Source: Candidatus Eiseniibacteriota bacterium
GTDB taxonomy: Bacteria > Orphanbacterota > Orphanbacteria > Orphanbacterales > Orphanbacteraceae
Length of the DNA stretch: 64,000 nucleotides
Assembly: GCA_024276995.1 (NCBI GenBank)
Contig: JAJRWB010000043.1
Location: forward strand, 62,001 to 126,000
Direction of reading: 5' to 3'
Shown: positions 1 through 64,000 of the stretch, piece by piece
How the letters are laid out: the number at the start of each line of letters is the position of its first letter
Position numbering within the stretch: position 1 is the stretch's first letter
The notes under the pieces: generated by a model
What the model was told of the DNA's origin: nothing
Database searches by the model: none
The model's input: the letters and a program-made list of their open reading frames with translations, nothing else
Position numbers and translations under genes: made by a program

Positions 1-414
1 GGCAACGACACGGTGTGGCGCACGGTGATCGACCTGAACAACGTGATCCTCTTCGCCGACAGGGATGGGGTGATGCGCGACGAGCGGCAGCGACGGTACA
101 TGACCGTCATCGACGGCGTGATCGGTATGGAGCGCGAAGCACCCACCGAGGGGACGCCGAAACCGTGCGGCTGGCTCTTCGGCGGTTTCAACCCGGTGGC
201 GGTCGACTACGTGGCCGCCCACGCCATGGGTTTCGACTGCGCGAAGATCCCGGTGATCCGCGAGGCGTTCGGCGACGCGAATTTCGACCTCGCCCCTTTC
301 ACTCCCGACCGGATCGAAGTCCCCGGCCTCCCCTCGTGGCGCGAAACGAATCTCCGGTTCGAACCGAACCGGGGTTGGAAGGGGTACATCGAAAGAGAAA
401 CGCCGAACCGCTAG
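1..414 (+). CDS. DUF362 domain protein, C-terminal part
   Basis: The reading frame is open from the first base, so the N-terminus lies outside the window; 137 residues remain. The segment with G-L-F-G-G-F-N-P-V-A-V-D followed by a stretch ending M-G-F-D and K-I-P-V-I-R-E-A is typical of the C-terminal half of DUF362 proteins, which are often found with iron-sulfur domains and have no settled reaction. No cysteine cluster is seen in this part. It ends in TAG 15 bases before the HD-domain gene, so the two are probably cotranscribed. Family assignment is from the conserved pattern only; function is unknown. Confidence 0.7.
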   Translation, partial: GNDTVWRTVIDLNNVILFADRDGVMRDERQRRYMTVIDGVIGMEREAPTEGTPKPCGWLFGGFNPVAVDYVAAHAMGFDCAKIPVIREAFGDANFDLAPFTPDRIEVPGLPSWRETNLRFEPNRGWKGYIERETPNR

Positions 415-429
415 AGCAAGGAGGATCGT

Positions 430-996
430 TTGGACAGGGAAACGGCATACGGGATCGTCACGGAACATACGAAGAACGAGAACCTAGTGAAGCATATGCT
501 CGCCGTGGAGGCGGTGATGCGTTCGTACGCTCGAAAGCTCGGCGGTGACGTCGAGACGTGGGGCGTTACGGGGTTGCTCCACGATTTCGATTATGAAAAG
601 CATCCGAACGACGATCGCCTCCCCGACAGGGAACATCCTTCATGGGGTGTCGCGTTGCTGCGGGAGAGGGGCTGCCCCGAGGAGATCTGCGAGGCGATTC
701 TCGGCCACGCGTACTACACCGGCGTGGAGAGGAAGAGCGTCGTGGCGAAGGCGCTTTTCGCGTGCGACGAGCTGACGGGACTGATCACGGCGGTGACGCT
801 CGTGCGGCCGTCGCGGAAGATCGCCGACGTCACGCCGAAGTCGATCCGGAAGAAATGGAAACAGAAGGCGTTCGCCGCGGGCGTGAACCGGGATGAAATC
901 GTGCAGGGCGCCGCGGAGCTCGGCGTCGACCTCGACGAACACGTGCGCTTCGTACTCGAGGCGATGCAGGAGAACGCCGGCCTCCTCGGCCTGTGA
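430..996 (+). CDS. HD-domain (HDIG-type) phosphohydrolase-like protein
   Basis: A 188-residue soluble protein. The start is TTG, chosen because AAGGAGG ends six bases upstream and no better start exists. It shows the HD signature G-L-L-H-D-F-D-Y near residues 49-56 and a later metal-ligand stretch G-H-A-Y-Y-T-G near 97, as in small HD/HDIG hydrolases acting on phosphate esters or nucleotides. No sensor or second domain is visible. Such stand-alone HD proteins are widespread and their substrate is usually unknown. It follows a DUF362 gene closely and precedes a membrane protein by 42 bases, which suggests one transcription unit but no pathway. Confidence 0.8.
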   Translation: MDRETAYGIVTEHTKNENLVKHMLAVEAVMRSYARKLGGDVETWGVTGLLHDFDYEKHPNDDRLPDREHPSWGVALLRERGCPEEICEAILGHAYYTGVERKSVVAKALFACDELTGLITAVTLVRPSRKIADVTPKSIRKKWKQKAFAAGVNRDEIVQGAAELGVDLDEHVRFVLEAMQENAGLLGL

Positions 997-1038
997 TTTT
1001 CCGGCGAAGCGGCGCGGTTTCGCCGGGAAAGGGGAGCG

Positions 1039-3075
1039 ATGGCCACGGGAAGAGTGATGAAACCGGGGGCGGCCGTTTTTCTCGCCGCCGCTTTTCCCGT
1101 GGTGCTCCTCGCCGTGGCACCCGTCTTTACCGGGTCATGGCTCTTCGGCCATGAAGGGTCGCATTATCTTTTCCGTGCGGCGGAGTTCCACGCGTTGCAG
1201 CGTGACGGTGTGCTCTATCCAGGATGGTGCCCCGACTTCTACATGGGGTACGGCTATCCCTTCTTTCTCTTCTACCCCCCGGGCGTCTTCTTTCTCGCCT
1301 CGCTCTTCCAATTCTGCGGCGCGTCGATCGTCACGGCCTTCCATATCGGGATCGTCATCGGCACGGTGCTCCTGTTCGGCGGAACGTACCGGTTTTGCAG
1401 GCTCTGGACCGTCCGGTCCGCGCCCGCCCTCGCTGGCGCCGCCCTCGCGACGGCGGGCACGTTCCGTTTCGTGCAGTACTACGTGCGCGGCGATCTCGCC
1501 GAGGCGCTCGCCACCGGCCTCCTTCCCTGGGCGCTCGCCGAGGCGGTAACGGCGTGCAGGGCGCGGGGCGCACCGGCGCCGGCGCGGCTCGCCCTCTTCA
1601 CGGCGTTGATCTTCTACACCCACCTTCTCACCGCAGTGGCGCTGTCGGGCTGTCTCGTGGTGATCGGCCTCGCCGTCGCCTTGAAAGGGAGATGGGGGGG
1701 CGTCCTCCGCCTGGCCGCCGGCTCGCTTCTCGGTCTCCTCGTGTCGGCGGCGTACTGGCTGGTCGCCTTCGTGGAGCGGAGATACGTGCATACCGGGAGA
1801 TTGACCGATGTCTCCCTCGGCGGATTCGCCTGGAGCGATCATTTCGTCCTGTGGTGGCAGCGTTTCTCCCCCGATTTCTTCTTCGGCGGATCGGTGATCG
1901 GTCCGGGCGACGGCATGTCGTTCGCCTCGTCCTATCCATCCTGGATCCTGGTGGTCCTCGCCGCCCTTCTCGCGGTGAGAAACCGTGCGTACGCTTCGAG
2001 GATCATCCACCTCCTGTCGGCGTGGCTCGCGGTCAATCTCGTCCTCTTCCCCCTTTCGTCTCCGTTCTGGAAGATCGCGCCGTTCATGGGGTATTTCCAA
2101 TTTCCCTGGAGATTTCTCGCCTTCGATCTCCTCTTCTCCGCGGTTCTCGCCGCCTCGGCGCTCGACGAGCTTTCGAAGAGGAAGGGAAAACTTCCCGGGG
2201 CGTTGATCGGGGGAGTGGCGCTCTCGGTCGCGCTTCTCGCGGCGTGGCAATACACGCGGGTGATCAACGAGGGACTCTTCCGGATGCTGACGCTTCGATC
2301 GAATGCGCCGCCCGCGTCCTTCCCTTACCTTCCCTTCGTGACGGCGGCCCTGGCGGCGGGCGGTCTCGTCGCGGCATGGGCGATCGGCCGCCGTTCCTGG
2401 AAAGCGGTGGAATTCGCCGCCCTCGCCGCCGTCGTCCTATTCGCCCTTCCGATCTCGACGGCCTGCATGATCCGGGCGATCTATGATCCTTTCGTGATCG
2501 ACGGACCGACACGGGAGTCGATCGAGGATCCGGCGAATCTGCAAAGACTGGTCGTCACCACGGGAACTCGGTCGGTGGCGACCACCACGACGTCGCAGGA
2601 CGAGTATCGTCCGCTGACGGCGAAGATCGACCCGGTGAGGTCGCCGAAGTACGCGCCGGTCATGGATGCGGGGGCAGGGACGGTGGAGCGCGTTTCCCAG
2701 AAAGGAGAGACGCGCACCTGGCTCGTGTCGGCACCGAGGGCGGGGTTCCTGCGCACCGACTGGCTCTTCTTTCCCGGTGCGGCGGCCGAGGTGGATGGCG
2801 CGCCGGCACCGATCCGCTGCGGGAAGGACGGCTTCGTCGAGGTCCGCGTGCGAAGGGGGAAGCACACGGTGCGGGTGATGTATGCCGGTACGACGCTTCA
2901 GCAGATCGCCGGCATCGCGTCGATCGCCGGCGCTCTTCTCTTGGCGGGGCTCTTGATCACTTCTTCACCGGCGAACCGCAACCGGTCTGGTGACCTCCGC
3001 TCACCCCCAGCTCGAAAAAGCGACCCTCTTCCTCCTCGACGGCCTGGAAGAAAGGGCAATGGAGACAGCGGGTGA
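1039..3075 (+). CDS. large multi-pass membrane protein, GT-C / PTPS-related type
   Basis: 678 residues with about a dozen hydrophobic segments from residue 10 to about 490, then a soluble region and a last hydrophobic segment near 620-640. The N-terminal loop has H-E-G-S-H-Y-L-F-R-A-A-E-F and Y-P-G-W-C-P-D-F-Y-M-G-Y-G-Y-P, the pattern of the '6-pyruvoyl-tetrahydropterin synthase-related' membrane family, which is believed to be GT-C-like glycosyltransferases using lipid-linked sugars at the outer face of the membrane. SD GGGGAG sits just upstream. The last 40 residues are polar and low in complexity and lie antisense to the two-CW gene. Transferase activity is inferred from fold family only. 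Confidence 0.75.
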   Translation: MATGRVMKPGAAVFLAAAFPVVLLAVAPVFTGSWLFGHEGSHYLFRAAEFHALQRDGVLYPGWCPDFYMGYGYPFFLFYPPGVFFLASLFQFCGASIVTAFHIGIVIGTVLLFGGTYRFCRLWTVRSAPALAGAALATAGTFRFVQYYVRGDLAEALATGLLPWALAEAVTACRARGAPAPARLALFTALIFYTHLLTAVALSGCLVVIGLAVALKGRWGGVLRLAAGSLLGLLVSAAYWLVAFVERRYVHTGRLTDVSLGGFAWSDHFVLWWQRFSPDFFFGGSVIGPGDGMSFASSYPSWILVVLAALLAVRNRAYASRIIHLLSAWLAVNLVLFPLSSPFWKIAPFMGYFQFPWRFLAFDLLFSAVLAASALDELSKRKGKLPGALIGGVALSVALLAAWQYTRVINEGLFRMLTLRSNAPPASFPYLPFVTAALAAGGLVAAWAIGRRSWKAVEFAALAAVVLFALPISTACMIRAIYDPFVIDGPTRESIEDPANLQRLVVTTGTRSVATTTTSQDEYRPLTAKIDPVRSPKYAPVMDAGAGTVERVSQKGETRTWLVSAPRAGFLRTDWLFFPGAAAEVDGAPAPIRCGKDGFVEVRVRRGKHTVRVMYAGTTLQQIAGIASIAGALLLAGLLITSSPANRNRSGDLRSPPARKSDPLPPRRPGRKGNGDSG

Positions 3076-3268
3076 ATTTCTCCCTCATCGTCCCCTCGCA
3101 AAGCGTCCCTTCGACGGTCCAGCAGATCCTCCCGGCCCCCTTGCCGTGGTTGGGGCCGGGAGGAAGATCGGGGTGGGCGGCGGGGCAGATGCCCGCTTCT
3201 TCCATCTTCGCCCCTCCCGGTTCGCGGCCGCATTTCATGTATTCCCAGCAGTTCTTTCTCTCGCTCAC
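2957..3268 (-). CDS. two-CW domain cysteine-rich protein
   Basis: 103 residues, GTG start preceded by GGAGGAGG. It has the double cysteine-tryptophan pattern of the small two-CW family: N-C-W-E-Y-M-K-C-G-R-E-P-G-G near residue 6, then a later C-W-T-V-E-G-T-L-C and a C-x2-C pair. Eight cysteines in such a short protein suggest a metal or redox centre, but the family has no assigned reaction. The 3' end overlaps the convergent membrane-protein gene by 119 bases. The strong family pattern argues that this strand is really coding. It stands alone, with no operon partner. Confidence 0.8.
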   Translation of the reverse strand: MSERKNCWEYMKCGREPGGAKMEEAGICPAAHPDLPPGPNHGKGAGRICWTVEGTLCEGTMREKFTRCLHCPFFQAVEEEEGRFFELGVSGGHQTGCGSPVKK

Positions 3269-3429
3269 CCGGTCTCTACCTCCTCCACCGGCGGCGCCGA
3301 TCCGACGGGGTATACGGCCATTTTCCAGACTTCGTTATACGTTGTGTGCCTCTACCATTCGTCGGTCTCTCCCCCCGAACTATTTAGTGAACGTATATCA
3401 ACAAAGTTTCAACATAAGGAGAAATCCGC

Positions 3430-4125
3430 CTACCGCTTCAAACGGTCGGGGGGAACGCCCAGGTGAAACGCCGCCATGATGAGAAAATTTCGCCACGTCG
3501 TGCGCAAGAGGCCCTCCGATTCCCACCGTCTCGGCGACACGCCCACGGGGAGGGAAAGAATCACGGCGGCGCCGCTTCGTTTCAATCGGCGATAGAAATC
3601 GATATCTTCGAGAACCGGCCACCGGGGAAAGCCGCCGATCTCTTCGAAGCGGGCGCGGAGGACGAAAAACGCCTGGTCGCCGTAGGGGAGGCGCAACACG
3701 GTCGAGCGGATTCCTACGAAGAAATCGAGGAGCGGTTTGTACCACCGGTCGCCTGCAAGGGAGAAGCGGAAGGCGCCCCCGTCGAAGCCGCGGTCGATCG
3801 CCGAGCGGATCGCGTCGATGCCGCGCCGGTCCGGGTCGCTGTCCGCATGGAGAAACCAGAGGATATCCCCCTTCGCCTCGGCGGCGCCGGCGTTCATCTG
3901 GACTCCCCTTCCGGGTCGGGATCGCACGTACGAGGCGCCGAACGCATCGCAGACCGGCCGGGGATCGTCGTCGCTCTCCCCGTCGGCGACGACGATTTCC
4001 ACGTCGCCGAACTTCCGCCGGCACGAGGCGAGGAGGACGCGCAAGGAGATGGAATCGTTGCGCACAGGAATCACGATCGAGACCGATCGGCTCATCGCGG
4101 CCGTCTCGACATCCGTTTCGGTCAT
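3430..4125 (-). CDS. family 2 glycosyltransferase, TIGR04283-like (arsenosugar type)
   Basis: 231 residues. The ATG at 4125 overlaps the stop of the upstream TVP38 gene as ATGA and has AAGGA upstream, which fixes the start. GT-A features: S-I-V-I-P-V-R-N-D near residue 16, V-A-D-G-E-S-D-D-D near 45, and F-L-H-A-D-S-D-P near 87 (DxD-type metal site), followed by a P-Y-G-D-Q-A segment and E-D-I-D-F. This is the layout of the short GT2 family originally described as 'radical SAM/selenodomain-associated transferase 2', now often annotated as an arsenosugar-biosynthesis glycosyltransferase. Last gene of the operon headed by the radical SAM-ArsM fusion, which supports that reading. The sugar donor is unknown. 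Confidence 0.85.
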   Translation of the reverse strand: MTETDVETAAMSRSVSIVIPVRNDSISLRVLLASCRRKFGDVEIVVADGESDDDPRPVCDAFGASYVRSRPGRGVQMNAGAAEAKGDILWFLHADSDPDRRGIDAIRSAIDRGFDGGAFRFSLAGDRWYKPLLDFFVGIRSTVLRLPYGDQAFFVLRARFEEIGGFPRWPVLEDIDFYRRLKRSGAAVILSLPVGVSPRRWESEGLLRTTWRNFLIMAAFHLGVPPDRLKR

Positions 4126-5015
4126 TCCTTTTCCGTCCCTCGTCCGGCGGCGCCGTTTGCGCCGGTGCCGCCGCCGTCGAAGAGATCGAATTCTCCGCCG
4201 GGCGCGGCCGTGCCGGCGGGGGCGCTCTTGGCACCGGCGCCCGGCCGTTCCGCCGCTCGGAGCGCGGCGGCGAGCCTCTTCTTCGCCACCGTGGCGAGGA
4301 GCACCACGGCACCCACGGTGAGTACGAGGCCCGCGGCGACCACCCACGGCTGCACCCCTTCCGGATCGACCTTGCCTGTCGCCACCTGGGCGAGGGTCTT
4401 CATGAGGGAGCCGACGTAGACGTAGAGGAACGAGACCGGAACAACGCCGATCAGCGTGGCGGTAATGTAGTCGCGGAAGTGGACCGATGTGAGTCCGTAG
4501 ATATAGTTGAGGAGGTTGAACGGGAAGAGGGGAGAGATGCGCGTGAGAAGAACGATGGTGAAGCCGTGGCGCCTGGCGGCGCGGTCGAGTCGCCGGAAGC
4601 GGATCTTCTTCGCCGCCTTGGCGCGGATGTAGCGTCGCCCCCCGAACCGGGCGATCAGGAATGCCGACATGGCGCCGAGTGTCGAACCGACGGCGGCGAC
4701 GAGCGTTCCTTCGGCGACCCCGAAGAGAAACCCGCATCCGAGGGTGAGCGGAGCGCCCGGCACCGAGAGGAGGCAGACGGCGACGAATCCGGCGATCATG
4801 GCGAGAGGGGCGTAACGACCGAGGGTTTCGACGTACTCGAGGAGCGTTTCCGCCCACCGGGCGAGAATCGGGCCGGAGAAGAAGAGCAGCGTGGCCATCA
4901 CGGCGACGGCGCACACCGCCGCGAGGATCGGCAGGGGGATGGTTCTTCTGGACAACGTGGACCCGGCTCTCACATTTTCCGCGGGCTGCTCTTGAAAAGA
5001 ATCTATTCGATCCAC
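4122..5015 (-). CDS. TVP38/TMEM64 (DedA-like) membrane protein
   Basis: 297 residues, GTG start overlapping the preceding glycosyltransferase gene by 13 bases. Five or six membrane segments lie between residues 28 and 245. The family core is seen as L-S-V-P-G-A-P-L-T-L-G-C-G-F-L-F-G and later R-I-S-P-L-F-P-F-N-L-L-N-Y, the re-entrant-loop motifs of the SNARE-associated/VTT family. Members act as lipid scramblases or transporters. The C-terminal 40 residues are Gly/Ala-rich and soluble. TVP38 genes often sit beside metal(loid) detoxification genes. Here it is inside the arsenic-type operon, so export or membrane insertion of the product is a reasonable but unproven role. Confidence 0.85.
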   Translation of the reverse strand: MDRIDSFQEQPAENVRAGSTLSRRTIPLPILAAVCAVAVMATLLFFSGPILARWAETLLEYVETLGRYAPLAMIAGFVAVCLLSVPGAPLTLGCGFLFGVAEGTLVAAVGSTLGAMSAFLIARFGGRRYIRAKAAKKIRFRRLDRAARRHGFTIVLLTRISPLFPFNLLNYIYGLTSVHFRDYITATLIGVVPVSFLYVYVGSLMKTLAQVATGKVDPEGVQPWVVAAGLVLTVGAVVLLATVAKKRLAAALRAAERPGAGAKSAPAGTAAPGGEFDLFDGGGTGANGAAGRGTEKE

Positions 5016-5746
5016 GTACCGAAGTCCTGGCGCTTTCGCGACGTCGAACGGATCAGGTCATCCGCGGCGAGCTGGAGCGAGTCGATCCGGTCCACATCGT
5101 ACCATCCGGGCAACACGCCCACGGTTAGGTCGCCTCTGTGGCACGCTTCCGTCAATTCATTATACACATTCGGCGTGCTCCAGGAGATGCGAAGCAGTCC
5201 GGGGAGGGGCTCGTTCGCGCCGATTCCCCAGACGCCCCCGTCCTTCGCCGGGCCTAGGACGACGTCGAAGAGACCGAGCATCTTATTCATGTCGATGAGG
5301 AATTCGAAGGGGAGCGAGGGGGCGTCCGAGCCGATGAAGGCGATCTGTTCATAACCGAGGGCCGCCAGGTCGCTTTGCGTCGCCGTAAGTCGTCCGCCGA
5401 GATTCTCCCCTTCCTGCGGGAGGATATGGGTGGCCAAGGGGAAAGCTTCCGCCGCCCATTGCCGATCGGAACGGTTCGCCGGACAGATCACGATATCATA
5501 GCTCTTTCTCACCGCCCCGAGCTCTTCCTGGAGGAGAGCGATGCACCCTTCGTAGAACCGGAGGGCGTTCTCCTCGCCGATATCCTCGGCGAGCCGGGTT
5601 TTCACCTTTCCTGCAACGGGACAGCGGCAGTAGATGGCGAGCGCCGGCTTCCCCGGTGTTTCGGGGGTACGCTCACCGCGTGTTTCGCCGTGCCGTCCGT
5701 CCGTCTTCCGTGCCGTGTCGCCGGCCTTATGCCGTTTCAGGGGCAA
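5003..5746 (-). CDS. DUF2064 / TIGR04282-like glycosyltransferase (arsenosugar type)
   Basis: 247 residues from a TTG at 5746 that has GGAGG six bases upstream and overlaps the end of the upstream fusion gene by 10 bases. The frame is open further upstream, but only inside that gene. Family motifs: A-I-Y-C-R-C-P-V-A-G-K-V-K-T-R-L-A, which replaces the usual F-A-R-x-P-x-x-G-x-V-K-T-R-L, then F-I-G-S-D-A-P-S-L-P near residue 130 and G-P-A-K-D-G-G-V-W. This is the GT-A-like DUF2064 family first noted as 'radical SAM/selenodomain-associated transferase 1'. About 30 basic residues precede the usual family start. Pairing with the TIGR04283-like gene in one operon is the standard arsenosugar-cluster arrangement. 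Confidence 0.85.
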   Translation of the reverse strand: MPLKRHKAGDTARKTDGRHGETRGERTPETPGKPALAIYCRCPVAGKVKTRLAEDIGEENALRFYEGCIALLQEELGAVRKSYDIVICPANRSDRQWAAEAFPLATHILPQEGENLGGRLTATQSDLAALGYEQIAFIGSDAPSLPFEFLIDMNKMLGLFDVVLGPAKDGGVWGIGANEPLPGLLRISWSTPNVYNELTEACHRGDLTVGVLPGWYDVDRIDSLQLAADDLIRSTSRKRQDFGTWIE

Positions 5747-8235
5747 CAGGCGCCTCCGTCGCCCCCGGCGTCGCCGCAGCAGGCGAAGTCGGGATCCACA
5801 TCGTCCGATCGTCGCGTGATCAGAAACATGCCGCGATACGGCGCGCGTTCGAGTTTCGCCGCCGTGTCGGTGCACACTTCCACCGGTACGTTCCGAGGGA
5901 ACCAGTGCCCCTCCTCGTCGGACACGCCCTTGAAAGGGCCCTTGTATACGGCAAAGCGGCCGTCGTATACGCAGCCCGCCTTCTTCTCGTACTTGTAGCC
6001 TCTCACGGTGACCGAGAAGAAGCGGTGTCCTTCCACTTCACGCCAGAACGATCGTGAGAGTACCTGGATGCCGTAGAAGCCCGCCCTTTCGAAATACGAG
6101 AGGAGTTCCTCCTCGGTGAGTGCCCCGCTGATGCACTCCCCCCACAGCCGCGGATCCTGCCTCTGATGGACGGGCAGCTCCTCCTCGGAAACGATGTCGG
6201 AGATCACCATTCGCCCGTGGTCGTTCAGGATCCTCCACATCTCCCAGAGCACCTTGCGCTTGTCGGGCGAGAGGTTGATCACGCAGTTCGACGTGACGAG
6301 ATCGATCGATCGGTCGGGTGCGGGGATCTCTTCGAGGAAGCCCTTCCGAAACTCCACCACGTCGAAGCCGAGGTTCTTCGCCACGGCGACGCGCGCTTCC
6401 TCGGCGACTTCGAGCATGCTGTCGGTCATGTCGACGCCGATCGCCCTGCCGGTGGGGCCGACCCTTTTCGCCGCGCGGAAGACGTCGATTCCCGCGCCGC
6501 TCCCGAGGTCGAGCATCGTCTCGCCCGGCGCGAGGGCGGCGACATCGATCGGAGAGCCGCAGCCATAGAAGCGCTCCACCACCTCCCTCGGGATATGGGC
6601 GAGGTCGTCTTCCGACGGCTGCACCGGGCAGCAGAGATCTTCCTGGGGCTTCTCGGCGGCGTCGCCGTAAAACCGGCGGACCATCCGGCGCGGGGCGTCG
6701 AGATCCCACGAGCGGACGCACTCCGAAGCGTTGGTGACCACCCCTTCGAGCGACTCCTCTACGGCGCAATGGGCGCCGCCGTCGCCCATACCGGTGACGA
6801 TCACCGGCGCGTTGTATCCCGACTTGCCGTTCGAAACGACGAGGTCGCGGTCCGCGGCGATGTCGGCCATGGCGTCGTAGATCATCGCCTTGTGGAGATC
6901 GCAGTACGGGTCGTCCGCCACCGGCGAACCGCCGTAGAAGTAGGCGTGTTCCACGTCGCCGCCGCCGCAGATGAACTTGAGGGGACATTCGCGACACTGA
7001 TCCTTCTGCATCACCGTGTGGGCGCGAAACCGCCGGGGAACCTCCCCGGACCGGAGGATCTCGCCCAGATCCGTCTCGTGAACGCTGCCGCACAGAAGTT
7101 CGGGAACATTCGCCATCGCCGCCGAGGGGTAGACCTTGCCGTCCGAGTAGACGCACAGGCTTCGCACCCCGGCGCTTGCGAGGTCCCGCCTCGTGCCGGC
7201 GGGATAGCGGAGCCGGCTCTTGTGGGATTCGAAGTTGTCGATCGTCACGCCGTGGCGCGCGCCGGTTTCCACCGCCTCGCGCACCACGTCGATCAGCTCG
7301 GCGTTCTCCGGGCCTTCGAAGTTGCCGTCCATCGCCCGACCCCGCCTGTGAAGCCAGAGGAGGTGGTGATTGCGAATACCGATTTCGCCGGCGAGGCGCG
7401 TGATGTTCGACACGTCGCCCGCGTTCTGTCGGGTGATCGCCGTGGTCAGCGTCGGGTTGAGTCCGCCGGCGACGGCGCGGCGCAGCGCGCCGGTGATCTT
7501 CCGGAACGAGCCGCTTCCGCGGATCGGATCGTTCAACTCGGGCGTCGAGCCGTCGAGGCTGACTTGGAGAATCAACCTGTCCCGGTCATAGACGCCCAGC
7601 CGTTCGATCCGGCGGTCGTTGAGGAGCAAACCGTTCGTCAGTATGGTGAGATCGGCCTGCGGATCGGACATCATCTCGTCGGCGAGGTCGAAGAGGTCCC
7701 TCCGGAGGAACGGTTCGCCGCCGGTGAAGTGGAAACGCTTCGCCCCGAGTCCGCGCGCTTCGACGATGAGGTCGATGATCTTGTCACCGGGAAGGCCGGT
7801 GTCGCCGAGCGGTCCGGACGAGACGAGACAGTGGCTACACTCCAGGTTGCAGCTGTTGTTCGTGTGAATCCACAGTTCCTTCAGCTCCGTCGTTTCGAGA
7901 AACGGCTCCCGCCCGTGGTAGTCGCCGTTCCCCGTGCTGCCGATCGCTCCCGGCTCCTCGCCGTCGCCGAGAAGCACTTTCTGGCGAATCGCGTCACGGG
8001 CGACCGTCTCGACGTGCTGCCACGCCTTGGCATGCTCGAAACCGGTGCACGCCGCGTAGCGGCCGACGACTTCGCCGAAGGCGAGCTTTCCGTCGAACAG
8101 CTCGAGCACGGCGCGCGCCTTCCCATCGACGGCGAGCCAGTTCGGTCCATCCCGGTGGACCATCAGGTTCCATCCCCTCCGCTCGAGGTCGTCGAGGGGG
8201 ATCAGGCGGAGGCGTGTTTCGTTGGTCAGGATCAT
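5737..8235 (-). CDS. PqqD-like / radical SAM-SPASM / ArsM-type methyltransferase fusion
   Basis: 832 residues in three parts. Residues 1-95 resemble a PqqD-type peptide-recognition domain. Residues 118-460 form a radical SAM domain with C129-x3-C133-x2-C136, the T-G-G-E-P motif at 171 and SPASM-like cysteines at 361, 382, 414, 417, 423 and 445. Residues 530-832 are an ArsM-like methyltransferase: C535-C536, L-D-L-G-S-G-A-G-I-D at 575, N-C651-V-I-N-L-S and C701 match the arsenic-binding cysteines of ArsM. The tail (G-C-V-Y-D-G-R-F-A-V-Y-K-G-P) is the ArsM C-terminal domain, and the protein ends in two CC pairs. It heads a four-gene operon with two glycosyltransferases and TVP38. Arsenic chemistry is inferred; the radical SAM reaction is unknown. 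Confidence 0.85.
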   Translation of the reverse strand: MILTNETRLRLIPLDDLERRGWNLMVHRDGPNWLAVDGKARAVLELFDGKLAFGEVVGRYAACTGFEHAKAWQHVETVARDAIRQKVLLGDGEEPGAIGSTGNGDYHGREPFLETTELKELWIHTNNSCNLECSHCLVSSGPLGDTGLPGDKIIDLIVEARGLGAKRFHFTGGEPFLRRDLFDLADEMMSDPQADLTILTNGLLLNDRRIERLGVYDRDRLILQVSLDGSTPELNDPIRGSGSFRKITGALRRAVAGGLNPTLTTAITRQNAGDVSNITRLAGEIGIRNHHLLWLHRRGRAMDGNFEGPENAELIDVVREAVETGARHGVTIDNFESHKSRLRYPAGTRRDLASAGVRSLCVYSDGKVYPSAAMANVPELLCGSVHETDLGEILRSGEVPRRFRAHTVMQKDQCRECPLKFICGGGDVEHAYFYGGSPVADDPYCDLHKAMIYDAMADIAADRDLVVSNGKSGYNAPVIVTGMGDGGAHCAVEESLEGVVTNASECVRSWDLDAPRRMVRRFYGDAAEKPQEDLCCPVQPSEDDLAHIPREVVERFYGCGSPIDVAALAPGETMLDLGSGAGIDVFRAAKRVGPTGRAIGVDMTDSMLEVAEEARVAVAKNLGFDVVEFRKGFLEEIPAPDRSIDLVTSNCVINLSPDKRKVLWEMWRILNDHGRMVISDIVSEEELPVHQRQDPRLWGECISGALTEEELLSYFERAGFYGIQVLSRSFWREVEGHRFFSVTVRGYKYEKKAGCVYDGRFAVYKGPFKGVSDEEGHWFPRNVPVEVCTDTAAKLERAPYRGMFLITRRSDDVDPDFACCGDAGGDGGACCP

Positions 8236-8506
8236 GTGCGCAAAGCTCCAGTGGATTCGGTCGTTCGTGTCGTCCGGGGCGCTCTACCGGTACCGCCCGC
8301 TTTTTCAGTATAGTATAGGGTCGTACGGGCGAACCAGCACGAAGGCGCCTTTCCGGTATGTCGGTTGAATGGTTCGAATCTTACGGTTCTCCCCGTGGAG
8401 ACCGGTATTGAACCGATCGACCCGCCGTGAGAAGCTCGCCGAAAGCTCACCGGTCGCCCCGGCCGGTTTGGAGAAACGTATTCCTGATTCGAGAGGAGAA
8501 CGGGCG
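8236..8506. promoter_or_regulatory. divergent intergenic region between the radical SAM-ArsM operon and pepF
   Basis: This 271-base space must hold the promoters of both flanking transcription units. An AT-rich repeat, AGTATAGTATA (8307-8317), gives two overlapping TATACT boxes on the minus strand and TATAGT on the plus strand. No convincing -35 element is found at the right distance for either. GAGAGGAG just before 8507 is the SD of the peptidase gene. No ORF or structured RNA is recognised. Confidence 0.35.
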
Positions 8507-10408
8507 ATGACGCGGATCCGCGGCGGTTGCAGGATGGTCTTTCTTCTATGGATCGCCGTTTGCGCGATTCTTCCCGGTGCCGCGAGGGCGGAAGGGGAGA
8601 AGGTGGCGGCGGTAAGCCGCGCGGCGATCGACGACCGGTACAAGTGGAATGTGGCGGCTCTATTCGCGAGCGACGAGGAGTGGGAGGCGCGGTTCGGTCG
8701 TCTCGAGGAGGCGATCGGCGCGCTCGAAAAGTACAGGGGCACCCTCTCACGTTCTCCCTCGGCGCTTCTCGAATGGTTCGCCGCGCGGGACAGCGTGGCG
8801 CGCCGGTATGACATGCTCAGCGTGTACGCGTCTCTTCGCGCCGACGAGGACACCCGTGTTGCGCTCTACCAGGACATGGACGCCAGGGCATCGCGCCTCG
8901 GAACGCTTCTGAAGGAGAAAACCTCCTGGGCCGATCCCGAGATCGCCGCGATCGACGCCGATACGCTTCGCGCTTTCATCGCCCGCAAAAAGGGTCTCGA
9001 GACGTATCGGTTCCACATCGAGGACGGCATCCGCCGGAGGGCGCACGTGCTCTCACCTCGGGAGGAGGAGCTTCTCGCCATGTCGGGTACCGCTCTTGCC
9101 GCTCCGGCGAAGATCGCCGGTATGCTGCGAAACGCCGACATGGAATTCCCCGACGTCATCGACGAAGAGGGTCGCGAAGTGACACTCACCCCCGGGCGGT
9201 TCGAGTCGTTCCGCGCCTCTGCCGACGCGCGACTGAGACGGGACGCCTACATCGGCATGCTCGGCGCGTACGAGGGGAAGGCGAACACGCTGGCGGCCGC
9301 CCTTTCGGGGACGGTGGAAGCGCATATTTTCCATGCCCGCGCGAGGGGATTCGATTCATCCCTCGAGGCGTCGCTCTTTCGGAACAACATCCCGCCGGAG
9401 GTGTACAGCAGCCTGATCGACGCGGTGTCGAAGAATATCGAACCGGTGCATCGCTACGTCGCCCTCAGGAAAAAGGCGCTCGGCCTAAACGAAATCCATT
9501 ATTGCGATCTCTACCCTTCTCTCGCGGAAAACCCGCCGGGCGCCGTCTCGTGGGACGAGGCGGTCGAAAAGGTGCTCGAATGCGTCCGTCCCCTCGGCGC
9601 GGAGTACGCCGGAGCGCTGCGCGAAGGGCTCCGTTCCGGCTGGGTCGATGTCTACGAGAACGAGGGAAAACGGAGCGGCGCCTACTCGAACGGGGCGCAC
9701 GGTTCGATGCCGTACATTCTGCTGAATTTCGGCGACAACATCGACGGCGTCTTCACACTCGCCCACGAGACGGGCCACTCGATGCACTCTCTTCTCACCG
9801 GCCGCCGCCAGGCGTATGTGAACTCCGACTACTCCACCTTCGTTGCCGAGGTCGCGTCCACGGCGAACGAGGCGCTTCTCCAGCACCGGCTCGAGGAGGA
9901 CGCCGCCGGCGGGGAAACGGACGCGCGGATCTACATTCTCGACAGGTTCCTCAAGGATATGATGGGCACCGTGATCCGCCAGACGATGTTTGCCGACTTC
10001 GAATTGACGATGCACGAAATGGCGGAGCGGGGCGAATCGCTTACCCCCGACGCACTCTGCACGGTGTACGCCGCACTCGTGAGAAAATACTACGGTCCTG
10101 AAATGGTGATCGATCCCGAAACCGCCTACACGTGGGCGAGGATCCCCCACTTCTTCTACAATTTCTACGTGTTCCAATACGCGACGAGCTACGCGGCGTC
10201 ATACGCCATCGCCGAGAAGATCCTCGCCGGCGAGCCGGGCGCCGTGGAGAAATATCTCGGTCTGCTCGCCGAGGGGGGGGGTGATTACCCGATCGAAGAG
10301 CTGAAACGCGCCGGCGTCGACATGACCACTCCCGCGCCGGTGGAGGCGGTGATGCGGGCGTTCGCCGGCGCGGTGAACCGTCTCGAGAAGTTGATCGACG
10401 CTTCGTGA
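8507..10408 (+). CDS. pepF: exported M3 family oligoendopeptidase F
   Basis: 633 residues, ATG with AGGAG upstream. The zinc site H-E-T-G-H at 420-424, followed by S-M-H-S, and the downstream glutamate in S-T-A-N-E-A-L-L-Q define the M3B oligoendopeptidase F family. The length fits, and the C-terminal Y-N-F-Y-V-F-Q-Y-A-T-S segment is the usual substrate-binding region. Unlike cytosolic PepF, the N-terminus is a clear signal peptide (hydrophobic residues 10-22, cleavage after A-R-A near 28), so the enzyme should act in the periplasm or outside on oligopeptides. It stands alone, divergent from the arsenic-type operon, and shows no functional link to it. Confidence 0.92.
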   Translation: MTRIRGGCRMVFLLWIAVCAILPGAARAEGEKVAAVSRAAIDDRYKWNVAALFASDEEWEARFGRLEEAIGALEKYRGTLSRSPSALLEWFAARDSVARRYDMLSVYASLRADEDTRVALYQDMDARASRLGTLLKEKTSWADPEIAAIDADTLRAFIARKKGLETYRFHIEDGIRRRAHVLSPREEELLAMSGTALAAPAKIAGMLRNADMEFPDVIDEEGREVTLTPGRFESFRASADARLRRDAYIGMLGAYEGKANTLAAALSGTVEAHIFHARARGFDSSLEASLFRNNIPPEVYSSLIDAVSKNIEPVHRYVALRKKALGLNEIHYCDLYPSLAENPPGAVSWDEAVEKVLECVRPLGAEYAGALREGLRSGWVDVYENEGKRSGAYSNGAHGSMPYILLNFGDNIDGVFTLAHETGHSMHSLLTGRRQAYVNSDYSTFVAEVASTANEALLQHRLEEDAAGGETDARIYILDRFLKDMMGTVIRQTMFADFELTMHEMAERGESLTPDALCTVYAALVRKYYGPEMVIDPETAYTWARIPHFFYNFYVFQYATSYAASYAIAEKILAGEPGAVEKYLGLLAEGGGDYPIEELKRAGVDMTTPAPVEAVMRAFAGAVNRLEKLIDAS

Positions 10409-10507
10409 TTCCGCGCGATCGCGCGCGGCTCGGCGGTTCGTTCGACGTGATATACCGGAAGCCGGGTCCGGCGAACGTCGCCCGGTTCCCCATTACACGG
10501 GAGATCG

Positions 10508-11974
10508 ATGGGCCGGAAAAGACGATATCTCGACGAAGGGACGGTGCTCGTCGCCGGGAAGTGCATGAAGCTGGCGTGGTACCGCGTTCACCGGCCGGGG
10601 CGTGGTGGGGGAAACGCCGCGGCGAGGCTGGGGCGGCGCCACAAGAGGGATGTGACCGTACTCGTGCGCGCCCTTTTCCCCGGCGGGCGGCGGATCGTGG
10701 AGAGAAATATCGTCCGCGCGCGCCGATCGACGAGGAAGGCGCTTTGCGCCGGAAAGACGGTTCTCTTCCGCCCGGCGTTCCTCCACGACGGCGTGGCGAT
10801 CCGTCCGGACATATTGGAGAGGCGAAGCGATGGAGCGTGGAATGTTTGGGCGGTGAAAGCGTCGTCGGGTGCGGAGCGGCACTTCCAGGGACTGGCGGTG
10901 GAGGTTCATATTTTAAGGAATCTGGGCTTCCGCGTCGTACCGGGGGTGATCCATCTCGACAGGAACGCTACCGTCCGTTCGGCATCGATCTTGAAAAGGA
11001 CGGTATGCGCCCGGCAGGTCGAACGCCTCCTTCCCGAGATCGGTTCGAGAATCCGCGAGCTGAAACGCCGCGTGCGGATCGACTATCCCCGTCCCTTCCC
11101 GTTGAAGCGCATCTGCGGAAGGTGTGAAAGGCTTCACCGCTGCCGGCCCGACCTTCCCGAGCGGAATGTATTCCTCCTATTCCAGGGGGACGGTGGTTGG
11201 CGCGTGGTGGACGAACTGATCGAGCGGGAGATCCTCGATCTCGATGAACTTCCCGACGAGATGGAGCTGACCCATGTGCAGAAGAGACAGATGGCGGCGT
11301 TCCGCAGCGGAAGGGGGGCGGTATCGGGAGATCCGGCGCGATCTCTCGCGGAGCGGACCGAATACCCTCTCTTCTTCCTCGACTTCGAAACGGTTTCCCC
11401 GGCCGTTCCGCGTTATCGAGCGCAGCACCCGTTCGATATCATTCCCTTTCAATGGTCGTGCCATCTCGTGCGTGGGGAAGGGGGACCGGCCGAGCATTTC
11501 GGGTATCTCCATGACGACCGGGACGGCGGGGATCCCCGCCGGGGGGTGATCGAGTCGCTTCTCTCCCTTCTCGGCGGGGAAGGAACGATCCTGGTGTATT
11601 CCGGCTACGAACGTCGGGTGATCGAGAGGATGGCGGAGGTTCACCGCGATCTCGCCCGTCCGTTGCGCGCCCTCGTGTCGAGAATCTTCGATCTTCACGA
11701 GTTCGTCGAGCATTGCTACTATGTGCCGCGGTTCGGCGGTTCGTTTTCGATGAAGAGCGTATACGCCGCCCTTCACGAGGGACGCAGTTACCGCGACCTA
11801 GGCGTGTCCGACGGCACCGCCGCCGTGGAGGCGTTTCTTCGCCTCGTCGAGGAGAAGCCGCCGCCGGAAGAGCGGAAACGGATCCGGGAGAACTTGATCG
11901 AGTACTGCAAGAGAGACACGGCGACCATTGAATCCCTTTACAGGAGACTTATGAAAGTGCGTGCCGAGTGTTGA
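10508..11974 (+). CDS. DUF2779 protein, nuclease-like N-terminus plus RNase H-like C-terminus
   Basis: 488 residues. The C-terminal half carries L-D-F-E-T-V near residue 295, then P-F-D-I-I-P-F-Q-W-S, and a late D-T-A-T-I-E-S-L segment: the DUF2779 pattern of a DnaQ/RNase H-like exonuclease. The N-terminal 200 residues begin like a Cas4/RecB-type domain (G-K-C-M-K-L-A-W-Y; P-D-I-L-E-R... W-A-V-K-A-S) and contain C-G-R-C-E-R-L-H-R-C, a possible Fe-S or zinc cluster. Nucleic-acid cleavage is plausible; the biological role of the family is not known. The stop overlaps the start of the next gene. No CRISPR array or cas gene accompanies it. Confidence 0.75.
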   Translation: MGRKRRYLDEGTVLVAGKCMKLAWYRVHRPGRGGGNAAARLGRRHKRDVTVLVRALFPGGRRIVERNIVRARRSTRKALCAGKTVLFRPAFLHDGVAIRPDILERRSDGAWNVWAVKASSGAERHFQGLAVEVHILRNLGFRVVPGVIHLDRNATVRSASILKRTVCARQVERLLPEIGSRIRELKRRVRIDYPRPFPLKRICGRCERLHRCRPDLPERNVFLLFQGDGGWRVVDELIEREILDLDELPDEMELTHVQKRQMAAFRSGRGAVSGDPARSLAERTEYPLFFLDFETVSPAVPRYRAQHPFDIIPFQWSCHLVRGEGGPAEHFGYLHDDRDGGDPRRGVIESLLSLLGGEGTILVYSGYERRVIERMAEVHRDLARPLRALVSRIFDLHEFVEHCYYVPRFGGSFSMKSVYAALHEGRSYRDLGVSDGTAAVEAFLRLVEEKPPPEERKRIRENLIEYCKRDTATIESLYRRLMKVRAEC

Positions 11975-12603
11975 ACGGGAAAATCATCGATATTTCGAGA
12001 ACCCTTTCGGCCGGTGCGCCGGTGTGGCCGGGCGACGCTCCCTTCCGGCTCGAGAGGAAGATGAGCCTGGAGGGGGGCGATCCGGTGAATCTCACCACGC
12101 TCCACATGAGCCCCCACACGGGAAGTCACGCCGACGCACCGGGCCACGTGGATCGTGCCGGCGCTTCGATCGGCGCGCTGCCCCTTGAACCGTTCATCGG
12201 CCCCGCGCGGGTGCTGACCGTCGCGCCGGGCGAGGATCGGCTCATCGCCACGGCCGCCTTCGCTTCGTGCGACCCGGCCGATCCACCCAGGATTCTTCTT
12301 CGCACCGGCGCCGACGGGACACAGCCCTCCTTCAAGGAGAACTTCCCGGCCCTCTCGCCGGAGGCGGCGGTTCAACTCGTGGCGGATGGCGCGCGCCTCG
12401 TGGGGATCGACACCCCCGGTGTGGACCGATTCGACAGCGTCGACCTGCCGGTACACCGCCACTTCGCCCGAAGCGGCGTCTGCTGGCTGGAGAATCTCGA
12501 TCTCAGCGGGGTGGTCGACGGGATCTACACCCTCGTCGCCCTTCCGCTCAAGATCGAAGGGGGGGACGGGAGTCCCGTGCGAGCGATTCTGATCGATATC
12601 TAA
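11968..12603 (+). CDS. cyclase family / kynurenine formamidase-like metal hydrolase
   Basis: 211 residues. The metal-binding motif H-T-G-S-H-A-D-A-P-G-H near residues 50-60 identifies the cyclase family (KynB-like amidohydrolases), and the length agrees. Members hydrolyse N-formylkynurenine, isatin or related amides. Nothing nearby supports tryptophan catabolism, so the substrate is open. The GTG at 11968 or the next codon, TTG at 11971 (overlapping the upstream stop as TTGA), could be the start; neither has a strong SD, as expected for coupled translation. Confidence 0.85.
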   Translation: MLNGKIIDISRTLSAGAPVWPGDAPFRLERKMSLEGGDPVNLTTLHMSPHTGSHADAPGHVDRAGASIGALPLEPFIGPARVLTVAPGEDRLIATAAFASCDPADPPRILLRTGADGTQPSFKENFPALSPEAAVQLVADGARLVGIDTPGVDRFDSVDLPVHRHFARSGVCWLENLDLSGVVDGIYTLVALPLKIEGGDGSPVRAILIDI

Positions 12604-12659
12604 CAAAATACTATTCAATGTATTATAAGGCTCGACATGCCGCGGGCGACGAAAAGGGG

Positions 12660-12691
12660 TTGTCGATGTGATATAAATATGATATCATATT
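12660..12691 (+). promoter_or_regulatory. promoter with palindromic operator for the SPFH-RHH operon
   Basis: TTGTCG (12660-12665), a 17-base spacer and TATCAT (12683-12688) form a good sigma-70-like promoter in an AT-rich patch. A perfect 16-base palindrome, AATATGATATCATATT (12676-12691), covers the -10 box. A protein bound there would block RNA polymerase. The second gene of the operon encodes a ribbon-helix-helix DNA-binding protein, so autoregulation is the simplest guess. GGAGG follows just before the ATG at 12721. Confidence 0.6.
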
Positions 12692-12720
12692 GATGTCACC
12701 AGCCATAAAGGAGGAAATCG

Positions 12721-13596
12721 ATGGCTTCTGAAAAAACCCGCTCCGCCGCATCGGGCTACGCGATGCTGGTTCTCAACATTCTCCTTTACCCCCTCGCGAT
12801 CATCGGTTTCATCGCCGGTGTGGCGGTCGGCCACGCCCTCCTGATCTTCGCCATGATCGTTCTCCTGCTGCTCAATGTATTCATCTCGATCGGCTTCTTC
12901 GTGGTGAACCCGAATGATGCGCGGGTGCTCGTCCTCTTCGGCACCTACAAGGGAACGGTGAAAAAGAACGGCTTCTTCTGGGCGAATCCTTTCTACCGAA
13001 AGAGAAAGATCACCCTGCGGGCGAGAAACCTGAACGGCGATCGGATCAAGGTGAACGATAAGGAAGGGAACCCGATCGAAATCGCCGCCGTCGTGGTGTG
13101 GCGCGTCCAGGAGACGGCAAAGGCGTCGTTCGACGTCGATGATTACCAGGAGTACGTGGTGGTGCAGAGCGAGGCGGCGGTACGTCACATGGCGGGAAGC
13201 TATCCGTACGATACATTCGATTCGAAGGAGGATGTGATCTCCTTGCGCGGCGGGGCGGACCAGGTGAACCGCGCACTCGAGAAGGAACTCACCGAGCGCT
13301 TCGCTCGGGCGGGTATCGAGGTGATCGAGGCGCGCATCAGCCATCTCGCCTACGCGCAGGAGATCGCCGAGGCGATGCTTCGCCGGCAACAGGCTTCGGC
13401 CGTTGTGGCGGCGAGGACGAAGATCGTCGAGGGTGCCGTCGGCATGGTTCGGCTCGCCCTCGAATCGCTTGCCCGGGAGGGAGTGGTGGAACTCGACGAG
13501 GAAAAGAAAGCGACCATGGTGAGCAACCTCCTCGTCGTTCTCTGCGGCGAGTCGCAGGTCACCCCCGTTGTGAACACGGGAACACTTTACCAGTAG
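12721..13596 (+). CDS. SPFH/band 7 domain membrane protein
   Basis: 291 residues with SD AAAGGAGG. Two membrane segments (about residues 16-36 and 38-62) are followed by V-V-N-P-N-D-A-R-V-L-V-L-F-G and an SPFH domain to about 200. A helical tail has the charged A-R-T-K-I-V-E-G-A pattern of stomatin/prohibitin relatives. These proteins form ring-like oligomers on membrane microdomains. It is followed after 10 bases by a small ribbon-helix-helix gene, a pairing that I believe recurs in other bacteria. The start is clear, and a palindrome-covered promoter lies upstream. Confidence 0.9.
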   Translation: MASEKTRSAASGYAMLVLNILLYPLAIIGFIAGVAVGHALLIFAMIVLLLLNVFISIGFFVVNPNDARVLVLFGTYKGTVKKNGFFWANPFYRKRKITLRARNLNGDRIKVNDKEGNPIEIAAVVVWRVQETAKASFDVDDYQEYVVVQSEAAVRHMAGSYPYDTFDSKEDVISLRGGADQVNRALEKELTERFARAGIEVIEARISHLAYAQEIAEAMLRRQQASAVVAARTKIVEGAVGMVRLALESLAREGVVELDEEKKATMVSNLLVVLCGESQVTPVVNTGTLYQ

Positions 13597-13606
13597 GGGC
13601 GATTCC

Positions 13607-13795
13607 TTGGCACAGCGGAAGGCTTTTCTCCTGCGCATCAACCCGGCGCTCTGGAAGGAAGTAGAGCGGTGGGCGGCGGATGAATTCCGCAGCGTGAACG
13701 GCCAGATTGAATTCCTGCTTCAAAGGGCTGTCCACGAAAGAAGGAGGGGGAACCGTTCGGTTCCCCCTCCGCCGCCGGAGAGCGAGGATGAGTAG
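13607..13795 (+). CDS. small Arc/MetJ-type ribbon-helix-helix protein
   Basis: 62 residues, TTG start 10 bases after the SPFH stop. Residues 5-42 (R-K-A-F-L-L-R-I-N-P-A-L-W-K-E-V-E-R-W then S-V-N-G-Q-I-E-F-L-L) match a ribbon-helix-helix DNA-binding fold: a short beta strand, helix, turn and helix. The last 15 residues are proline/glutamate-rich and are partly encoded by a strong hairpin. No toxin gene is adjacent, so an antitoxin role is unlikely. It may regulate the palindrome upstream of the SPFH gene. Weak SD (GGGG); probably translated by coupling. Confidence 0.75.
   Translation: MAQRKAFLLRINPALWKEVERWAADEFRSVNGQIEFLLQRAVHERRRGNRSVPPPPPESEDE
13743..13770. terminator. hairpin at the 3' end of the SPFH-RHH operon
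   Basis: Two perfect 13-base arms, GGAGGGGGAACCG and CGGTTCCCCCTCC, separated by TT. The hairpin lies inside the last codons of the ribbon-helix-helix gene and 40 bases before the end of the convergent arsM gene. No T-run follows on either strand, so it is at best a weak or Rho-assisted bidirectional terminator, or an mRNA-stabilising structure. Confidence 0.45.
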
Positions 13796-13809
13796 ATGCG
13801 CGCCTCCTC

Positions 13810-14727
13810 TCACACCGGTTTTCGCGCGAAGAAGCCGACACTCGCGGCGACCACCCGGTTCGCCTCGAGAAACGATTCGACCAGCTCCTTCGACAGCCCT
13901 CCTCCGCAACCGCAGCCGCTAACTTCCTCCGAAACGACAAGCCGCGCGATTGCCGCACAGTCGTACTCCTGCCTCGATCTGGCTTCCACGCCGGCGAGTC
14001 CCGCCGCGGCGAGACCCTCTTTGTACTCCTTTTCGGAGATGGCGCCCGCGATGCACGAACCGTGGAGCGCCGGAAGGGAGCGGAGAAAGTCGGGCGCCTC
14101 GTCGAGCACCACGTCGGAGACGAGCATCCGCCCGCCCGGCTTCAAAACCCTGGCGATCTCGGCGAAGACCTTCTCCTTCTCGGGGGAGAGATTGATCACG
14201 CAGTTGGAGATCACCCAGTCGACCGATTCCGAATCGACGGGCAGCTCTTCGATGATTCCCTTGCGGATGTCGACGTTGTTCAGGCCGGCGGCGGCCGCGT
14301 TCGCCTTCGCCCGTTCGATCATTTCGTCGGTCATATCGACACCGATCGCCTTTCCGGTTGGTCCTACGATCCGCGCGGCGAGAAGGATATCGATACCCGC
14401 CCCCGACCCGAGGTCAAGCACCGTGTCCCCCTCGGCGATTTCGCTCAGCGCAAGCGGGTTGCCGCAACCGAACGAATTGACCGCCGCGTCGCGCGGCAGG
14501 GAGCGGAGTTCCTCGTCGGTGTACCCGGCGAGAAGGGCGAGTACCCCTTTCGACGGACTCACCACTTTGCCGCAACAGCTTTCGGACGACGGCGCGCCGC
14601 CGGAGGAGGCAGTGGAAGCCGGACCCTCCATGCCGTCTCGCGCAGATTCCTCTTCGGACGGGGGCCGGGAAACGGCTTTCGCATAAGCCTCCTTCACTTG
14701 TTCCCGGATCTTTTCGTGGTCGCTCAT
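13810..14727 (-). CDS. arsM: arsenite S-adenosylmethionine methyltransferase
   Basis: 305 residues, ATG with GAGGAG upstream; a longer frame upstream overlaps arsR and is not needed. Motifs: C51-C52, L-D-L-G-S-G-A-G-I-D near 104-113 (SAM binding), G-V-D-M-T at 129, N-C176-V-I-N-L-S and G-S-C225-I-A-G-A. These four cysteines correspond to the arsenic-binding residues of characterised ArsM enzymes, which convert As(III) to mono-, di- and trimethyl species. It lies 10 bases downstream of arsR in the same operon, which supports arsenic-responsive expression. Unlike the fusion at 5737-8235, it lacks the long C-terminal ArsM extension. Confidence 0.92.
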   Translation of the reverse strand: MSDHEKIREQVKEAYAKAVSRPPSEEESARDGMEGPASTASSGGAPSSESCCGKVVSPSKGVLALLAGYTDEELRSLPRDAAVNSFGCGNPLALSEIAEGDTVLDLGSGAGIDILLAARIVGPTGKAIGVDMTDEMIERAKANAAAAGLNNVDIRKGIIEELPVDSESVDWVISNCVINLSPEKEKVFAEIARVLKPGGRMLVSDVVLDEAPDFLRSLPALHGSCIAGAISEKEYKEGLAAAGLAGVEARSRQEYDCAAIARLVVSEEVSGCGCGGGLSKELVESFLEANRVVAASVGFFARKPV

Positions 14728-14737
14728 CTGTTTCTCC

Positions 14738-15061
14738 TCACTCACTCCTTTGTGGATATCGGCATGAAATGCCGCTCGGACAGCATTGCTCAATATAATC
14801 TGCGATATTCCGGAGTCGCTTCACGATTTCAGGGAACCGCACACTGTAATGTACCTCTTTCCCCTTCCTCTCCGACCGGACGATTCCCGCCTCGCGCAGC
14901 GTGGAAAGGTGCCTCGAAACAACCGAAAGATCGACCTCGATGCAGCACGCTGTTTCGCTCACCGTGGCGGGTCGGCCGAGATTGATCAGTTGAGCGAGGA
15001 GCCTGAGCCGGGTCGGATCGCCGAGCGCCTTGTAGAACCGGGGGTCGCCGAAGGAATCCAA
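14738..15061 (-). CDS. arsR: ArsR family metalloregulator
   Basis: 107 residues from a TTG at 15061 with AAAGGAG six bases upstream. A GTG at 15097 would extend the frame, but would place the operator palindrome inside the gene. Winged helix-turn-helix: F-Y-K-A-L-G-D-P-T-R-L-R-L-L near 9-22 and D-L-S-V-V-S-R-H-L recognition helix near 44-52. Candidate metal ligands are C39-C40 in the helix before the recognition helix and C93-C94 plus C100 at the C-terminus. This differs from the classical ELCVCDL arrangement. Expected to repress arsRM and release on As(III). First gene of the operon, divergent from a GH113-like gene. Confidence 0.9.
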   Translation of the reverse strand: MDSFGDPRFYKALGDPTRLRLLAQLINLGRPATVSETACCIEVDLSVVSRHLSTLREAGIVRSERKGKEVHYSVRFPEIVKRLRNIADYIEQCCPSGISCRYPQRSE

Positions 15062-15079
15062 TCGAATCTCCTTTGTTGC

Positions 15080-15135
15080 GCAATTGAACAATTGCACCTA
15101 CTTGCAAGTGTAGATGATTCTTCATGAGAGTGCAA
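15080..15135 (-). promoter_or_regulatory. arsRM promoter and ArsR operator region
   Basis: On the minus strand TTGCAC (15135-15130), 17 bases and TACACT (15112-15107) make a moderate sigma-70-type promoter. Just downstream lie two palindromes: ACTTGCAAGT (15100-15109) and GCAATTG-AA-CAATTGC (15080-15095, perfect 7-base arms). The second sits directly before the SD of arsR. Both are in the right place to be ArsR binding sites. The operator role is inferred from position and symmetry. Confidence 0.6.
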
Positions 15136-15255
15136 CGAAAAAAAAGAATTGAACCGTCCGGGCTGATGCCGCTCTGCCCAATAGGTCGACCGGGGCGGAC
15201 GGGAACCCGATCGCCGTGTGTATGGTATTCTTCCTGTTCCCCCCGGAGATGGACC

Positions 15256-16308
15256 ATGACTCGATTCGATTGCTTTCTCGCGATACCGGTCTTGCTTCTC
15301 GGCGTGATCTTCGCCGGCGCCGTTCAGGCGGAAGGGGATCGTACAACGGCCATCCGGCCGGAGACGGGGAACGTCCGTGAAAGCGGCAAGGTGAAAGGCA
15401 TGACCGTATCGTGCGCCACTTGGGGGTGGGAGTGGGGTACCGACGAGATGGTGGAAACGATGCGCGAGCTTCGCGGCATGGGGGTGAACTGGATTACCAT
15501 CCATCCGTATGCGCGGATCCGCGGCGACGGCGAGGTGTCGAACGGCTACCAAGAGGAGGGGGGCGCTCCCGCGTGGCTCACCCGGCCGATCGACGAGGCA
15601 CATCGTCTCGGTCTGAAGATCTTGATCAAGCCGCATCTCGCCTACTGGGGGAGCCGCTTCAACTGGCGGGGCGAGATCGAGTTTCACACCGACGCGGAGT
15701 GGGATCGCTTCTTCACCACGTACGGGGAGTGGCTCGCCTGGCTCGTCGACACCTGCCCGGAAGCGGATGCCTTCGTGATCGGCACGGAACTCGATAAGAC
15801 GGTCCGGTTCGAGAAAAGGTGGCGCGCCATCATCGCCGACGTGAGGAGAAGGACCGACCGGCCGATCACCTATGCGGCGAACTGGTCCGATTACGCGGCC
15901 GTGCCGTTCTGGGACGCTCTCGACGTGATCGGCATCCAGTGGTACTTCCCCGTGGCGGAGGGCATCGGCATGCCCGCGCCGGAGGAGCTGAGACGGTCGT
16001 GGGCCGAGAGAATCTGGGAGGTGACCGCCTTCGCGGACAGCCTCGGGAAGAAGATCGTTCTCACCGAACTCGGCTACAACCGCTCCGCCGACGCCGCCCT
16101 CCAGCCCTGGGACTACCGCTCGGGCGGCGCGGATGCCGAAGAGGTGCAGCGGCGTTGCCTGGCCGCGGCGCTCGATGCGGTGAATGAGAGTGATTCCGTG
16201 GTGGGCGCATTCCTGTGGAAGTGGTTTCCCGGCGATCAGCGGGGACGGAACTTCATCCTCTCCACGCCTACCATGCGTGAAGTGATTTCCAGCCATTGGT
16301 TGAACTGA
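15256..16308 (+). CDS. exported glycoside hydrolase, GH113-like TIM barrel
   Basis: 350 residues with SD GGAGA. A signal peptide occupies residues 1-25 (cleavage after V-Q-A). The mature part has a beta/alpha-barrel pattern: G-V-N-W-I-T-I-H-P-Y near 79, L-I-K-P-H-L near 122, F-V-I-G-T-E-L-D near 175 (candidate acid/base Glu), D-V-I-G-I-Q-W-Y-F-P and I-V-L-T-E-L-G-Y near 275 (candidate nucleophile Glu). This matches the GH113 beta-mannanase-like family. The real substrate of bacterial relatives outside the characterised mannanases is uncertain. It is divergent from arsR and appears monocistronic. Confidence 0.75.
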   Translation: MTRFDCFLAIPVLLLGVIFAGAVQAEGDRTTAIRPETGNVRESGKVKGMTVSCATWGWEWGTDEMVETMRELRGMGVNWITIHPYARIRGDGEVSNGYQEEGGAPAWLTRPIDEAHRLGLKILIKPHLAYWGSRFNWRGEIEFHTDAEWDRFFTTYGEWLAWLVDTCPEADAFVIGTELDKTVRFEKRWRAIIADVRRRTDRPITYAANWSDYAAVPFWDALDVIGIQWYFPVAEGIGMPAPEELRRSWAERIWEVTAFADSLGKKIVLTELGYNRSADAALQPWDYRSGGADAEEVQRRCLAAALDAVNESDSVVGAFLWKWFPGDQRGRNFILSTPTMREVISSHWLN

Positions 16309-16376
16309 GGCCGCCCGGCCGTTCGACCGCGTGGCGTGCGGCGTGCGGCGCGTCGGATCCGACCGATACCCGGCGT

Positions 16377-17480
16377 TCAGCCCCTTCGCCGTCTCCGGTT
16401 CCTGATGAAATCGACGAAGATGAAGTCCCCCACTCTGTCGGGGGACGTGAAGTACGCCCGTCCCCGGTTCAGCTCGGTGAGGCGCCGCACGAACCGCTCC
16501 AGATACGGGTCGCCGGCCACCATGAACGTGGTGATCACGATTCCTTTTCGCCTGCACACCACCGCCTCGTCGAGGGTCCGGTTGACGATCTTCTCGTCGA
16601 GGCCCCATGCGTTTCGATAGATCCCCTCGCCCGGCAGGCGGATCACCGTCGGCTTGCCGTCGGTGACCATGAAGATCTGCTTGTTCCGGTTCTTTCTCCT
16701 CTCGAGAATCCGTCGTGCCGCGGCAAGGCCGGCTTTCGTATTCGTATGATGCGGTCCGACGTCTGCGAAGGGGAGATCGCTCACCGGCACGGTCGTGGCG
16801 TCGTCGCCGAAAAGGACGACGTCGAGCGTGTCCTTGCGGTAACGGGAGAGGATCAGCTCGGTGAGGGCGAGCGCCACCTGCTTCGCGGGAGTGAAGCGGT
16901 CCTCGCCGTAGAGGATCATGCTGTGCGAGATGTCGAGGAGGAGCACTGTGGCGCACGACGTGCTGAATTCGGTGTCGCACACCACCAGGTCGTTTTCCAC
17001 GAGAGGAGTGTCGGTGCCTCCCGTCCGCCGCACGGTGTTCCAAATGCTGCTGTTGAAGTCGATCCGCTCGATATCGTCGCCGAAGCGGAACTCGCGCCGC
17101 TCCGGCAACGGTTCTCCCGCGCCGCCCCCGCCGTACGGCGTCACGTGCCCCCCCGCCGGACCGCCCCTCTTGAGACCCCGAAAGATCCTCTCGAACGAGG
17201 AGCGCCTCATCGCCCGGACGCCCCGGTCGGTGAGTCGCCGTCTCCCCCCGTTCTCCTTCCGGACGAGATCGCGTTTCTCGAGGTGAAGGGCGAACTCATC
17301 GAGATCGAGATCACCGTCGATGTACCCGCGATTCTTCAACTGTCGGAGAAGATCGAGGGCCGCCTCGGCGTCTCCGCTCGCCTTGAGAAGAAGGTAATGG
17401 AAGAGATCGAGAAGCCGTTCGAAGGAAGCGAGCTTCTCGAGCAGGTCGCCGTCGATTTCAGCGTAGCGGAAACGGATCAT
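16377..17480 (-). CDS. von Willebrand factor A domain protein
   Basis: 367 residues. The C-terminal half is a vWA domain with the MIDAS motif D-I-S-H-S near 190, a conserved T near 240 (H-T-N-T-K) and V-T-D-G-K-P. The N-terminal half is helical and charged, with a Gly-rich break near 115-122. No signal peptide or membrane segment, so cytosolic. It starts 18 bases after the AAA gene. A MoxR/ChlI-like ATPase followed by a vWA partner is a standard pair for metal insertion or protein-complex remodelling. The target is unknown here; no hydrogenase, cobalt- or magnesium-chelatase large subunit is adjacent. Confidence 0.85.
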   Translation of the reverse strand: MIRFRYAEIDGDLLEKLASFERLLDLFHYLLLKASGDAEAALDLLRQLKNRGYIDGDLDLDEFALHLEKRDLVRKENGGRRRLTDRGVRAMRRSSFERIFRGLKRGGPAGGHVTPYGGGGAGEPLPERREFRFGDDIERIDFNSSIWNTVRRTGGTDTPLVENDLVVCDTEFSTSCATVLLLDISHSMILYGEDRFTPAKQVALALTELILSRYRKDTLDVVLFGDDATTVPVSDLPFADVGPHHTNTKAGLAAARRILERRKNRNKQIFMVTDGKPTVIRLPGEGIYRNAWGLDEKIVNRTLDEAVVCRRKGIVITTFMVAGDPYLERFVRRLTELNRGRAYFTSPDRVGDFIFVDFIRNRRRRRG

Positions 17481-17498
17481 CTCTTCCCTCGTGCTCCG

Positions 17499-18959
17499 CT
17501 AGAGATCGCGCATCATCCTGCTGAGCATATCGCCGTAGCGGATCGTGCCGCTCAGCCCCTCGCGGGAGAGCACCGAATGCTGGTGCAGTCCCTCGAGGAT
17601 CAGCTCCTTCACCGCCGGAAGTTCGTCGCCGTTCATTTCGGGAAAGAACTTGCGCGCCAGCTCGTCGAGGCCGTCGACCTCGTCGAGAAGGGCGTTCTCT
17701 CGGTGCGCCGGTTTGAAGTCGGTGATCTCCACGTGGTTCCCCCCGCGGAACCACGCTTGGATCGTCTCGTAGAGCGGCTCGCCGCCCCCACCTTCGTGGC
17801 GATCGTCGTACACCGGCGGAAAATATCGGAGGAACACCTCCTTGATCGCCCGCCCGATCAGCCGTTCCGCCACGATGCCCGCTCCCTCCTGCTCTCCCTC
17901 GTAGACGAGTTCGAGCTTCCCGGTCACCGCCGGGAGGAGCGCGAAGAGATCGCACAGACGCGAAGCGGGAACAGTTTCCCCGGTAGTGAGCATCCGCCGC
18001 TCCACGTTGCTCACCAGCAGTTCGAGGGCGCTGATCGGGAGGCGGGCGCTCACCCCCGATGTCTGGTCGACATGCTCGCTCTTTCTCGCCTGCACGGCGA
18101 TCTCCTCGATCACCTCGCGGAAGAACCGTGGGATTCGCACGGCGATACTTCGCTCCACATCCGCTTCTCCCTCTGTGATCGCCATGGCCGCTTCGATCGA
18201 CGTCGGATAATGGGTGATCACCTGGCTCGCGATCCGATCCTTGAGGGGTGTGATGATGTTCCTGCGGTTCGTGTAATCTTCCGGGTTCGCCGTAAAAAGC
18301 ATGACGATGTCGAGGTCGAGTCGCAGCGGGAATCCGCGGACCTGGAGGTCGCGCTCCTCGAGAAGATTCAACAGGCCGACCTGGATCCGCTGCTGCAGGT
18401 CGGGGAGTTCGTTGAGGCAGAAGAGTCCGCGGTTCGTGCGCGGGATGATGCCGTAGTGGATCACCCGCTCGTCGGAAAGGTCGAGCTTTTCCCGTGATGC
18501 GCGGATCGGGTCGATGTCGCCGATCAGGTCGGCCATGCTCACGTCGGGCGTGGCGAGCTTCTCGTGGTAACGTTCGTCGCGGTGAATCCATGTCACGGGT
18601 GTCTCGTCGCCAGCCTCGGCGACCCGCGCGCGCGCTTCGTTCGAGCGGGGTGCGATGGGATCTTCATTCAGTGGACTTCCCTCGATCACGGGGATCCACT
18701 CGTCGAGATAGCGGACAAGGGAGCGGCAGAGCTTCGTCTTCGCCTGACCTCTCAGGCCGAGAAGAAGAATGTCGTGCCGCGAGAGGATGGCGTTCACCAT
18801 GGCGGGAATCACCGTTTCGTCGAAGCCGACAATGCCCGGAAAGAGCGGTTCGCCTCTTTTCAGCGCGGCCATCACGTTCTCGCGCACTTCATCGCGGACG
18901 CTCCGGCTCCGGTAAGCGGTCTCCTTCAGCGCACCGAGGGTGCGTACCGATCGATTCAT
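17499..18959 (-). CDS. MoxR/magnesium chelatase I-like AAA+ ATPase
   Basis: 486 residues; ATG at 18959 chosen because the open frame upstream is rich in Arg/Ser and has no SD near its starts. G-L-R-G-Q-A-K-T-K-L near residue 65 is the Walker A variant of this group. F-C-L-N-E-L-P-D is the Walker B, and L-F-T-A-N-P-E-D-Y-T sensor 1. A long loop and about 200 extra C-terminal residues follow, as in Mg-chelatase subunit I-like proteins. It pairs with the vWA gene downstream. Probably a cytosolic remodelling ATPase; the client is unidentified. Confidence 0.85.
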   Translation of the reverse strand: MNRSVRTLGALKETAYRSRSVRDEVRENVMAALKRGEPLFPGIVGFDETVIPAMVNAILSRHDILLLGLRGQAKTKLCRSLVRYLDEWIPVIEGSPLNEDPIAPRSNEARARVAEAGDETPVTWIHRDERYHEKLATPDVSMADLIGDIDPIRASREKLDLSDERVIHYGIIPRTNRGLFCLNELPDLQQRIQVGLLNLLEERDLQVRGFPLRLDLDIVMLFTANPEDYTNRRNIITPLKDRIASQVITHYPTSIEAAMAITEGEADVERSIAVRIPRFFREVIEEIAVQARKSEHVDQTSGVSARLPISALELLVSNVERRMLTTGETVPASRLCDLFALLPAVTGKLELVYEGEQEGAGIVAERLIGRAIKEVFLRYFPPVYDDRHEGGGGEPLYETIQAWFRGGNHVEITDFKPAHRENALLDEVDGLDELARKFFPEMNGDELPAVKELILEGLHQHSVLSREGLSGTIRYGDMLSRMMRDL

Positions 18960-19159
18960 CCGGTCTCGTTTCCTTTCCTTGCGGCAGGGTGAGAGAGAGG
19001 GGGGATCCGCGATCGATGCGCGCCGTGCCCGCTGTTCGATCGTCGCCTTGAATCTAATGAGGGATCGACGGGAAGGCAAGTTGCGCATCGCCCGCGCACG
19101 GAAGTATCTTTCAGAAGAGAAACATCCTTCCGCGTATCGTTCGAAAAAGGAGATATCGA

Positions 19160-19405
19160 ATGTCAGAACCGGTTCATGCCGACAACAAGCCCGCGGTGCT
19201 CAAGCTCGAGAAGGGGATGTATATGATTTGCAGCTGCGGGCGCTCGGAAAACCAGCCGTATTGCGACGGAAGCCACCATGGCACCGACTTCACCCCGATC
19301 GCCTTCGATGTGGAGGAAGAGAAGACGTATGCCATCTGCAACTGTAAAATCTCGGGGAACATGCCTCTTTGCGACGGGACGCACAAGACGCTGCCGGTTG
19401 AGTAG
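19160..19405 (+). CDS. double CDGSH iron-sulfur protein
   Basis: 81 residues, ATG with AAAGGAG. Two CDGSH motifs: C-S-C-G-R-S-E-N-Q-P-Y-C-D-G-S-H-H-G near residue 24 and C-N-C-K-I-S-G-N-M-P-L-C-D-G-T-H near 58. Each is C-x-C-x8-C-x3-H and should bind one [2Fe-2S] cluster. This is the mitoNEET-like tandem type common in bacteria. Likely electron transfer or redox sensing in the cytosol; no partner gene is evident. The 200 bases upstream, shared with the divergent AAA gene, contain no certain promoter. Confidence 0.92.
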   Translation: MSEPVHADNKPAVLKLEKGMYMICSCGRSENQPYCDGSHHGTDFTPIAFDVEEEKTYAICNCKISGNMPLCDGTHKTLPVE

Positions 19406-19436
19406 AGAGCGGGGCGCACGTCCGCGCGGCGGGTGA

Positions 19437-20666
19437 TTACCGGAAAAGGCCCTTCACACTCCCCCAGGAGGCCTCCTGCGTGGCGGCGGCGGCTGATTTT
19501 GTGATCGGATCCTCGTCGACTTGGCGTCGGATCGCCCAGCCGCCGGCACCGCCCTCTTTGGGGCGAAGCCAGTATTTCTGGCCGGAAAAGATCACCTTGT
19601 TGACCAGACCGTCCCCGTCAACCCCGTCGTGATACCGAACAAGGATCACCAGGTCGACCTGGGTGTTCGCCAGGTACCATGTTTCTCCATCCGGACGATC
19701 TTCGAATTCAGTCGTGCTCGCCCGTACGCTCTGCACGGTCTGTTTCAGGTCGATGTCGAGCACCTGCTTTCCCTCCGGAGTCTCCCATCCGCTGAACATG
19801 CGATCGGCGATCTTCATCTCTTCCCCACGATCCCAAGTTTCGACGGAAAGGGGGTTGTCGGGATCGGCCGGCAGGTTCTCGAATTCGTATCGCGTATCGA
19901 GGAGTGTTGCGTAGAGAAGACTGTCCTTTCCATTGTAAACCGTCTTGAAATCCTCTTCGAGAAGTTCGGTGATCTGCGAGACGACCCCCTCGTCCTGGGT
20001 ATACCGGAACATCGCCTTGAGCGCTCCCCACTGGGCGTCTTCACTCCACTGCGCGCCCGGGCGCGACCGTGTGATCGGTTCACGGTCCCGCTGTTCGACG
20101 ATCAAGAGATTCCCCTCCCGGGTCGGGTCGGGACGGAGGGTGAAAATCTGCCCCGAGAAGACCACGTGATTCCGGGTTTCACCGCCGTAGCCCGCACTCG
20201 AATCGAGCACCGTGACGATCAGATTGATTTCAGCGTCCACGTCGTACCACGTCTCCCCCGGAGCCGCGCCGTCGTGGTCGCTCGAATCGAGGACCGTCGA
20301 AATCGCCACGATTCTCAGATCGAGTGCCCGGACCCGCTTATTGTCCGGATTCGGCACACCGGAAAACATGTTCTCCGTGCAGGCGAGTTCCTCGTCGGCC
20401 TTCCAGACGTCGTGATGGGATGGCCGTGCCCCGTCGGAGGGAACGAAATGGAATCGGTAATTCTCATCGAGCAACGCTTCGTATTCTTTCAGATCCCGGT
20501 TGTTATAAGCCTTCTCAAGGGCGTCGAAAACCTCCTCCGGCGTCGAAAGAACCGGGTTGTCGTCGCCTTCGCCCAAGCTGTTCGCACCCGTGGGCGAGTC
20601 GTCGTTGCCGCACGAGAGGGAGATCGAGAGGATCGTTATTGCGAGAATGGTGGATCGCTTATACAT
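19437..20666 (-). CDS. lipoprotein with duplicated NTF2-like repeat and SWGxVKxLFR tail
   Basis: 409 residues; ATG at 20666 preceded by GGAG at the right distance (an in-frame ATG 12 bases upstream is less well placed). Signal peptide with lipobox L-S-C near residue 19, so probably a lipoprotein. Two copies of a domain of about 190 residues follow (P-E-E-V-F-D-A-L-E-K-A-Y-N-N-R-D and again in the second half), each with the Y-N-N-R-D / Y-N-G-K-D and E-T-W-Y features of NTF2/SnoaL-like folds. Each repeat ends with W-G-x-[VL]-K-x-[LM]-F-R. The final copy is the extreme C-terminus and is shared with the PPC protein at 44738. Function unknown. Confidence 0.75.
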   Translation of the reverse strand: MYKRSTILAITILSISLSCGNDDSPTGANSLGEGDDNPVLSTPEEVFDALEKAYNNRDLKEYEALLDENYRFHFVPSDGARPSHHDVWKADEELACTENMFSGVPNPDNKRVRALDLRIVAISTVLDSSDHDGAAPGETWYDVDAEINLIVTVLDSSAGYGGETRNHVVFSGQIFTLRPDPTREGNLLIVEQRDREPITRSRPGAQWSEDAQWGALKAMFRYTQDEGVVSQITELLEEDFKTVYNGKDSLLYATLLDTRYEFENLPADPDNPLSVETWDRGEEMKIADRMFSGWETPEGKQVLDIDLKQTVQSVRASTTEFEDRPDGETWYLANTQVDLVILVRYHDGVDGDGLVNKVIFSGQKYWLRPKEGGAGGWAIRRQVDEDPITKSAAAATQEASWGSVKGLFR

Positions 20667-21030
20667 TTTCAACTCCATTGATTGAGACCCGCAGCTTCGA
20701 TCATACCCATAAACCGGTTCATTATCAAGCCCGCGCCCGGCCGCCCTTTTCGTCCTCCCTGCTTCATTCTTCCGGTTGACACGCTGTCCCGCGAACCGTA
20801 TCCTCTTGCCAAACAGAGCGATCGCACGATCGCACAGCTCCGATCGGCTTCACCTAAGGTCTCGCTACGGTGTTGCCGGCGATAGGGTCAGTCGGGAAAC
20901 GGGCTGGCCTCCCGTGTTTGGAAAGGAGCCGGAATCAACGCCACCCCGAGGGGGATCGCGGCCGCGGTGCGGCCGGGGCGTCGTGTCCTTTCCAGGCATG
21001 ACACTCCGGCCGTTCATGTATGGAGTCGGC
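20667..21030 (+). promoter_or_regulatory. intergenic region with moeA promoter and long leader
   Basis: A strong promoter is seen: TTGACA (20776-20781), 17 bases, TATCCT (20799-20804). It leaves a leader of about 220 bases before the moeA ATG. The leader has competing helices: GGTCAG with CTGGCC (about 20887-20912) and AAACGGG with CCCGTGTTT (about 20898-20924). A purine tract GGAAAGGAG follows near 20926. I do not recognise a known riboswitch class. The left part holds the lipoprotein promoter, not identified. Confidence 0.45.
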
Positions 21031-22257
21031 ATGATCTCGTTCCGGGAAGCGTTCGAACAAGTGGTCGCCGCGGCCGCGCCGGTCGGCGTGGAGCGCATCG
21101 CTCTCGATCGCGCCGCCGGCCGTGTTCTCGCGGTGGGCATATCGGCGGACCGCGATCTTCCCCCCTTCGATCGTTCCGAGCGTGACGGCTTCGCCGTCCG
21201 CTCCGCCGATTTTTTCCGTGGCGGGGCGAAGCTCGCGCTCACCGGGGAAACGATCTTCGCAGGCGCCGAGGCGGTGTCCGCCGTGACGAGCGGTTTCTGC
21301 TCCGCCATCATGACCGGCGCGGCCCTGCCGCCCGGCGCCGACGCCGTCGTGCCGGTGGAGAAGAGTGTGAGGAACGGCACCGCCGTCGCCTTGGACTACG
21401 AGAAGATCGTCCCGGGCATTCACGTACACCGAAAGGGATCGGATGCCGCGGAAGGGGACCTCCTTCTCGCCGCCGGAACCGTGCTCGACGGCGCCGCCCT
21501 CTCGGTGGCCGCGTCGGTGGGCGCGTCGGAAGTGGATGTCCATCGGAAGGTGAAAGTGGCGGTTCTCTCCACGGGAGACGAGTTGGTCGGCGTGAACGAA
21601 ACCCCCGGCCGGTTGCAAATCCGCGACGGGAACGGCCCGTCCCTCCGGGCGCTCATCGAATCGATTTCATGGCTCCAATGTGTGATCCACCGGCGGGTGG
21701 TCGACGACGAGACGGTGCTCGGCGCGTCGGTTGTCGAGGCGCTCGCCGAAGCGGATGCCGTGGTGCTCTCCGGCGGCGTTTCGATGGGCGAAAAAGACCT
21801 GGTACCCGGTGTGCTGAAGAGGTGCGGCGTCGAAGAGATCGCTCACAAGGTGGCGATCCGGCCGGGCAAACCGTTCTGGGTCGGCGCGGCGAAGCACCCT
21901 TCGGGTCGCTCCATCATGGTGTACGGCCTGCCGGGAAACCCGGTGGCGGTCCAGGTCACTTTCCGCGAACTGGTGATGGCGGCGCTCCGCCGGATGGCCG
22001 GTCTCGAGACAATCGAGCCGATCGAATTCCGCCTTCCCCTGGCGGAGAACCTCCGGAAGAAGCTCCCCCTCGGGCAATTCCTGCCGGCCCTGCTCGTGCC
22101 GGGAGAGGAGGGGACGTTCGTCCGTCCGGTGACGAACAACGGCTCGGGTGATTTCGTTTCCATCTCCCGCGCCGACGGTGTGATCGTCCTGCCCGAAGGG
22201 GAACTGCGGCTGCGCCCGGGCGATCCCGTCCGATTCCACCTGTGGAGGAACCGATGA
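21031..22257 (+). CDS. moeA: molybdopterin molybdenumtransferase
   Basis: 408 residues, ATG with GGAG; in-frame ATGs at 21016 and 21001 are alternatives. The MoeA order is seen: N-terminal F-R-E-A-F-E-Q, L-P-P-F-D-R-S-E-R-D-G-F-A-V near 50, the A-I-M-T-G-A-A-L-P-P-G-A-D-A-V-V-P-V-E stretch near 95, V-L-S-T-G-D-E-L near 185, S-G-G-V-S-M-G-E-K-D near 250 and G-L-P-G-N-P-V-A near 307. It inserts molybdate into adenylated molybdopterin. First gene of a four-gene Moco operon; its stop overlaps the moaA start as ATGA. Confidence 0.95.
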   Translation: MISFREAFEQVVAAAAPVGVERIALDRAAGRVLAVGISADRDLPPFDRSERDGFAVRSADFFRGGAKLALTGETIFAGAEAVSAVTSGFCSAIMTGAALPPGADAVVPVEKSVRNGTAVALDYEKIVPGIHVHRKGSDAAEGDLLLAAGTVLDGAALSVAASVGASEVDVHRKVKVAVLSTGDELVGVNETPGRLQIRDGNGPSLRALIESISWLQCVIHRRVVDDETVLGASVVEALAEADAVVLSGGVSMGEKDLVPGVLKRCGVEEIAHKVAIRPGKPFWVGAAKHPSGRSIMVYGLPGNPVAVQVTFRELVMAALRRMAGLETIEPIEFRLPLAENLRKKLPLGQFLPALLVPGEEGTFVRPVTNNGSGDFVSISRADGVIVLPEGELRLRPGDPVRFHLWRNR

Positions 22258-23231
22258 TCGCCGACCGTCACGGCCGCGTGGCCGACTCTCTGCGCATCTC
22301 CCTCACCGACCGGTGCGACCTGAGGTGCAGCTACTGCATGCCTTTGACGGGGAACACCTTCGCCCCGTCGGAGGAGGTGCTCACCGATGACGAAATCGTC
22401 GCCGTCGCTTCTTTCCTGGTGCGCCGCACCGGTGTTCGCCGTATTCGTCTCACCGGCGGTGAGCCTCTCCTTCGCGCCGGGCTGGTCGAGCTGGTCGGGA
22501 GGCTCGCCGCCACCGGCGTGGAGGATCTCGCCATGACGACGAACGCCCAGCTCCTCGCCGGGCGCGCACCGGCGTTGAGGGAGGCGGGCCTCACGCGGGT
22601 GAACATCAGCCTCGACACGCTCAAGCCCGACCGTTTCCGCGAACTTGCGCGCACGGGCGAACTGCAACGAACTCTCGACGGGATCGATGCCGCCCTCGAA
22701 GCGGAGCTGACGCCGGTCAAGATCAACACCGTTCTCATTCGAGGCGTGAACGATGACGAGATCGTCGACCTGGTGCGCTACTGCGCCGGTCGGAAGATCG
22801 AGCTGCGCTTTCTCGAATTGATGGCGATCGGCGAGTCCGCCGCGGACCACGACGCGAGATACATGTCGACGACTGAAGCGATCGACCGCCTGTCGGAGCG
22901 GTTCCGTCTCGTCCCCCACGACTTCGTGGCAGGGGAGACGTCGCGCCGATACACTCTATCCAACGGCGACGGCACGAAGCACACCATCGGTCTCATCTCG
23001 CCGGTGAGCGACTCGTTCTGCAGTTCATGCAGGCGGCTCCGGCTCGGCGCCACAGGAATGCTCCGCGGTTGCCTGATGAACTGCGACGGCCCCGATCTCC
23101 GGTCGATTCTTCGAAGCGGCGATCCGGAATGGGAAACGCGGCTCGAGGCGAAAGTATCGGAAGCGTTCCACCAGAAACCGTGGTTGAGCGAAATGACCAC
23201 GGCGGTGACGATGCACCGCTTGGGGGGTTGA
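22254..23231 (+). CDS. moaA: GTP 3',8-cyclase (Moco biosynthesis)
   Basis: 325 residues, start overlapping the moeA stop, GGAGG upstream. Radical SAM cluster C21-x3-C25-x2-C28, then R-L-T-G-G-E-P. The second cluster near 255-275 is F-C-S-S-C-R-R followed 14 residues later by C. The protein ends in G-G, the conserved C-terminal pair needed for the radical step. The arginine-rich R-L-R-L-G stretch fits. It turns GTP into 3',8-cyclo-H2-GTP, which MoaC then converts. Length and motifs are normal. Confidence 0.95.
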   Translation: MIADRHGRVADSLRISLTDRCDLRCSYCMPLTGNTFAPSEEVLTDDEIVAVASFLVRRTGVRRIRLTGGEPLLRAGLVELVGRLAATGVEDLAMTTNAQLLAGRAPALREAGLTRVNISLDTLKPDRFRELARTGELQRTLDGIDAALEAELTPVKINTVLIRGVNDDEIVDLVRYCAGRKIELRFLELMAIGESAADHDARYMSTTEAIDRLSERFRLVPHDFVAGETSRRYTLSNGDGTKHTIGLISPVSDSFCSSCRRLRLGATGMLRGCLMNCDGPDLRSILRSGDPEWETRLEAKVSEAFHQKPWLSEMTTAVTMHRLGG

Positions 23232-23233
23232 AC

Positions 23234-24205
23234 GTGGGAGAAAACGACTTTTCCCATCTGGGGGACGATGGCCGCGCGCGCATGGTCGATGTTTCCGAAA
23301 AGAGCGTTACCGTGCGCTTTGCCCGTGCGGAGGCGCACGTCCATCTCGGCGCGAGTACGGCGGCGCTCCTTGCGAAGGGGGGCGTGACGAAGAAGGGAAA
23401 CGTCCTCGAAACGGCGCGGCTCGCGGGGATCCAGGCGGCGAAGAAGACGGCCGAGCTCGTTCCCCTTTGCCATCCCCTTCTCCTCGATCATATCGACGTG
23501 AACGGCGCCTACGAGGGAGAGGAACTCACCCTCACGAGCGAAGTTCGATGCTCGGGAAGGACGGGCGTCGAAATGGAAGCGATCATCGCCGTCACGGTGG
23601 CGGCGGTCACGGTGTACGACATGTGCAAGTCGGTTTCGAAGGAAATCGAAATCGGCGCGATCCGGCTCCTGAGGAAGACGGGCGGGAAGAGCGGCACATG
23701 GGAACGAGATCATCAGGGGGGGAAGAAGATGGAAAAGGGGGTGCCCACGGTTCTCGCGGTATGCATCTCTCCAGGCGGTGTGCCGAAGAGACCGGTACCC
23801 GAAGCGGCGGTCTGTATGAAGGGGCTCGAGGGAGATGGAAGAGACCACGAGAAGCATTGGAAGCCGGAACGGGCGGTGAGCATCCAGGACGAGGAGCTTC
23901 TCGAGGTCCTCTCGTCGGAAGGATACGACCTCGGTCACGGCACGATGGGCGAGAATCTCACCGTGCGGAATCTCGATGTCCAGTCGATGCCGCCGGGAAC
24001 GAAACTCCTTTTCTCCGGCGGTGTCGAGCTGGAGCTGACCGGGCCGAGGAAGCCTTGTTTCGTCCTCGACAAGATTCATCCGAATTTGAAAGACGACGTG
24101 ATTCTCCGCTGCGGCTGCATGGCGCGCGTGCTTCGCACAGGAACGATCCGTCCGGGCGAGACGATCCGCGTGGAACGCTCGATGGACGACGGCGGCGGCG
24201 TGTGA
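23234..24205 (+). CDS. moaC: MoaC-MOSC fusion protein
   Basis: 323 residues, GTG start two bases after moaA. Residues 1-157 are a complete MoaC (cyclic pyranopterin monophosphate synthase): G-R-A-R-M-V-D-V, K-T-A-E-L-V-P-L-C-H-P at 71-81, E-V-R-C-S-G-R-T-G-V-E-M-E-A and the usual K-T-G-G-K-S-G end. After a linker of about 8 residues, residues 166-323 form a MOSC domain with A-V-S-I-Q-D-E-E, G-E-N-L-T-V and the conserved Cys in G-P-R-K-P-C. The ATG of residue 166 (23729) has a G-rich SD-like stretch, so separate MOSC synthesis is possible. MOSC domains carry sulfur or bind Moco. Confidence 0.9.
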   Translation: MGENDFSHLGDDGRARMVDVSEKSVTVRFARAEAHVHLGASTAALLAKGGVTKKGNVLETARLAGIQAAKKTAELVPLCHPLLLDHIDVNGAYEGEELTLTSEVRCSGRTGVEMEAIIAVTVAAVTVYDMCKSVSKEIEIGAIRLLRKTGGKSGTWERDHQGGKKMEKGVPTVLAVCISPGGVPKRPVPEAAVCMKGLEGDGRDHEKHWKPERAVSIQDEELLEVLSSEGYDLGHGTMGENLTVRNLDVQSMPPGTKLLFSGGVELELTGPRKPCFVLDKIHPNLKDDVILRCGCMARVLRTGTIRPGETIRVERSMDDGGGV

Positions 24206-24804
24206 CGGAGCGCGGCAAGGGCGGCGGCGTCCTCTTTCCAGCAGGAGCGATTCTCATCGGCGGAGGGAGCCGGAGGATGGGTGTGGCGAAGGTGTCGCTT
24301 CCCCTTCCGACCGGCGAGCCGATGGGCGTTCGCATCTGGCGCGTGATCCGTGATCTTTGCGAAACAGTGGTTCTCGTGGGTACGGTGGGCGAGATCCCCG
24401 AGGGGCTGCACCATTTGAAAACGCTCCCCGATCTCCGCTCCGGGCGGCCCGGCCCTCTCGCCGGGTGGGAAGCTCTCCTCTCGTCGGGTGTGGCGAGCGA
24501 CTATCTCGTCGTTCCATGCGATCTTCCGAAGGTGACGGCCGCTCTCCTCTCCCTTCTCGCCGCTCCTCCGCCGGGGCGGGCGGCGGCGCTCAAAGTGCGC
24601 CGCCGTGACCGCGTCGAACCGATGCCCCTTCGTCTTCCCGCGTCGGCGCTCCGTGAAGTGAGCGCCGCCCTCGATCGAGGGGAGCACAAGGCGGGAGATC
24701 TCCTCGCGAGGCTCGACCCGGTGGAGGTGGCGCTTCCCGCCGCGCTCGAGCCGGAATTGTTCAACCTGAATCGTCCGGCCGATCTCGACGATCTTCGAAA
24801 GTGA
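24202..24804 (+). CDS. mobA: molybdenum cofactor guanylyltransferase
   Basis: 200 residues. GTG overlaps the previous stop as GTGA; a strong SD is absent, consistent with coupling. Nucleotidyltransferase motif I-L-I-G-G-G-S-R-R-M-G-V-A-K near residues 17-30, L-P-D-L-R-S-G-R-P-G-P-L-A-G-W near 75, and V-P-C-D-L-P near 103. These match MobA, which attaches GMP to Moco for the DMSO-reductase family. Its presence implies that bis-MGD enzymes are encoded elsewhere. Last gene of the Moco operon; a strong hairpin lies 110 bases downstream. Confidence 0.88.
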   Translation: MTERGKGGGVLFPAGAILIGGGSRRMGVAKVSLPLPTGEPMGVRIWRVIRDLCETVVLVGTVGEIPEGLHHLKTLPDLRSGRPGPLAGWEALLSSGVASDYLVVPCDLPKVTAALLSLLAAPPPGRAAALKVRRRDRVEPMPLRLPASALREVSAALDRGEHKAGDLLARLDPVEVALPAALEPELFNLNRPADLDDLRK

Positions 24805-24913
24805 TCTCCCGGCACTCAACTTCTTTTCTTTCCTGCCGAACCGCTGATCAGCCGAAGGAGTGGAGGAAGAGAGATCCGCGCGCCGGCGTCGCCGGCCGGG
24901 CAGGATCTCCGGA

Positions 24914-24941
24914 GGCGCCTTTCCCGCCCGGGAAGGGCGCC
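24914..24941 (+). terminator. hairpin downstream of the Moco operon
   Basis: Thirteen-base arms GGCGCCTTTCCCG and CGGGAAGGGCGCC with a CC gap; only one position is a G-T wobble. It is followed by TTCACCGTTTG, a poor T-run. Likely transcript end for moeA-mobA, before the kinase gene at 25011. Confidence 0.5.
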
Positions 24942-25010
24942 TTCACCGTTTGATCGCCGGCCCGCCCGTAGTAGAGTGGTCCCATCGCGTTTCCGGGAGG
25001 AGTCCGCGTC

Positions 25011-26048
25011 GTGGTGAGAAAATCGCTGGAAAAACTGTTCGAGCGCACCTTCGGCGGACCGCCGGAGACGGTCGTCCCCTTGCGGGGGGACGGCTCCGAC
25101 AGGCGGCTCTTTCGCCTCACGGGCGGAGACAGGAGGGTGATCGGCGTCGCATGTGGGGATCACGGAGAGAACGCCGCGTTTGTCGGTTTCTCCCGTCATT
25201 TCCGCGCCGTGGGTCTGCCGGTTCCCAAGATCATCGCCCTGTCCGAGGAAGAAGGAATCTACCTCGAAACCGATTTCGGCGACATCACTCTCGCCGACGC
25301 GATCCTGGCGGCGAAGGAGCGCGGCGAATTCCCGGAAGCGGCGATCGATCTTCTCCGAAGCGCCGTCACTTATCTTCCCCGGTTCCAGGTCGAGGGGCAC
25401 AAGGGGCTCGACTACTCTCTTTGCCACCAGTCCGAGCGGTTCGGACCGGACGCCATGGTGAAGGATCTCGATTACTTCAGGCGCTGTTTTCTCGACCTCT
25501 TCTACGACGGACCGCGCGACGACGGCCGGCTCGACGTGGATTTCCGTGTCTTCGCGGAACGTCTCGGCGAGGCGCCGTCCGACTTCTTTCTCTACCGCGA
25601 CTTCCAGCCGCGGAACATGATGGTCGTGGAAGGAGGCCTCCGGTTCATCGACTACCAGGCAGGAAGGCGTGGGGCGCCGCAATACGATCTCGCCGCCTTT
25701 CTCTACGCTTCGAGTTCCTCCCTCGACCGTTCGCTGCGGGATGATCTGACGGCGGTCTATCTCGGAGCGGCGAAGACCCTCGCGCCGATCGACGCCGAGG
25801 TTTTCTTTGAGTACCTTCCCGGCTTCGCGCTGATCCGGATCCTCCAGGCGCTCGGCGCGTACGGCAACCTCGGCGCGAACCGGGGGAAGACCCGTTTCTT
25901 GAGGGCGATTCCCGGCGCCGTCGACCACCTTGGAGAGGTTCTCGGGAATGGAGAGATCCTCGACGGTACGCCCGCGCTGCGTGGTATTCTGATGCGCATG
26001 GCCCGATCCCCCGAGCGCTACGTGAAAGCATCGAATTATGAACGATGA
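25011..26048 (+). CDS. APH-fold sugar kinase, AmgK-like
   Basis: 345 residues, GTG with GGGAGGAG. Kinase-like pattern of the aminoglycoside phosphotransferase fold: G-D-G-S-D-R-R-L-F-R near 28, Y-R-D-F-Q-P-R-N-M near 196 (catalytic Asp, metal-binding Asn) and F-I-D-Y-Q-A-G near 212 (metal Asp, usually D-F-Q). In characterised bacteria AmgK phosphorylates the anomeric position of N-acetylmuramic acid and works with the nucleotidyltransferase MurU. Here a MurU-like gene lies two genes downstream, with a RapZ C-terminal domain gene between, all overlapping. Sugar activation for cell-wall recycling or surface polymers is likely. Confidence 0.8.
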   Translation: MVRKSLEKLFERTFGGPPETVVPLRGDGSDRRLFRLTGGDRRVIGVACGDHGENAAFVGFSRHFRAVGLPVPKIIALSEEEGIYLETDFGDITLADAILAAKERGEFPEAAIDLLRSAVTYLPRFQVEGHKGLDYSLCHQSERFGPDAMVKDLDYFRRCFLDLFYDGPRDDGRLDVDFRVFAERLGEAPSDFFLYRDFQPRNMMVVEGGLRFIDYQAGRRGAPQYDLAAFLYASSSSLDRSLRDDLTAVYLGAAKTLAPIDAEVFFEYLPGFALIRILQALGAYGNLGANRGKTRFLRAIPGAVDHLGEVLGNGEILDGTPALRGILMRMARSPERYVKASNYER

Positions 26049-26445
26049 ATTGACAATACACATATACAGCTTTTCGTATCACACCACGGGGATTCCGCGC
26101 GATACCACCGGTCACGGGGAGGGATTCGTCTTCGACTGCCGTTTTCTCCCGAATCCCGGGAGGGAGGAAAGGTACGTCCGGCTCGACGGGAGGGACGCTC
26201 CCGTGAGGGAGTATCTCCTCTCGCGTCCCGAGGTCGATCTCTTCTGGAGCCATGTGCGCTCGATCGCCGACGGGGCGGCCGCCGCGTTCCGGAAGCGAGG
26301 CTTCACCGACATGACTATTTCCTTCGGCTGCACCGGCGGGCAGCATCGCTCCGTATTCTTCGCGGAGCGCCTGCACGATCATCTCACCGAAGCGGGGTAT
26401 CACTGCCGGCTGAACCACACCGTCGTCGGCGGGCGGGGGCGATGA
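26038..26445 (+). CDS. stand-alone RapZ C-terminal domain protein
   Basis: 135 residues; ATG overlaps the kinase gene end by 11 bases. S-F-G-C-T-G-G-Q-H-R-S-V-F-F-A-E near residues 97-112 is the signature of the RapZ (YvcJ) C-terminal domain; the N-terminal P-loop ATPase half is missing entirely. In RapZ this half binds glucosamine-6-phosphate and RNA. Position between a sugar kinase and a sugar nucleotidyltransferase suggests it senses or handles an amino-sugar phosphate in that pathway. That is inference from domain and context. Confidence 0.85.
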   Translation: MNDELTIHIYSFSYHTTGIPRDTTGHGEGFVFDCRFLPNPGREERYVRLDGRDAPVREYLLSRPEVDLFWSHVRSIADGAAAAFRKRGFTDMTISFGCTGGQHRSVFFAERLHDHLTEAGYHCRLNHTVVGGRGR

Positions 26446-27188
26446 ATCGGCCGGTCGCCGGGATGATCCTCGCCGCCGGGTACGGGAAACGGCTCGGCGT
26501 GCTCACCGCGACGAAGCCCAAGGCCCTCGTCGAAGTGGCGGGACGGACCTTCCTATCTCTCGCCCTCGAGAAACTCCGGCGGGCCGGAGTCTCGCCGGTG
26601 GTGATCAACTCGCATCATATGGCGCCCGATGTCGCTCGCGCGACGCTCGCCGATGCGGGGACGATCGATGTCGCCGTACTCACCGAGGAGATGATCCTCG
26701 GCACAGGCGGGGGTGTGCGCGCCGCGGCGGATCGACTGGGAAAGGATCGAATCGTTCTCGTTCACAACGTCGATGTCCTCTCGGCGCTTTCGATCCGCGA
26801 TTTGATCGAGCGATTCCACCGCGAGCCGTGCGACGCGATGCTCGCCGTCGAGGAGCGGCCGACGAAAAGGCCTCTCGCGATGGACGCGGCCCGGTTCATT
26901 GTCGGTCGCTCGGGGGACGACGAAGTGCGCGAGCCACGGGGGGATGTGACGCCCGTCGGTTTCAGCGGTATTCAGATCCTCGCGCCCGGCACGGCCGGCG
27001 CACTCGACGGAGACCCGCCCTTCTCGATCATCGACGCCCTTCTTCGTCTTGCGCGCCGGGGCGCCACGCTCAGGGCGTATCCGATGGAAGGGTGCTACTG
27101 GGCCGACCTGGGCACGCCGGAACGCCTCGCGCGGGCGCGGCGCGACATCGAAACGGGCATCGTCCCCCTCGAAGCGCTTCTTTCGTGA
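26442..27188 (+). CDS. sugar-1-phosphate nucleotidyltransferase, MurU-like
   Basis: 248 residues, start overlapping the RapZ-C stop as ATGA. I-L-A-A-G-Y-G-K-R-L-G-V-L-T near 9-22 followed by K-P-K-A-L-V-E-V is the NTP-binding signature. H-N-V-D-V-L-S is the metal site near 108, and W-A-D-L-G-T-P-E near 222 is typical of MurU/RmlA-like enzymes. It should use the sugar 1-phosphate made by the upstream kinase to give a UDP-, CDP- or other NDP-sugar. Exact base and sugar are not readable. It ends 4 bases from a convergent methyltransferase gene. Confidence 0.85.
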   Translation: MNRPVAGMILAAGYGKRLGVLTATKPKALVEVAGRTFLSLALEKLRRAGVSPVVINSHHMAPDVARATLADAGTIDVAVLTEEMILGTGGGVRAAADRLGKDRIVLVHNVDVLSALSIRDLIERFHREPCDAMLAVEERPTKRPLAMDAARFIVGRSGDDEVREPRGDVTPVGFSGIQILAPGTAGALDGDPPFSIIDALLRLARRGATLRAYPMEGCYWADLGTPERLARARRDIETGIVPLEALLS

Positions 27189-27192
27189 CCGC

Positions 27193-27987
27193 CTACTTGA
27201 ATGCCACCACGTAGGCGACCCACGCGATCGAATCGTCGCCCCGCTTGACGGGACGGAAAACGCCGTTCCCGTCGCCGTCCTTGTCGGTGCCCTCCCAGTA
27301 GACGACCACCTTCGAGAAGCCGGTTTCCTTCAACAGGTCTTTCACCTCCGTCAGGTTCCAAAGGCGCCAGTCGTAACGGAACGCCTTTTTCATTCTCGTG
27401 CCGTCGGGGAAGTCGAAGTGGATGAAGCAGCGGTAGTCGCCCGTTACAGGATCGTAATCGTCTTGGTCCCAAACATAGGTGAAATCGTCGTACTCCCACT
27501 CCTCGAGTTGCGGAATCTGCGCTTCCGGCCCGCCGTAGATGTCGAGATAGAGAAATCCTTCCCGGACGAGCGAGCGACGGACGGCGCGGAAGTAGCGGGC
27601 GAGATCCTTCCGTTTCTTGAACGTGAAATAGGAGAAGTTGTTGGCGCAGATGATCTGCATCTTGTCGTCGCGTTCTTCGAGAACATCGGCGCGGATCAGC
27701 TTCACTCTTTCGGCCGCGGCGCCGAGGGGCGCCACGTTGTGTTCCCGGCCCCATTCGAGAGGCACGGTGTCGAGGTCGATGCCGATGGCCCGATTCTCGG
27801 GGGAGCGCCTGACCCACTCGCAGGCGATGGCGCCGGTACCGCAGAAGTCCTCTCGCAATCGCGTCGCCTTCTTCCCGAATCTCTTCTTGTAGACACGGTG
27901 AACAAACTTCACTTCCGCCTTCGGATCCTGAACCGATTGTTCATATAAAACGTACTTGTCCGCGGTGCGCGCGGTGAATCGTGCCAT
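27193..27987 (-). CDS. class I SAM-dependent methyltransferase
   Basis: 264 residues from the ATG at 27987; the frame is open further upstream without a better start. L-R-E-D-F-C-G-T-G-A-I-A-C-E-W near 44-58 is motif I with the unusual C-G-T-G, then G-I-D-L-D near 69 and I-C-A-N-N-F-S-Y near 112. C-terminal D-G-T-R-M-K-K-A-F-R-Y-D and W-E-G are seen in a family of uncharacterised bacterial methyltransferases. Cytosolic. Single gene, convergent with the nucleotidyltransferase. Substrate not known. Confidence 0.8.
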   Translation of the reverse strand: MARFTARTADKYVLYEQSVQDPKAEVKFVHRVYKKRFGKKATRLREDFCGTGAIACEWVRRSPENRAIGIDLDTVPLEWGREHNVAPLGAAAERVKLIRADVLEERDDKMQIICANNFSYFTFKKRKDLARYFRAVRRSLVREGFLYLDIYGGPEAQIPQLEEWEYDDFTYVWDQDDYDPVTGDYRCFIHFDFPDGTRMKKAFRYDWRLWNLTEVKDLLKETGFSKVVVYWEGTDKDGDGNGVFRPVKRGDDSIAWVAYVVAFK

Positions 27988-28099
27988 GGATGGAGCCCCT
28001 GTTGCCCGGCGGGCGCTGGTTCGAATTGCGGGGAACCGGTCGTCACGGCGCGGAGCTTCCCCTCGTTCCGCGCGACGGGAAGGATAGCACAACCGCCGA

Positions 28100-29521
28100 T
28101 CAGCGCACGAGATTCAACTTCGCCGTCGCCGAGGCGCTTCCGGCGGTGAGGCGGGTGAAATAGACGCCGCTCGCCGCAGCCGCTCCGCCGTCGTCCAGGC
28201 CGTTCCAGCGGACCGAGTGATCTCCTCCCGGTAGGGTGCCGGAAAGGAGGTTCCGGACGAGCCGGCCGGACGGGGCGTAAATGGAAAGGGTCACGTCGTT
28301 CCTGCCGGGAAGAGTGAAGGAGATCATCGTCGCCGGATTGAACGGGTTCGGACCGGGCACGAGTCGGAGGGGATGTCCCGCCATCTCCGTGGTCCCTTCC
28401 GCGACGCCGGTGAAATCCTTAAAGCGAAGAAGGTGGATTCCGAACAGCTGGTCGCTCGCGATCAGCGTGCCCGACGGCAGGAAGGGATAATTCCCCCAGT
28501 TTCCGGCGTACGTGCCGCTCGTGTAGGGTGGATACGTGTCGTAGTAGCCGATCTCCACCGGGTTGTACGGGTCGGCGAAATCGACGAGTCTGAGACCGTT
28601 CGCGTAGTAGGCGATGTAGGCGATCGTCCCTTTCACGAGCACGTTGTGCGCCGAGAAGCTGAAACCGGGGATCTGGTATTTCGACACCTCGGTGATATTC
28701 TTGAAATCAGAAATATCCCAGCAGCGGACGTGCCCCCTGTTCGCTTCATCCGACGTGAGAAGGAAACGGTGATCCTGCAAGAGCCAGGCGTTATGGTTCG
28801 AGGCGCCGGAATAGAAATGACTCGCCAGAACGGAGATGCTCGCCGGATTCGACACATCGAGGATTTTCAATGTGCCGGAGTAGATCGGCGATACGTACGC
28901 CGTGTCGTTGAGGACGAAGAGATCGTGGATGTAATCATTGTTCCACGATCCGAGCCAGGCCGGATTCGCCGGGTCGGCGGAAAGGTCGAGGATGTGCATT
29001 CCACTCCCGGTGCCGACGACATAGCAGCGTGCGGCGGCGGTGTCGATGTAAAGATTGTGGGCGGTGGTGAATGTGGCGTTGTACGTGTTCGCAAGAAACG
29101 GATTCTCGGGATCGGAGATGTCGACGATCTGGAGTCCCGATCCCGAACCGGTTCCTTCTGTGACGATATAAGCATGCGTACCGAATGTCTTGATGTCCCG
29201 CCAGATCGAATTCGGCCCGGTTATGAAGCCCACCTCGACGGGGTTGCGCGGGTCGGTGACCCTCGTGAAGATCGTTCCCGTCCTGTAGCCGGTGATGGCG
29301 TATTCCTGCCCGTTCGCCGCGAACCCCCAGCAGTCGCTGTACGCTTTCGTGCTGTCCCGAATGATCGAGAGCGCCTCCATGTTGCACACCAGCGTATCGG
29401 GACACGTCGCGGCGATGACCGGAGCGGTGTTCACCGCCGCAAGGAGGAGAAACATCGGCGGGACGATAAGGCGGAGTCGGTTCGCCGGAGCCGCGACGGG
29501 ACGGTACGATCCTATTTTCAT
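28100..29521 (-). CDS. LVIVD-repeat 'choice-of-anchor B' surface protein with T9SS-type tail
   Basis: 473 residues, ATG with GGAGGAAGAG. Signal peptide to about residue 38. Residues 55-375 hold repeated strands of the LVIVD type: V-T-D-P-R-N-P-V-E-V-G, L-Q-I-V-D-I-S-D-P-E-N-P, L-R-L-V-D-F-A-D-P-Y-N-P, which fold as a beta-propeller. From about 390, P-G-P-N-P-F-N-P-A-T-M-I-S-F and A-S-G-V-Y-F-T-R-L mark a FlgD-like domain used as a C-terminal sorting signal in the Bacteroidetes-type secretion system. Probably secreted and surface-bound. It is a close paralogue of the next gene, and they are 53 bases apart. Confidence 0.85.
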   Translation of the reverse strand: MKIGSYRPVAAPANRLRLIVPPMFLLLAAVNTAPVIAATCPDTLVCNMEALSIIRDSTKAYSDCWGFAANGQEYAITGYRTGTIFTRVTDPRNPVEVGFITGPNSIWRDIKTFGTHAYIVTEGTGSGSGLQIVDISDPENPFLANTYNATFTTAHNLYIDTAAARCYVVGTGSGMHILDLSADPANPAWLGSWNNDYIHDLFVLNDTAYVSPIYSGTLKILDVSNPASISVLASHFYSGASNHNAWLLQDHRFLLTSDEANRGHVRCWDISDFKNITEVSKYQIPGFSFSAHNVLVKGTIAYIAYYANGLRLVDFADPYNPVEIGYYDTYPPYTSGTYAGNWGNYPFLPSGTLIASDQLFGIHLLRFKDFTGVAEGTTEMAGHPLRLVPGPNPFNPATMISFTLPGRNDVTLSIYAPSGRLVRNLLSGTLPGGDHSVRWNGLDDGGAAAASGVYFTRLTAGSASATAKLNLVR

Positions 29522-29574
29522 CTCTTCCTCCGTATGGATGGAGCGGCCTCTCCGCCGCCTCTCCCGACCCGCCC

Positions 29575-31977
29575 TCATCGGACGAGCAGCAGTTTTCTCG
29601 TCTCCACAAAACCGCCCGCCGCCAACCGGTAGAAGTAGACACCGCTCGCGACGTCGATGCCGTTTTGATCCTTGCCGTTCCACACGACACTGTGCGAGCC
29701 GGCGAGGAGGGGCGCCCGGACGAGGGTCCGCACGAGACGCCCCGCGGGATCGTACACCGAAAGATCGACGTCGGCTCTTGCGGGGAGATCGAAACCGATC
29801 GTGGTGGTCGGGTTGAACGGGTTCGGCCGGTTCGCGCCGAGACGGGTGCGCCCGGAGAGACCGCCGTCCGTGCCGCCTTCCACCGATACGACTGCGGCCG
29901 GGGCGCCGCGGATACCGAAGTCGTCGACGCCCGCCTCGACCACCGAACCGGGAGCGTCATCGCGGGCGACGAAGCGGAGGCGCATCGTGGCGGTGGGCGC
30001 GATGAACGTCGAGACAGGGATCAAAACGAAACGCCACGATGCGTCGGACGCCATCGTGCTGTCCACCGTGACCCAACTCGTGCCTCCGTTGTTCGAAAGG
30101 GAAACGACCCACGGGTCGGTGGCCGGGTTCGAGCCGGCGTCATTGGAAAACCAGCGGTAATATGTGATCTCCGGATCGACGAGGCCGCTCAGATCGTACA
30201 CGCCGCTCAGGAGAGTGGTGGCGCCGCCGTCGACATCATTGGCGCCGATCGTCGCGCCGGGCGAGGACTGTCCCGTGATCCAGCAGAGAACGCCGGGCGC
30301 GGCGGTGTGATCGTCCTCCGGCTGCACCGTCCCGCCGCCCGTGCCGTTCGGATCGACCCGCTCCCAGATGCCTGTGGTGGCGGCGTCCCCGGCCGCCCCC
30401 ACCATCCACGACGGATCGCTTTCCATGTCAAGCGCCGTGAGCCACGGTTGCAACGTGAAGTCGGCGACAGACGACCCGCCGTCCACCACGTTCACCGTTG
30501 CGGTATCGGGATCGTATCCGAAGCTCGATGCGATCACCTGGTATGTTCCCACGGGAACATGGGAGAGCGTATAGGCGCCGGCGGCGTCGGTGATGTCGGA
30601 GCGGGGCGCGCCGATAATAGAAACGCCGACGCCCCCGAGCGGCGCGCTCGAGGGATCGTTCACGGTGCCGGTGATATATCCGCCCGGAAGAGGAGTGAGC
30701 AGGAAGTCGTAGGTTACGGTGGACGCGGTGACGATGTTCACCACCGCTGTGTCGGGCACGAAACCGTACGCCGAGGCGACGACCGTCTGGTTCCCGCCCG
30801 GCGCCGTCATGGCGTACGCTCCCGCGGCATCGGTCGAATCGGAAACCGCCGCCGCCGGGATACGCACGACGCCCGGCACGGGAAAAACGCCGCCCGTATC
30901 GGTCACCGTGCCGCTCAGCGTACCGGCCCCGGGCACGTACTTCAGTAGCCACAGACCCGTGGAAAGATCACTGCTGACGATCGTTCCCGACGGGAGATAG
31001 GGATAGGTTCCCCACATCCCTTCGTACGGTCCTCCCGCGCCGAGATATGTGTCGTAGTAGCCGATTTCCACCGGCGCGAACGGGTCGGTGTAGTCGATCA
31101 CCCTGAGACCTTCGGTGTAATACGAAGCGTAGCACGTGTCGTTCTTCGCGAAGATGTTATGTATCGACGTGCCGACGCCCGTGCCGAACGAGGAGACCTG
31201 GCTGATCGTGCCGAGGTTGGAAATATCCCAGCAGCGGACGAGGCCGCCCGCCTCTTCGTCTACCGTCAGAAGATAGCCGGGGGTGTTGTCGAGGAGCCAC
31301 GTGGCGTGACTCGAGTGGCCGTAGCTCAACGTGGCGAGGTTCGTCACGCTCGAAGCGTTCGACACGTCGAGAATTCGGAATTCGCCGTCGTAGATGCACC
31401 CCACGTACGCCGTGTCGCCGCGCACGTACATGTCGTGGATGTAGCGCACTTCCCATGAGCCGAGCTCCACCGGGTTCACAGGGTCCGTTCCGATATCGAG
31501 AATCCGCATGCCGCCCGAGCCGAGGTTCGAACCGATGATGTACGCCCTCGATGTGACCGAGTCGACGAAGATATTGTGCGCCGTGCTGAACCCGGCGTAC
31601 GTGTTGACCAGATTCGGGCTGTCGGGATTGGAGATGTCGACGATCTGCAACCCGCCCCCCGCTCCCTCGGTTACGATGTAGGCGTAGTTGCCGTTCGTCT
31701 TCATGTCGCGCCAGATCGAGCTGACCCCCGTAATATCGCCGACGAGAACGGGATTCCCCGGGTCGGTGACCCTGTAGAAGAGCGTTCCCGTGTTGTAACC
31801 GATCATGGCGTACTCGTCCGCACCCGACGTGAACCCCCAGCAGTCGCTGTAACCGCTCCCTTTCGGGTTCTGGTTGGAAAGGAGGATCACGTTGCTGCTG
31901 ATCTGCGCCGATGCCGCCCCGGGAAGGAGCGTGGCGGCGATGAGCAATGCATTCGAAAGAAGGCGGATTCGAGTCAC
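29575..31977 (-). CDS. LVIVD-repeat surface protein with carboxypeptidase-like repeats and T9SS-type tail
   Basis: 800 residues, GTG with GGAGG. Signal peptide cleaved after A-S-A near 24. Residues 40-345 are an LVIVD propeller very like the downstream neighbour (same S-D-C-W-G-F, I-W-R-D-M-K, A-H-N-I-F pattern). Residues 350-520 hold two carboxypeptidase-regulatory-like repeats (G-T-V-T-D..., G-T-V-N-D...), then a jelly-roll region with E-S-D-P-S-W. From about 720, N-R-P-N-P-F-N-P-T-T-T-I and S-G-V-Y-F-Y-R-L give the FlgD/T9SS sorting domain. A large secreted protein, probably adhesive or structural; no catalytic motif seen. Confidence 0.85.
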   Translation of the reverse strand: MTRIRLLSNALLIAATLLPGAASAQISSNVILLSNQNPKGSGYSDCWGFTSGADEYAMIGYNTGTLFYRVTDPGNPVLVGDITGVSSIWRDMKTNGNYAYIVTEGAGGGLQIVDISNPDSPNLVNTYAGFSTAHNIFVDSVTSRAYIIGSNLGSGGMRILDIGTDPVNPVELGSWEVRYIHDMYVRGDTAYVGCIYDGEFRILDVSNASSVTNLATLSYGHSSHATWLLDNTPGYLLTVDEEAGGLVRCWDISNLGTISQVSSFGTGVGTSIHNIFAKNDTCYASYYTEGLRVIDYTDPFAPVEIGYYDTYLGAGGPYEGMWGTYPYLPSGTIVSSDLSTGLWLLKYVPGAGTLSGTVTDTGGVFPVPGVVRIPAAAVSDSTDAAGAYAMTAPGGNQTVVASAYGFVPDTAVVNIVTASTVTYDFLLTPLPGGYITGTVNDPSSAPLGGVGVSIIGAPRSDITDAAGAYTLSHVPVGTYQVIASSFGYDPDTATVNVVDGGSSVADFTLQPWLTALDMESDPSWMVGAAGDAATTGIWERVDPNGTGGGTVQPEDDHTAAPGVLCWITGQSSPGATIGANDVDGGATTLLSGVYDLSGLVDPEITYYRWFSNDAGSNPATDPWVVSLSNNGGTSWVTVDSTMASDASWRFVLIPVSTFIAPTATMRLRFVARDDAPGSVVEAGVDDFGIRGAPAAVVSVEGGTDGGLSGRTRLGANRPNPFNPTTTIGFDLPARADVDLSVYDPAGRLVRTLVRAPLLAGSHSVVWNGKDQNGIDVASGVYFYRLAAGGFVETRKLLLVR

Positions 31978-32143
31978 GGGTTCCTCCGGGAAAATGAGTT
32001 GGATTCAGGCGTTTTCCGTGTCGGGCAGGGGAGACGACCCGATACGAAACCCATTATAACAGATAACTTCGGGCGAGAAAAGGGGTTTGAACGTCCCGGC
32101 GGGCCCATGTTACACACGGAAGGGGAGAGGAGGAGAATCGGCA

Positions 32144-34120
32144 TTGAAGAAGATCATCGCTCCTCTTTCGATCTTCCTCCTCGCACTCCTGATTCGGTTC
32201 GCCTATCTCCTTTCCCTGCGAGGCACTCCGGTCACCGAATTACTCCTCATCGACTCAGCCACCTACGAACGGTTCGCTCGGCTGATTCTCGACGGACGTT
32301 TCCGCGGCGAGGAAATCTACTCGATGAACATCCTCTATCCCTGGTTCCTCGCGATGATTCACCGGGTCGTTGACGGCGTCACGCCCGTGTTCGTCGTGCA
32401 GGCGATTCTCGATGCCGCGACATGCGTGATGATCGGCCGCCTCGGGGCGGCGCATTTCGATCGAAGAACCGGCTTGTGGAGCGGAATCATCGCGGCGTTC
32501 TATGGACCGTTCGTATTCTATACCGGCGCGCTTCTCACCCCGGCGGTGATCAACTTCTTCTGCGTCGCCACCCTACTTCTTCTCGCCAGCTATGCCGTCT
32601 CGCGCCGGGGTCGTGTCGCGTTTCTCGCCGGCCTCGCCCTCGGCATCGCCTCTCTCGGCAGAGGAAACAGTGTTCTCCTCGTCCCGTTCGCCGCCTGGTG
32701 GTTCATCTCCCTTTCCGGGCCGAGGCGGATCGCCGTGCGACACTGGGCCGCTTTCGCCGCGGGCGCCGCCCTCCTTCTCACCGGCGTGACGGCGCGGAAC
32801 TACTTCGTCGAAGGGAAGATCGTGCCCCTGTCGGCGAACTACGCCGCTTTCTATATCGGCCACAACGAGAAGTCGAACGGCCTATACACCCTTCCCGATT
32901 TCGTGAAGAGCGCCGATTTCGAGGGGGAAGTGGGTGGCACCCGGAAGGCGGTGGGGCGCCTTCTCGGCAGGGAGGTCACCGTCGCCGAGAGCGCGGCGTA
33001 TCTTTTCCGCGCCGGGTGGCGTCACATGGTCCGCCACCCGCTCGACGAGGCGTTCCTCGCGATGAAGAAGTTCTACTATTTCTGGAACGACGTCGAGTCG
33101 GGCACGAACCTGAGCTACTACTTCACCCGCGATTTCTCGGTGCCGCTGCGGGCGCTCCCTTTTACTTTCGGTTGGCTCGTTCCCTTCGCCGCGGCCGGGG
33201 CGGTGGCGAACCGGCGCGAGTGGCGGCACCACCTGATTCTCTACCTCCACATGGCGGTCTATCCCGCTACGGCGCTCCTCTTTTTCGTTTCCTCGGAGTA
33301 CAGGCTTCCCTTGGTGCCGGCGATTATCCCTTTCGCCGCGGCGGGGGCGATCGGGGCGTTCGGCGGGCTCGGCGCGCGATTGCGCCGGCACCGGTCGGGA
33401 ACAGGCCGTCTTTTCGCGTTTCCCGCCGCGACCGGCCCGCTTCTCGCATTTCTCGCCGCGGCGCTCTTCTGCAATTTCCGATCGCCCCTGTTGAAGGCGC
33501 AATCGCTGAAGCGTGTCGACTACCTCAATTTCGGTGTTCTCTACGCGAGGGAAGGAAAGCTCGATCGCGCCGTCGCCATGTTTGAGCGCTCCCTCGATAT
33601 CGATCCCCGGTTCGGCCCGGCGCACGAAGCGCTTTCGGATATCTTCCGCCGCCGAGGGGACGATCGGCGCGCCGCGGCGGAGCTCGAGCTGGCCCGGCGT
33701 TACAGGCTGGGCGGGCAGTACACCAGGGGCGGCGCCGCGCGCTATGATGAAGCGACCGAGGCGATGCTTCGGGCGGCGAACCTCTACAACAGCGGGGAAT
33801 ACGCCGCCGCGCTGAAGGGATTCACCCTCCTCCACGAGCGCTACCGAGCGGCGGAAGACACGGTGGTTGCCCAGAAGCTGCTGAACAATATCGGCCTTTG
33901 CCGCTACAAGCTGGGTGAGTTCGATGAAGCTGAAGAGGCGTTCGAAACGCTCATCGAAGAGGACCCGGGGTACGCGAAGGCGTATTACAACCTCGGCCGG
34001 GTGCGCGAAGCGGAGGGGCGGCGGGCCGAGGCGCTTCGCCTCTACGAAAACGCCTTCGCCGTGGAGCCGTTTTACGACAAGGCGAGACAGGCGTGGAAGA
34101 AGCTCGCGGGGAAACGTTAG
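32144..34120 (+). CDS. PMT/GT-C type membrane glycosyltransferase with C-terminal TPR
   Basis: 658 residues from a TTG preceded by AGGAGGAG; an earlier ATG-led frame lacks an SD. About ten membrane segments lie between residues 8 and 465, with the ArnT/PMT-like first loop (D-S-A-T-Y-E-R-F-A-R near 41) and G-N-S-V-L-L-V-P. Residues 475-655 form four or more tetratricopeptide repeats (N-F-G-V-L-Y-A-R-E-G-K-L, Y-N-L-G-R-V-R-E-A-E-G-R). A GT-C enzyme with TPR tail usually glycosylates proteins or lipids at the outer face of the membrane. Single gene. Confidence 0.82.
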   Translation: MKKIIAPLSIFLLALLIRFAYLLSLRGTPVTELLLIDSATYERFARLILDGRFRGEEIYSMNILYPWFLAMIHRVVDGVTPVFVVQAILDAATCVMIGRLGAAHFDRRTGLWSGIIAAFYGPFVFYTGALLTPAVINFFCVATLLLLASYAVSRRGRVAFLAGLALGIASLGRGNSVLLVPFAAWWFISLSGPRRIAVRHWAAFAAGAALLLTGVTARNYFVEGKIVPLSANYAAFYIGHNEKSNGLYTLPDFVKSADFEGEVGGTRKAVGRLLGREVTVAESAAYLFRAGWRHMVRHPLDEAFLAMKKFYYFWNDVESGTNLSYYFTRDFSVPLRALPFTFGWLVPFAAAGAVANRREWRHHLILYLHMAVYPATALLFFVSSEYRLPLVPAIIPFAAAGAIGAFGGLGARLRRHRSGTGRLFAFPAATGPLLAFLAAALFCNFRSPLLKAQSLKRVDYLNFGVLYAREGKLDRAVAMFERSLDIDPRFGPAHEALSDIFRRRGDDRRAAAELELARRYRLGGQYTRGGAARYDEATEAMLRAANLYNSGEYAAALKGFTLLHERYRAAEDTVVAQKLLNNIGLCRYKLGEFDEAEEAFETLIEEDPGYAKAYYNLGRVREAEGRRAEALRLYENAFAVEPFYDKARQAWKKLAGKR

Positions 34121-34130
34121 AGCGGGCCGG

Positions 34131-35183
34131 TCAGTTCGGCGGCATCTCCCGGATATACAGGTCGCGCTTCGGGTAGGGAATCTCGATTCCCGCCGATCGG
34201 AACTCCCGTATTACCCTGCAGTTCAGCCTGTCGACCACCCTTCCGCGAAGTACCGGCTCGTCGATCCACGCGAGGAGTTCGAAAACAAGGGCGGAATCGC
34301 CGAATTCACGGAACCGCACTCGCGGCTCCGGCGATTCGCACACATGTTCTTCCTCCAGGGCGGCGTTGGTGAGCACCTCTCTCACCTTGTCGATGTCGGA
34401 GTCGTACGCCACTCCCACGCGGACGCGCACCCGTTCCTTGTCATAAGGTCCGCCCGTCTCGTTGACGATCTTCGAATTGCCCATCACCGCGTTCGGAACG
34501 GTGATCTCGATGTCGTCTCTCGTCAGGATGCGGGTACTTCTCAAGCCGATGTCGGTCACCCTTCCCCGCTCCCCCGTATCGAGAATGATGAAGTCGCCGA
34601 GCTTGTAGGGCGAGTCGACGATGATGAAAATGCCCGAGAAGAGATTGGCGAGGGTATCTTTCGCCGCGAAACCGAGGGCGACTCCGGCGATACCGGCGGA
34701 GGCGACCCATCCGGTGATGTCGACGTGCCAGCTGACGAGTACGAAGTAGATCGCCGCGCCGAATACCAGGACGAAAGCGAGGTTCTCGAAAAGCGGCTGC
34801 GTTCTCGGTTGCACGAGCCGGTTCGGCCCTCTCCCGCGCCCCGCCGTCTCGAGCAGGATCCGTATGATCCCCACCGCGGCGAGCGCCCAGAGGAAAACGC
34901 CCATCGTTTTCGCCAGCCGCCGGAAGAGCGTTGTCGCCGTTTCGCCGAATCCGAACTGCGCGAAGGCGAGCGAGAACCCGATGAGGAGAAAGGTCCAGTG
35001 GATCGGCCTGTGGAGAATGCGGACGATCTTGTCGTCCACCTCGGTTTTCGTCTTCAGCGCGAGACGGAGAAGCACGCGCGTGCTGATCTGGTCCGCCAGG
35101 TACGCCGCGACAATGGCGGCGACGAAGTACGCGCCTCCACGGACATAGTGATTCTCGAAGAACAGCTCGATTCCCGCGTTCAT
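34131..35183 (-). CDS. MscS family mechanosensitive ion channel
   Basis: 350 residues; ATG with GGGGAGG. Four to five membrane segments up to residue 180, the pore-lining helix with V-A-S-A-G-I-A-G-V-A-L-G-F-A-A near 167-181, then K-D-T-L-A-N-L-F-S-G and the beta domain with G-D-F-I-I-L-D-T-G-E-R-G-R-V-T-D-I-G. The C-terminal alpha/beta domain ends P-Y-P-K-R-D-L-Y. This is the standard small-conductance channel layout for osmotic release in the inner membrane. It is convergent with the TPR glycosyltransferase. Confidence 0.93.
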   Translation of the reverse strand: MNAGIELFFENHYVRGGAYFVAAIVAAYLADQISTRVLLRLALKTKTEVDDKIVRILHRPIHWTFLLIGFSLAFAQFGFGETATTLFRRLAKTMGVFLWALAAVGIIRILLETAGRGRGPNRLVQPRTQPLFENLAFVLVFGAAIYFVLVSWHVDITGWVASAGIAGVALGFAAKDTLANLFSGIFIIVDSPYKLGDFIILDTGERGRVTDIGLRSTRILTRDDIEITVPNAVMGNSKIVNETGGPYDKERVRVRVGVAYDSDIDKVREVLTNAALEEEHVCESPEPRVRFREFGDSALVFELLAWIDEPVLRGRVVDRLNCRVIREFRSAGIEIPYPKRDLYIREMPPN

Positions 35184-35279
35184 GCGCCATGCCTCCCCGT
35201 GGACCACGGTTCGATCGTGTCGATGACCGTACCCGATCGTCCGGGAGAGGGCAACCGTGCCGGATGGGGGAGTGGTCCG

Positions 35280-37532
35280 TCACTTCACAAGCACCACGCG
35301 GATCGTCTGCCGATAGGGAGGCGCCTCGAGGCGCACGAAGTAGATTCCCGGCGCCATATCGTCCATGGCGATTCTGAGGGAGTGGTTTCCCCCCGGGAGC
35401 CTCCCTTCCGTCCGCCTCCCGACCTCCCGGCCGCGCACGTCGAAGAGAGTCCAGCGGACGGCCGCCGGGCGGGGGAGATGGAAGCTCACATTCACCCCCG
35501 AAGAGGCGGGCATCGGGCCGGTCGAAGAGAGACTCCATCCCTCTTCTTCCCCGGCCGCCGAGGGGATGCCCACCGTCGGGCCGTACTTGAGGGAGTGACC
35601 CCCGTCGGTCCACGGCTCGTAGTCGACGAACTCCCCCGCGGCGCCGATCTTCGAGGCGATCTCCTCGCCGTCGATGGTTCCCCAGTAATTGAATTCGGCC
35701 TGGACGGTGGGGCAGCCGTTGCATGTCAGGCTCAGCGGGGAGGACGACGCGACGAAATCATTCGCTTCATCGAGGCTCCCGCCAAGGGTCAAACGCGCGT
35801 CCGCGGCGAGATCGCCTCCCACCGCTTTGGAGATGAAGAAGGAATTCGAGATCGTCGTCGACGCATCTCCCGACGGGATGACGATCGCCTCGTCCCAAAG
35901 ATTCATACTCGTGAACCGGCATCCGGCGACACGGTTCACCCCGTGGGGGGCGACCTTCAGGTTGTAGAGAGGCATGAGGAAGGGCACTTTCCATGTGAAT
36001 TCGAAACCTCGTCCCGGGGCGCCGATCGTCACGCCGGTCGTGCCGTGGAGGAGGCGCGCCCCGTACGAGAGGGGGAGCGCCGTCCAGAAGGTCGAATCGG
36101 CGCCGCCGGTGCTCAGGAAGGTCACTCCTCCCCGGATTTTCACGCCGCCGCGGTAGCTTCCGGGGGAGACGAGCACCGTGTCCCCCGGCAGGGCGCAAGC
36201 GGCCGCCCAGGCGATTCCCGGGAACGGTTCGGGTACGGTCAGCACTTCCGGCGCGGGTCGTTCCGGAGACGCGCCTGCATACGGGGTGAAATCGCCCCCC
36301 CCGGTGAAACGGTCCCACCCGTCGTTGAAACATGGTCCCCCCGGAGCGGCGTTCCCGCAATCGTCGATCAGCCACGCCGTCACGGGAAAGGAGTCGAAAA
36401 ACTCGCACGTCCTGCCGCAGTAGGTCGGCACAAAGAGCGTTCCGAACGGGATATTCGCCCCGGCCCACGCTCGTCCCGGCTCTGCGGCGAAGTCGATCGT
36501 TTCCGGTTCGGGGAGGATCTCCACCGCCAGGTCGCCCCAGTGGAGCCATCGACCGCACCGTTCGACGATCTCGTCGGGCGCCCCGCAACCGGGGATGTCG
36601 GGGCCGACGTCGGTCCACGTTCCCGGCGCTGGGTAGTTCCCGTGCCCCCCGGCACCCCCGTGGACGTCGCCTCCGCACCCGGTGGCGTCGCACAAGTCGC
36701 ACGCCCAGTCGGATGTTCCCCCCACCCACACCACCGGGTGGGTACCGTCGGCGATGATCATCGACGAGGTGTCCCGTTCGGTGTAGTGGAGATGGAAATA
36801 GAAGGCGCACGACACGATTTCCGCCGTCTGCGGGTCGTCGGATGAGACCTTCACATTCAGATGCTCCCAGTCCCCCTCATGGTTGTTCACCCAATTGTTG
36901 TACGGATAGAAGAACCAGTACTGGATCACTACGTCGCCGCCGCTCCGGAAGAGATGGACGTACGTGGTGGCGTCGAGAGAGTCCGCCGGCGGATGGGCGG
37001 AGGAGCCGTTCGCCAGGAGATCCTCCCATTCGGCGGGGCAGTCGACGCCCGGTCCGCCGTAGTCGGGATAGAGCCTCACATAGTAGATGTAGTACGCCGC
37101 GCCCGGGGGGGCGCCCACGTAGGTGATCGCGTTGCCATCCCAGCCGAAGCCGGAGTAGTCGAACAAGGGGCTCGAAAAGGAGGGCGCCGGATTCCACCCG
37201 GGATCGGTGGTACGCGCCACGGTGACCACCTGCCCCGCCGCATTGTACACCGCCGCCCAGAGGAGATCGGCGGTGAGACCATCACTTCCCCGTCCCAGCA
37301 CCGTCACGGGGAGCGGTTTCATTCTGGAGTTTTCGCCGTCCGGGAAGACGAGCGACGGCCTGAACTTCATCGCCAGGTCGATCTCGTTTCCATCGTCGAT
37401 GCCGTTGCCGTCCAGGTCGGCGCCTTGCGCGGCGGACATGCCGCCGGCGGCGAGAACCGCCGCCGTCCACAGAATCGCCGCCGTCCTTCCTTTTCCCAGC
37501 CTTCCGAATCCGGTCCCGTCCCGCAACCTCAT
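35280..37532 (-). CDS. Vps62-like / beta-helix surface protein with T9SS-type tail
   Basis: 750 residues; ATG with GGGAGGGG. Signal peptide to about residue 38, then a short D-L-D-G-N-G-I-D-D-G calcium-type motif. Residues 60-330 contain Q-Y-W-F-F-Y-P-Y-N-N-W-V-N-N-H-E-G-D-W-E, the hallmark of Vps62/DUF946 domains better known from plants and fungi, and several cysteines. Residues 440-640 look like a right-handed beta-helix (P-G-S-Y-R-G-G-V-K-I). The end, from about 665, is a FlgD/T9SS sorting domain (L-F-D-V-R-G-R-E-V, P-G-I-Y-F-V-R-L). Secreted; activity unknown. Confidence 0.78.
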   Translation of the reverse strand: MRLRDGTGFGRLGKGRTAAILWTAAVLAAGGMSAAQGADLDGNGIDDGNEIDLAMKFRPSLVFPDGENSRMKPLPVTVLGRGSDGLTADLLWAAVYNAAGQVVTVARTTDPGWNPAPSFSSPLFDYSGFGWDGNAITYVGAPPGAAYYIYYVRLYPDYGGPGVDCPAEWEDLLANGSSAHPPADSLDATTYVHLFRSGGDVVIQYWFFYPYNNWVNNHEGDWEHLNVKVSSDDPQTAEIVSCAFYFHLHYTERDTSSMIIADGTHPVVWVGGTSDWACDLCDATGCGGDVHGGAGGHGNYPAPGTWTDVGPDIPGCGAPDEIVERCGRWLHWGDLAVEILPEPETIDFAAEPGRAWAGANIPFGTLFVPTYCGRTCEFFDSFPVTAWLIDDCGNAAPGGPCFNDGWDRFTGGGDFTPYAGASPERPAPEVLTVPEPFPGIAWAAACALPGDTVLVSPGSYRGGVKIRGGVTFLSTGGADSTFWTALPLSYGARLLHGTTGVTIGAPGRGFEFTWKVPFLMPLYNLKVAPHGVNRVAGCRFTSMNLWDEAIVIPSGDASTTISNSFFISKAVGGDLAADARLTLGGSLDEANDFVASSSPLSLTCNGCPTVQAEFNYWGTIDGEEIASKIGAAGEFVDYEPWTDGGHSLKYGPTVGIPSAAGEEEGWSLSSTGPMPASSGVNVSFHLPRPAAVRWTLFDVRGREVGRRTEGRLPGGNHSLRIAMDDMAPGIYFVRLEAPPYRQTIRVVLVK

Positions 37533-37719
37533 CCCATCCCCTCCCGTCACGCCGACCCGGCTCATTCCGCGCCGGCACGGGAGGGGCATATGCAGATCCC
37601 GTACCGCCGGCGAAACGCGTCCCGCCGCCGCCGCCGCCGATTTCGCCGTTGGAGGGGGTCATATCGTTGCCGTCCGCCGCCCATCGTATGGGCAGTCCGG
37701 TCGCGCCGAGACGAGAAAC

Positions 37720-37747
37720 CCCCCCGGAAGCGTTCGCCTCCGGGGGG
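37720..37747 (-). terminator. terminator hairpin downstream of the beta-barrel gene
   Basis: Arms CCCCCCGGA (37720-37728) and TCCGGGGGG (37739-37747) around a 10-base loop, 26 bases after the stop of the minus-strand gene at 37773. Read on the minus strand the stem is followed by a short T-containing stretch (GTTTCTC). A Rho-independent terminator with a weak tail. Confidence 0.6.
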
Positions 37748-37772
37748 AATCGATTCTGGAAGGGCGTTCCCC

Positions 37773-38420
37773 TCAGTCCATATCGAAGTAGACGGTCATG
37801 GTGGCCATCACGGTGCCGAAGGGACCGATGTTCCAGCCGCTTCCCTCCACCGAGGAGGTGCCGCTCCCCTGGAAATCGTCCTCGGTCTTGTTCTTCGAGT
37901 AACCGAATCCGAAGGTGTAGTCGCCGCCGAGAGAGACGGTCTCGCGGATGAAGTACTCGAAACCGAGCATGGCGGCCGCTCCGAACAAGAGGCTGGACGT
38001 CTTCTCCTCGAGGAGAGTTCCGTCGGAAGGATTCGACGATACCGACTTCGTATCCTTGTTCCGGGTCCAGCCGAAGTTCACCATGCCTCCGAGATAAGGA
38101 GTCACCCGGTCGGTGGTGGCCATGTTCTTCTGGATCCCCACGCCGGCGACGAGCGTCGTAACCGACTGCTCCGGATCCGAATTGCCGCTCACCGAGGCGT
38201 CCTGGGTGGTGTTGTTGTGGCCCAGGCCGGCGCGGATGAGGAGATACTTGTCGGGCCCCATGGCGTTCTTCAGGCCGATCGAGCCTCCCCGGATCGGGGT
38301 GACACCCAAGTTATCCAGTCCGTTGAAGGTGAAGGTCATCCCCATGTCGTTGGCGCCGAACACGGCAGCCGGGCCGACGAGGAAAGTGCAGAACAGAATC
38401 GCCAATACAGCCTTCTTCAT
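37773..38420 (-). CDS. small outer-membrane beta-barrel protein
   Basis: 215 residues; ATG with GGGAGGG. Signal peptide residues 1-22 (cleavage before A-N-D). The mature part alternates short amphipathic strands with polar loops (R-G-G-S-I-G-L-K, Y-L-L-I-R-A-G-L-G, T-T-L-V-A-G-V-G-I, L-G-F-E-Y-F-I-R, T-V-S-L-G-G-D-Y-T-F-G-F) and ends M-A-T-M-T-V-Y-F-D-M-D. Strands at start and end fit an 8-stranded OmpA/OmpW-like barrel. Fold is inferred from strand pattern; function unknown. Has its own TTGACA promoter and terminator, so monocistronic. Confidence 0.75.
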   Translation of the reverse strand: MKKAVLAILFCTFLVGPAAVFGANDMGMTFTFNGLDNLGVTPIRGGSIGLKNAMGPDKYLLIRAGLGHNNTTQDASVSGNSDPEQSVTTLVAGVGIQKNMATTDRVTPYLGGMVNFGWTRNKDTKSVSSNPSDGTLLEEKTSSLLFGAAAMLGFEYFIRETVSLGGDYTFGFGYSKNKTEDDFQGSGTSSVEGSGWNIGPFGTVMATMTVYFDMD

Positions 38421-38744
38421 GATGGTCCCTCCCATGGTTGAAGGCGTTTCGTCGTTGTACCGTCGCTCCTTCCCCCGGGGGAAATGGCGGCGGTGCTTTT
38501 CTTCTTCCGGAAGAATCCGCGACCCCGGCGGTCCGGATACGTCTCCCGGGAGGCGCCTGATTCGAGGCCGCCGAAAGGTAACTTTCTCACCGTTGAGTGT
38601 CAAGAAAAAAGAAAAGCCTGTAATGGCGTGAAATACAACGGGTTACAGAAGAATAAACCTTCCCGGGAGCGGGCGGGCCTTTTCTCTTCCTCTTGCGCCG
38701 TGTTCATCTTGCGGCTGTCGCGACGGGGCGGTACGCTCAGGTTC
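38421..38744. promoter_or_regulatory. divergent region with beta-barrel promoter
   Basis: On the minus strand TTGACA (38603-38598) with a 17-base spacer and TACCTT (38580-38575) makes a plausible promoter for the beta-barrel gene. This gives a 5' leader of about 150 bases. The AT-rich stretch 38600-38660 probably also holds the sulfatase promoter, not resolved. No gene or recognised RNA is seen. Confidence 0.45.
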
Positions 38745-40085
38745 ATGTGCCGACCGGTATTTTTCAGGGGAATCGCAGCGGCCCTCGTCGCAATCGCCTG
38801 CGGGTGCGGTGGTGGAGAGCGCGCCGGCGCGCCGCTCAATCTGCTGTTGATCACGGTCGACACGTTGCGCCCCGACCGGCTCGGGTGCTACGGGAACGAG
38901 CGGGCGCGAACGCCGTCGATCGATGCCCTTGCCGCGAGGGGGGCGACGGTGGCGACCGCCGCCACGTCGATCCCCGCCACGATCCCGAGCCTCTCGTCGC
39001 TTCACTCGTCCGCGCCCCCGTCGGAACGAGGACTCTTTGGGAACAGGGATATCCTCCCGCCCGACGCGGTCACCCTGGCGGAAGCACTCCGCGACGCGGG
39101 GTATGCCACCGAGGCGATCGTTTATGGCATCCCTTCCCAGGGGCGGGGTCTCGAACAGGGATTCCTCCGCTACAACGGCGCGCCGCCGGGGGAGGGGACA
39201 CTCCCTTCGGTCGGTTTCGGCGACGCCTCGGAAGTGGCGGAGCGGTTCGCGAAATGGGCGACCGATCCACCGGAAGAGCCCTTCTTCCTCTGGGTCCACT
39301 TCTGGGACCCCCACCAGGACTACACCCCGCCGGAGCGATTCGCCGCCCTCTACGGCAGCCGCCGGGAAGGTTACTCCACCATGACGCAGTTCAGCGACAT
39401 CTTCCATGGTGCCGCCGACCTGTCGCCCGAGGAGCTGGCGAACAGCCTCGGCCTGTACGACGGAGAGATCGCGTATGTCGACGAGAAGGTGGGGGAGATT
39501 CTCGCCGCCATCGACGGGAGCGGCCTTGCCGGGCGGACGGTGACGGCGTTCTCCGCCGACCATGGCGAGGATTTCCATGAGCACCACCGCTACGTCGGCC
39601 ACGGCCGCTTCTTCTATGAGAGCGCCCTGCGCATCCCGATGATGATCGCCGGTCCGAACGTCGATCCGGGAAGCGTCGTCGGGGGGACGGTGCGGATCAT
39701 CGACCTCGCACCGACGCTGCTCCGCCTTCTCGACGTCGAGCGACCGGCGGCGTTTCGCGGGAGGAGCTTCGCCGGAAGTCTCGCCGGTGGGGTGGTCCGG
39801 TCGCCGGGGCCCGTATTCTCCCTCCTCGAGGACGGTTCGATGATGGTCCGTTCCGGCTCGTGGAAGCTCGCTGTTCACCGGCAGACATCGACGGTGGAGC
39901 TGTACGACATCGACGCCGATCCGGGCGAAAGGGTGAATCTCGAGGCGGTGGAGGATTCCACGGAGAAGGCGCTCGAGGGAAAGCTCCGGAAGTGGGCCCT
40001 CACCTTCGCCGACAAGGCGGCCGCGCCCCGAAAGCTTCCCAAGCCGTTCGAGGAGCGTCTGCGCGCCCTCGGTTACATCGACTAG
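38745..40085 (+). CDS. sulfatase/alkaline phosphatase superfamily lipoprotein
   Basis: 446 residues from the ATG at 38745; no strong SD. A hydrophobic start ending A-I-A-C-G-C-G-G-G suggests a lipoprotein. Superfamily metal motifs: I-T-V-D-T-L-R-P-D-R-L-G-C-Y-G near 34-48 and S-A-D-H-G-E-D-F near 268. The usual sulfatase C/S-x-P-x-R nucleophile is absent; the equivalent place reads A-T-I-P-S-L-S-S near 80, so a Thr/Ser nucleophile without formylglycine is likely. This points to a phospho- or sulfo-hydrolase or transferase other than classical sulfatases. It ends R-A-L-G-Y-I-D as many relatives do. Confidence 0.85.
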   Translation: MCRPVFFRGIAAALVAIACGCGGGERAGAPLNLLLITVDTLRPDRLGCYGNERARTPSIDALAARGATVATAATSIPATIPSLSSLHSSAPPSERGLFGNRDILPPDAVTLAEALRDAGYATEAIVYGIPSQGRGLEQGFLRYNGAPPGEGTLPSVGFGDASEVAERFAKWATDPPEEPFFLWVHFWDPHQDYTPPERFAALYGSRREGYSTMTQFSDIFHGAADLSPEELANSLGLYDGEIAYVDEKVGEILAAIDGSGLAGRTVTAFSADHGEDFHEHHRYVGHGRFFYESALRIPMMIAGPNVDPGSVVGGTVRIIDLAPTLLRLLDVERPAAFRGRSFAGSLAGGVVRSPGPVFSLLEDGSMMVRSGSWKLAVHRQTSTVELYDIDADPGERVNLEAVEDSTEKALEGKLRKWALTFADKAAAPRKLPKPFEERLRALGYID

Positions 40086-40167
40086 GCCGTCTCCTCCCCA
40101 GCAGGCGGCGCGGCGCCCCCCGCCGCTGCTCAACTCGCCCCCGATTCCCGCTGATCCTAGGGGAGAA

Positions 40168-42116
40168 ATGCTGTTTGTTCCGATGGAGGCGAATGTCTTG
40201 AAGGGGGCCCTGTTCAGCACGGAGAAGAACAACTACACGCTCTACGGGGCGCTTTTCGGGCTGCTCTTTCTGGTTGTCGCCACGGTCTTCGATGCCCGCT
40301 TCCGCTGGGGACACGTCTCCCCGTCGATGCTGGCGACGGCGCAGCTCGCCGACCCGCTCCTGTGGATCATCGATACGGCGCCTTTCTTCCTCGGCTTCTT
40401 CGCGCGCATCGGCGGCATCCGGCAGGATCGGCTGCACGAGGCGCTCGACGGGCGGGACGACGTGATTCGCCGCCAGACGGAAGACCTGAGAGAGGCGCTC
40501 GCCGGGGCGGAAGAGGCGAACCGCGCGAAGAGCACTTTCCTCGCCAGCATGAGCCACTCATTCGCACGCCGATGAACGGCATTATCGGGATGAACGATCT
40601 TCTCCTCGAGACCGAGTTGACGGCGGAGCAGGAGGAGTACGCCGACGCGGTTCGGAGCAGCGGTGAGGCGCTTCTAGCATTGATCAACGACATACTCGAT
40701 TTTTCCAAGATCGAGGCGGGAAAACTCGAAATCGAGAGCGTCGACTTCGAACTGGTCGACCTGGTGGAGGAAACGGTGGCGCTCCTGGCGCACAAGGTGT
40801 CGGGGTGCGATCTCGAGCTGCTCGTCGAGGTCGATCCCGCCGTTCCCCGGTACGTGCGCGGCGATCCGACGCGACTTCGCCAGGTGTTGACGAACCTGAT
40901 CGGGAACGCGCTGAAGTTCACCGAAAAAGGGGAGATCCACGTGACGGCGGAGCTTCTGTCGCGTGGGGAGGGCGAAGAGGGGAGCGCCGTCCGTTTCGCC
41001 GTCAGGGATACCGGGATCGGCATCCCGCCCGAGGCGCAGAAGAAGCTGTTCATAAAGTTCAGCCAGGCCGATTCGTCGACCACCCGGAAGTACGGCGGCA
41101 CCGGGCTCGGCCTCGCCATCTGCCGGCAGCTCGCCCGGTTGATGGGGGGGGACGTGGAAGTCGAAAGCACGGCGGGGGAAGGATCGACGTTTTCCTTCAC
41201 TCTCCCGCTTCGCGAAGCGGAGTCGACCCCCTCGTCGCAGAGGATCGCCGCGCCTCCGGCGGCGTGCTTCCAGGATCTGCTGGTCTTCGTCATCGACGAC
41301 AACCGGACGAACAGGACGATCCTCCGGAAAGGTCTCGAGGGGGTGGGGTGCGATGTGGAGACCGCCGCCGGCGGGGAAGCGGGTCTCGCGGCGATCCGTC
41401 GCCGGCTTGATTCGACCCGACCGTTCCGGTTCGTCCTTCTCGACATGATGATGCCGGAAATGGACGGCATGGAGACGGCCCGCGTGATCCAGAGAGAGCG
41501 GTTCGATCCGTCACCGGTAATCATCATGATCTCGAGCATCGGAAACCGCCCGGCGCGCGCGGAAATCGAGGAGGCGGGGATCGCGAAGTGGATCGCGAAG
41601 CCGGTGCGCCGGAAGATGCTCCTCGCCGAACTCGGCCGATGGATGGGAGCGTCCGGTCGCCCCTGCTCCGGCGTCGACGTGCGGCCTCTTCTCGAGAAGA
41701 TCGGATGGCGCCGGGAGAGTCCGCCGCGCATTCTCGTCGCGGAGGACAACCCGGTGAACCGGAAGCTCGCCGAGCGGCTCCTCGCGAAACTCGGCCTTGA
41801 CGCGAAGGTGGTCGACGACGGCGCCGAGGCGGTGGACGCGTGTCGCGCCGGCGAATACGATTGCATCCTGATGGATGTGCAGATGCCCCGCATGGACGGT
41901 CTCGAGGCGACCGGTCTCATCCGTCGGGAAGAAGTGGGAAGGGAAGGGCACGTACCGATCATCGCCCTCACGGCGAACGCGATGAAGGGGGACCGGGAAC
42001 GGTTTCTCGCGGCCGGGATGGACGACTACGTGGCGAAACCGATCCGGAGGGGCGAGATAGTGCGGGCACTCGAAAACGTGCTTTCGAAAACGAACCGGGC
42101 CGCCAGGACTGTCTGA
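40168..42116 (+). pseudogene. hybrid histidine kinase, frameshifted at the H-box
   Basis: Two frames together make one kinase. From 40168: membrane segments near residues 24-42 and 60-85, coiled coil, then [10 protein letters not shown] followed by a wrong-frame S-F-A-R-R and stop. From 40559 on, in the next frame: [12 protein letters not shown], HisKA, HATPase (N-A-L-K-F, D-T-G-I-G-I, G-T-G-L-G-L-A) and two receiver domains ([15 protein letters not shown]; then [17 protein letters not shown]). One base is missing right after the phospho-acceptor His codon (CAC, 40555-40557): TC stands where a codon is expected. Either a real mutation or an assembly error; the rest is intact. Confidence 0.85.
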
Positions 42117-42153
42117 GCCGATCGTCGTCCGTTCCGGGTGCGTTCCCGTGCGG

Positions 42154-43614
42154 CTACGCCGTTGCGCGACCCTCTTCACTCCGCCCCGTCGTCATCAGGC
42201 TCACCGCAACGGTGAATACGAGAGAAAAGACGAACGTGGCGAACTTCAGGTCGATCGCGTCGTTCAACGCGCCGACATTGTTCCAGATGATGTTGGAGAT
42301 CGTGCCGGCGAGCATCCCGGCGAGTGCTCCGGAACGGGTGATCCGTTTCCACCGGAGCGACAGGAGAAGGGGTGGTCCGAAGGAGGAGCCGAGGCCCGCC
42401 CAGGCGTACGCCACCATGTCGTAGATCATCTCCTTGCTCGAGAAGGCGAGGACGAGCGCCACCAGGGCGACGCCGAGGGTGGCGAGGCGGCTGACGAGGA
42501 GGATCTTCTTTCCGTCCGTCTTCTCCTTTCCGAGAATGCGGACGTAGAAATCCTCCACCACCGCCGACGTGGCGACGAGGAGCTGCGAGTCGGCGGTCGA
42601 CATCATCGCCGCCACGGCGCCGGCGATGAAGATCCCCGCGAGCCAGCCGGGGAGGAGGAACTTCGCCACCAAGGGCATCACCATTTCAGGGTCGGCGAGG
42701 TCGGGGCCGAGGAGGCCGACGCCGACCATGCCGACGAGGGGCGCCGACCAGTACGCCACGAGCACCCAGCCGATCGCAACGCCCGCCCCCGTCTTCAGCT
42801 GGCGCACCCCTTTCGCCGCCATGTACCGGGTGAGCAGGTGCGGCTGGCCGAGATAGCCGAATCCCCACGAGAGCGAACCGATCATCACGCCGAAGAGGAA
42901 CGCCGCGCCCGTTTTTCCGCCCGAGAGGGTGAGCATCTCGGGGGCGCGAGCGGCGAGCGATTCGACGAACGCCGCCGGCCCGCCGAGGTGGAGGATGCCG
43001 ACCACCGGGAGGATCACCGCCACCGCCGCCATGAGCAGTCCCTGGAGGACGTCGGTCCACACCACGGCGAGGAGCCCGCCCATGAGGGTGTACGACGTGA
43101 CCACAAGCGCCCCGAGAATCAGCCCCCAGCCGTTACTCAGCCCGAAGGTGGCGGTGAGTATTTTCGCGCCGCCGACGAACTGGGCGGCCACGTAGGCGGT
43201 GTAAAAGAAGAGGATGATCACCATCGACACGGAGCGGAGGATCCTCGCGTGATCGCCGAAGCGCATCTCGAAATAGTCGGGGATCGTGAGGGCGCCGAGC
43301 TTCTCGGTGAGCCTGCGCAAAGGGATCGCGATGAGAATCCACGAGGTGAAGATGCCTGCGGCACTCCCGATGACCGTCCAGTACTCGGTGAAGCCGGCGG
43401 CGTACGCCGCCCCGGGAAGGCCGAGGAGGAACCAGGCGCTCTCCCCGGAGGCGCGTTCGCTGATCGCCGTGGCCACCGCGCCGAGACGGCACCCGGCGAG
43501 GAGGAAGTCGTCGAGCCGGCGCATCATCCGGCTCGCCCAGATGCCGAGGAAAAGGACGATCACCAGGTAGCCGAGAAGGCCGAAGAGGAGGGAGGTGTCG
43601 AGGCCGCCGCTCAC
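42154..43614 (-). CDS. sodium:solute symporter (SSS/PutP family)
   Basis: 486 residues; GTG overlapping the stop of the 31-residue gene upstream (GTGA). Thirteen or so membrane segments. The family pattern is visible as S-E-R-A-S-G-E-S-A-W-F-L-L-G-L-P-G near 52, Y-T-A-Y-V-A-A-Q-F near 138 and S-T-A-D-S-Q-L-L-V-A-T-S near 345, which holds the Na+ site residues. G-L-G-S-S-F-G-P late in the protein also fits PutP-like symporters. The substrate (proline, pantothenate or another solute) cannot be read from sequence. Tight coupling to the mini-protein suggests a two-component transporter. Confidence 0.92.
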   Translation of the reverse strand: MSGGLDTSLLFGLLGYLVIVLFLGIWASRMMRRLDDFLLAGCRLGAVATAISERASGESAWFLLGLPGAAYAAGFTEYWTVIGSAAGIFTSWILIAIPLRRLTEKLGALTIPDYFEMRFGDHARILRSVSMVIILFFYTAYVAAQFVGGAKILTATFGLSNGWGLILGALVVTSYTLMGGLLAVVWTDVLQGLLMAAVAVILPVVGILHLGGPAAFVESLAARAPEMLTLSGGKTGAAFLFGVMIGSLSWGFGYLGQPHLLTRYMAAKGVRQLKTGAGVAIGWVLVAYWSAPLVGMVGVGLLGPDLADPEMVMPLVAKFLLPGWLAGIFIAGAVAAMMSTADSQLLVATSAVVEDFYVRILGKEKTDGKKILLVSRLATLGVALVALVLAFSSKEMIYDMVAYAWAGLGSSFGPPLLLSLRWKRITRSGALAGMLAGTISNIIWNNVGALNDAIDLKFATFVFSLVFTVAVSLMTTGRSEEGRATA

Positions 43615-43706
43615 TCGTCGTCTCCCCCACGGACGATATACGCCACGGTGAGGGCGAAGAGAATGAGCCACGCGCCGACGACGACGATCAACGTGGAATA
43701 CGGCAA
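43611..43706 (-). CDS. 31-residue single-span symporter accessory protein
   Basis: A mini-gene: TTG at 43706 with GGGAGGAG five bases upstream, 31 codons and TGA overlapping the symporter GTG. The product is one membrane helix (residues 5-25, L-I-V-V-V-G-A-W-L-I-L-F-A-L) with a charged tail R-G-G-D-D-E. Very small membrane proteins are known partners of SSS and NSS symporters. Start, SD and overlap all support translation. Role in assembly or regulation of the symporter is inferred. Confidence 0.7.
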   Translation of the reverse strand: MPYSTLIVVVGAWLILFALTVAYIVRGGDDE

Positions 43707-43789
43707 GACGACTCCTCCCTTCGGGGGGATCGTATGCAGCGCGAGGGGGCGTGTCAACTCGGGAGGAGGGGGCGCGAGCCGGCGTCGTG

Positions 43790-44275
43790 CTAACGAGGCC
43801 GGTCTTCCGATGTGCGCCCCGAAGCGTTCTCCCTGCGGACCGATTGCACCACGTTGTCGAGCTGTTCGAGAAAGCGTGACCGGTCCCGTTTTCCGAGGGG
43901 CGGCGGGCCGCCCCTCACCTCGCCCGCCTCGCGCAGGTCGGCCATCAGGTCGCGCGTCGCCACGGCGTCGCCGATGTTCTCTTCGGTGAAGAGGCGGCCC
44001 GTGGGACCGAGCACACGGGCGCCCTCTTTCAGGCACCGGCTCGCCAGGGGGACGTCGGAGGTGATCACGATGTCGCCGGCGCCGGCGAGCTCGACGATCC
44101 GGTCGTCCGCCTCGTCGAAGCCGGCGCCCACCACGTCGAGGGTGATCCGCCGATCGGGCGGCACGCGCATCCACGAATTGGCCACCACGGTGACGGCGAG
44201 ATCGTATCGCGCGGCGACACGGTAGACCTCCTGCTTGACCGGGCAGGCGTCCGCGTCGATGAAGATATGAAGCAT
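43790..44275 (-). CDS. DUF188 / YaiI-YqxD family protein
   Basis: 161 residues; ATG with GAGGG. F-I-D-A-D-A-C-P-V-K near residues 5-14, then V-V-A-N-S at 30, D-x-x-I-V then V-I-T-S-D-V-P-L-A near 70 and G-P-T-G-R-L-F-T-E-E-N-I near 90 are the complete DUF188 pattern. The family resembles PIN-type nucleases through its conserved acidic residues, but no activity is established. Single gene. Confidence 0.92.
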   Translation of the reverse strand: MLHIFIDADACPVKQEVYRVAARYDLAVTVVANSWMRVPPDRRITLDVVGAGFDEADDRIVELAGAGDIVITSDVPLASRCLKEGARVLGPTGRLFTEENIGDAVATRDLMADLREAGEVRGGPPPLGKRDRSRFLEQLDNVVQSVRRENASGRTSEDRPR

Positions 44276-44737
44276 GGCAAGCCCTCATGTCTGCGCGAGA
44301 TCTTCGAGGATCATGCTGATCCGTGATCACGAGAGACGCCGAATTCATCCGGCTCCTCGATTCTACCGCCTCGGATGCTGCAAAGGGAGAGTTCTCCGCC
44401 CATTTCCTTGAAGGTCGGCAAGGGCATTCGCTCTCCCGGTCCGATTCTCCCGGTGAGCAATGTTTACCCGGGCTTGCTGCGGCGCGACGGGTTTCTTCCC
44501 GTCGTGCAAAATAAGTAACCCTATAATTGGTAATTGACTTGATCCTACTTGGTCGATGTGCTAACATAATTCCCGGTCGATTGTGAAACGCCGGTTCTAA
44601 ATGCGTCCGGCGCACGTCATTGCCCGGTTTTCTTCTCGAAGCAGTCCCGAAGGTGCCAGTTCTCCGGCCGGTGCTCCGTTGGAGGACTTTCTTCCCGGGA
44701 ATATCGGGTAGGTATTCAATTGGAAGGAGGCGCCAGC
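44276..44737 (+). promoter_or_regulatory. 462-base non-coding region with hairpin and PPC-gene promoter
   Basis: Contains no convincing gene. A strong hairpin, GCGCGACGGG / CCCGTCGTGC with a six-base loop (44482-44507), is followed by A-rich sequence, so it is not an ordinary terminator on the plus strand. A perfect TATAAT (44522-44527) follows without a clear -35. A better-spaced promoter is TTGATC (44539-44544), 17 bases, TAACAT (44562-44567). This leaves a leader of about 165 bases before the TTG at 44738. No known riboswitch is recognised. Confidence 0.4.
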
Positions 44738-45730
44738 TTGAAACACTGCTATCGTATCGGAATCGCGGTGCTCGTCGCGGCCATGATGGTCGTGCTCGCC
44801 GTTCCGGCGCTCGCCGCCGGGATCGAGAAGAAGGATCTACACAATCAGCCCGGGACTTCCCCCTCCGTCGGTCTCCTCGACTGCACCGGCGCGGCCGAGC
44901 TTTTCTGCGGTGGTACGGCTCTCGCGGGCGACAACACCGGCCACGCGAACAACGTGGTGAACTACGGCTGTTCGGGGTTGAATGAGAACGGCGGCGAGGA
45001 TGTGTATTACTTCACCCTCGCGTCGGAAAGCCAGGTCACGATCACACTGACTCCCGATGCCGCCGATCTCGATCTGTGGCTTCTCGGCTCGTGTGACGAG
45101 GCAGCCTGTCTCACCTATTCCGCGGGCGTCAGCACCGAGACGATCACCGAATGTCTCCCCGCGGGAACATACTATGTCGTTGTCGACGGCTACGGCAGCA
45201 CGTACCCGGGCGCAGAAGGCTCGTATACGATCGCCCTCGAGTGCGCCAGCTGTCCTTCGGCACCCGACCCGGTCCAGGGCGGTGAGACATGCGCGGACGC
45301 GGTCAGCCTCGGCGATTGGCTGCACGGCAATGCGTTCAACATCGCGTACGACTGCACCGGCTTCACTAACGACTATGACGAAGACTACAACTGCGGCCAG
45401 TATGGATCTTCCGGTGAGGACATGGTCTACTCGGTCTGCCTCCAGCCGGGAGGAACGATCGACATCACCCAGACGGGCGATACCGACATGGTTCTCTGGA
45501 TGGTGGAGGATTGCGGGAACCTGACGACGTGCGTCGCCAGCTCGGACAACTGCTGCACCGGCGCGGACGAGCATTTCACGTATACCAGCGTCGCCGGCGG
45601 CACGTACTTCATCATCGTGGATGGTTACACGCTAGGTCCGGTCGGCACGATTTCGGGTACGATCGACGGCTTCTGTACCACGCCGACCGGGACCGAATCC
45701 TGGGGTGGGGTGAAAGAACTGTTCCGGTAA
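44738..45730 (+). CDS. secreted PPC-domain protein with SWGxVKxLFR tail
   Basis: 330 residues; TTG with AAGGAGG seven bases upstream. Signal peptide to about residue 27 (A-L-A-A). Two bacterial pre-peptidase C-terminal (PPC)-like beta-sandwich units follow: D-V-Y-Y-F-T-L... D-L-D-L-W-L-L-G-S-C near 90-125 with Y-Y-V-V-V-D-G-Y-G, and D-M-V-Y-S-V-C-L... D-M-V-L-W-M near 225-260 with Y-F-I-I-V-D-G-Y. Many paired cysteines suggest disulfides outside the cytoplasm. No protease domain is attached. The end E-S-W-G-G-V-K-E-L-F-R is shared with the lipoprotein at 19437. Confidence 0.8.
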   Translation: MKHCYRIGIAVLVAAMMVVLAVPALAAGIEKKDLHNQPGTSPSVGLLDCTGAAELFCGGTALAGDNTGHANNVVNYGCSGLNENGGEDVYYFTLASESQVTITLTPDAADLDLWLLGSCDEAACLTYSAGVSTETITECLPAGTYYVVVDGYGSTYPGAEGSYTIALECASCPSAPDPVQGGETCADAVSLGDWLHGNAFNIAYDCTGFTNDYDEDYNCGQYGSSGEDMVYSVCLQPGGTIDITQTGDTDMVLWMVEDCGNLTTCVASSDNCCTGADEHFTYTSVAGGTYFIIVDGYTLGPVGTISGTIDGFCTTPTGTESWGGVKELFR

Positions 45731-45760
45731 ACCGAAACATCGCAGCACCGTCGTGCGAAA

Positions 45761-45788
45761 AAGCGGGCGTCCCTCGGGGCGCCCGCTT
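45761..45788 (+). terminator. terminator hairpin downstream of the PPC gene
   Basis: AAGCGGGCG (45761-45769) pairs with CGCCCGCTT (45780-45788), with inner CCC/GGG pairing; it lies 30 bases after the PPC stop. Only two T residues end the stem on the plus strand, while the minus strand would read five T's. Probably a bidirectional or imperfect terminator. Confidence 0.55.
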
Positions 45789-45946
45789 CGCGAAACGGCC
45801 GAGAAAACCGGGGAAGGGGGGACGGGCGACGAGAGGGTTTTCTTCCGTTGACACCGGTTTTCGATTTTCCTAGGGTCATCTGCAGTTTCGCGGCCCCTTA
45901 CCGGCCGCCCGGCAGCCCGCTTGACCAGGCCGAATGCGAGGAACCG

Positions 45947-47512
45947 ATGGAACACGCTCCGCGGGGACAATGGAAGTCGAAGGTCGGCTTCATCATGGCC
46001 GCGTCCGGTTCGGCCATCGGCCTCGGCAACATCGTCTTCTTCAGCGCCAACGCGTACCGCTTCGGCGCCGGCGCGTTCTACATTCCCTACCTGATCGCCC
46101 TCTTCGTCATGGGTGTCCCGGTGATGATGCTCGAACTCGGCCTCGGCCACCGCGCGCGCCGCGGTTTCCCCGAGGCGATGTACGGCGTGGCGGGAATCAA
46201 GGGGGAGTGGGTCGGTTGGTTCTGCCTGCTGAACGCCGCGGTGATCACCATGTACTACATCACCATCCTCGGGGGGGTGCTCGGCATGTGGATCGGCGCG
46301 TTCGGCTCCCTCTGGCAGGGCCACGCGGTGCCCGCCTTCGGCCTGGCCGAGGGAACGCTCTCCAACTCGATGTCGTATTTCTTCAACATGATCTCCCGCT
46401 ACGACACGATCGCCTACGTGGTGATCGTCTGGTTCCTGAACGGGCTGATCGTCTGGTGGGGCACCAAGTCGATCGAGAAATCGGTCAAGGTATTCGTCCC
46501 TCTCATGTGGATCTTCATGATCGTCCTGATCGTTCGCGGGCTGACGCTCCCCCACGGCACGAACGGGCTGATGCTCCTGTTCACGCCCGACTTCGAGGTG
46601 ATGAAGAACCCGGTGGTCTGGCAGGGGGCGTTTTCCCAGATCTTCTTCACATTGTCCCTCGGTTTCGGCATCATGGCGACGTACGCCTCGTATCTCCCGA
46701 AAGATTCCGACCAGACGTCGAACGCGTTCACCATCTCGTTTCTCAACTGTTCGTTCGAATACATCGCGGGTCTGGCGATCTTCTCGCTCCTTTTCTGTTT
46801 CGCCGTGGTGCCGAACGCCTCGACATTGAGCATGACCTTCTTCGTCATCCCCGAGGGACTCGGCGCATTCCCCGTGGGGGCGCAGCTTTTCGGTATTCTC
46901 TTCTACACGCTCCTGCTCACCGCGGGACTCACGTCATCGGTCTCCCTCGTCGAAGCGCTCGGCGCCGGCGTGATCGACAAGTTCGGCGTCGGCCGCCGCC
47001 CGACGGTGATCGCCATCTGCCTGCTCGGCCTCGTCGGGTCGACATTCTTCGCGCTGCCGAAGGTGATCGACGGTTCTCTCGCGAACGACGGCACCCTCGG
47101 CCTTACACTCCTCGATCTTTTCGACCACTGGGCGTTTTCGTACGGACTCCTCTTGTGCGGCTTGCTCGAGTGCATCTTCGTCGGTTGGATCCTGGGGGCG
47201 GACAAGCTGAGGGAGTCGATCAACACGACGTCGCGGATCCAGTTGAACCGTTCGTTCGATGTGCTGATCCGGTTCGTCATCCCGGCGGTGATTCTCACGA
47301 TCCTCGGGTTTTCCGTGTGGAGCGAAGTCAACAGCGGCGGTCCTTACGGGTGGAACTTCGAGTTCGGCGCTCATCCGAACCTCCATATCGTCGTGCTCGC
47401 CGTGTGGATCATCTTCACCGCGTGCGGCGCCATGCTCCTCACGGCGGCGGGGGTATATCAAAGGAAGAGGAAAAGGGAGCGCGGCTCTCTTCTCGACGGG
47501 GTGGAAGGATGA
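45947..47512 (+). CDS. neurotransmitter:sodium symporter (NSS/LeuT-type)
   Basis: 521 residues; ATG with GAGGAA. The first membrane segment carries the NSS signature W-K-S-K-V-G-F-I-M-A-A-S-G-S-A-I-G-L-G-N near residues 9-28, whose unwound G-x-G-N region binds substrate and Na+. About twelve segments follow (A-F-Y-I-P-Y-L-I-A-L, S-Q-I-F-F-T-L-S-L-G-F-G in segment 6, T-S-S-V-S-L-V-E in segment 8). Imports amino acids or related amines with Na+. The gene downstream overlaps as ATGA and encodes a small exported membrane-anchored protein. Confidence 0.92.
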   Translation: MEHAPRGQWKSKVGFIMAASGSAIGLGNIVFFSANAYRFGAGAFYIPYLIALFVMGVPVMMLELGLGHRARRGFPEAMYGVAGIKGEWVGWFCLLNAAVITMYYITILGGVLGMWIGAFGSLWQGHAVPAFGLAEGTLSNSMSYFFNMISRYDTIAYVVIVWFLNGLIVWWGTKSIEKSVKVFVPLMWIFMIVLIVRGLTLPHGTNGLMLLFTPDFEVMKNPVVWQGAFSQIFFTLSLGFGIMATYASYLPKDSDQTSNAFTISFLNCSFEYIAGLAIFSLLFCFAVVPNASTLSMTFFVIPEGLGAFPVGAQLFGILFYTLLLTAGLTSSVSLVEALGAGVIDKFGVGRRPTVIAICLLGLVGSTFFALPKVIDGSLANDGTLGLTLLDLFDHWAFSYGLLLCGLLECIFVGWILGADKLRESINTTSRIQLNRSFDVLIRFVIPAVILTILGFSVWSEVNSGGPYGWNFEFGAHPNLHIVVLAVWIIFTACGAMLLTAAGVYQRKRKRERGSLLDGVEG

Positions 47513-47949
47513 CGGCGACGCGGGCCATGAAACAGCTCACGGCGGCGGCGGCGATCGTTCTCCTAGCGGCGGCCACGTCCGGCGCGGACGTGGCGCTCAC
47601 CCTGGGCGACGACTTTCCCGAGCGCGGAACGCCGGTGGAAGTGCGCCTGTCCGGCATGGAGCCGGGAGAGAGCTATTCGTTTTCGGTCACCTACCGCCCG
47701 AACAGCGAGACTTCCCGGGTGGAGAAGGTAGGTCTCTTCGACGATGCGGGAAGCGTTCTTTGGACCCCCACCGACGCGGGGATCACCACCCTTTCGGTGC
47801 TCGACGGCGCTGGGGAGACGGTGATCTCGAGGAACGCGGCGGTCCGTTTCGATTCTCCACCGGTGAGCGGTCTTCTCGTGATGATTCTCGCCGGCCTCCT
47901 CCTTTTCGGGGGGTCGACCGTCTCGATGAGGCGTGCCCTTGAAGGGTGA
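47509..47949 (+). CDS. small membrane-anchored exported protein next to NSS symporter
   Basis: 146 residues; ATG overlaps the symporter stop. A signal peptide (residues 8-26, ending T-S-G-A-D) is followed by about 80 residues of beta-rich sequence (V-E-V-R-L-S-G-M-E-P-G-E-S-Y-S-F-S-V-T-Y, V-L-W-T-P-T-D-A-G-I-T) resembling a single Ig-like domain. A C-terminal membrane helix (about 120-137) is followed by R-R-A. So an extracytoplasmic domain held by a C-terminal anchor. No family recognised. Translational coupling suggests it works with the transporter. Confidence 0.7.
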   Translation: MTATRAMKQLTAAAAIVLLAAATSGADVALTLGDDFPERGTPVEVRLSGMEPGESYSFSVTYRPNSETSRVEKVGLFDDAGSVLWTPTDAGITTLSVLDGAGETVISRNAAVRFDSPPVSGLLVMILAGLLLFGGSTVSMRRALEG

Positions 47950-48076
47950 CGTCGTCGGAAAAAAGGGCCAAAACCGGCCTTGCAACGAATCGGCCCAGGG
48001 CATACGATTCAACGGTAAACGCGAATACGGGGATCCCCGGATCGATCAATAAGAAGCTATTCGAGGAGAGAGACCG

Positions 48077-48382
48077 ATGACGTACATCGTGACCGAAAAC
48101 TGCCATATGTGCCGCTTCACGGACTGTGTGACCGTCTGCCCGGTCGACTGTTTCCATGGTGATGACGAGATGCTCTACATCGACCCGGAAGAGTGCATCG
48201 ACTGCGGGGCGTGCGTGCCGGAATGCCCGGTGGAGGCGATCTTCGCGGAAGAGGACCTTCCCCCCGAGCAGGAGAAGTGGCTCGAAATCAATGCCGAGAA
48301 GGCGCCCGATCTGCCGGTGGTGGCGGAGAAGATGGATCCCCTCCCCGGCGCAGAGGAGAAGAAGGCGAGCCTCGGTCTTTAA
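48077..48382 (+). CDS. fdxA: seven-iron ferredoxin (FdxA type)
   Basis: 101 residues; ATG with GAGGAG. N-terminal C-H-M-C-R-F-T-D-C-V-T-V-C-P-V-D-C near 9-25 and C-I-D-C-G-A-C-V-P-E-C-P near 40-51 are the 3Fe-4S/4Fe-4S arrangement of FdxA-like ferredoxins. The acidic C-terminal tail (L-E-I-N-A-E-K-A, then P-D) is also typical. A low-potential electron carrier in the cytosol; partner not indicated. A clear terminator follows. Confidence 0.93.
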   Translation: MTYIVTENCHMCRFTDCVTVCPVDCFHGDDEMLYIDPEECIDCGACVPECPVEAIFAEEDLPPEQEKWLEINAEKAPDLPVVAEKMDPLPGAEEKKASLGL

Positions 48383-48426
48383 GACACGGAAGAGCGGAGC
48401 AAAGACTCCGCGAAGGCATTTTTCGA

Positions 48427-48458
48427 AGCCCGGCGGGGCCTACTTGCCGGGCTCTTTT
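48427..48458 (+). terminator. intrinsic terminator of fdxA
   Basis: AGCCCGGC (48427-48434) pairs with GCCGGGCT (48446-48453) around an 11-base loop, followed by CTTTT (48454-48458). It lies 45 bases after the fdxA stop and overlaps the 3' end of the convergent peptidase reading frame. Confidence 0.75.
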
Positions 48459-49267
48459 CGTAGAACCGCTTTTCCGAGGGCGGTCGCCTTCTCGCCGGCG
48501 AGGTGCGCGGTGACGCGGTAGATGTAGACGCCGTTCGCCACGCGGTCTCCCTCCTCGTCGCGCCCGTCCCAAACGTCCGGATTCCCGTTGTAGCCCGCCC
48601 TGCCGCCGAGGCCGACGATCCGCCGGATCCGTCTTCCGGCAACGGTGAAAATTTCCGCCTCCACGGCGTCGGCGTTCCTCGATAGCTCGTAGTAGAAACC
48701 GGTTTCCCCGTCGAACGGATTGGGGTAGTTGAGGAGTTCGGCGACCCGGAAAGCGTCGTCCACGCGAAAGAGAAACGTCTTGCTCTGGCCGCGGACGGCG
48801 ACGACCAGCTCGTGCTCTCCCCCCGAAATCTCCGGGCGCATCGAGAGGATCCACCGGAAGTCGTCGGGGTGATCGAGGGAGTCGGCGTCGAGCGATGCTC
48901 TGTCGAGGGTGACGGTGATCTCCTCCTCTTCCACCGGCAGCGGGGTGACCACCTCCACGCGAATCAGCGGCGCGGGGGAGACGAGGTCGCCCGCGGCGAT
49001 CGACGTGCCGTCGAAGGTGACACTCACATCGACCACCACCGACAAGGTGAACGTCCCGGCGCGCCCGGCGGCATCGACGGCGCGCAAGACGATATCGTAG
49101 CGTTCGATCGCCTCGACGGGGGTTTCGTATGTGAGAAGCCACGCCCTGCCGTCATCGGCGCGGGCCGAGTCGATCTCCACGTGGAACGCCGAGCTGTCGA
49201 TCGAAGCGCCCCGCACGAAGATGCCGATCGAGTCGCGCTCGATCTTTACTTCGTCATGAAGACGCGC
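48440..49267 (-). pseudogene. C-terminal part of the C25 peptidase, cut off by an in-frame TAG
   Basis: This stretch continues the C25 peptidase in the same frame directly after its TAG, with no other stop for 275 codons. It begins A-R-L-H-D-E-V-K-I-E-R-D, a beta-sandwich strand, and holds an Ig-like unit (R-A-V-D-A-A-G-R-A-G-T-F) and then the FlgD/T9SS sorting domain: L-N-Y-P-N-P-F-D-G-E-T-G, I-F-T-V-A-G-R-R-I-R, D-G-R-D-E-E-G-D-R-V-A-N-G-V-Y-I-Y-R-V. A GTG at 49216 could start a separate protein, but it lacks a signal peptide and an SD. The sorting domain belongs with the peptidase. Confidence 0.8.
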
Positions 49268-52200
49268 CTAGATCCGCACAGGCGACCCGTCGGCGTGGCC
49301 GAGGAGCGACTGGCCGTCGACGGCGCTCTCCCCGTCGATGGTGACGTCGAAAACAGGCGATGCGGCGTCGAGCACGAGGGCCGGATCCCCGAAGATGACA
49401 TAGCGCTTCGTCACTTCGCTCCAGTCGGGGTAGCTGAGGGCGAAGTCATTCATCCCCAAGGCGGTGATCTCACCGAGTGTCCATCTCGGCGTCCCGCCGT
49501 ACCAGGGCGGCGCGCTTCCCAGCCCTCCCGGCACCACGCCGGGCGTCTGGAACATGTACTTCAGAATCGATTCGTTGAGCAGAAGGTTCGGCCCGAGAAA
49601 CTCGATCCCCGTCGAACCGAAGGTGGCGACCGCCGCCCCCTTGTCGAAACGGAGCATCTCCTCGGTGATGGCATCGAATCCCTGGGTGCGCCACCGTTCG
49701 AACTCCGAGATCGAGCAGCCGTAGGCCATGAAGATATACGGTCTGTCGTTCGCTTCGGACCGCTCGGCGATGTCGAAGGAGATATTCGACGTGGCGCCGC
49801 GGTAATCCCATCCGTGGCGGAGGATCACCTCGTGGGTGAGGATCCCCCGGTTGCCGTGGCCCTGGAAGTTGACCATGAGCACGCCCCGGTTCATTTCGTC
49901 GAAGAATCGCGGCGTGATCTCGTCGCGCGCATGATCGACGGTGCAGTCGAGATCGGCCCAGTTCGCGGCGGTCGGAAGGGCGCCGCAAGGACATTCGGAA
50001 TGGATCGGCGTGGTGAAGCGCGAGAGGTAGATGTTCACCGTGTCGATTCCCAGGGCCGCCGACTCCTTCAGCGTCTTCGCGTAGTTGGCGGTGTTCAGCT
50101 CGAATTGGCGCTGATCCTCGTCGTGCATGCACAGGTTGTCGAAGGTCCACTCGTCGTCCGCCACGAAGAGGATCCGGTTCCTCCACGTGTCGTCTTCGTG
50201 GAACTGCTCGTATCGGATCGTCTTGTCCACCATGGCGCTCACACCCGCCGGTTCCTTCGCCGGGAAGCGTCCGATCAGCACGTCGAGAAGCACGTCGTCG
50301 CCTCCGTCGAGAAGGCCGTACCATGCGTCGCTCGCGTCCCAGTGGTCTCCGCTGCCGACGATCTCGGCGTTGAAGAGGGGGAACGACGGGACGTAGTCGA
50401 ACTCCTCGTCGTTCCACGTGTTGTTCACGGCGATCCCCTTGTAGTCCTCGAAGCCGTCTCCCACGAGGAGCATCCAACCGGGCGGCGTCGACCACCGGGC
50501 GCGGCCGAAACGGTTGTAGCGACGGATCGCGGCGGGGTCCTTGACGCCGCCGTTGAATTCATCATACACGTCGTCGATATCGACGAGACGCACGGCAAAC
50601 CCCGTCGATCTCCTGTACTCGGCGAGAGGCGCCACGGCGTCGAGGAATTTACTGTGTGAAACGATCAGGTAGTCGCCCTCCTCCGATCGGATCGATGTCG
50701 GTGTGTCGGCGGTGATCTTCGCCGCGTCGAGGACGGGGAGCCCGGTCGTCGTGGCGGCGACATACGACCGCACCGCATCGATCGTATCGCGGAAAACGAT
50801 GGTGAAACCGTTCTCACCGGAGCGCACCGAGTCGATATCGATCCGCACGGGCGAATAGATGTTCGTCACATCGAAGAGATAAGAGGGAATCGTGTCGAAG
50901 CCGTCCACCTCGATGCTCGCTTCCCCTGCTTCGATGCCCGACGAGAAGCGGGCGTAGCTGTTCACCGCGCGGTTCAGGAAAGATCCGTGCACCTCGTACC
51001 AATCGAGGTAGCCGAGGACGCCCTCGATGGTCGTCGACTGTGTGGGACCCCGAGACCCTTCATATCGAAATCGATTGAGTCCGGCGACGAGGTTCGCCTC
51101 GGGGAAGGAGAGTGTGCTCCGGACGAGAGAGCCCCGCTCGCCGAAGACGAGATGGTTCAACACCGTGTCGCCCGTCGCCTCGTGGATCAAGACGAAGCGA
51201 TGAAACGAGGGGGTGCCGCCGAGCGAGGGCCTTCCCACGGTCATCGCCTTGATCGTGTATTCTCCCGACGGATCGAGAGGCGGAAGATCAATCTCGGTCG
51301 TTCGTTTTCCCACGACATCGCCCATGGCGAAATAGTTGTCCACCGTGTCGCTCGGCGTGTTCCAGTTGTACACCGCGTCGATCTCCCATCGGATCGAGTC
51401 GGCGTGTGCCTTCCGTGCCGGGAGAGGACCGCCGGTGCGAAGACCGCCGCGGCTTTCGAACGACCGCGCCTCACCCTCGGTGGAAAGATAATAGATGCTC
51501 TCTTCGGCGAACCGATCGTCGTAGTCGTTCTTCATCCGGTCGTCGCGGAATCCGGGGAGAAAGACGACGATCCGATCATCTCCTCCGAAAACGCCGTCGC
51601 CGTCGACATCCTCGACGTCGAGGGGGAGCGATCTCTCGGTGAACGGATAGTCTCCGGCGTCGAAGAGGGAATCGGACCAGCCCCGCCGGTAGACGGCGAT
51701 CGAGGAGGTCGGGACGCCGGCGGGAAGGCCCTTGTCCGCCAAGTCGGCGAAGCGAACCGCGTAGAGGCGGCTCTCGCGAACCGCGAGCTTGAATTCGGTC
51801 GCCGTGCGGGGGCGCTTCGACGCGACCGGCGCAAGCGGCGCGGGGGACGATCGGAACGATTTCGCCTGCTCGTAGTTGAGAACGGCGCCCCGGTAGATCC
51901 CTTCCCAGCGTCCTTCATCGCCGGCGGGGCGGTCTTCCTTCCCGGCGGTGTGCGCGGCGGCGTGACCGGGAACGAACTCGACGGCGAGAACGATCTTCGT
52001 GTAACGGCGGAGAAGCCCGGTGGAGGGAACCGTGCGGAACGGCGCGATCCTCACCGGCACCACATCCTGGTAGCGGAGGGTTCCCCTTTTTCCCGCGTAG
52101 GCGATCTTTTCCGGGTAGAAGGCGGACGTGGCGTAGAACGGTTCGTCGAGAACCCAAACCTGCACCGGTTCCGAACCGTTCCGCGAAAGGGTGTCGGTGA

Positions 52201-52561
52201 GCGCCGGTGTCACCGCCGGCCCGGGGAGGTCTTCGAAGAGAGCTTCCAGCACGCGGATGCGGACGGTGCTCCCCCTCGGGACGCCGATGAGATACGTTTC
52301 GACGGGAAGTTCGGGCTTGCCGGGCGCCGTAAGCCTTCCGGCACCGAAGCGGCGGACGGTTCGCCACGCCGCGCCGTCGCGGCTGAGCGTGTCGACCGCG
52401 TATGCGCCCTTATCGGGCGTCCACGTGATGCGAAGGGAACTCGCATCCTTCGCGTCGAGTGTCGTCGCCGCCACGGCGCCGCCGCCCGCGGCGGCGAGAA
52501 GGAGAAGCGCCGCGAGGCATGCCGCAAGCCGATCGCTTTCGATGGGTTTCAATCGAATCAA
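49268..52561 (-). CDS. gingipain-like C25 cysteine peptidase (PorU-type), truncated by TAG
   Basis: 1097 residues from a TTG at 52561 (AAGAGAG upstream), giving a clean signal peptide to about residue 32; an ATG at 52612 is the alternative. N-terminal propeptide-like region to about 260, then beta-rich domains, then the C25 domain from about 690. Catalytic His902 in N-F-Q-G-H-G-N-R-G and Cys949 in M-A-Y-G-C-S-I-S-E match gingipain and PorU. G-D-P-A-L near the end is the usual exit of the domain. The frame then meets TAG, although the sorting domain continues beyond it. A surface protease, or a T9SS sortase-like PorU, if readthrough or repair occurs. Confidence 0.85.
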   Translation of the reverse strand: MIRLKPIESDRLAACLAALLLLAAAGGGAVAATTLDAKDASSLRITWTPDKGAYAVDTLSRDGAAWRTVRRFGAGRLTAPGKPELPVETYLIGVPRGSTVRIRVLEALFEDLPGPAVTPALTDTLSRNGSEPVQVWVLDEPFYATSAFYPEKIAYAGKRGTLRYQDVVPVRIAPFRTVPSTGLLRRYTKIVLAVEFVPGHAAAHTAGKEDRPAGDEGRWEGIYRGAVLNYEQAKSFRSSPAPLAPVASKRPRTATEFKLAVRESRLYAVRFADLADKGLPAGVPTSSIAVYRRGWSDSLFDAGDYPFTERSLPLDVEDVDGDGVFGGDDRIVVFLPGFRDDRMKNDYDDRFAEESIYYLSTEGEARSFESRGGLRTGGPLPARKAHADSIRWEIDAVYNWNTPSDTVDNYFAMGDVVGKRTTEIDLPPLDPSGEYTIKAMTVGRPSLGGTPSFHRFVLIHEATGDTVLNHLVFGERGSLVRSTLSFPEANLVAGLNRFRYEGSRGPTQSTTIEGVLGYLDWYEVHGSFLNRAVNSYARFSSGIEAGEASIEVDGFDTIPSYLFDVTNIYSPVRIDIDSVRSGENGFTIVFRDTIDAVRSYVAATTTGLPVLDAAKITADTPTSIRSEEGDYLIVSHSKFLDAVAPLAEYRRSTGFAVRLVDIDDVYDEFNGGVKDPAAIRRYNRFGRARWSTPPGWMLLVGDGFEDYKGIAVNNTWNDEEFDYVPSFPLFNAEIVGSGDHWDASDAWYGLLDGGDDVLLDVLIGRFPAKEPAGVSAMVDKTIRYEQFHEDDTWRNRILFVADDEWTFDNLCMHDEDQRQFELNTANYAKTLKESAALGIDTVNIYLSRFTTPIHSECPCGALPTAANWADLDCTVDHARDEITPRFFDEMNRGVLMVNFQGHGNRGILTHEVILRHGWDYRGATSNISFDIAERSEANDRPYIFMAYGCSISEFERWRTQGFDAITEEMLRFDKGAAVATFGSTGIEFLGPNLLLNESILKYMFQTPGVVPGGLGSAPPWYGGTPRWTLGEITALGMNDFALSYPDWSEVTKRYVIFGDPALVLDAASPVFDVTIDGESAVDGQSLLGHADGSPVRI

Positions 52562-52610
52562 TACCGCTCTCTTGATCGCGGGAATCACCACAAACGGAAG
52601 GACTGTAAAC

Positions 52611-52640
52611 ATTATACCCCGGCGGGGCGCCTTCCCGCAA
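52611..52640 (-). promoter_or_regulatory. candidate promoter of the C25 peptidase gene
   Basis: On the minus strand TTGCGG (52640-52635), an 18-base spacer and a perfect TATAAT (52616-52611) lie over the end of the upstream glgC gene. Transcription would begin near 52603, downstream of the ATG at 52612. This favours the TTG at 52561 as the true start. Confidence 0.45.
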
Positions 52641-53895
52641 GGGGGGCGACGGTGCTTCCCGGCGCGACTTCCCGGCCCGGAAAGTCCGTCTCCACGGTGT
52701 ACGGTTCGACAATTGTATTTCCCCCCACCCTCACCCCGGGGGGAACCGTTGCGCCACGTCCCACCACGATGAGTCCGGTGTGGAGATGGTCGGGAGAGCG
52801 CCGGTTCGGCGGGGGATCGTCGTCGAAGCCGATCGTCGCGCCGGCCCCGATACGCGCCTGCTTGTCCACGATCGTCCCGCGGAGCCTCGCCCCGGCGGCC
52901 ACCACTGTATTGTGCATCACCACCGAATCGACCACCTCGGCGCCCTCCTCCACCACCACGCCTGGGGAGAGCACCGAGCGTCTCACGCTCCCTCTCACAT
53001 GGCATCCGGGGCTGACGATCGCCCGTCTCACGTCGGCGCTCCCGGCGATGAGCGACGGCGGCCGGTCGCCGATCCGCCCTTCGAGTTCGAGGTTCGTTCT
53101 CACGCGCCATCGGTGGAGGTCGGCGCCCGACTCCGGATCGAGAAGATCCATGTTCGCCTCCCAATACGCCTCGATCGTCCCCACATCGCGCCAGTATCCG
53201 TCGAAGGGATAGGCGAACACGCGGTCGCGCCCCACCGCGGCGGGGATGATCTCGTGGCCGAAATCATGGAAAGCGCTCCCGATAAGCACCCGGCGGAGCC
53301 AGGCGGTGTCGAAGACATAGATGCCCAAAGAGGCGAGGTTGCTCTTCGATTCGGCCGGCTTTTCCGCCCATCCGGTCACGCGGTACTCGCCATCCACCTC
53401 GGCGACGCCGAAATGGCGCACATCCTCCCACGGGACGTGCATCATGGCGATGGTGAGATCCGCCTTCTTTTCCTTGTGGAAGGCGATCATCGGCTCGTAG
53501 TTCATGCTGTAGACATGATCCCCGGAGAGGACGAGGAGCCTCTCCGGATCGAGAGGATCGATGTAATCGAAGTTCTGGCGGATCGCGTCGGCGGTTCCCC
53601 TGTACCAGTCCGACTCGGCGTAGCCGGTTCTCGGAGGGAGGATCTTCGCCCCCCTCGTCCGTCCGTGGAGATCCCACGCCTCCCCTCCCCCGATGTGGCT
53701 GTTCAGCGAGAGCGGTTTGTACTGGGTGAGCACCGCCACGCGGCGGATGCCCGAGTTCATCACATTACTCAGGGCGAAGTCGATGATCCTGTACATCCCG
53801 CCGAAGGGGACCGCCGGTTTCGCCCGTGGCCGGGCGAGCACGTTCAGCCTCGATCCGCCGCCCCCCGCGAGAAGCATGACGAGCGTTCTTCTCAT
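52612..53895 (-). CDS. glgC: glucose-1-phosphate adenylyltransferase, canonical loop
   Basis: 427 residues; ATG overlaps the stop of the preceding glgC paralogue (ATGA). M-L-L-A-G-G-G-G-S-R-L-N-V-L at 7-20 and R-A-K-P-A-V-P-F-G-G-M-Y-R-I-I-D-F-A-L-S-N give the classical GlgC nucleotide-binding start. S-G-D-H-V-Y-S-M-N-Y follows near 122, then W-A-E-K-P and a left-handed beta-helix C-terminus with hexapeptide-like repeats (S-P-G-C-H-V, S-P-G-V-V-V). Makes ADP-glucose for glycogen. Slightly longer than usual at the C-terminus. The pair may form a GlgC/GlgD-like hetero-oligomer. Confidence 0.9.
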   Translation of the reverse strand: MRRTLVMLLAGGGGSRLNVLARPRAKPAVPFGGMYRIIDFALSNVMNSGIRRVAVLTQYKPLSLNSHIGGGEAWDLHGRTRGAKILPPRTGYAESDWYRGTADAIRQNFDYIDPLDPERLLVLSGDHVYSMNYEPMIAFHKEKKADLTIAMMHVPWEDVRHFGVAEVDGEYRVTGWAEKPAESKSNLASLGIYVFDTAWLRRVLIGSAFHDFGHEIIPAAVGRDRVFAYPFDGYWRDVGTIEAYWEANMDLLDPESGADLHRWRVRTNLELEGRIGDRPPSLIAGSADVRRAIVSPGCHVRGSVRRSVLSPGVVVEEGAEVVDSVVMHNTVVAAGARLRGTIVDKQARIGAGATIGFDDDPPPNRRSPDHLHTGLIVVGRGATVPPGVRVGGNTIVEPYTVETDFPGREVAPGSTVAPLAGRRPAGV

Positions 53896-55094
53896 GAAAG
53901 CACCGCCCCGGACGGATAGATGCTCTTTGCCGGAATGGATGTTTCCTTTTCGATGAGGGTGATGTCGCCGTCGAATCGTTCCCGGTGCGGCGCAGCTTCC
54001 GCCCCCCCCACACGGGCGCCGGCGCCGATCAGGGCCATCTCGTCGGCGATCACCTTCTCCACCACGGCGCCCTCGCCGACACGGACATAGGGGAAGAGAA
54101 TCGAGTCGGTCACCACCGCACCCTTCCCGACGCGGACGCCGGGAAAGAGAATGCACCCCCTCACGTTCCCCTCGATACGGCATCCGTACGTCACCCTCGA
54201 CCGGACGACACGGCTCTCCTCGGAAAGATATGCCGGGGGAAGATCGCGAAGGTTCTTGTCGTCCAGATTCGTCCGGATGTTCCACTCCTCGAAGCCGATA
54301 TCCGACTGTCCGAGGAAATCGATGTTGGCGCGCCAGAACTCCTCGACCGAACGGCAGTACGCCCAGTAGCCGCGATGCTTCCATCCGTACACCGCACACC
54401 TGCCGACGAGCGACGGGAGGATGTCCCGCCCGAACTCCCACGACGAGCCGTGTTCCGCTTGGCGGCTCACCGCCTCGACGAGCAATTCCTTCCGGAAGAG
54501 ATAGATCGTCATCGATGCCCACGTGGAGCGCGGTTTCTCCGGCTTCTCCTCGTACCCGGTGAGCCGTCCCCCTTCGTCGTCGTCGCCCCCTTCGATGACG
54601 CCGATGCCGAACCGCCCGGCCCCCTCGCGCGGCACTTCGACGAACGCCGCCGTGACGTCGGCGCCCATCCTTTCATGAAAATCGATCATCGCTCCGTAGT
54701 CCATTCGGTACACATGATCCCCCGAAAGGACGAGGGTGTAGTCATGATCATATTCCTCGAGGAAATCGAGATTCTGGAACACCGCGTCGGTGGTTCCCTT
54801 GTACCAGTCCGATCCGGCGATCCGCTTCTGTGGAGGCAATAGGGTGGCGCACCGGTTCCTCCCGACGAAGTCCCACGACGAGCCGATTCCCACGTGGCGA
54901 AGGAGCGACGTCGAGCGGTACTGGGAAAGGATTCCCACGCGCTCGATCCCGGAATTCATCAGGTTGCTCAACGGGAAGTCGATCACGCGGTACATGCCGC
55001 CGAAGAAGACAGCCGATTTCGGGCGGTGAAGCGTGAGGACGCCCAGTTCGTCCACACGTCCTCCGGCGAGTATAAGAGCCACCGTGCGAGCCAA
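53892..55094 (-). CDS. glgC: glucose-1-phosphate adenylyltransferase paralogue with divergent loop
   Basis: 400 residues from a TTG with GGAGG seven bases upstream. The family is clear: F-F-G-G-M-Y-R-V-I-D-F-P-L-S-N-L-M-N-S-G, L-S-G-D-H-V-Y-R-M-D-Y, Y-E-E-K-P-E-K-P, and a beta-helix tail. However, the nucleotide loop reads L-A-G-G-R-V-D-E-L-G-V-L-T instead of G-x-G-x-R-L, a variant seen in some phyla. It may be a regulatory GlgD-like subunit or use the loop differently. It heads the two-gene operon. Confidence 0.88.
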   Translation of the reverse strand: MARTVALILAGGRVDELGVLTLHRPKSAVFFGGMYRVIDFPLSNLMNSGIERVGILSQYRSTSLLRHVGIGSSWDFVGRNRCATLLPPQKRIAGSDWYKGTTDAVFQNLDFLEEYDHDYTLVLSGDHVYRMDYGAMIDFHERMGADVTAAFVEVPREGAGRFGIGVIEGGDDDEGGRLTGYEEKPEKPRSTWASMTIYLFRKELLVEAVSRQAEHGSSWEFGRDILPSLVGRCAVYGWKHRGYWAYCRSVEEFWRANIDFLGQSDIGFEEWNIRTNLDDKNLRDLPPAYLSEESRVVRSRVTYGCRIEGNVRGCILFPGVRVGKGAVVTDSILFPYVRVGEGAVVEKVIADEMALIGAGARVGGAEAAPHRERFDGDITLIEKETSIPAKSIYPSGAVLS

Positions 55095-55300
55095 CGGAAT
55101 TCCTCCATCTCCCGGCTGGAGCGCGCCTGCATGATTCGACACGCCCATGGTAACAGAAATGCTGCTACTTTGACCGGCTCCCCCGGCGGAGGTCGTCCTT
55201 TTTGTCCGACCATGTTTTCCCTCCCGCGCGGTCGCCGGGACGGCGGTTCGTAAGAGGCCTGAAATCACTCGATTATGCCGCGGAATCTTCGCCGTCGATA

Positions 55301-55315
55301 TGGCACGGGGATTGC
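55301..55315 (+). promoter_or_regulatory. sigma-54 promoter of the hydrogenase operon
   Basis: TGGCACG (55301-55307), four bases, TTGC (55312-55315): the GG and GC dinucleotides are exactly 10 bases apart, which is the sigma-54 (-24/-12) consensus. It lies 50 bases before the hydB ATG at 55366, in the right direction. No activator gene is in the window, and no clear enhancer repeat was found upstream. Confidence 0.8.
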
Positions 55316-55365
55316 GGAAATAGCGGTCATCGGATGGAAGCGAGGCTGTGCCGGGAGGGTGTTCG

Positions 55366-56412
55366 ATGCGGGAATGGGTGTTGTCCGGGGACGACCTCGA
55401 GGGGCTGATCGATTCGATTTCGGCCGAGTGGGATCTCTACGCGCCCCAGCGGAAGGGACGCCTGTTCGAGTTCCGCCGCCTTCGCGATTTCGAGGATTTA
55501 TGTATAGAGTATCCCTTGACGATGATTCCCCCCTCGAGCCTCTTCGCCCCCGGGAGCGAGGTGCTCTACCATTTCGATCCCGATCGCCCGGCTGAAATCG
55601 AGAGCGTCGACCCCGCCCGGCCGATCGCGCTTTTCGGCGTCCACCCGTGCGATCTCGCCGGGATCGCCATTCTCGACGAACTCCACCTCTCCCCGCCGAT
55701 CGACAGGTGCTACGCCAACAGGCGGAGCGGATCGTTCCTCGTGGCGGTGGAGTGCGCGGCGCCGTGCGTGGAGGAATCACTCTGCGCCGACAAGGAAACG
55801 TACCGGGCACGGCGGACCTTCGATCTACTTCTCATACCCTCTTCGGGCGATCGGTGGTTCCTGCGGAGCGGTTCGGAGGCGGGTGATGATGTGGCCCGGT
55901 CGTGCCGGTTCCTTCGCCCCGCCACCTACGAGGATCGGTGCCGCGGCGACGAGGAGAGCGCCGCGCGCAACGCCCGGTTCAAGGCGAGATTCGGACTCGA
56001 TGCGCCGACTTTATCGGCGAGGGTGGAGGCGAGCTGGGACGATCTCCTCTGGTCGGCCCAGTCGAGGCTGTGCCTCAGCTGCGGGGCGTGCAACGCCGTC
56101 TGTCCCACGTGCCACTGCTACGCGGTGGATGACGTTCTTCCCGTGAAGCGTGGAGAGTCGGGGGAAAGGCGCCGCCGCAGAACGGGGTGCCAGCTCGCCG
56201 ACTTCGCCGTCGTCGCCGGCGTGGAGAACTTCCGCGGTGAGAAGGCGTTTCGTCTGCGCCACAGGATTTTCAAGAAGGAAGTGTACCTCGTGGAGCGGCT
56301 TGGCAGGAGCGGCTGCGTCGGCTGCGGCCGGTGCGGCCACTTCTGCCCCGCCGGAATCCGGCTCGTCGAGATCTTCCGGCAGATCTCGGGGGAGGAAAAG
56401 GTCGATGCGTGA
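55366..56412 (+). CDS. hydB: group 3b [NiFe]-hydrogenase / sulfhydrogenase beta subunit
   Basis: 348 residues; ATG with GGGAGG. After an N-terminal domain with G-V-H-P-C-D-L-A-G near 89 come two ferredoxin-like clusters: C-L-S-C-G-A-C-N-A-V-C-P-T-C near 233-246 and C-V-G-C-G-R-C-G-H-F-C-P near 318-329. This is the HydB/AsrA subunit that carries electrons between the [NiFe] module and the flavin subunit. The order hydB-hydG-hydD-hydA is the same as in archaeal sulfhydrogenases. It overlaps hydG by 8 bases. Expression is probably from the sigma-54 promoter just upstream. Confidence 0.92.
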   Translation: MREWVLSGDDLEGLIDSISAEWDLYAPQRKGRLFEFRRLRDFEDLCIEYPLTMIPPSSLFAPGSEVLYHFDPDRPAEIESVDPARPIALFGVHPCDLAGIAILDELHLSPPIDRCYANRRSGSFLVAVECAAPCVEESLCADKETYRARRTFDLLLIPSSGDRWFLRSGSEAGDDVARSCRFLRPATYEDRCRGDEESAARNARFKARFGLDAPTLSARVEASWDDLLWSAQSRLCLSCGACNAVCPTCHCYAVDDVLPVKRGESGERRRRRTGCQLADFAVVAGVENFRGEKAFRLRHRIFKKEVYLVERLGRSGCVGCGRCGHFCPAGIRLVEIFRQISGEEKVDA

Positions 56413-57244
56413 ACTCGTGCGCCCCGCGGCGAGGATCGACGTTCCCGTGGAGGGGAAGATCATCGGCATCCGGCGCCTCACCGCGCGAGAGAAGGTCTTT
56501 CGTATCGAGCTTCCCGGCGGCGCCCGGCTCGCTCACCAGCCGGGACAATTCGTCATGGTCGGTCTCTACGGGTCGGGCGAGGCGCCCATCTCGATCACGT
56601 CTCCGCCGTCGCCGGGCGAATCCTTCGAGCTGTGCGTGCGCGCCGCCGGCGCGCTGACCCATCGGCTGCACTCGATGGAAGAGGGGGACGTCGTGGGAAT
56701 CCGCGGTCCCTTCGGCCGGGGATTCCCGGTACGCGAGATGGAAGGGTACGACATGCTCTTCGTGGCGGGGGGGCTCGGCCTCGCTCCCCTTCGCTCTCTC
56801 ATCCGGTACGTTCTCGAGCGGCGGGACCGGTTCGGTTCGGTGACGATCCTCTACGGCGCCCGCACCCCGGCGGACCGGCTCTTTCTCGATGAACTCGCGC
56901 AGTGGGAGGGCGACCGGTCGATCGACTTCCGTCAGAGCATCGATGTGGGGGAGGGCGACTGGACGGGGCGCGTCGGCGTGATCACCACACTCTTTCGCGG
57001 CATGGAGCTGAAACCGGCGCGAACGATGGTCGCCGTCTGCGGACCGCCGGTGATGTACCGGTTCGTCCTGATCGAACTGCTCGCACGCGGGTTTCTCGAG
57101 AGCCGGATCTATCTCTCGTTCGAACGGAGAATGTGCTGCGGCCTGGGCAAGTGCGGCCGGTGCCAGATCAACGGCGAGTTCGTCTGCCGGTCGGGCCCCG
57201 TGTACAGCTATCTCCACGCGGGTCGCCTGCGGGAGGCGCTCTGA
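56405..57244 (+). CDS. hydG: group 3b hydrogenase gamma subunit (FAD/NAD(P)-binding)
   Basis: 279 residues. Ferredoxin-NADP reductase-like fold: Q-P-G-Q-F-V-M-V near 44, P-I-S-I-T-S near 61 (FAD), G-P-F-G-R-G-F-P near 101, V-A-G-G-L-G-L-A-P-L near 119 (NAD(P) binding). The C-terminal C-C-G-L-G-K-C-G-R-C followed by C holds a [2Fe-2S] site. It links H2 to NAD(P)H in the cytosol. Overlaps hydB and is one base from hydD, so strictly coupled. Length is standard. Confidence 0.93.
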   Translation: MRELVRPAARIDVPVEGKIIGIRRLTAREKVFRIELPGGARLAHQPGQFVMVGLYGSGEAPISITSPPSPGESFELCVRAAGALTHRLHSMEEGDVVGIRGPFGRGFPVREMEGYDMLFVAGGLGLAPLRSLIRYVLERRDRFGSVTILYGARTPADRLFLDELAQWEGDRSIDFRQSIDVGEGDWTGRVGVITTLFRGMELKPARTMVAVCGPPVMYRFVLIELLARGFLESRIYLSFERRMCCGLGKCGRCQINGEFVCRSGPVYSYLHAGRLREAL

Positions 57245-57245
57245 C

Positions 57246-58052
57246 ATGGCCGGTATCCTCAAGCCGAAGATCGGCGTATTCAGCTTCACCGGCTGCGAGG
57301 GATGCCAACTCCAGGTGCTCAACCTGGAGAACGAGCTTCTCGATCTGCTCGAGCGCGTGGAGATCGTCAACTTCAGGGAAGCGCTGACCGGCGGAACGAA
57401 CGACTACGCCGTCGCCCTGGTGGAAGGATCGATTTCGACGGCATCGGACGAGCGGGAACTGAAGGAGATCCGGCGGAACGCCCGCCTTCTCATCGCCATC
57501 GGCGCGTGCGCCCACACCACCGGGCTCAACGGGATGAGGAACGGCGAGTCGGCGAAGCTCGCATGGAGCCGTGTCTATCCCGACAGGGCGTTCGACGCGA
57601 ATGTGGCGGAAGAGGTGAGACCCCTTTGCGAAGTGGTCGACGTCGATTTCACCGTTCCCGGCTGCCCGATCGACAGGGATGAACTCCTCCGCGTCCTCAC
57701 GGTGATTCTCGCCGGCGGGACGCCCCGCCCTTCAACGACGCCGGTATGCGACGAGTGTCGTCGCGCGGGAAACGAGTGCCTCCTCGACGATGGCCGGATC
57801 TGTTTCGGCGCCCTCGCCCCTTCCGGGTGCCGGGCCGTCTGCACGTCGTACGGCGAAAGCTGCGCCGCATGCCGCGGGCATCTTCCGGGCGCGCCGGTGA
57901 GCGAACTGATGGCGCTTCTCGAAGAGAAAGGGATCGACCGGGAGGAGATCATCCTCCGGCTCGGCCGGTTCGGAAGTCGGGAAAGGGCGGTGGCCGCCCT
58001 TCTCGAAGAACTTTTCCCGGGAGGGCGAAACGCGCAGGAGGCGGCGTCATGA
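57246..58052 (+). CDS. hydD: group 3b hydrogenase small (delta) subunit
   Basis: 268 residues. C17-x2-C20 in F-T-G-C-E-G-C-Q, G-A-C-A-H-T-T-G near 82 and V-P-G-C-P-I-D near 137 are the proximal-cluster ligands of the 20-kDa-type subunit. Additional cysteines (C-D-E-C-R-R, C-L-L-D-D, C-F-G, then C-R-A-V-C, C-A-A-C) suggest further clusters, as in group 3 enzymes. A C-terminal helical part, from about 215, is of unknown use. Its stop overlaps the hydA ATG. Confidence 0.93.
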   Translation: MAGILKPKIGVFSFTGCEGCQLQVLNLENELLDLLERVEIVNFREALTGGTNDYAVALVEGSISTASDERELKEIRRNARLLIAIGACAHTTGLNGMRNGESAKLAWSRVYPDRAFDANVAEEVRPLCEVVDVDFTVPGCPIDRDELLRVLTVILAGGTPRPSTTPVCDECRRAGNECLLDDGRICFGALAPSGCRAVCTSYGESCAACRGHLPGAPVSELMALLEEKGIDREEIILRLGRFGSRERAVAALLEELFPGGRNAQEAAS

Positions 58053-59347
58053 AGAAGCTCGAAGTGGACGTTCATCACCTCACCCGCGTGGAAGGCCACG
58101 GCAACATCAAGATTCGCGTCGCCGACGGCGTGATCGAGGAGCTGAAGCTCGAGATCGTCGAATCGCCCCGTTTCTTCGAGTCGATGCTCGTGGGGCGCTA
58201 TGTCGACGAAGTTCCCCACATCACGTCGCGCATCTGCGGGATCTGCGCGGTGGGCCACACCACCGCCGCGTGCCGGGCGGCGGAAAAGGCGCTCGGTTTC
58301 GATCCCCCTCCCGAGGTGGGTGCGCTGAGGCGACTCCTCCTCGACGCCGAGTTCATCCAGAGCCACATTCTTCACGGCTGTTTCCTCGCGCTCCCCGATT
58401 TCTTCGGTGTGCCGAGCGTGCTCGCCCTCGCGGAAACGATGCCCGACGTGGTGAAAACGGCGCTTCGGCTGAAGCGTCTCGGCAACACGATCTGCGAGAC
58501 TCTGGTCGGGCGCCATGTTCATCCGGTGTCGATGGCGGTGGGCGGCTTCACGCGATGGCCGTCGCGGGACGATTTTCTTCATGTAAAAACGATGATCGAA
58601 GAGGCGGCCGATGATCTCGAGGAGACGGTGCGTCTCTTCGAGGCGATCGAAACGCCGTCGTTCGACAGCCCCGCCGAACGGATCGCCCTCCGATCGGAGG
58701 GAGAACGATACGAACTCCTCGAAGGGGTGGTCACGAGCAGTGCCGGCGATTCGGTGGCGGAAGATCGGTTCGATCGGATCATCCGGGAAACCACACTTCC
58801 CCACAGCACGGCCCGCCATGCCCACACCGAGCGGGGATCGTTCGCCGTGGGCGCCCTGTCGCGGTACGCCGTGAACCATGACAGGCTTCTCCCGGAGGCG
58901 GCGCTTGCGGCGGAGCGGCTCGGCCTTTCGCCCGACACGACGAACCCGTTCCATAATAACGAAGCGCAGGTTGTCGAGGCGGTTCAGTGCGCCGGCGAGG
59001 CGGTCCGCCTTTGCGACGAACTCGCCGCCGCGCGGCCGCCGGGGCGGTTCAAGGCGGTGGCACGGCGCGCTGGCAGGGGGACGGCGGCGGTGGAAGTGCC
59101 CCGCGGCACGCTCTACCACGGCTATGAACTCGACGGTGCGGGGCGCATTGTCGGCGCGAACTGCGTCATCCCGACGGGGCAGAACCAGGCGAACATCGAA
59201 CGCGATCTTCATCGTCTCGTGGGCGTTCTCCTGGAGCGGGGGGAGGGGGACGACGCGGTGCGTCTCGGCTGTGAAATGCTCGTCCGCGCGTACGACCCAT
59301 GTATCTCGTGTTCCACCCATTTCCTGGAGGTGGAGTTTGTCGACTGA
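58049..59347 (+). CDS. hydA: group 3b [NiFe]-hydrogenase large (alpha) subunit
   Basis: 432 residues; ATGA overlap with hydD. The active site is complete: R61-I-C63-G-I-C66 (L1) and D416-P-C418-I-S-C421-S-T-H424 (L2), which hold the Ni-Fe(CN)2CO centre. The eight residues after His424 form the short C-terminal peptide expected to be cut off by the maturation protease encoded next. It oxidises or produces H2 with NAD(P)+/NAD(P)H through HydG, and may reduce sulfur. Confidence 0.95.
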   Translation: MKKLEVDVHHLTRVEGHGNIKIRVADGVIEELKLEIVESPRFFESMLVGRYVDEVPHITSRICGICAVGHTTAACRAAEKALGFDPPPEVGALRRLLLDAEFIQSHILHGCFLALPDFFGVPSVLALAETMPDVVKTALRLKRLGNTICETLVGRHVHPVSMAVGGFTRWPSRDDFLHVKTMIEEAADDLEETVRLFEAIETPSFDSPAERIALRSEGERYELLEGVVTSSAGDSVAEDRFDRIIRETTLPHSTARHAHTERGSFAVGALSRYAVNHDRLLPEAALAAERLGLSPDTTNPFHNNEAQVVEAVQCAGEAVRLCDELAAARPPGRFKAVARRAGRGTAAVEVPRGTLYHGYELDGAGRIVGANCVIPTGQNQANIERDLHRLVGVLLERGEGDDAVRLGCEMLVRAYDPCISCSTHFLEVEFVD

Positions 59348-59828
59348 CCGCATCGTGGTGATCGGCTTCGGGAACGATTTTCGCCGCGACGACGGCGTCG
59401 GTCTCGCCGCCCTCAGGGAGCTGCGGAATCTCGACCGTCACAGGGAAGGTGTCGACCTGATCGAGGGGGGAATCAGAGGAACCGACCTGATTGATCTTCT
59501 GGCGCGATACGAGCGGGCGGTCGTGCTCGACGCGATGGTCGGCGGGACCGGATCGGTAGGGGAAATCATCGAAGCGCCGCTCGAAAAGGCGCGGTTTCTT
59601 CTGCGGCCCCTCGTGTCGCTTCACAATCTCGATCTCGCAACGGCATTCGAACTCGCCCGGTCGCTCGCCATCGATCTCCCGCCGGTCGACCTCGTGCTCA
59701 TGCGCGTTCGCGACGTGCGCCCCGGAGAGGGACTGACCGCCGAGGCGGCGAAAGCGCTTCGCCGCATGGTCCGCGCGGCGGACGAAAGGATTGCCGCCCT
59801 TATGGGGCGTGCGATCGTGCGGAATTGA
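59337..59828 (+). CDS. hydrogenase maturation protease
   Basis: 163 residues from a TTG with GGAGG six bases upstream, overlapping the hydA end. I-G-F-G-N-D-F-R-R-D-D-G-V-G near 9-22 holds the Asp that binds nickel in HyaD/HycI-type endopeptidases; D-A-M-V-G-G-T-G near 61 and S-L-H-N-L-D near 88 complete the site. It should remove the C-terminal eight residues of HydA after nickel insertion. Normal length. Confidence 0.93.
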   Translation: MSTDRIVVIGFGNDFRRDDGVGLAALRELRNLDRHREGVDLIEGGIRGTDLIDLLARYERAVVLDAMVGGTGSVGEIIEAPLEKARFLLRPLVSLHNLDLATAFELARSLAIDLPPVDLVLMRVRDVRPGEGLTAEAAKALRRMVRAADERIAALMGRAIVRN

Positions 59829-59856
59829 GTTATGATCCTGGAAAGGCGGTAACGTC

Positions 59857-60312
59857 ATGGCGATCAGAGATAACGATGAAGCCCGGTTCCCCCTCTTTAG
59901 GGGTCTGAGCCCGGCGGAACTCGAATCGATCGAGAAACTGTGTGAAATCGTCCGCTTCCGGAAGGGGGAGACGATCTTCCGGGAAGGGGAGGAGGCTCGT
60001 GATCTTCACCTGGTAAGGAAGGGAAGAATCGCCCTTCGCATGTCTCTTCCGAACGCGAAATCGATCACCGTGTATACCGTGGAACCGGGGGAGATGGTCG
60101 GGTGGTCCGCCTTCCGCCGCGGGAAGAAGTACACCGCCTCGGGTGTCGCATCGGAGGAGGTCGAAGCGATCCGGATCCGGGGGGACGACTTGACGCGGCT
60201 GTTCGCCGAAGACAACCGGATGGGAATGATCGTCTACGGGGAGCTGATCGCCGTTCTCTCCGAGCGCCTGGAGGAATCGCGTTCCCGGTTCGTCCAGATG
60301 CTTGGTTCGTGA
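59857..60312 (+). CDS. cyclic-nucleotide-binding domain protein without HTH
   Basis: 151 residues. A single cNMP-binding domain: L-F-R-G-L-S-P-A-E-L near 13, F-R-K-G-E-T-I-F-R-E-G-E near 34, L-V-R-K-G-R-I-A-L near 52 and G-E-M-V-G-W-S-A near 77. The DNA-binding half of Crp/Fnr proteins is missing, so it cannot act as a normal transcription factor. It lies between the hydrogenase protease and hypA, a place where such a domain also occurs in other group 3b clusters, to my knowledge. It may tie hydrogenase activity to a nucleotide signal. Confidence 0.88.
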   Translation: MAIRDNDEARFPLFRGLSPAELESIEKLCEIVRFRKGETIFREGEEARDLHLVRKGRIALRMSLPNAKSITVYTVEPGEMVGWSAFRRGKKYTASGVASEEVEAIRIRGDDLTRLFAEDNRMGMIVYGELIAVLSERLEESRSRFVQMLGS

Positions 60313-60322
60313 AAGGAGCCGC

Positions 60323-60688
60323 TTGCACGAACTGTCTGTGGCCGAATCGGCCTTGAAAATCGCACGGCGCGTATCGGCGGCCCACGGCAACGTGAAGGTC
60401 ACGGGAATTCGTCTGTCGGTGGGGTCGTTCGACCATCTCGACGACGAAGCGCTCTGCTTCGCTTTCGAGATGCTCGCCGACGAAACGGTCTGTCGCGGTG
60501 CGGCGATCGCCATCGAACGCCATCCCTTCAAGGCGACGTGCGGCGCATGCGGCGAAAAGTCCGAATCGGAAGGGATCGCGGAAGTATGCCCGGCATGCGG
60601 TTCGGCGGAATTGAAATGGGAGGGGGAGGAGGCGACCCGGGTGGTCTCGGTCGATCTCGATCTCCCGGACGTGAATGAAGGGGTATGA
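60323..60688 (+). CDS. hypA: hydrogenase nickel incorporation protein
   Basis: 121 residues; TTG with AAAGGAG, chosen because it gives the required M-H-E-L-S N-terminus, whose His2 binds nickel. Zinc site: C-G-A-C near 72 and C-P-A-C-G near 90. Delivers Ni to the large subunit with HypB, whose gene follows after one base. Length is typical (about 115-120). Confidence 0.93.
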   Translation: MHELSVAESALKIARRVSAAHGNVKVTGIRLSVGSFDHLDDEALCFAFEMLADETVCRGAAIAIERHPFKATCGACGEKSESEGIAEVCPACGSAELKWEGEEATRVVSVDLDLPDVNEGV

Positions 60689-60689
60689 C

Positions 60690-61349
60690 ATGGCGGGAAG
60701 CGAAAAGACCGTTCGAGTCCTGGAAAAGGTGCACAAGGCGAACGATCTGCTCGCCGAGGAGAACAGGGGCTTTTTCGCGGAGAGACGCCTCTTTGTGGTA
60801 AACGTGCTCGGTTCGCCGGGATGCGGGAAGACGACGCTGATCGACGCCACGCGGCGCGGCCTGGAGGGGATCGCCGTGGCGGTGATCGAAGGAGATGTGG
60901 CGGGGGACGTCGACGCGCGCCATTTTGCCGAACAGGGTGTGCCGGCGATCCAGATCAACACGGGCGGCGGTTGCCACCTCGACGCGGCGATGGTGAAGCA
61001 GGCCGTCGCCGATCTCGCCGCACCGGACGACTCGGCGGTGTTCATCGAAAATGTCGGCAACCTGATCTGCACGTCCGGTTTCGACCTGGGCGAGGGTCTG
61101 CGTGTTCTTTGCCTCAGCACTCCCGAAGGGGACGACAAACCGCTGAAATATCCCGGCATTTTCAGGGGCGCCGACGCTCTCGTGATCACCAAGAGCGAAC
61201 TGGCCGAGTACGTCGGTTTCCGGTTCGACGACGTGAAGAAGCGCGCCTCGCTGCTGAACGAAGAGTTGCCCGTATTCGAAGTGTCGGCGAAAACGGGAGA
61301 CGGGATGGAGCCGTGGTGCCGATGGCTCGCGGCGAAGATGCGGGACTGA
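60690..61349 (+). CDS. hypB: hydrogenase nickel incorporation GTPase
   Basis: 219 residues; ATG at 60690 preceded by AAGGGG (an in-frame ATG at 60675 overlaps hypA). P-loop G41-S-P-G-C-G-K-T-T49, E-G-D-V-A-G-D near 70, N-T-G-G-G-C-H near 92 with Cys and His of the metal site, E-N-V-G-N-L near 118 and the specificity T-K-S near 170. No histidine-rich N-terminal extension. hypC, D, E and F are not in the window. Confidence 0.94.
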   Translation: MAGSEKTVRVLEKVHKANDLLAEENRGFFAERRLFVVNVLGSPGCGKTTLIDATRRGLEGIAVAVIEGDVAGDVDARHFAEQGVPAIQINTGGGCHLDAAMVKQAVADLAAPDDSAVFIENVGNLICTSGFDLGEGLRVLCLSTPEGDDKPLKYPGIFRGADALVITKSELAEYVGFRFDDVKKRASLLNEELPVFEVSAKTGDGMEPWCRWLAAKMRD

Positions 61350-61354
61350 TCTTT

Positions 61355-62698
61355 ATGGATGAAGTGTATCTCCGGGGGTTTCTTTCCCGATCCTCGCTCA
61401 CGGCGAAACGGTCGGAAATCAGGGAATTGCTCAAGGTGATCGCCCGGCCCGAAGTGATCAGCCTCGCCGGAGGACTTCCCGCGCCGGAAACATTCCCCGT
61501 GGAAGGGCTGGCCGATCTTCTCCCGTCGATTGTGAAACGCGAGGGCGCCGCGGCGTTCCAGTACGGCGCCACCGAGGGGGATATGGGTCTCCGCGAAGAA
61601 CTGGCGAAGCTGATCGCCCTCGACGGTCTCGATGGGATCGGTCCCGAGCGAATCGTGATCACCACCGCGAGCCAGCAGGGACTCGATCTTTGCGGCCGCG
61701 TTTTCATCACCCCCGGGGATACGGTGGTTTGCGGCCTGCCGAGTTACCTCGGCGCCCTGGGCGCGTTCAGTGCATGCGGCGCCAGGCTGAGCGGTGTTCC
61801 TCTCGACGGCGACGGCATCCGCCCCGACCTTATCGAGGAGAGGCTCGTCGATCTTCGCCGGTCGGGGGTGCGCCCGAAATTCCTCTACGTGGTTCCCGAC
61901 TTTCAGAATCCCGCCGGCGTGACCCTTTCCCTGGAGCGGCGGCGGGAGATCCTCGAGATCGCGGGCCAATTCGATCTCCTTGTGATCGAGGACAGCCCCT
62001 ACAGGCAGCTTCGCTACCACGGGGAGCACATTCCCTCCCTCAAGGCGTTCGACCGGGAAGGGCGGGTGATTTCCCTTCTCACGTTCAGCAAGATCCTCTT
62101 CCCGGGGCTGCGCCTCGGCTGGATCGTGGCCGAGCCGGAAATCATCGACCGGATCGTCGTCGCGAAACAGCCCGTCGATCTGTGTACCAGTCCGTTCAAC
62201 CAGTGCCTCGCCAGGGAGTACCTGCGCACCGGCGCGCTTCCCGGTCAGATCGAAAGGACTCGGAAGATCTACCGGGAGAAACTCGAAGCGATCCTCGCCG
62301 CGCTCGAGAAGGAAATCGACCGATCGTGGGGGGTGCGGTGGACACGGCCGGAAGGGGGGCTTTTCCTCTGGATGCAGCTTCCTCCCGGGCTCGATGCCTC
62401 GAAGCTGCTCGAGAAGGCGCTCGAAAGGAATGTGGCGTTCGTCATCGGTTCCGCATTCCACTGCGACGAGGGAGGAAGCAACGCCCTTCGACTCAATTTC
62501 AGCTACCCATCGGTGGAGCAACTTCGCACCGGCGCGGCGCGGCTCGCCGAGGCGATCGGCGCGCTCCTGGAAGAGCATCCCGTACCGGGCGACTGGGAGG
62601 TTGCCGAGGGCTTTGTAGGCGCCGAGGAACTTTCGGACGGGCGGCGAAACCTGGAGCAGCTTTCCCTCAACCTTGCGCTGACGGAGGTGGTGGCGTGA
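61355..62698 (+). CDS. PLP-dependent aminotransferase, LysN/2-aminoadipate type
   Basis: 447 residues. S-L-A-G-G-L-P-A-P-E-T-F-P near 36-48 is the marker of the LysN/kynurenine-aminotransferase-II-like group. Q-Y-G-A-T-E-G near 70, P-D-F-Q-N-P-A-G near 182 and the PLP lysine in F-S-K-I-L-F-P-G-L-R-L-G near 249 complete the fold I class. The final 40 residues are an extra helix. It starts 5 bases after hypB but lacks a good SD. Probably moves an amino group between 2-aminoadipate or an aromatic amino acid and 2-oxoglutarate. No role in hydrogenase maturation is known. Confidence 0.85.
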   Translation: MDEVYLRGFLSRSSLTAKRSEIRELLKVIARPEVISLAGGLPAPETFPVEGLADLLPSIVKREGAAAFQYGATEGDMGLREELAKLIALDGLDGIGPERIVITTASQQGLDLCGRVFITPGDTVVCGLPSYLGALGAFSACGARLSGVPLDGDGIRPDLIEERLVDLRRSGVRPKFLYVVPDFQNPAGVTLSLERRREILEIAGQFDLLVIEDSPYRQLRYHGEHIPSLKAFDREGRVISLLTFSKILFPGLRLGWIVAEPEIIDRIVVAKQPVDLCTSPFNQCLAREYLRTGALPGQIERTRKIYREKLEAILAALEKEIDRSWGVRWTRPEGGLFLWMQLPPGLDASKLLEKALERNVAFVIGSAFHCDEGGSNALRLNFSYPSVEQLRTGAARLAEAIGALLEEHPVPGDWEVAEGFVGAEELSDGRRNLEQLSLNLALTEVVA

Positions 62699-62723
62699 CA
62701 CGTCGTGGATCGGAGGTCCGGAG

Positions 62724-63269
62724 ATGAAAGATCTGTTCGAAGCCCACCGGCTGGAAATGGAAGGCGATCTCGCCCGGGCGGTGAGGGAGTACGAAAGGGT
62801 CCTGGGAAAGCTCGGCGAGGGGCATAAGCTCTCCGTGGTGAGGAAACACCTGGGGAATCTCCATTTTCGTCTCGGCCATCTGAGACGGGCGAAAAAGCAC
62901 CTGGCGGAGGCGTGCGAAATCGACAGTGAAAACCCGGCGTTCCGGCACGATCTGGGTGTTGTGCAATATCATTGCGCCGAATTCGAGGACGCCACCTCCT
63001 CTTTTCGCAAGGCCCTCAGTCTCGATCCCGATATGCAGCTGTCGTATTTTTGGCTCGGCAATGCACTTTATCACCGGGGAATGATGGATGAAGCGGCCGG
63101 TGCGTTCCGGGAGCTGCTGGAGAGATTCCCCAATTTCACGATCGCCCACTTCCACCTCGGCGTGATCTATCAGCGTCAGGGGAAGGAGGCGGAGGCGCAG
63201 GCGCGGTTCGAGGAGGTGCTCCGCCGGAATCCGGGTGCCGAGGCGGCGCGCTACTATCTCGACGACTAA
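62724..63269 (+). CDS. tetratricopeptide-repeat protein
   Basis: 181 residues; ATG with GGAGG. Four to five TPR units fill the whole protein (L-G-N-L-H-F-R-L-G-H-L-R-R-A, H-D-L-G-V-V-Q-Y-H-C-A-E-F-E-D-A, W-L-G-N-A-L-Y-H-R-G-M-M-D-E-A, H-L-G-V-I-Y-Q-R-Q-G-K-E-A-E-A). No signal peptide or membrane segment; cytosolic scaffold. It follows the aminotransferase by 25 bases and may share its transcript. Partner unknown. Confidence 0.88.
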   Translation: MKDLFEAHRLEMEGDLARAVREYERVLGKLGEGHKLSVVRKHLGNLHFRLGHLRRAKKHLAEACEIDSENPAFRHDLGVVQYHCAEFEDATSSFRKALSLDPDMQLSYFWLGNALYHRGMMDEAAGAFRELLERFPNFTIAHFHLGVIYQRQGKEAEAQARFEEVLRRNPGAEAARYYLDD

Positions 63270-63401
63270 GCGGGGCGGTTTTCTTCCGCACCTGTTTTGG
63301 GGGTGCCCGCATCTCGGTGATCGTTTGACGCCGTGCCGGGCTTTTGAGAGAATCCCATCTTCAATCCGGACCGTGTCGTCCTTATCGAATGGAGAGATCG
63401 C

Positions 63402-64000
63402 ATGAACGTCATCGGCGTGCGCCGGGAAGACAAGAGCGTCTGGGAGCGCCGCGTGCCGCTCACCCCCGGCGTTGTGGAGAAGCTGGTGAAACAGGGGATC
63501 GCTGTTCGGGTGCAACCTTCCGACAGGCGTGTTTTTCCCGACGACGCGTACCGGGCGGCGGGCGCGGCGGTGGACGACGATCTTTCGCCGTGCGACGTAA
63601 TATTCGGGGTAAAGGAAATTCCGGCCGAGCTTCTGCTCCCCGGGAAGACGTACATCTTTTTCGCCCACGTGATCAAGGGACAACCTTACAACATGGAGAT
63701 GCTCCGCACGCTGATGGAAAAGAAGGCGAACCTGATCGACTACGAGCGGATCGTCGATTCGAACGGAAGACGGCTCGTCTTCTTCGGGCGCTTCGCCGGG
63801 CTCGCCGGGATGATCGATGCGCTTCATACCTTCGGCGCGCGCGCGCGTCTCGACGGTTTCGACACGCCTCTTTCGGCGATCGGTTTCGCCCATACGTACG
63901 ATTCCCTCGATGACGCGAAAAGCGCCGTCGAGAAGGCGGGGGAGAGAATCGCCGCCGGCGATTGGCCGGCCGATCTGCCCCGTCTCGTCTGCGGCTTCGC
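63402..64000 (+). CDS. lysine-ketoglutarate reductase / saccharopine dehydrogenase-like, N-terminal part
   Basis: The frame is open to the window end, so about 199 residues are seen and the rest is missing. Begins M-N-V-I-G-V-R-R-E-D-K-S-V-W-E-R-R-V-P-L-T-P, the alanine dehydrogenase/PNT N-terminal domain. Then V-K-E-I-P near 70, F-F-A-H-V-I-K-G-Q near 86, and L-I-D-Y-E-R-I near 109, which are the lysine-ketoglutarate-reductase form rather than alanine dehydrogenase. Acts on lysine/2-oxoglutarate or saccharopine with NAD(P)H. The 2-aminoadipate-type aminotransferase nearby would fit a lysine pathway, but the link is not proven. Confidence 0.82.
   Translation, partial: MNVIGVRREDKSVWERRVPLTPGVVEKLVKQGIAVRVQPSDRRVFPDDAYRAAGAAVDDDLSPCDVIFGVKEIPAELLLPGKTYIFFAHVIKGQPYNMEMLRTLMEKKANLIDYERIVDSNGRRLVFFGRFAGLAGMIDALHTFGARARLDGFDTPLSAIGFAHTYDSLDDAKSAVEKAGERIAAGDWPADLPRLVCGF

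Follow-up and report, generated by a model that had tools for sequence, protein, structure and literature searches.

An 832-residue protein encoded in the window (the whole 64,000-nucleotide stretch of DNA analyzed) joins a PqqD-like domain, a radical SAM core and an SPASM-like domain to an ArsM half on one chain, and is probably a bifunctional enzyme of an arsenosugar- or arsenolipid-type pathway, doing the work of both ArsM and ArsS. Since the fusion lies among the usual neighbors of arsenosugar synthesis, it was deduced that it probably covers the first two steps (ArsM and ArsS). If this is true, the capacity for arsenosugar-type organoarsenicals extends to many phyla where a search for ArsS finds nothing; such phyla would be missed because an unrecognized type of radical SAM, within an ArsM-fused protein, does the ArsS step. 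With its two active sites on one polypeptide, the fusion would also be a handy object for studying the transfer of methylated arsenic to a 5'-deoxyadenosyl radical. The fusion genes are named only generically because no curated NCBIfam model reaches its cut-off on either half, and no description of an ArsM-radical SAM fusion was found in the literature, also under TIGR04282/04283 and Rv1681.

Features of the fusion gene and its operon partners, in window coordinates
Feature	Coordinates	Strand	Evidence
Fusion, PqqD-like + radical SAM + SPASM-like + ArsM	5737..8235	(-)	832 aa; 26 homologues aligned
PqqD/RRE-like winged-helix domain, residues 1-95, N-terminal, PNW motif invariant	7951..8235	(-)	AF2, Foldseek, alignment
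Radical SAM core, residues 118-304: C129-x3-C133-x2-C136, GGEP, CxHCLVSSGP	7324..7884	(-)	PF04055
SPASM-like domain, residues 357-450	6886..7167	(-)	PF13186, 24.1 bits; per-sequence cysteines
Linker, residues 460-513, C490 and C506	6697..6858	(-)	Cysteine conservation
ArsM half, residues 514-808: C535/C536, C559, C651, C701, C755, C788	5812..6696	(-)	Profiles, conservation
C-terminal tail CC..CC (C819/820, C830/831)	5740..5811	(-)	Conservation; predicted disordered
TIGR04282 "arsenosugar biosynthesis glycosyltransferase" (DUF2064)	5003..5746	(-)	125.9 bits, cut-off 134
VTT-domain (TVP38/TMEM64/DedA-type) membrane protein	4122..5015	(-)	PF09335, 102.5 bits
TIGR04283 "arsenosugar biosynthesis glycosyltransferase" (GT2)	3430..4125	(-)	211 bits, cut-off 182

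Architecture and conserved residues of the fusion

The first-pass annotation had described an overlapping operon of the 832-residue fusion, TIGR04282, TVP38 and TIGR04283, and the open reading frames and profile matches confirmed these four consecutive, overlapping genes. The fusion ORF (8235-5737(-)) is uninterrupted, and its end is overlapped by the TTG start of the TIGR04282 gene. At least 30 further genomes, in more than 10 mostly uncultured phyla, carry the fusion, and all complete copies were of the fused form; in a genome of the same family it was found at 69-70% identity with an identical gene order. An assembly artefact as its source was excluded by these independent homologues (the same family and about 30 others). 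The fusion arose once, and its ArsM halves form their own well-supported clade in the ArsM tree. Two loci considered as second fusion copies (L215 and L216) were dropped, as they gave weak radical SAM matches only.

Pfam and NCBIfam placed Radical_SAM at residues 126-276, SPASM at 357-418 and the ArsM-type methyltransferase at about 516-806. The PqqD and SPASM domains named earlier were both retained, SPASM by PF13186 and PqqD by predicted fold rather than by Pfam score. For PqqD the Pfam cut-off was not reached (E of just 0.23 in a homologue). By structure prediction (AF2 pLDDT 95.5) the N-terminal domain adopts a PqqD/RRE fold, Foldseek aligned it to the TbiB1 RRE and to PqqD 5sxy with TM scores of 0.68-0.73, and it is present in all fusion members. 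Such a domain is unusual for a small-molecule enzyme, which counts against the best explanation.

The RRE/PqqD fold, together with the resemblance of residues 1-460 to the RiPP maturases TigE, CteB and SkfB, would fit an arsenic-modified peptide, in which the PqqD-like RRE binds a leader and the SPASM radical enzyme joins arsenic to the peptide. This product, suggested in the first-pass annotation, was found to be unsupported and is highly improbable. The search for a short precursor gene revealed none conserved near the fusion in 29 loci, the recurrent small ORFs all being shadows that larger genes cast in antisense or in another frame. Neither a peptidase nor a peptide exporter was seen among the conserved neighbors, and all partner genes are genes of ArsS clusters. 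Furthermore, while C361 and YPSA of the SPASM-like domain are invariant across the homologues, the expected ligand position within YPSA is occupied by Ser371 in all fusions, and C414, C417, C423 and C445 are missing from about one-third of them. Because of these missing ligands, auxiliary clusters were concluded not to be general in the fusions.

The CX3CX2C and GGEP motifs of the radical SAM core were invariant in 27/27 complete homologues, from which it was deduced that selection acts on the radical half as an enzyme. The top PDB matches of the ArsM half were ArsM and AS3MT. The earlier assignment of its cysteines (CC535/536, C651 and C701) proved correct, and C559, which had not been listed, is also present and corresponds to C72 of CmArsM; all five are invariant in the 27 complete homologues, and all four As(III)-relay cysteines of CmArsM (C44, C72, C174 and C224) are matched. 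The C-terminal region of arsenosugar ArsM (C755 and C788) is also kept. Between the halves, the linker cysteines C490 (25/27) and C506 (27/27) are possible arsenic hand-off cysteines. In the tail (pLDDT <50), C830 and C831 were found in 27/27.

Gene neighborhood and co-occurrence with ArsS

The fusion and canonical ArsS have in common the neighbors TIGR04282, TIGR04283, DUF547, TVP38 and a MerA-like FAD oxidoreductase, in comparable orders. TIGR04282 is usually a single-copy gene; 26 fusion genomes have it, and in 16 of these it is no more than 10 kb away from the fusion (chance about 3e-25). When co-occurrence was counted over 193 relatives, TIGR04283 was present in 24/31 genomes with ArsS, in 18/26 with the fusion only and in about 21/159 having neither. 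In about 10 fusion genomes neither glycosyltransferase adjoins the fusion, which counts against an arsenosugar-type role. ArsS above its cut-off was observed in just 3 of 32 fusion genomes and is absent from the window's genome, where TIGR04282 and TIGR04283 occur in one copy each. One genome (G089) has ArsS-TIGR04282-TIGR04283 twice and TIGR04282-TIGR04283-fusion once. The shared neighbors, the co-occurrence counts and the near absence of ArsS agree with the earlier proposal that a PqqD/SPASM radical SAM-ArsM fusion occupies the usual place of ArsS in an arsenosugar-type cassette.

Genes for MerA-like and TVP38 proteins are also common in Marinobacter beside a different radical SAM gene, and therefore only the glycosyltransferases were considered really diagnostic. 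The Marinobacter loci (L085-L133) were dropped as negative controls, being near-copies from one genus with an Rv1681-type radical SAM gene beside TVP38-MerA.

The genome of the window also carries a further, ordinary ArsM with an ArsR regulator and an Acr3 pump, from which it was deduced that arsenic resistance is in play. This would suit a role in detoxification only, with the fusion acting as an arsenite methyltransferase, the radical half inactive or regulatory, and the glycosyltransferases making cell-envelope sugars unrelated to arsenic. Such a role seems very unlikely, given that the radical SAM motifs are invariant and that the glycosyltransferases track either ArsS or the fusion across genomes.

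Relation of the radical half to ArsS and the proposed pathway

A search of the radical half against radical SAM families, as the first-pass annotation had advised, gave the Rv1681 family NF049973 as the best NCBIfam match (E of 9e-35 to 2e-44), with ArsS (TIGR04167) far under its cut-off of 300 bits (43 bits in the window, with no fusion above about 67). Given these scores, the radical half was concluded to be either a diverged or an independently recruited equivalent of ArsS. Direct orthology to ArsS was not reached by score, and the trees favored neither grouping (AU test p of 0.77 with ArsS and 0.78 with the Rv1681 type). The C-terminal ArsS motif C[FY]GCTAGxGSSCGG is absent from the fusion, where CxxCxxKFxCGGGDxEH or a Cys-poor variant was found instead. 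The motif CX3CX2C-x-V-x2-[GS]P was present in 26/29 fusions, 22/31 ArsS and 0/24 of the other radical SAM proteins compared; this comparison set is small, and the motif was spotted after the fact.

We infer that the fusion forms a C-As bond by transfer of 5'-deoxyadenosyl to arsenic, with substrates, product, step order and shuttle proposed as follows. The ArsM half would bind As(III) via C559, C651 and C701, with C535/C536, and use SAM to methylate it as far as dimethylarsenite. The radical half would cleave a second SAM and transfer 5'-deoxyadenosyl to arsenic as in ArsS, which adenosylates arsenic (PMC12159101), the putative product being dimethylarsinoyl-deoxyadenosine. C490, C506 and the CC..CC tail may shuttle the arsenical between the two active sites. 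The TIGR04282 and TIGR04283 glycosyltransferases would then assemble the sugar arsenical, while a lipid-linked or membrane step may fall to the VTT membrane protein.

A different C-As bond was also considered, made with 3-amino-3-carboxypropyl as by ArsL (arsinothricin) or with a novel carbon unit; the cassette would then make and glycosylate a new organoarsenical. ArsL sets a precedent for radical SAM C-As chemistry that uses a different fragment of SAM (PMC8552651), the family score does not make the radical half an ArsS, and the ArsM half matched the arsinothricin model (NF040538) in 26/26 about equally to the arsenosugar model (NF038099). This alternative was nevertheless judged improbable, as both ArsM scores are far under the cut-offs (178 bits against 500 and 166 against 400, respectively; NF008823 was also unreached at 226 of 263 bits), the neighbors are those of the arsenosugar set with no arsQ-type permease among the conserved ones, and the fusion and ArsS have in common the motif that follows the cluster cysteines. 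A further reading, rather unlikely, is that the radical half was independently recruited for another C-As route or product, the PqqD-like domain gripping the Cys-rich tail as an arsenic carrier between the two active sites. If this were true, C-As chemistry would have a third radical SAM lineage besides ArsS and ArsL, present in more than 10 mostly uncultured phyla.

Comparison with known systems

The RRE-bearing SPASM maturases (TigE, CteB, SkfB; PqqE+PqqD) share with the fusion the fold and order of the first three domains. The fusion differs in having no precursor gene found, Ser for Cys in YPSA, further SPASM ligands gone in one-third of members, and ArsM attached. For the Rv1681 family, two genomes (G001 and G005) have a stand-alone member behind an ArsM gene, but only the core half of the fusion aligns, the clades are separate, and Rv1681 proteins are unfused and have no PqqD-like domain. 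In arsinothricin arsQML, compared here by the NF040538 ArsM score and the arsQML layout, a radical SAM enzyme and ArsM likewise make a C-As bond, whereas the cassette is different and has ArsM and ArsL as two proteins, ArsL carrying one cluster motif (PMC8552651).

Both activities also occur on one chain in natural fusions of canonical ArsS in three other genomes, as ArsS-ArsM in two (L169 and L182) and ArsM-ArsS in one (L181), each with TIGR04283 in the genome. In these the radical half is a true ArsS (336-413 bits) and there is no PqqD-like domain. The ArsM and ArsS pathway of Synechocystis (NF038099, TIGR04167), in which the two enzymes work together (PMC8552651), resembles the fusion system in an ArsM that has the four As cysteines, the C-terminal region and a CC tail, in its radical SAM partner with HC-x-V-x2-[GS]P, and in the TIGR04282, TIGR04283, DUF547, TVP38 and MerA-like neighbors. 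It differs in that the radical half of the fusion is of the PqqD/SPASM type without C[FY]GCTAGxGSSCGG, and in that two polypeptides are used there and one here.

The fusion, its operon and its spread

The 832-residue fusion and the four-gene overlapping operon read from the sequence by the first-pass annotation were confirmed as real by ORF analysis and by NCBIfam and Pfam domains. The three genes after the fusion overlap head to tail in the order TIGR04282, VTT/TVP38 and TIGR04283, the first and last being of families named for arsenosugar biosynthesis glycosyltransferases. An ordinary ArsM and an ArsR/SmtB-type regulator, also in the window, form a separate arsenic methylation operon, and an Acr3 pump gene lies elsewhere in the same genome (G000:C33).

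Features of the fusion operon and of the second ArsM operon (window positions unless residues are given)
Feature	Position	Strand	Remarks
Fusion ORF	8235-5737	(-)	832 aa
Radical SAM core	fusion residues 120-304		NCBIfam + Pfam
SPASM domain	fusion residues 357-418		NCBIfam + Pfam
Arsenite-methyltransferase domain	fusion residues about 516-806		NCBIfam + Pfam
TIGR04282 gene	TTG start at 5746		starts inside fusion's end; 125.9 bits, slightly under cut-off 134
VTT/TVP38 gene	5015-4122
TIGR04283 gene	4125-3430		211 bits, over cut-off 182
Ordinary ArsM	13810-14793	(-)	PRK11873, 284 bits; about 6 kb from fusion
ArsR/SmtB-type regulator	14738-15097	(-)	directly upstream of ordinary ArsM

The N terminus does not reach the Pfam PqqD profile. 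The first 95 residues were modeled by AlphaFold2 (alignment of 26 homologues) at a pLDDT of 95.5, and the modeled domain matched RRE domains and PqqD (5sxy, TM 0.71) in Foldseek with E values of 1e-3 to 8e-3 and a probability of 1.0; the PqqD-like assignment is therefore correct as a fold. In the model of all 832 residues (pLDDT 84.5, pTM 0.85), the first half matches the RRE-bearing SPASM maturases TigE, CteB and SkfB and the second half ArsM structures. The nearest solved structures to the second half are CrArsM, CmArsM and human AS3MT. The cysteines first noted in the methyltransferase half, CC535/536, C651 (CmArsM C174) and C701 (C224), are all present, as is C559, which aligns with CmArsM C72.

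The CX3CX2C and GGEP motifs, the five ArsM cysteines, C506 and the final CC were invariant in 27 complete sequences, and C490 was kept in 25. Judged from this conservation, selection acts on both catalytic halves. A role in detoxification only is weakened, since the radical SAM motifs are invariant. C361 was the sole invariant SPASM ligand, the expected next Cys being an invariant Ser (YPSA), and roughly one member in three lacked C414, C417, C423 and C445; complete auxiliary clusters are no general feature of the fusions. CC or CxC tails were found in 28 of 29 fusions, 7 of 9 ArsS-linked ArsMs and 6 of 19 others; among these last six, L030 and L032 precede a radical SAM gene and L016 belongs to the same CmArsM-like group.

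When 84,980 species genomes were scanned, 31 true homologues of the radical half were found, a lower bound because the scan depends on short exact peptides. They were from Nitrospirota, Planctomycetota, Thermodesulfobacteriota/Dadabacteria, Walliibacteriota, Lindowiibacteriota, Calditrichota, Acidobacteriota, Latescibacterota, Omnitrophota, Myxococcota and unplaced lineages, and the methyltransferase half was present wherever the ORF was complete. At L072 and L080 only the exact spelling of the glycine motif was absent (530-536 bits to the methyltransferase profile), and one TAG codon interrupts the L058 copy. Two genomes carry two copies each (G070, L065 and L213; G060, L055 and L214). In the methyltransferase tree the fusions formed one group (97% SH-aLRT), separate from ordinary ArsM, arsenosugar ArsM and the CmArsM-like group, which is consistent with a single origin.

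Gene context and the ArsS position

HMMs from recurrent neighbour families were run on 34 fusion loci, several of which are truncated, and on 30 loci of ArsS, the radical SAM enzyme acting with ArsM in the arsenosugar pathway. The respective counts, which also took in two loci that are not fusions (L215 and L216), were 16 and 11 for TIGR04282, 10 (high score) and 12 for TIGR04283, 12 and 7 for DUF547, 13 and 13 for both a MerA-like oxidoreductase and TVP38, and 16 and 2 for a PHO4-type (PiT) phosphate transporter. The transporter adjoins the fusion in its 16 loci, and in the canonical clusters L186 and L212 it separates ArsM from ArsS; it may serve the pathway by transporting arsenate, phosphate or an arsenical. 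Gene orders were similar, as in TVP38-MerA-DUF547-TIGR04283-fusion-TIGR04282 (L082) versus ArsS-DUF547-TVP38-MerA-TIGR04282-TIGR04283 (L208).

TIGR04282 is almost always single copy in fusion genomes, and 16 of 26 have it no more than 10 kb from the fusion (chance probability about 3e-25). Among 193 relatives, TIGR04283 was present in 24 of 31 ArsS genomes, 18 of 26 fusion-only genomes and about 21 of 159 with neither, the last an upper bound, since a fusion is carried by one or more of these 159 (G212, which appears to be the L070 genome).

Of 32 fusion genomes, just 3 have a hit above the cut-off of the ArsS family TIGR04167, and the window's genome is not among them. One of the three, a Myxococcota MAG (G089, with L084), has ArsS-TIGR04282-TIGR04283 on two contigs and TIGR04282-TIGR04283-fusion on a third; the fusion there thus occupies the ArsS position beside its own glycosyltransferase pair. 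The earlier proposal that the fusion replaces ArsS is supported by context and by the near exclusion of ArsS, while its chemical part, C-As bond formation by the radical half, is what we infer.

Proposed reaction and product

Beyond the directly supported architecture, conserved residues, single clade, gene context and near exclusion of ArsS, a reaction sequence can be proposed. The ArsM site would methylate As(III), C490/C506 and the tail cysteines would hand dimethylarsenite on to the radical site, and a 5'-deoxyadenosyl radical would make the C-As bond by analogy with ArsS, which uses this radical (PMC12159101, PMC8552651); the glycosyltransferases would then elaborate the sugar arsenical. 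An ArsL-type reaction by the radical half is possible, but gene context lends it no support. The arsenic-modified peptide suggested at first was not borne out: no small ORF was conserved near the fusion in 29 loci, the SPASM ligands are incomplete, and there were no peptide-type neighbours.

Relation to ArsS and the Rv1681 type

The nearest NCBIfam family to the radical half is the Rv1681 type; two genomes from the family to which the window belongs have a stand-alone relative of it after an ArsM gene. There a CmArsM-like ArsM with a CC tail precedes the radical SAM gene (L049/L032, G001; L050/L030, G005), and an arsenic role for the uncharacterised Rv1681 family is possible. In Marinobacter and Tamilnaduibacter (L085-L132), a 320-aa Rv1681-type protein adjoins a TVP38-MerA fusion protein genus-wide, and no ArsM was seen near it. 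At L053 (G037:C268, 3-1508 (-)), an ArsM-like methyltransferase with one in-frame TGA, possibly selenocysteine, reads on in frame into a radical SAM domain; TIGR04282 is about 2 kb off, the contig end cuts the gene, and it is apparently another ArsM-radical SAM fusion.

Fusion, ArsS and Rv1681 type formed three clean groups whose joining the trees leave unsettled, the AU test rejecting neither fusion + ArsS nor fusion + Rv1681 type. The 33 ArsS ORFs included canonical ArsS-ArsM single ORFs at L169 (G111; 663 aa) and L182 (G178; 654 aa) and the reverse order at L181 (G174; 610 aa). The two activities have repeatedly been joined, with either one first, a pattern that would suit the channelling of substrate from one to the other.

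The radical half does not qualify as ArsS under the family's cut-off, scoring 43-67 bits to TIGR04167 against 300. Profile-profile comparison aligned the two over 268 columns including the SPASM region (probability 98.9, E 2e-17). They also have in common a motif that follows the cysteines of the cluster, C-x-H-C-x-V-x2-[GS]P, found in 26 of 29 fusions, 22 of 31 ArsS and 0 of 24 other radical SAM proteins; having been spotted after the fact, it is support rather than proof. The literature searched, which covers few subscription papers, does not describe a fusion of a PqqD/SPASM radical SAM enzyme with ArsM; to the extent of that search the form of the enzyme is novel, and the type of pathway is already known.

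Follow-up and report, generated by a model that had tools for sequence, protein, structure and literature searches.

Pairs of a C-terminal tag and a protease decide surface display in bacteria, and LPXTG, PEP-CTERM, and the type IX domains have each opened a field. The LPXTG/sortase system follows the principle of a tag served by a dedicated transpeptidase, and tags of the PEP-CTERM type are tripartite in build. The type IX C-terminal domains (type A, comprising TIGR04183, PF18962, and FlgD_ig, and type B) act together with PorU as C-terminal signals of Sec-exported proteins in FCB bacteria. PorU is reported to cut these domains off and to link the remaining chain to a lipopolysaccharide (PMC8545088, PMC4560394), and types A and B in Flavobacterium have their own shuttle proteins each (PMC12618676). 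In the PEP-CTERM/exosortase, MYXO-CTERM/myxosortase, and GlyGly-CTERM/rhombosortase systems, many exported proteins that are otherwise unrelated share a short tag at the C-terminus, and each tag is paired with one protease family.

A stretch of 64,000 nucleotides from a Candidatus Eiseniibacteriota bacterium (hereafter the window) was analysed after a preliminary description had singled out two unrelated exported proteins that share their last ten residues. The features concerned are as follows.

19437..20678, minus strand: exported lipoprotein with two NTF2/DUF4440-like repeats and a C-terminal WG-tail (ORF, half-to-half alignment)
19440..19487, minus strand: C-terminal tag of the lipoprotein, last 16 residues AATQEASWGSVKGLFR (ORF reading, logo of 106 tails)
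20004..20033, minus strand: internal copy QWGALKAMFR of the lipoprotein, end of the first repeat (DNA motif, homologues, model)
44720..45730, plus strand: exported PPC-domain protein with a C-terminal WG-tail (ORF; PPC PF04151, 1.9e-08)
45680..45727, plus strand: C-terminal tag of the PPC protein, last 16 residues TPTGTESWGGVKELFR (ORF reading, logo)

On the ORF reading, the lipoprotein (minus strand, 19437-20678) closes with ..EASWGSVKGLFR before its stop and contains the internal QWGALKAMFR, and the PPC protein (plus strand, 44720-45730) closes with ..TESWGGVKELFR, all as first described; Pfam backs the PPC assignment. The lipoprotein carries a lipobox, ..SLSC followed by GN, and its start codon may be at 20666; DUF4440 was matched in it by Pfam at sub-threshold level only (0.063). 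The family PEP_CTERM_FxDxF was tried for the PPC protein and rejected, scoring 16.3 of 50 bits with the tail outside the match.

The tail was sought at the DNA level with the pattern W-G-x-[hydrophobic]-K-x-[hydrophobic]-[FY]-[RKQ] followed by a stop, the reversed pattern serving as the control. The window has three DNA-motif matches, whereas 100 shuffles averaged 0.00, and the whole genome (3.76 Mb) gave 22 matches of tail plus stop against 0 for the reversed pattern, one of which (L020) has an in-frame stop before the tail and belongs to a broken gene. Dropping the stop requirement gave 24 genome matches, the extras being the internal copy in the lipoprotein and a protein ending in ..SWGGIKKLYRR, one residue beyond the motif; with 22 of the 24 ending exactly at the stop, the suspected enrichment at the C-terminus was confirmed. 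When up to two mismatches were allowed, 34 matches were obtained against 14 in the control; the exact-match class of tails is clean and the loose class is not. The same search returned 10, 32, 26, 22, 42, 34, and 25 tail ends in the seven Eisenbacteria genomes, with every control at 0, and a pattern one base out of register, which doubles as a frame control, had 0 matches in all seven. Because the codons for the motif differ, the tail is a protein-level signal and no DNA repeat.

A logo was built from 106 tails (107 tailed proteins with a predicted signal peptide, minus one with two basic end residues), tailed ORFs without a predicted signal being left out of both the logo and the Pfam scan of tails. 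The full signal spans about 16 residues, T-A-T-E-x-x-[ST]-W-[GS]-x-[VI]-K-x-[LM]-[FY]-R-COOH. Its N-terminal part comprises T-16 (66 of 106), A-15 (45), T-14 (65), E-13 (81), and S/T-10 (98), the core W-9, G-8 (93, with S in 11 and T in 2), V/I-6 (94), and K-5, and the end L-3 (71), F/Y-2, and R-1 (104); positions -16, -14, -13, and -10 are conserved although they lie outside the selection pattern. Variants with S or T instead of G are likewise exported, and in L304, a Krumholzibacteria protein whose gene adjoins that of the peptidase described below, F replaces the tail W. The tail itself matched no known domain or sorting family in NCBIfam or Pfam, and no account of such a C-terminal tail was found in the open-access PMC literature.

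The tail has in common with the type IX signals that it stands at the C-terminus of Sec-exported proteins in FCB bacteria, but it is only about 16 residues long, helical in models, and devoid of the beta-sandwich domain of about 40-100 residues that marks type IX cargo, and FlgD_ig or Por_Secre_tail was matched by Pfam in 0 of the 109 tailed proteins scanned; with 16 residues, it would differ in kind from the whole-domain signals. It resembles the CTERM tags in being short, C-terminal, and spread over many unrelated exported proteins, and differs from them in that the chain ends at the motif, one residue past F/Y, with neither a transmembrane segment nor an Arg cluster. Unlike LPXTG proteins, the tail has no LPXTG or membrane anchor, and the envelope is of the Gram-negative type.

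The carriers were examined in stretches around the tagged genes of eight genomes. A simple heuristic assigned a signal peptide (Sec-type or lipoprotein) to 94 of 111 complete tailed ORFs as against 184 of 522 other ORFs (Fisher p 3e-22), the latter being ORFs of at least 150 residues with many exported neighbours among them; by this measure the tail carriers are exported, as had been supposed. Tailed members occur in 52 sequence clusters, of which 33 consist of one protein each, and there are 16 Pfam families among the 109 tailed proteins, the carrier families including beta-helix, X25, LTD, cupredoxin, CHRD, C-type lectin, CBM20, PPC, pectate lyase, and others. Lipoproteins, which already have an anchor, are among the tagged proteins. 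Among the recurrent neighbours of tagged genes in general, no enzyme was found. A short, exactly C-terminal sequence on many unrelated exported proteins is also what a degradation or quality-control tag for an envelope protease would look like; we regard this as very improbable, given that the carriers are numerous, well-formed, and include lipoproteins, for which a constitutive degron would be odd, and that neither the T-A-T-E part nor the peptidase described below would be explained.

In the lipoprotein family, the motif behaves somewhat differently. The two halves of the window protein are 33% identical over 172 residues with the motif within the alignment, so by sequence comparison the internal copy is a domain-duplication copy, and in that family the motif is not purely terminal. 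Since W, K, and F of the internal copy are kept in homologues of the two-domain lipoprotein and a strand and helix are modelled at both the internal and the terminal site, the motif of this family may belong to the fold. An NTF2-like protein whose motif ends each domain, internally as well, would suit the notion that the tails are inherited pieces of homologous domains or simply chance; the 52 sequence clusters and 16 Pfam families, together with the reversed controls at 0, make this the least credible of the explanations weighed here, with hardly any probability attached to it.

The distribution scan, with one genome per species, covered at least 115 stretches, of which the matches L093, L122, L139, L140, and L172 have no real stop and L098, L179, and L181 are chance-like. 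Genomes G016, G023, G030, and G032, which agree in size and counts with G002, G001, G004, and G006, were taken as copies of them and counted once, G050-G054 were set aside as chance, and G019 (one tail) was placed outside the peptidase comparison below. Two populations appeared among the matches listed, namely tail-rich genomes (at least 10 tails; 19 genomes) with unrelated carriers versus genomes with one conserved FN3-like protein, the FN3-type group in these matches including Ignavibacteria, Kapaibacteria, Hymenobacter, KSB1, Calditrichota, and others. Across 48 genomes the tail copy number is accordingly bimodal (10-69 versus 1, with a few at 3), the higher range belonging to Eisenbacteria, Krumholzibacteria, and further phyla, and the single tail to Bacteroidota-type genomes, in which it ends a small FN3-like protein in the loci read. 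A match was present in 140 of 395 Bacteroidota genomes (138 with exactly one, 2 with two) against 5 for the reversed control, counted as DNA-level places only. The earlier suggestion that the tail is specific to one lineage therefore fails, as it is found in many copies in Eisenbacteria, Krumholzibacteria, and other phyla and in one copy in Bacteroidota and their relatives.

The FN3-like protein has about 135 residues and the end ..RTWGSIKAMFR, and W, G, K, F, and R of its tail are invariant in 28 of 28 aligned sequences. Its AlphaFold2 model has a domain with pLDDT above 90, a low-confidence linker at about 63, and behind it a tail modelled as an eight-residue helix (124-131) at about 65-73; a fold search with the model retrieved mostly FN3-like and other beta-sandwich domains, with four matches at E <= 0.001. 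A partner was also sought among the neighbours of the FN3 gene and this route was abandoned, as Maf, SpoIID, YbhN-like, and other genes recur within groups with no single gene across all; a SpoIID-type gene follows the FN3 gene in some Ignavibacteria.

A candidate for the processing enzyme, for which the preliminary description had proposed a search, lies in the window itself, 3.7 kb from the PPC protein, and belongs to a group of gingipain-type C25 peptidases here called clade W.

49268..53263, minus strand: C25 peptidase of clade W, paralogous to PorU; the open frame covers the propeptide and the catalytic domain, start uncertain (Pfam C25 49370-50671)
49268-49270, minus strand: in-frame TAG closing the clade W frame (sequence)
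48440..49267, minus strand: remaining, C-terminal part of this clade W gene, continuing in frame past the TAG to a FlgD-Ig-like end (profiles)

The part behind the TAG scores 302.6 bits on the W profile versus 97.9 bits on the PorU profile. In each of G015, G025, and G034, two of the three C25 matches were examined. In a tree of 78 C25 domains, the window copy falls into a clade of 19 with an SH-aLRT of 100, all 19 from tail-rich genomes, and PorU forms a separate clade containing both tail-rich and single-tail genomes. The W and PorU profiles show no overlap among the C25 proteins seen, and the held-out members (G001, G006, G022, G031, and the window) group with W on profiles. PF01364 matches clade W at 245 and 194 bits, and H1002 and C1046, which we take to be the catalytic C25 His/Cys pair, are invariant in 15 of 15 clade W rows.

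Like PorU, the candidate is a C25 peptidase with a propeptide and a FlgD-Ig end. Unlike PorU, four clade W proteins reach only 258, 198, 158, and 190 bits on the PorU model NF033707, below its cut-off of 420, whereas the true PorU in genome G000 (L309) scores 545 bits and is adjoined by PorV (185 bits); no PorV beside W was noticed by eye in the loci read. PorU2 (NF052324, a putative alternative type IX sortase) shares with W the idea of a second PorU-like sortase in genomes with a type IX secretion system (T9SS), but the same four proteins score 103, 97, 100, and 64 bits on its model, below the cut-off of 450; no paper on PorU2 with type IX was found in open-access PMC. The candidate also sets the system apart from the CTERM pairs, whose partner is an intramembrane enzyme.

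That the tail might be a minimal type IX signal for the ordinary T9SS (SprA, PorV, PorU), with W as one more T9SS protease, was considered at this point. SprA_N was found in 26 of 31 genomes, with all seven Eisenbacteria among them and G009 among those lacking a match, and peptidase C25 in 29 of 31, with neither in 14 control genomes; true PorU and PorV are adjacent in G000; and type A-like ends occur at the same loci, where a loose regular expression picked out 19 of 628 untailed ORFs. Against this, the signals described in Prevotella intermedia are far longer, the 'short' kind having 40-51 residues and the 'long' kind 69-82 (PMC11969387), and more than two such tails occur in 0 of 395 Bacteroidota genomes. 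SprA_N was also unmatched in the tail-rich G022 and G031, although these two assemblies are fragmentary, as judged from their clade W genes being cut by contig ends. Taken together, we consider a minimal type IX signal improbable.

Clade W also tracks tail number. It is present in 18 of 19 tail-rich genomes versus 0 of 21 single-tail FN3 genomes, a comparison that may count few independent events, since the tail-rich genomes may be one lineage; the call for a co-occurring enzyme is hence answered by a candidate. No W-level match was obtained in G009, G029, G036, G041, and G046, five genomes in which proteins other than the FN3-like one bear 1-3 tails; some of them may be mis-binned MAGs. The one tail-rich genome without W, G010, has the most tails of all (69). 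If W matters for tails, the relatives of G010 should carry it, a prediction that could have failed: among 12 further genomes from the phylum of G010, W is nearly complete in 10 (714-950 bits) and present as contig-end fragments in 2, the W profile scores above the PorU profile in 12 of 12, fragments included, and ten proteins of the phylum join W in a second tree (SH-aLRT 99).

The gene neighbourhood points in the same direction. In 8 of 11 loci read in the G010 phylum, one to four tagged genes (23 in total) lie upstream of W on the same strand, in most of those loci with a multihaem cytochrome gene in between, and in Eisenbacteria a conserved block unites W with genes for a GH3 enzyme and a SpoIID-type lipoprotein, with tagged genes about 6-9 kb off. 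A tag lies within 12 kb of 8 of 12 W genes (1.56 expected) and of 1 of 12 PorU genes (1.43 expected), with the 12-kb cut-off set after the distances were seen and the Eisenbacteria rows representing one inherited synteny block; tagged and C25 proteins, both being envelope proteins, could cluster for that reason alone. No tag was found within 12 kb of W in G035 (3 W) and G027. PorU itself was rejected as the tag partner, as it occurs in single-tail genomes too and is not near tags. The SpoIID family near both the FN3 gene and clade W may be a thread to an older role.

These observations also bear on whether the tail is cut at all. It could be an uncleaved docking or anchoring helix, the W, V/I, L, and F face of which binds a conserved FCB envelope receptor used by the FN3 protein, with clade W as a fellow traveller or client. 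The conservation of the FN3-tail protein in single copy without clade W, the amphipathic helix of the tail in the model, the tails on lipoproteins, and the motif kept internally in the duplicated lipoproteins would all fit; left unexplained are the tracking of tail number by W and the position of W after same-strand tagged arrays. We judge the docking helix unlikely, yet it has a real share of the probability.

On balance, we lean slightly towards a C-terminal sorting tag, about 16 residues long and detachable, that is processed by clade W; recognition, cleavage, and destination are inferred. The Sec signal peptide would take the tagged proteins out of the cytoplasm, with the tag probably forming a short amphipathic helix that follows a flexible linker. 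The sortase-like C25 peptidase of clade W would then read the tag, either in the periplasm or at the outer membrane. The enzyme would likely cut at or before the tag and the proteins would become fixed at their surface destination, possibly through transfer to an anchor, and the outer membrane might be crossed by the type IX translocon (SprA, present here). A sortase role for clade W, by analogy with PorU, would be the simplest account. Of the sorting, processing, or anchoring signal originally proposed, the C-terminal position, the exported carriers, and a candidate enzyme stand, and processing and sorting are read from genomics; lineage-specificity is lost. Another reader of the tail must exist, because the FN3 protein keeps its tail in 21 genomes in which no W was found. 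We regard the tail and W as a variant of the tag-plus-sortase principle and not as a member of any family compared.

It is conceivable, though we put it forward tentatively and with rather less than even confidence, that this represents an undescribed sorting pathway of the FCB superphylum, in which a helical tag of 16 residues, ancestrally confined to one conserved FN3 protein, spread to dozens of cargoes in Eisenbacteria, Krumholzibacteria, and relatives once the PorU-like W became its dedicated sortase, and two sortases operate side by side, with PorU serving the classical type IX domains and W the short tag. If true, the uncultured phyla would gain a predicted tag-and-sortase pair, dozens of hypothetical proteins could be called as surface proteins from sequence alone, the PorU family would be split into sortases with different tags, and a short portable tag would be on offer. 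Through the FN3 protein, moreover, the question extends to Bacteroidota that can be cultured, Hymenobacter among them.

Eisenbacteria possess type IX secretion machinery, as is evident from a gene for a PorV-family outer membrane protein adjoining that of the true PorU, the type IX sortase, in the window's genome (G000:C25:28000-46000, L309).

The clade W gene of the window, encoding the PorU-paralogous C25 peptidase that is the candidate tag-processing enzyme, is interrupted by an in-frame TAG at 49268-49270, lying inside the tetranucleotide CTAG. In-frame TAG codons, again within CTAG, were also observed immediately before the tail of a tagged gene (L020, G000:C77) and at the tail's Lys position in a tail-like sequence (G000:C79:1904-1933). 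CTAG is scarce in this genome (0.30-0.35 of expectation), TAG is otherwise frequent as a stop codon of its tagged genes, and uninterrupted relatives exist. These codons could represent broken genes, assembly error, or recoding.

Five tail matches stand in tandem on small exported proteins in genome G004 (C21:223729-226221, L236); those read belong to a single family (..VELDLDG.GNGPD..), and the array is apparently a recent expansion. Some further tagged genes come from MAGs whose assigned labels are Planctomycetota, Verrucomicrobia, Reyranella, and Patescibacteria (L071, L096, L120, L145). Because the Verrucomicrobia-labelled G022 contains 13 tails and a clade W, its taxonomic label or binning is doubtful.

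Upstream of clade W, amid tagged genes, lie small exported proteins ending in ..DFGKFAAHFGH or similar (L414, L416, L417, L418, L420), which are dockerin-like in appearance. In Eisenbacteria and Krumholzibacteria, clade W is adjoined by genes for a SpoIID-type lipoprotein and a NagZ-like GH3 protein (L293, L294, L296, L298, L303), and in Ignavibacteria (L103) a SpoIID-type gene comes after that of the small FN3-like tailed protein. These neighbours of clade W and the FN3-tail gene raise the possibility of a link to peptidoglycan.
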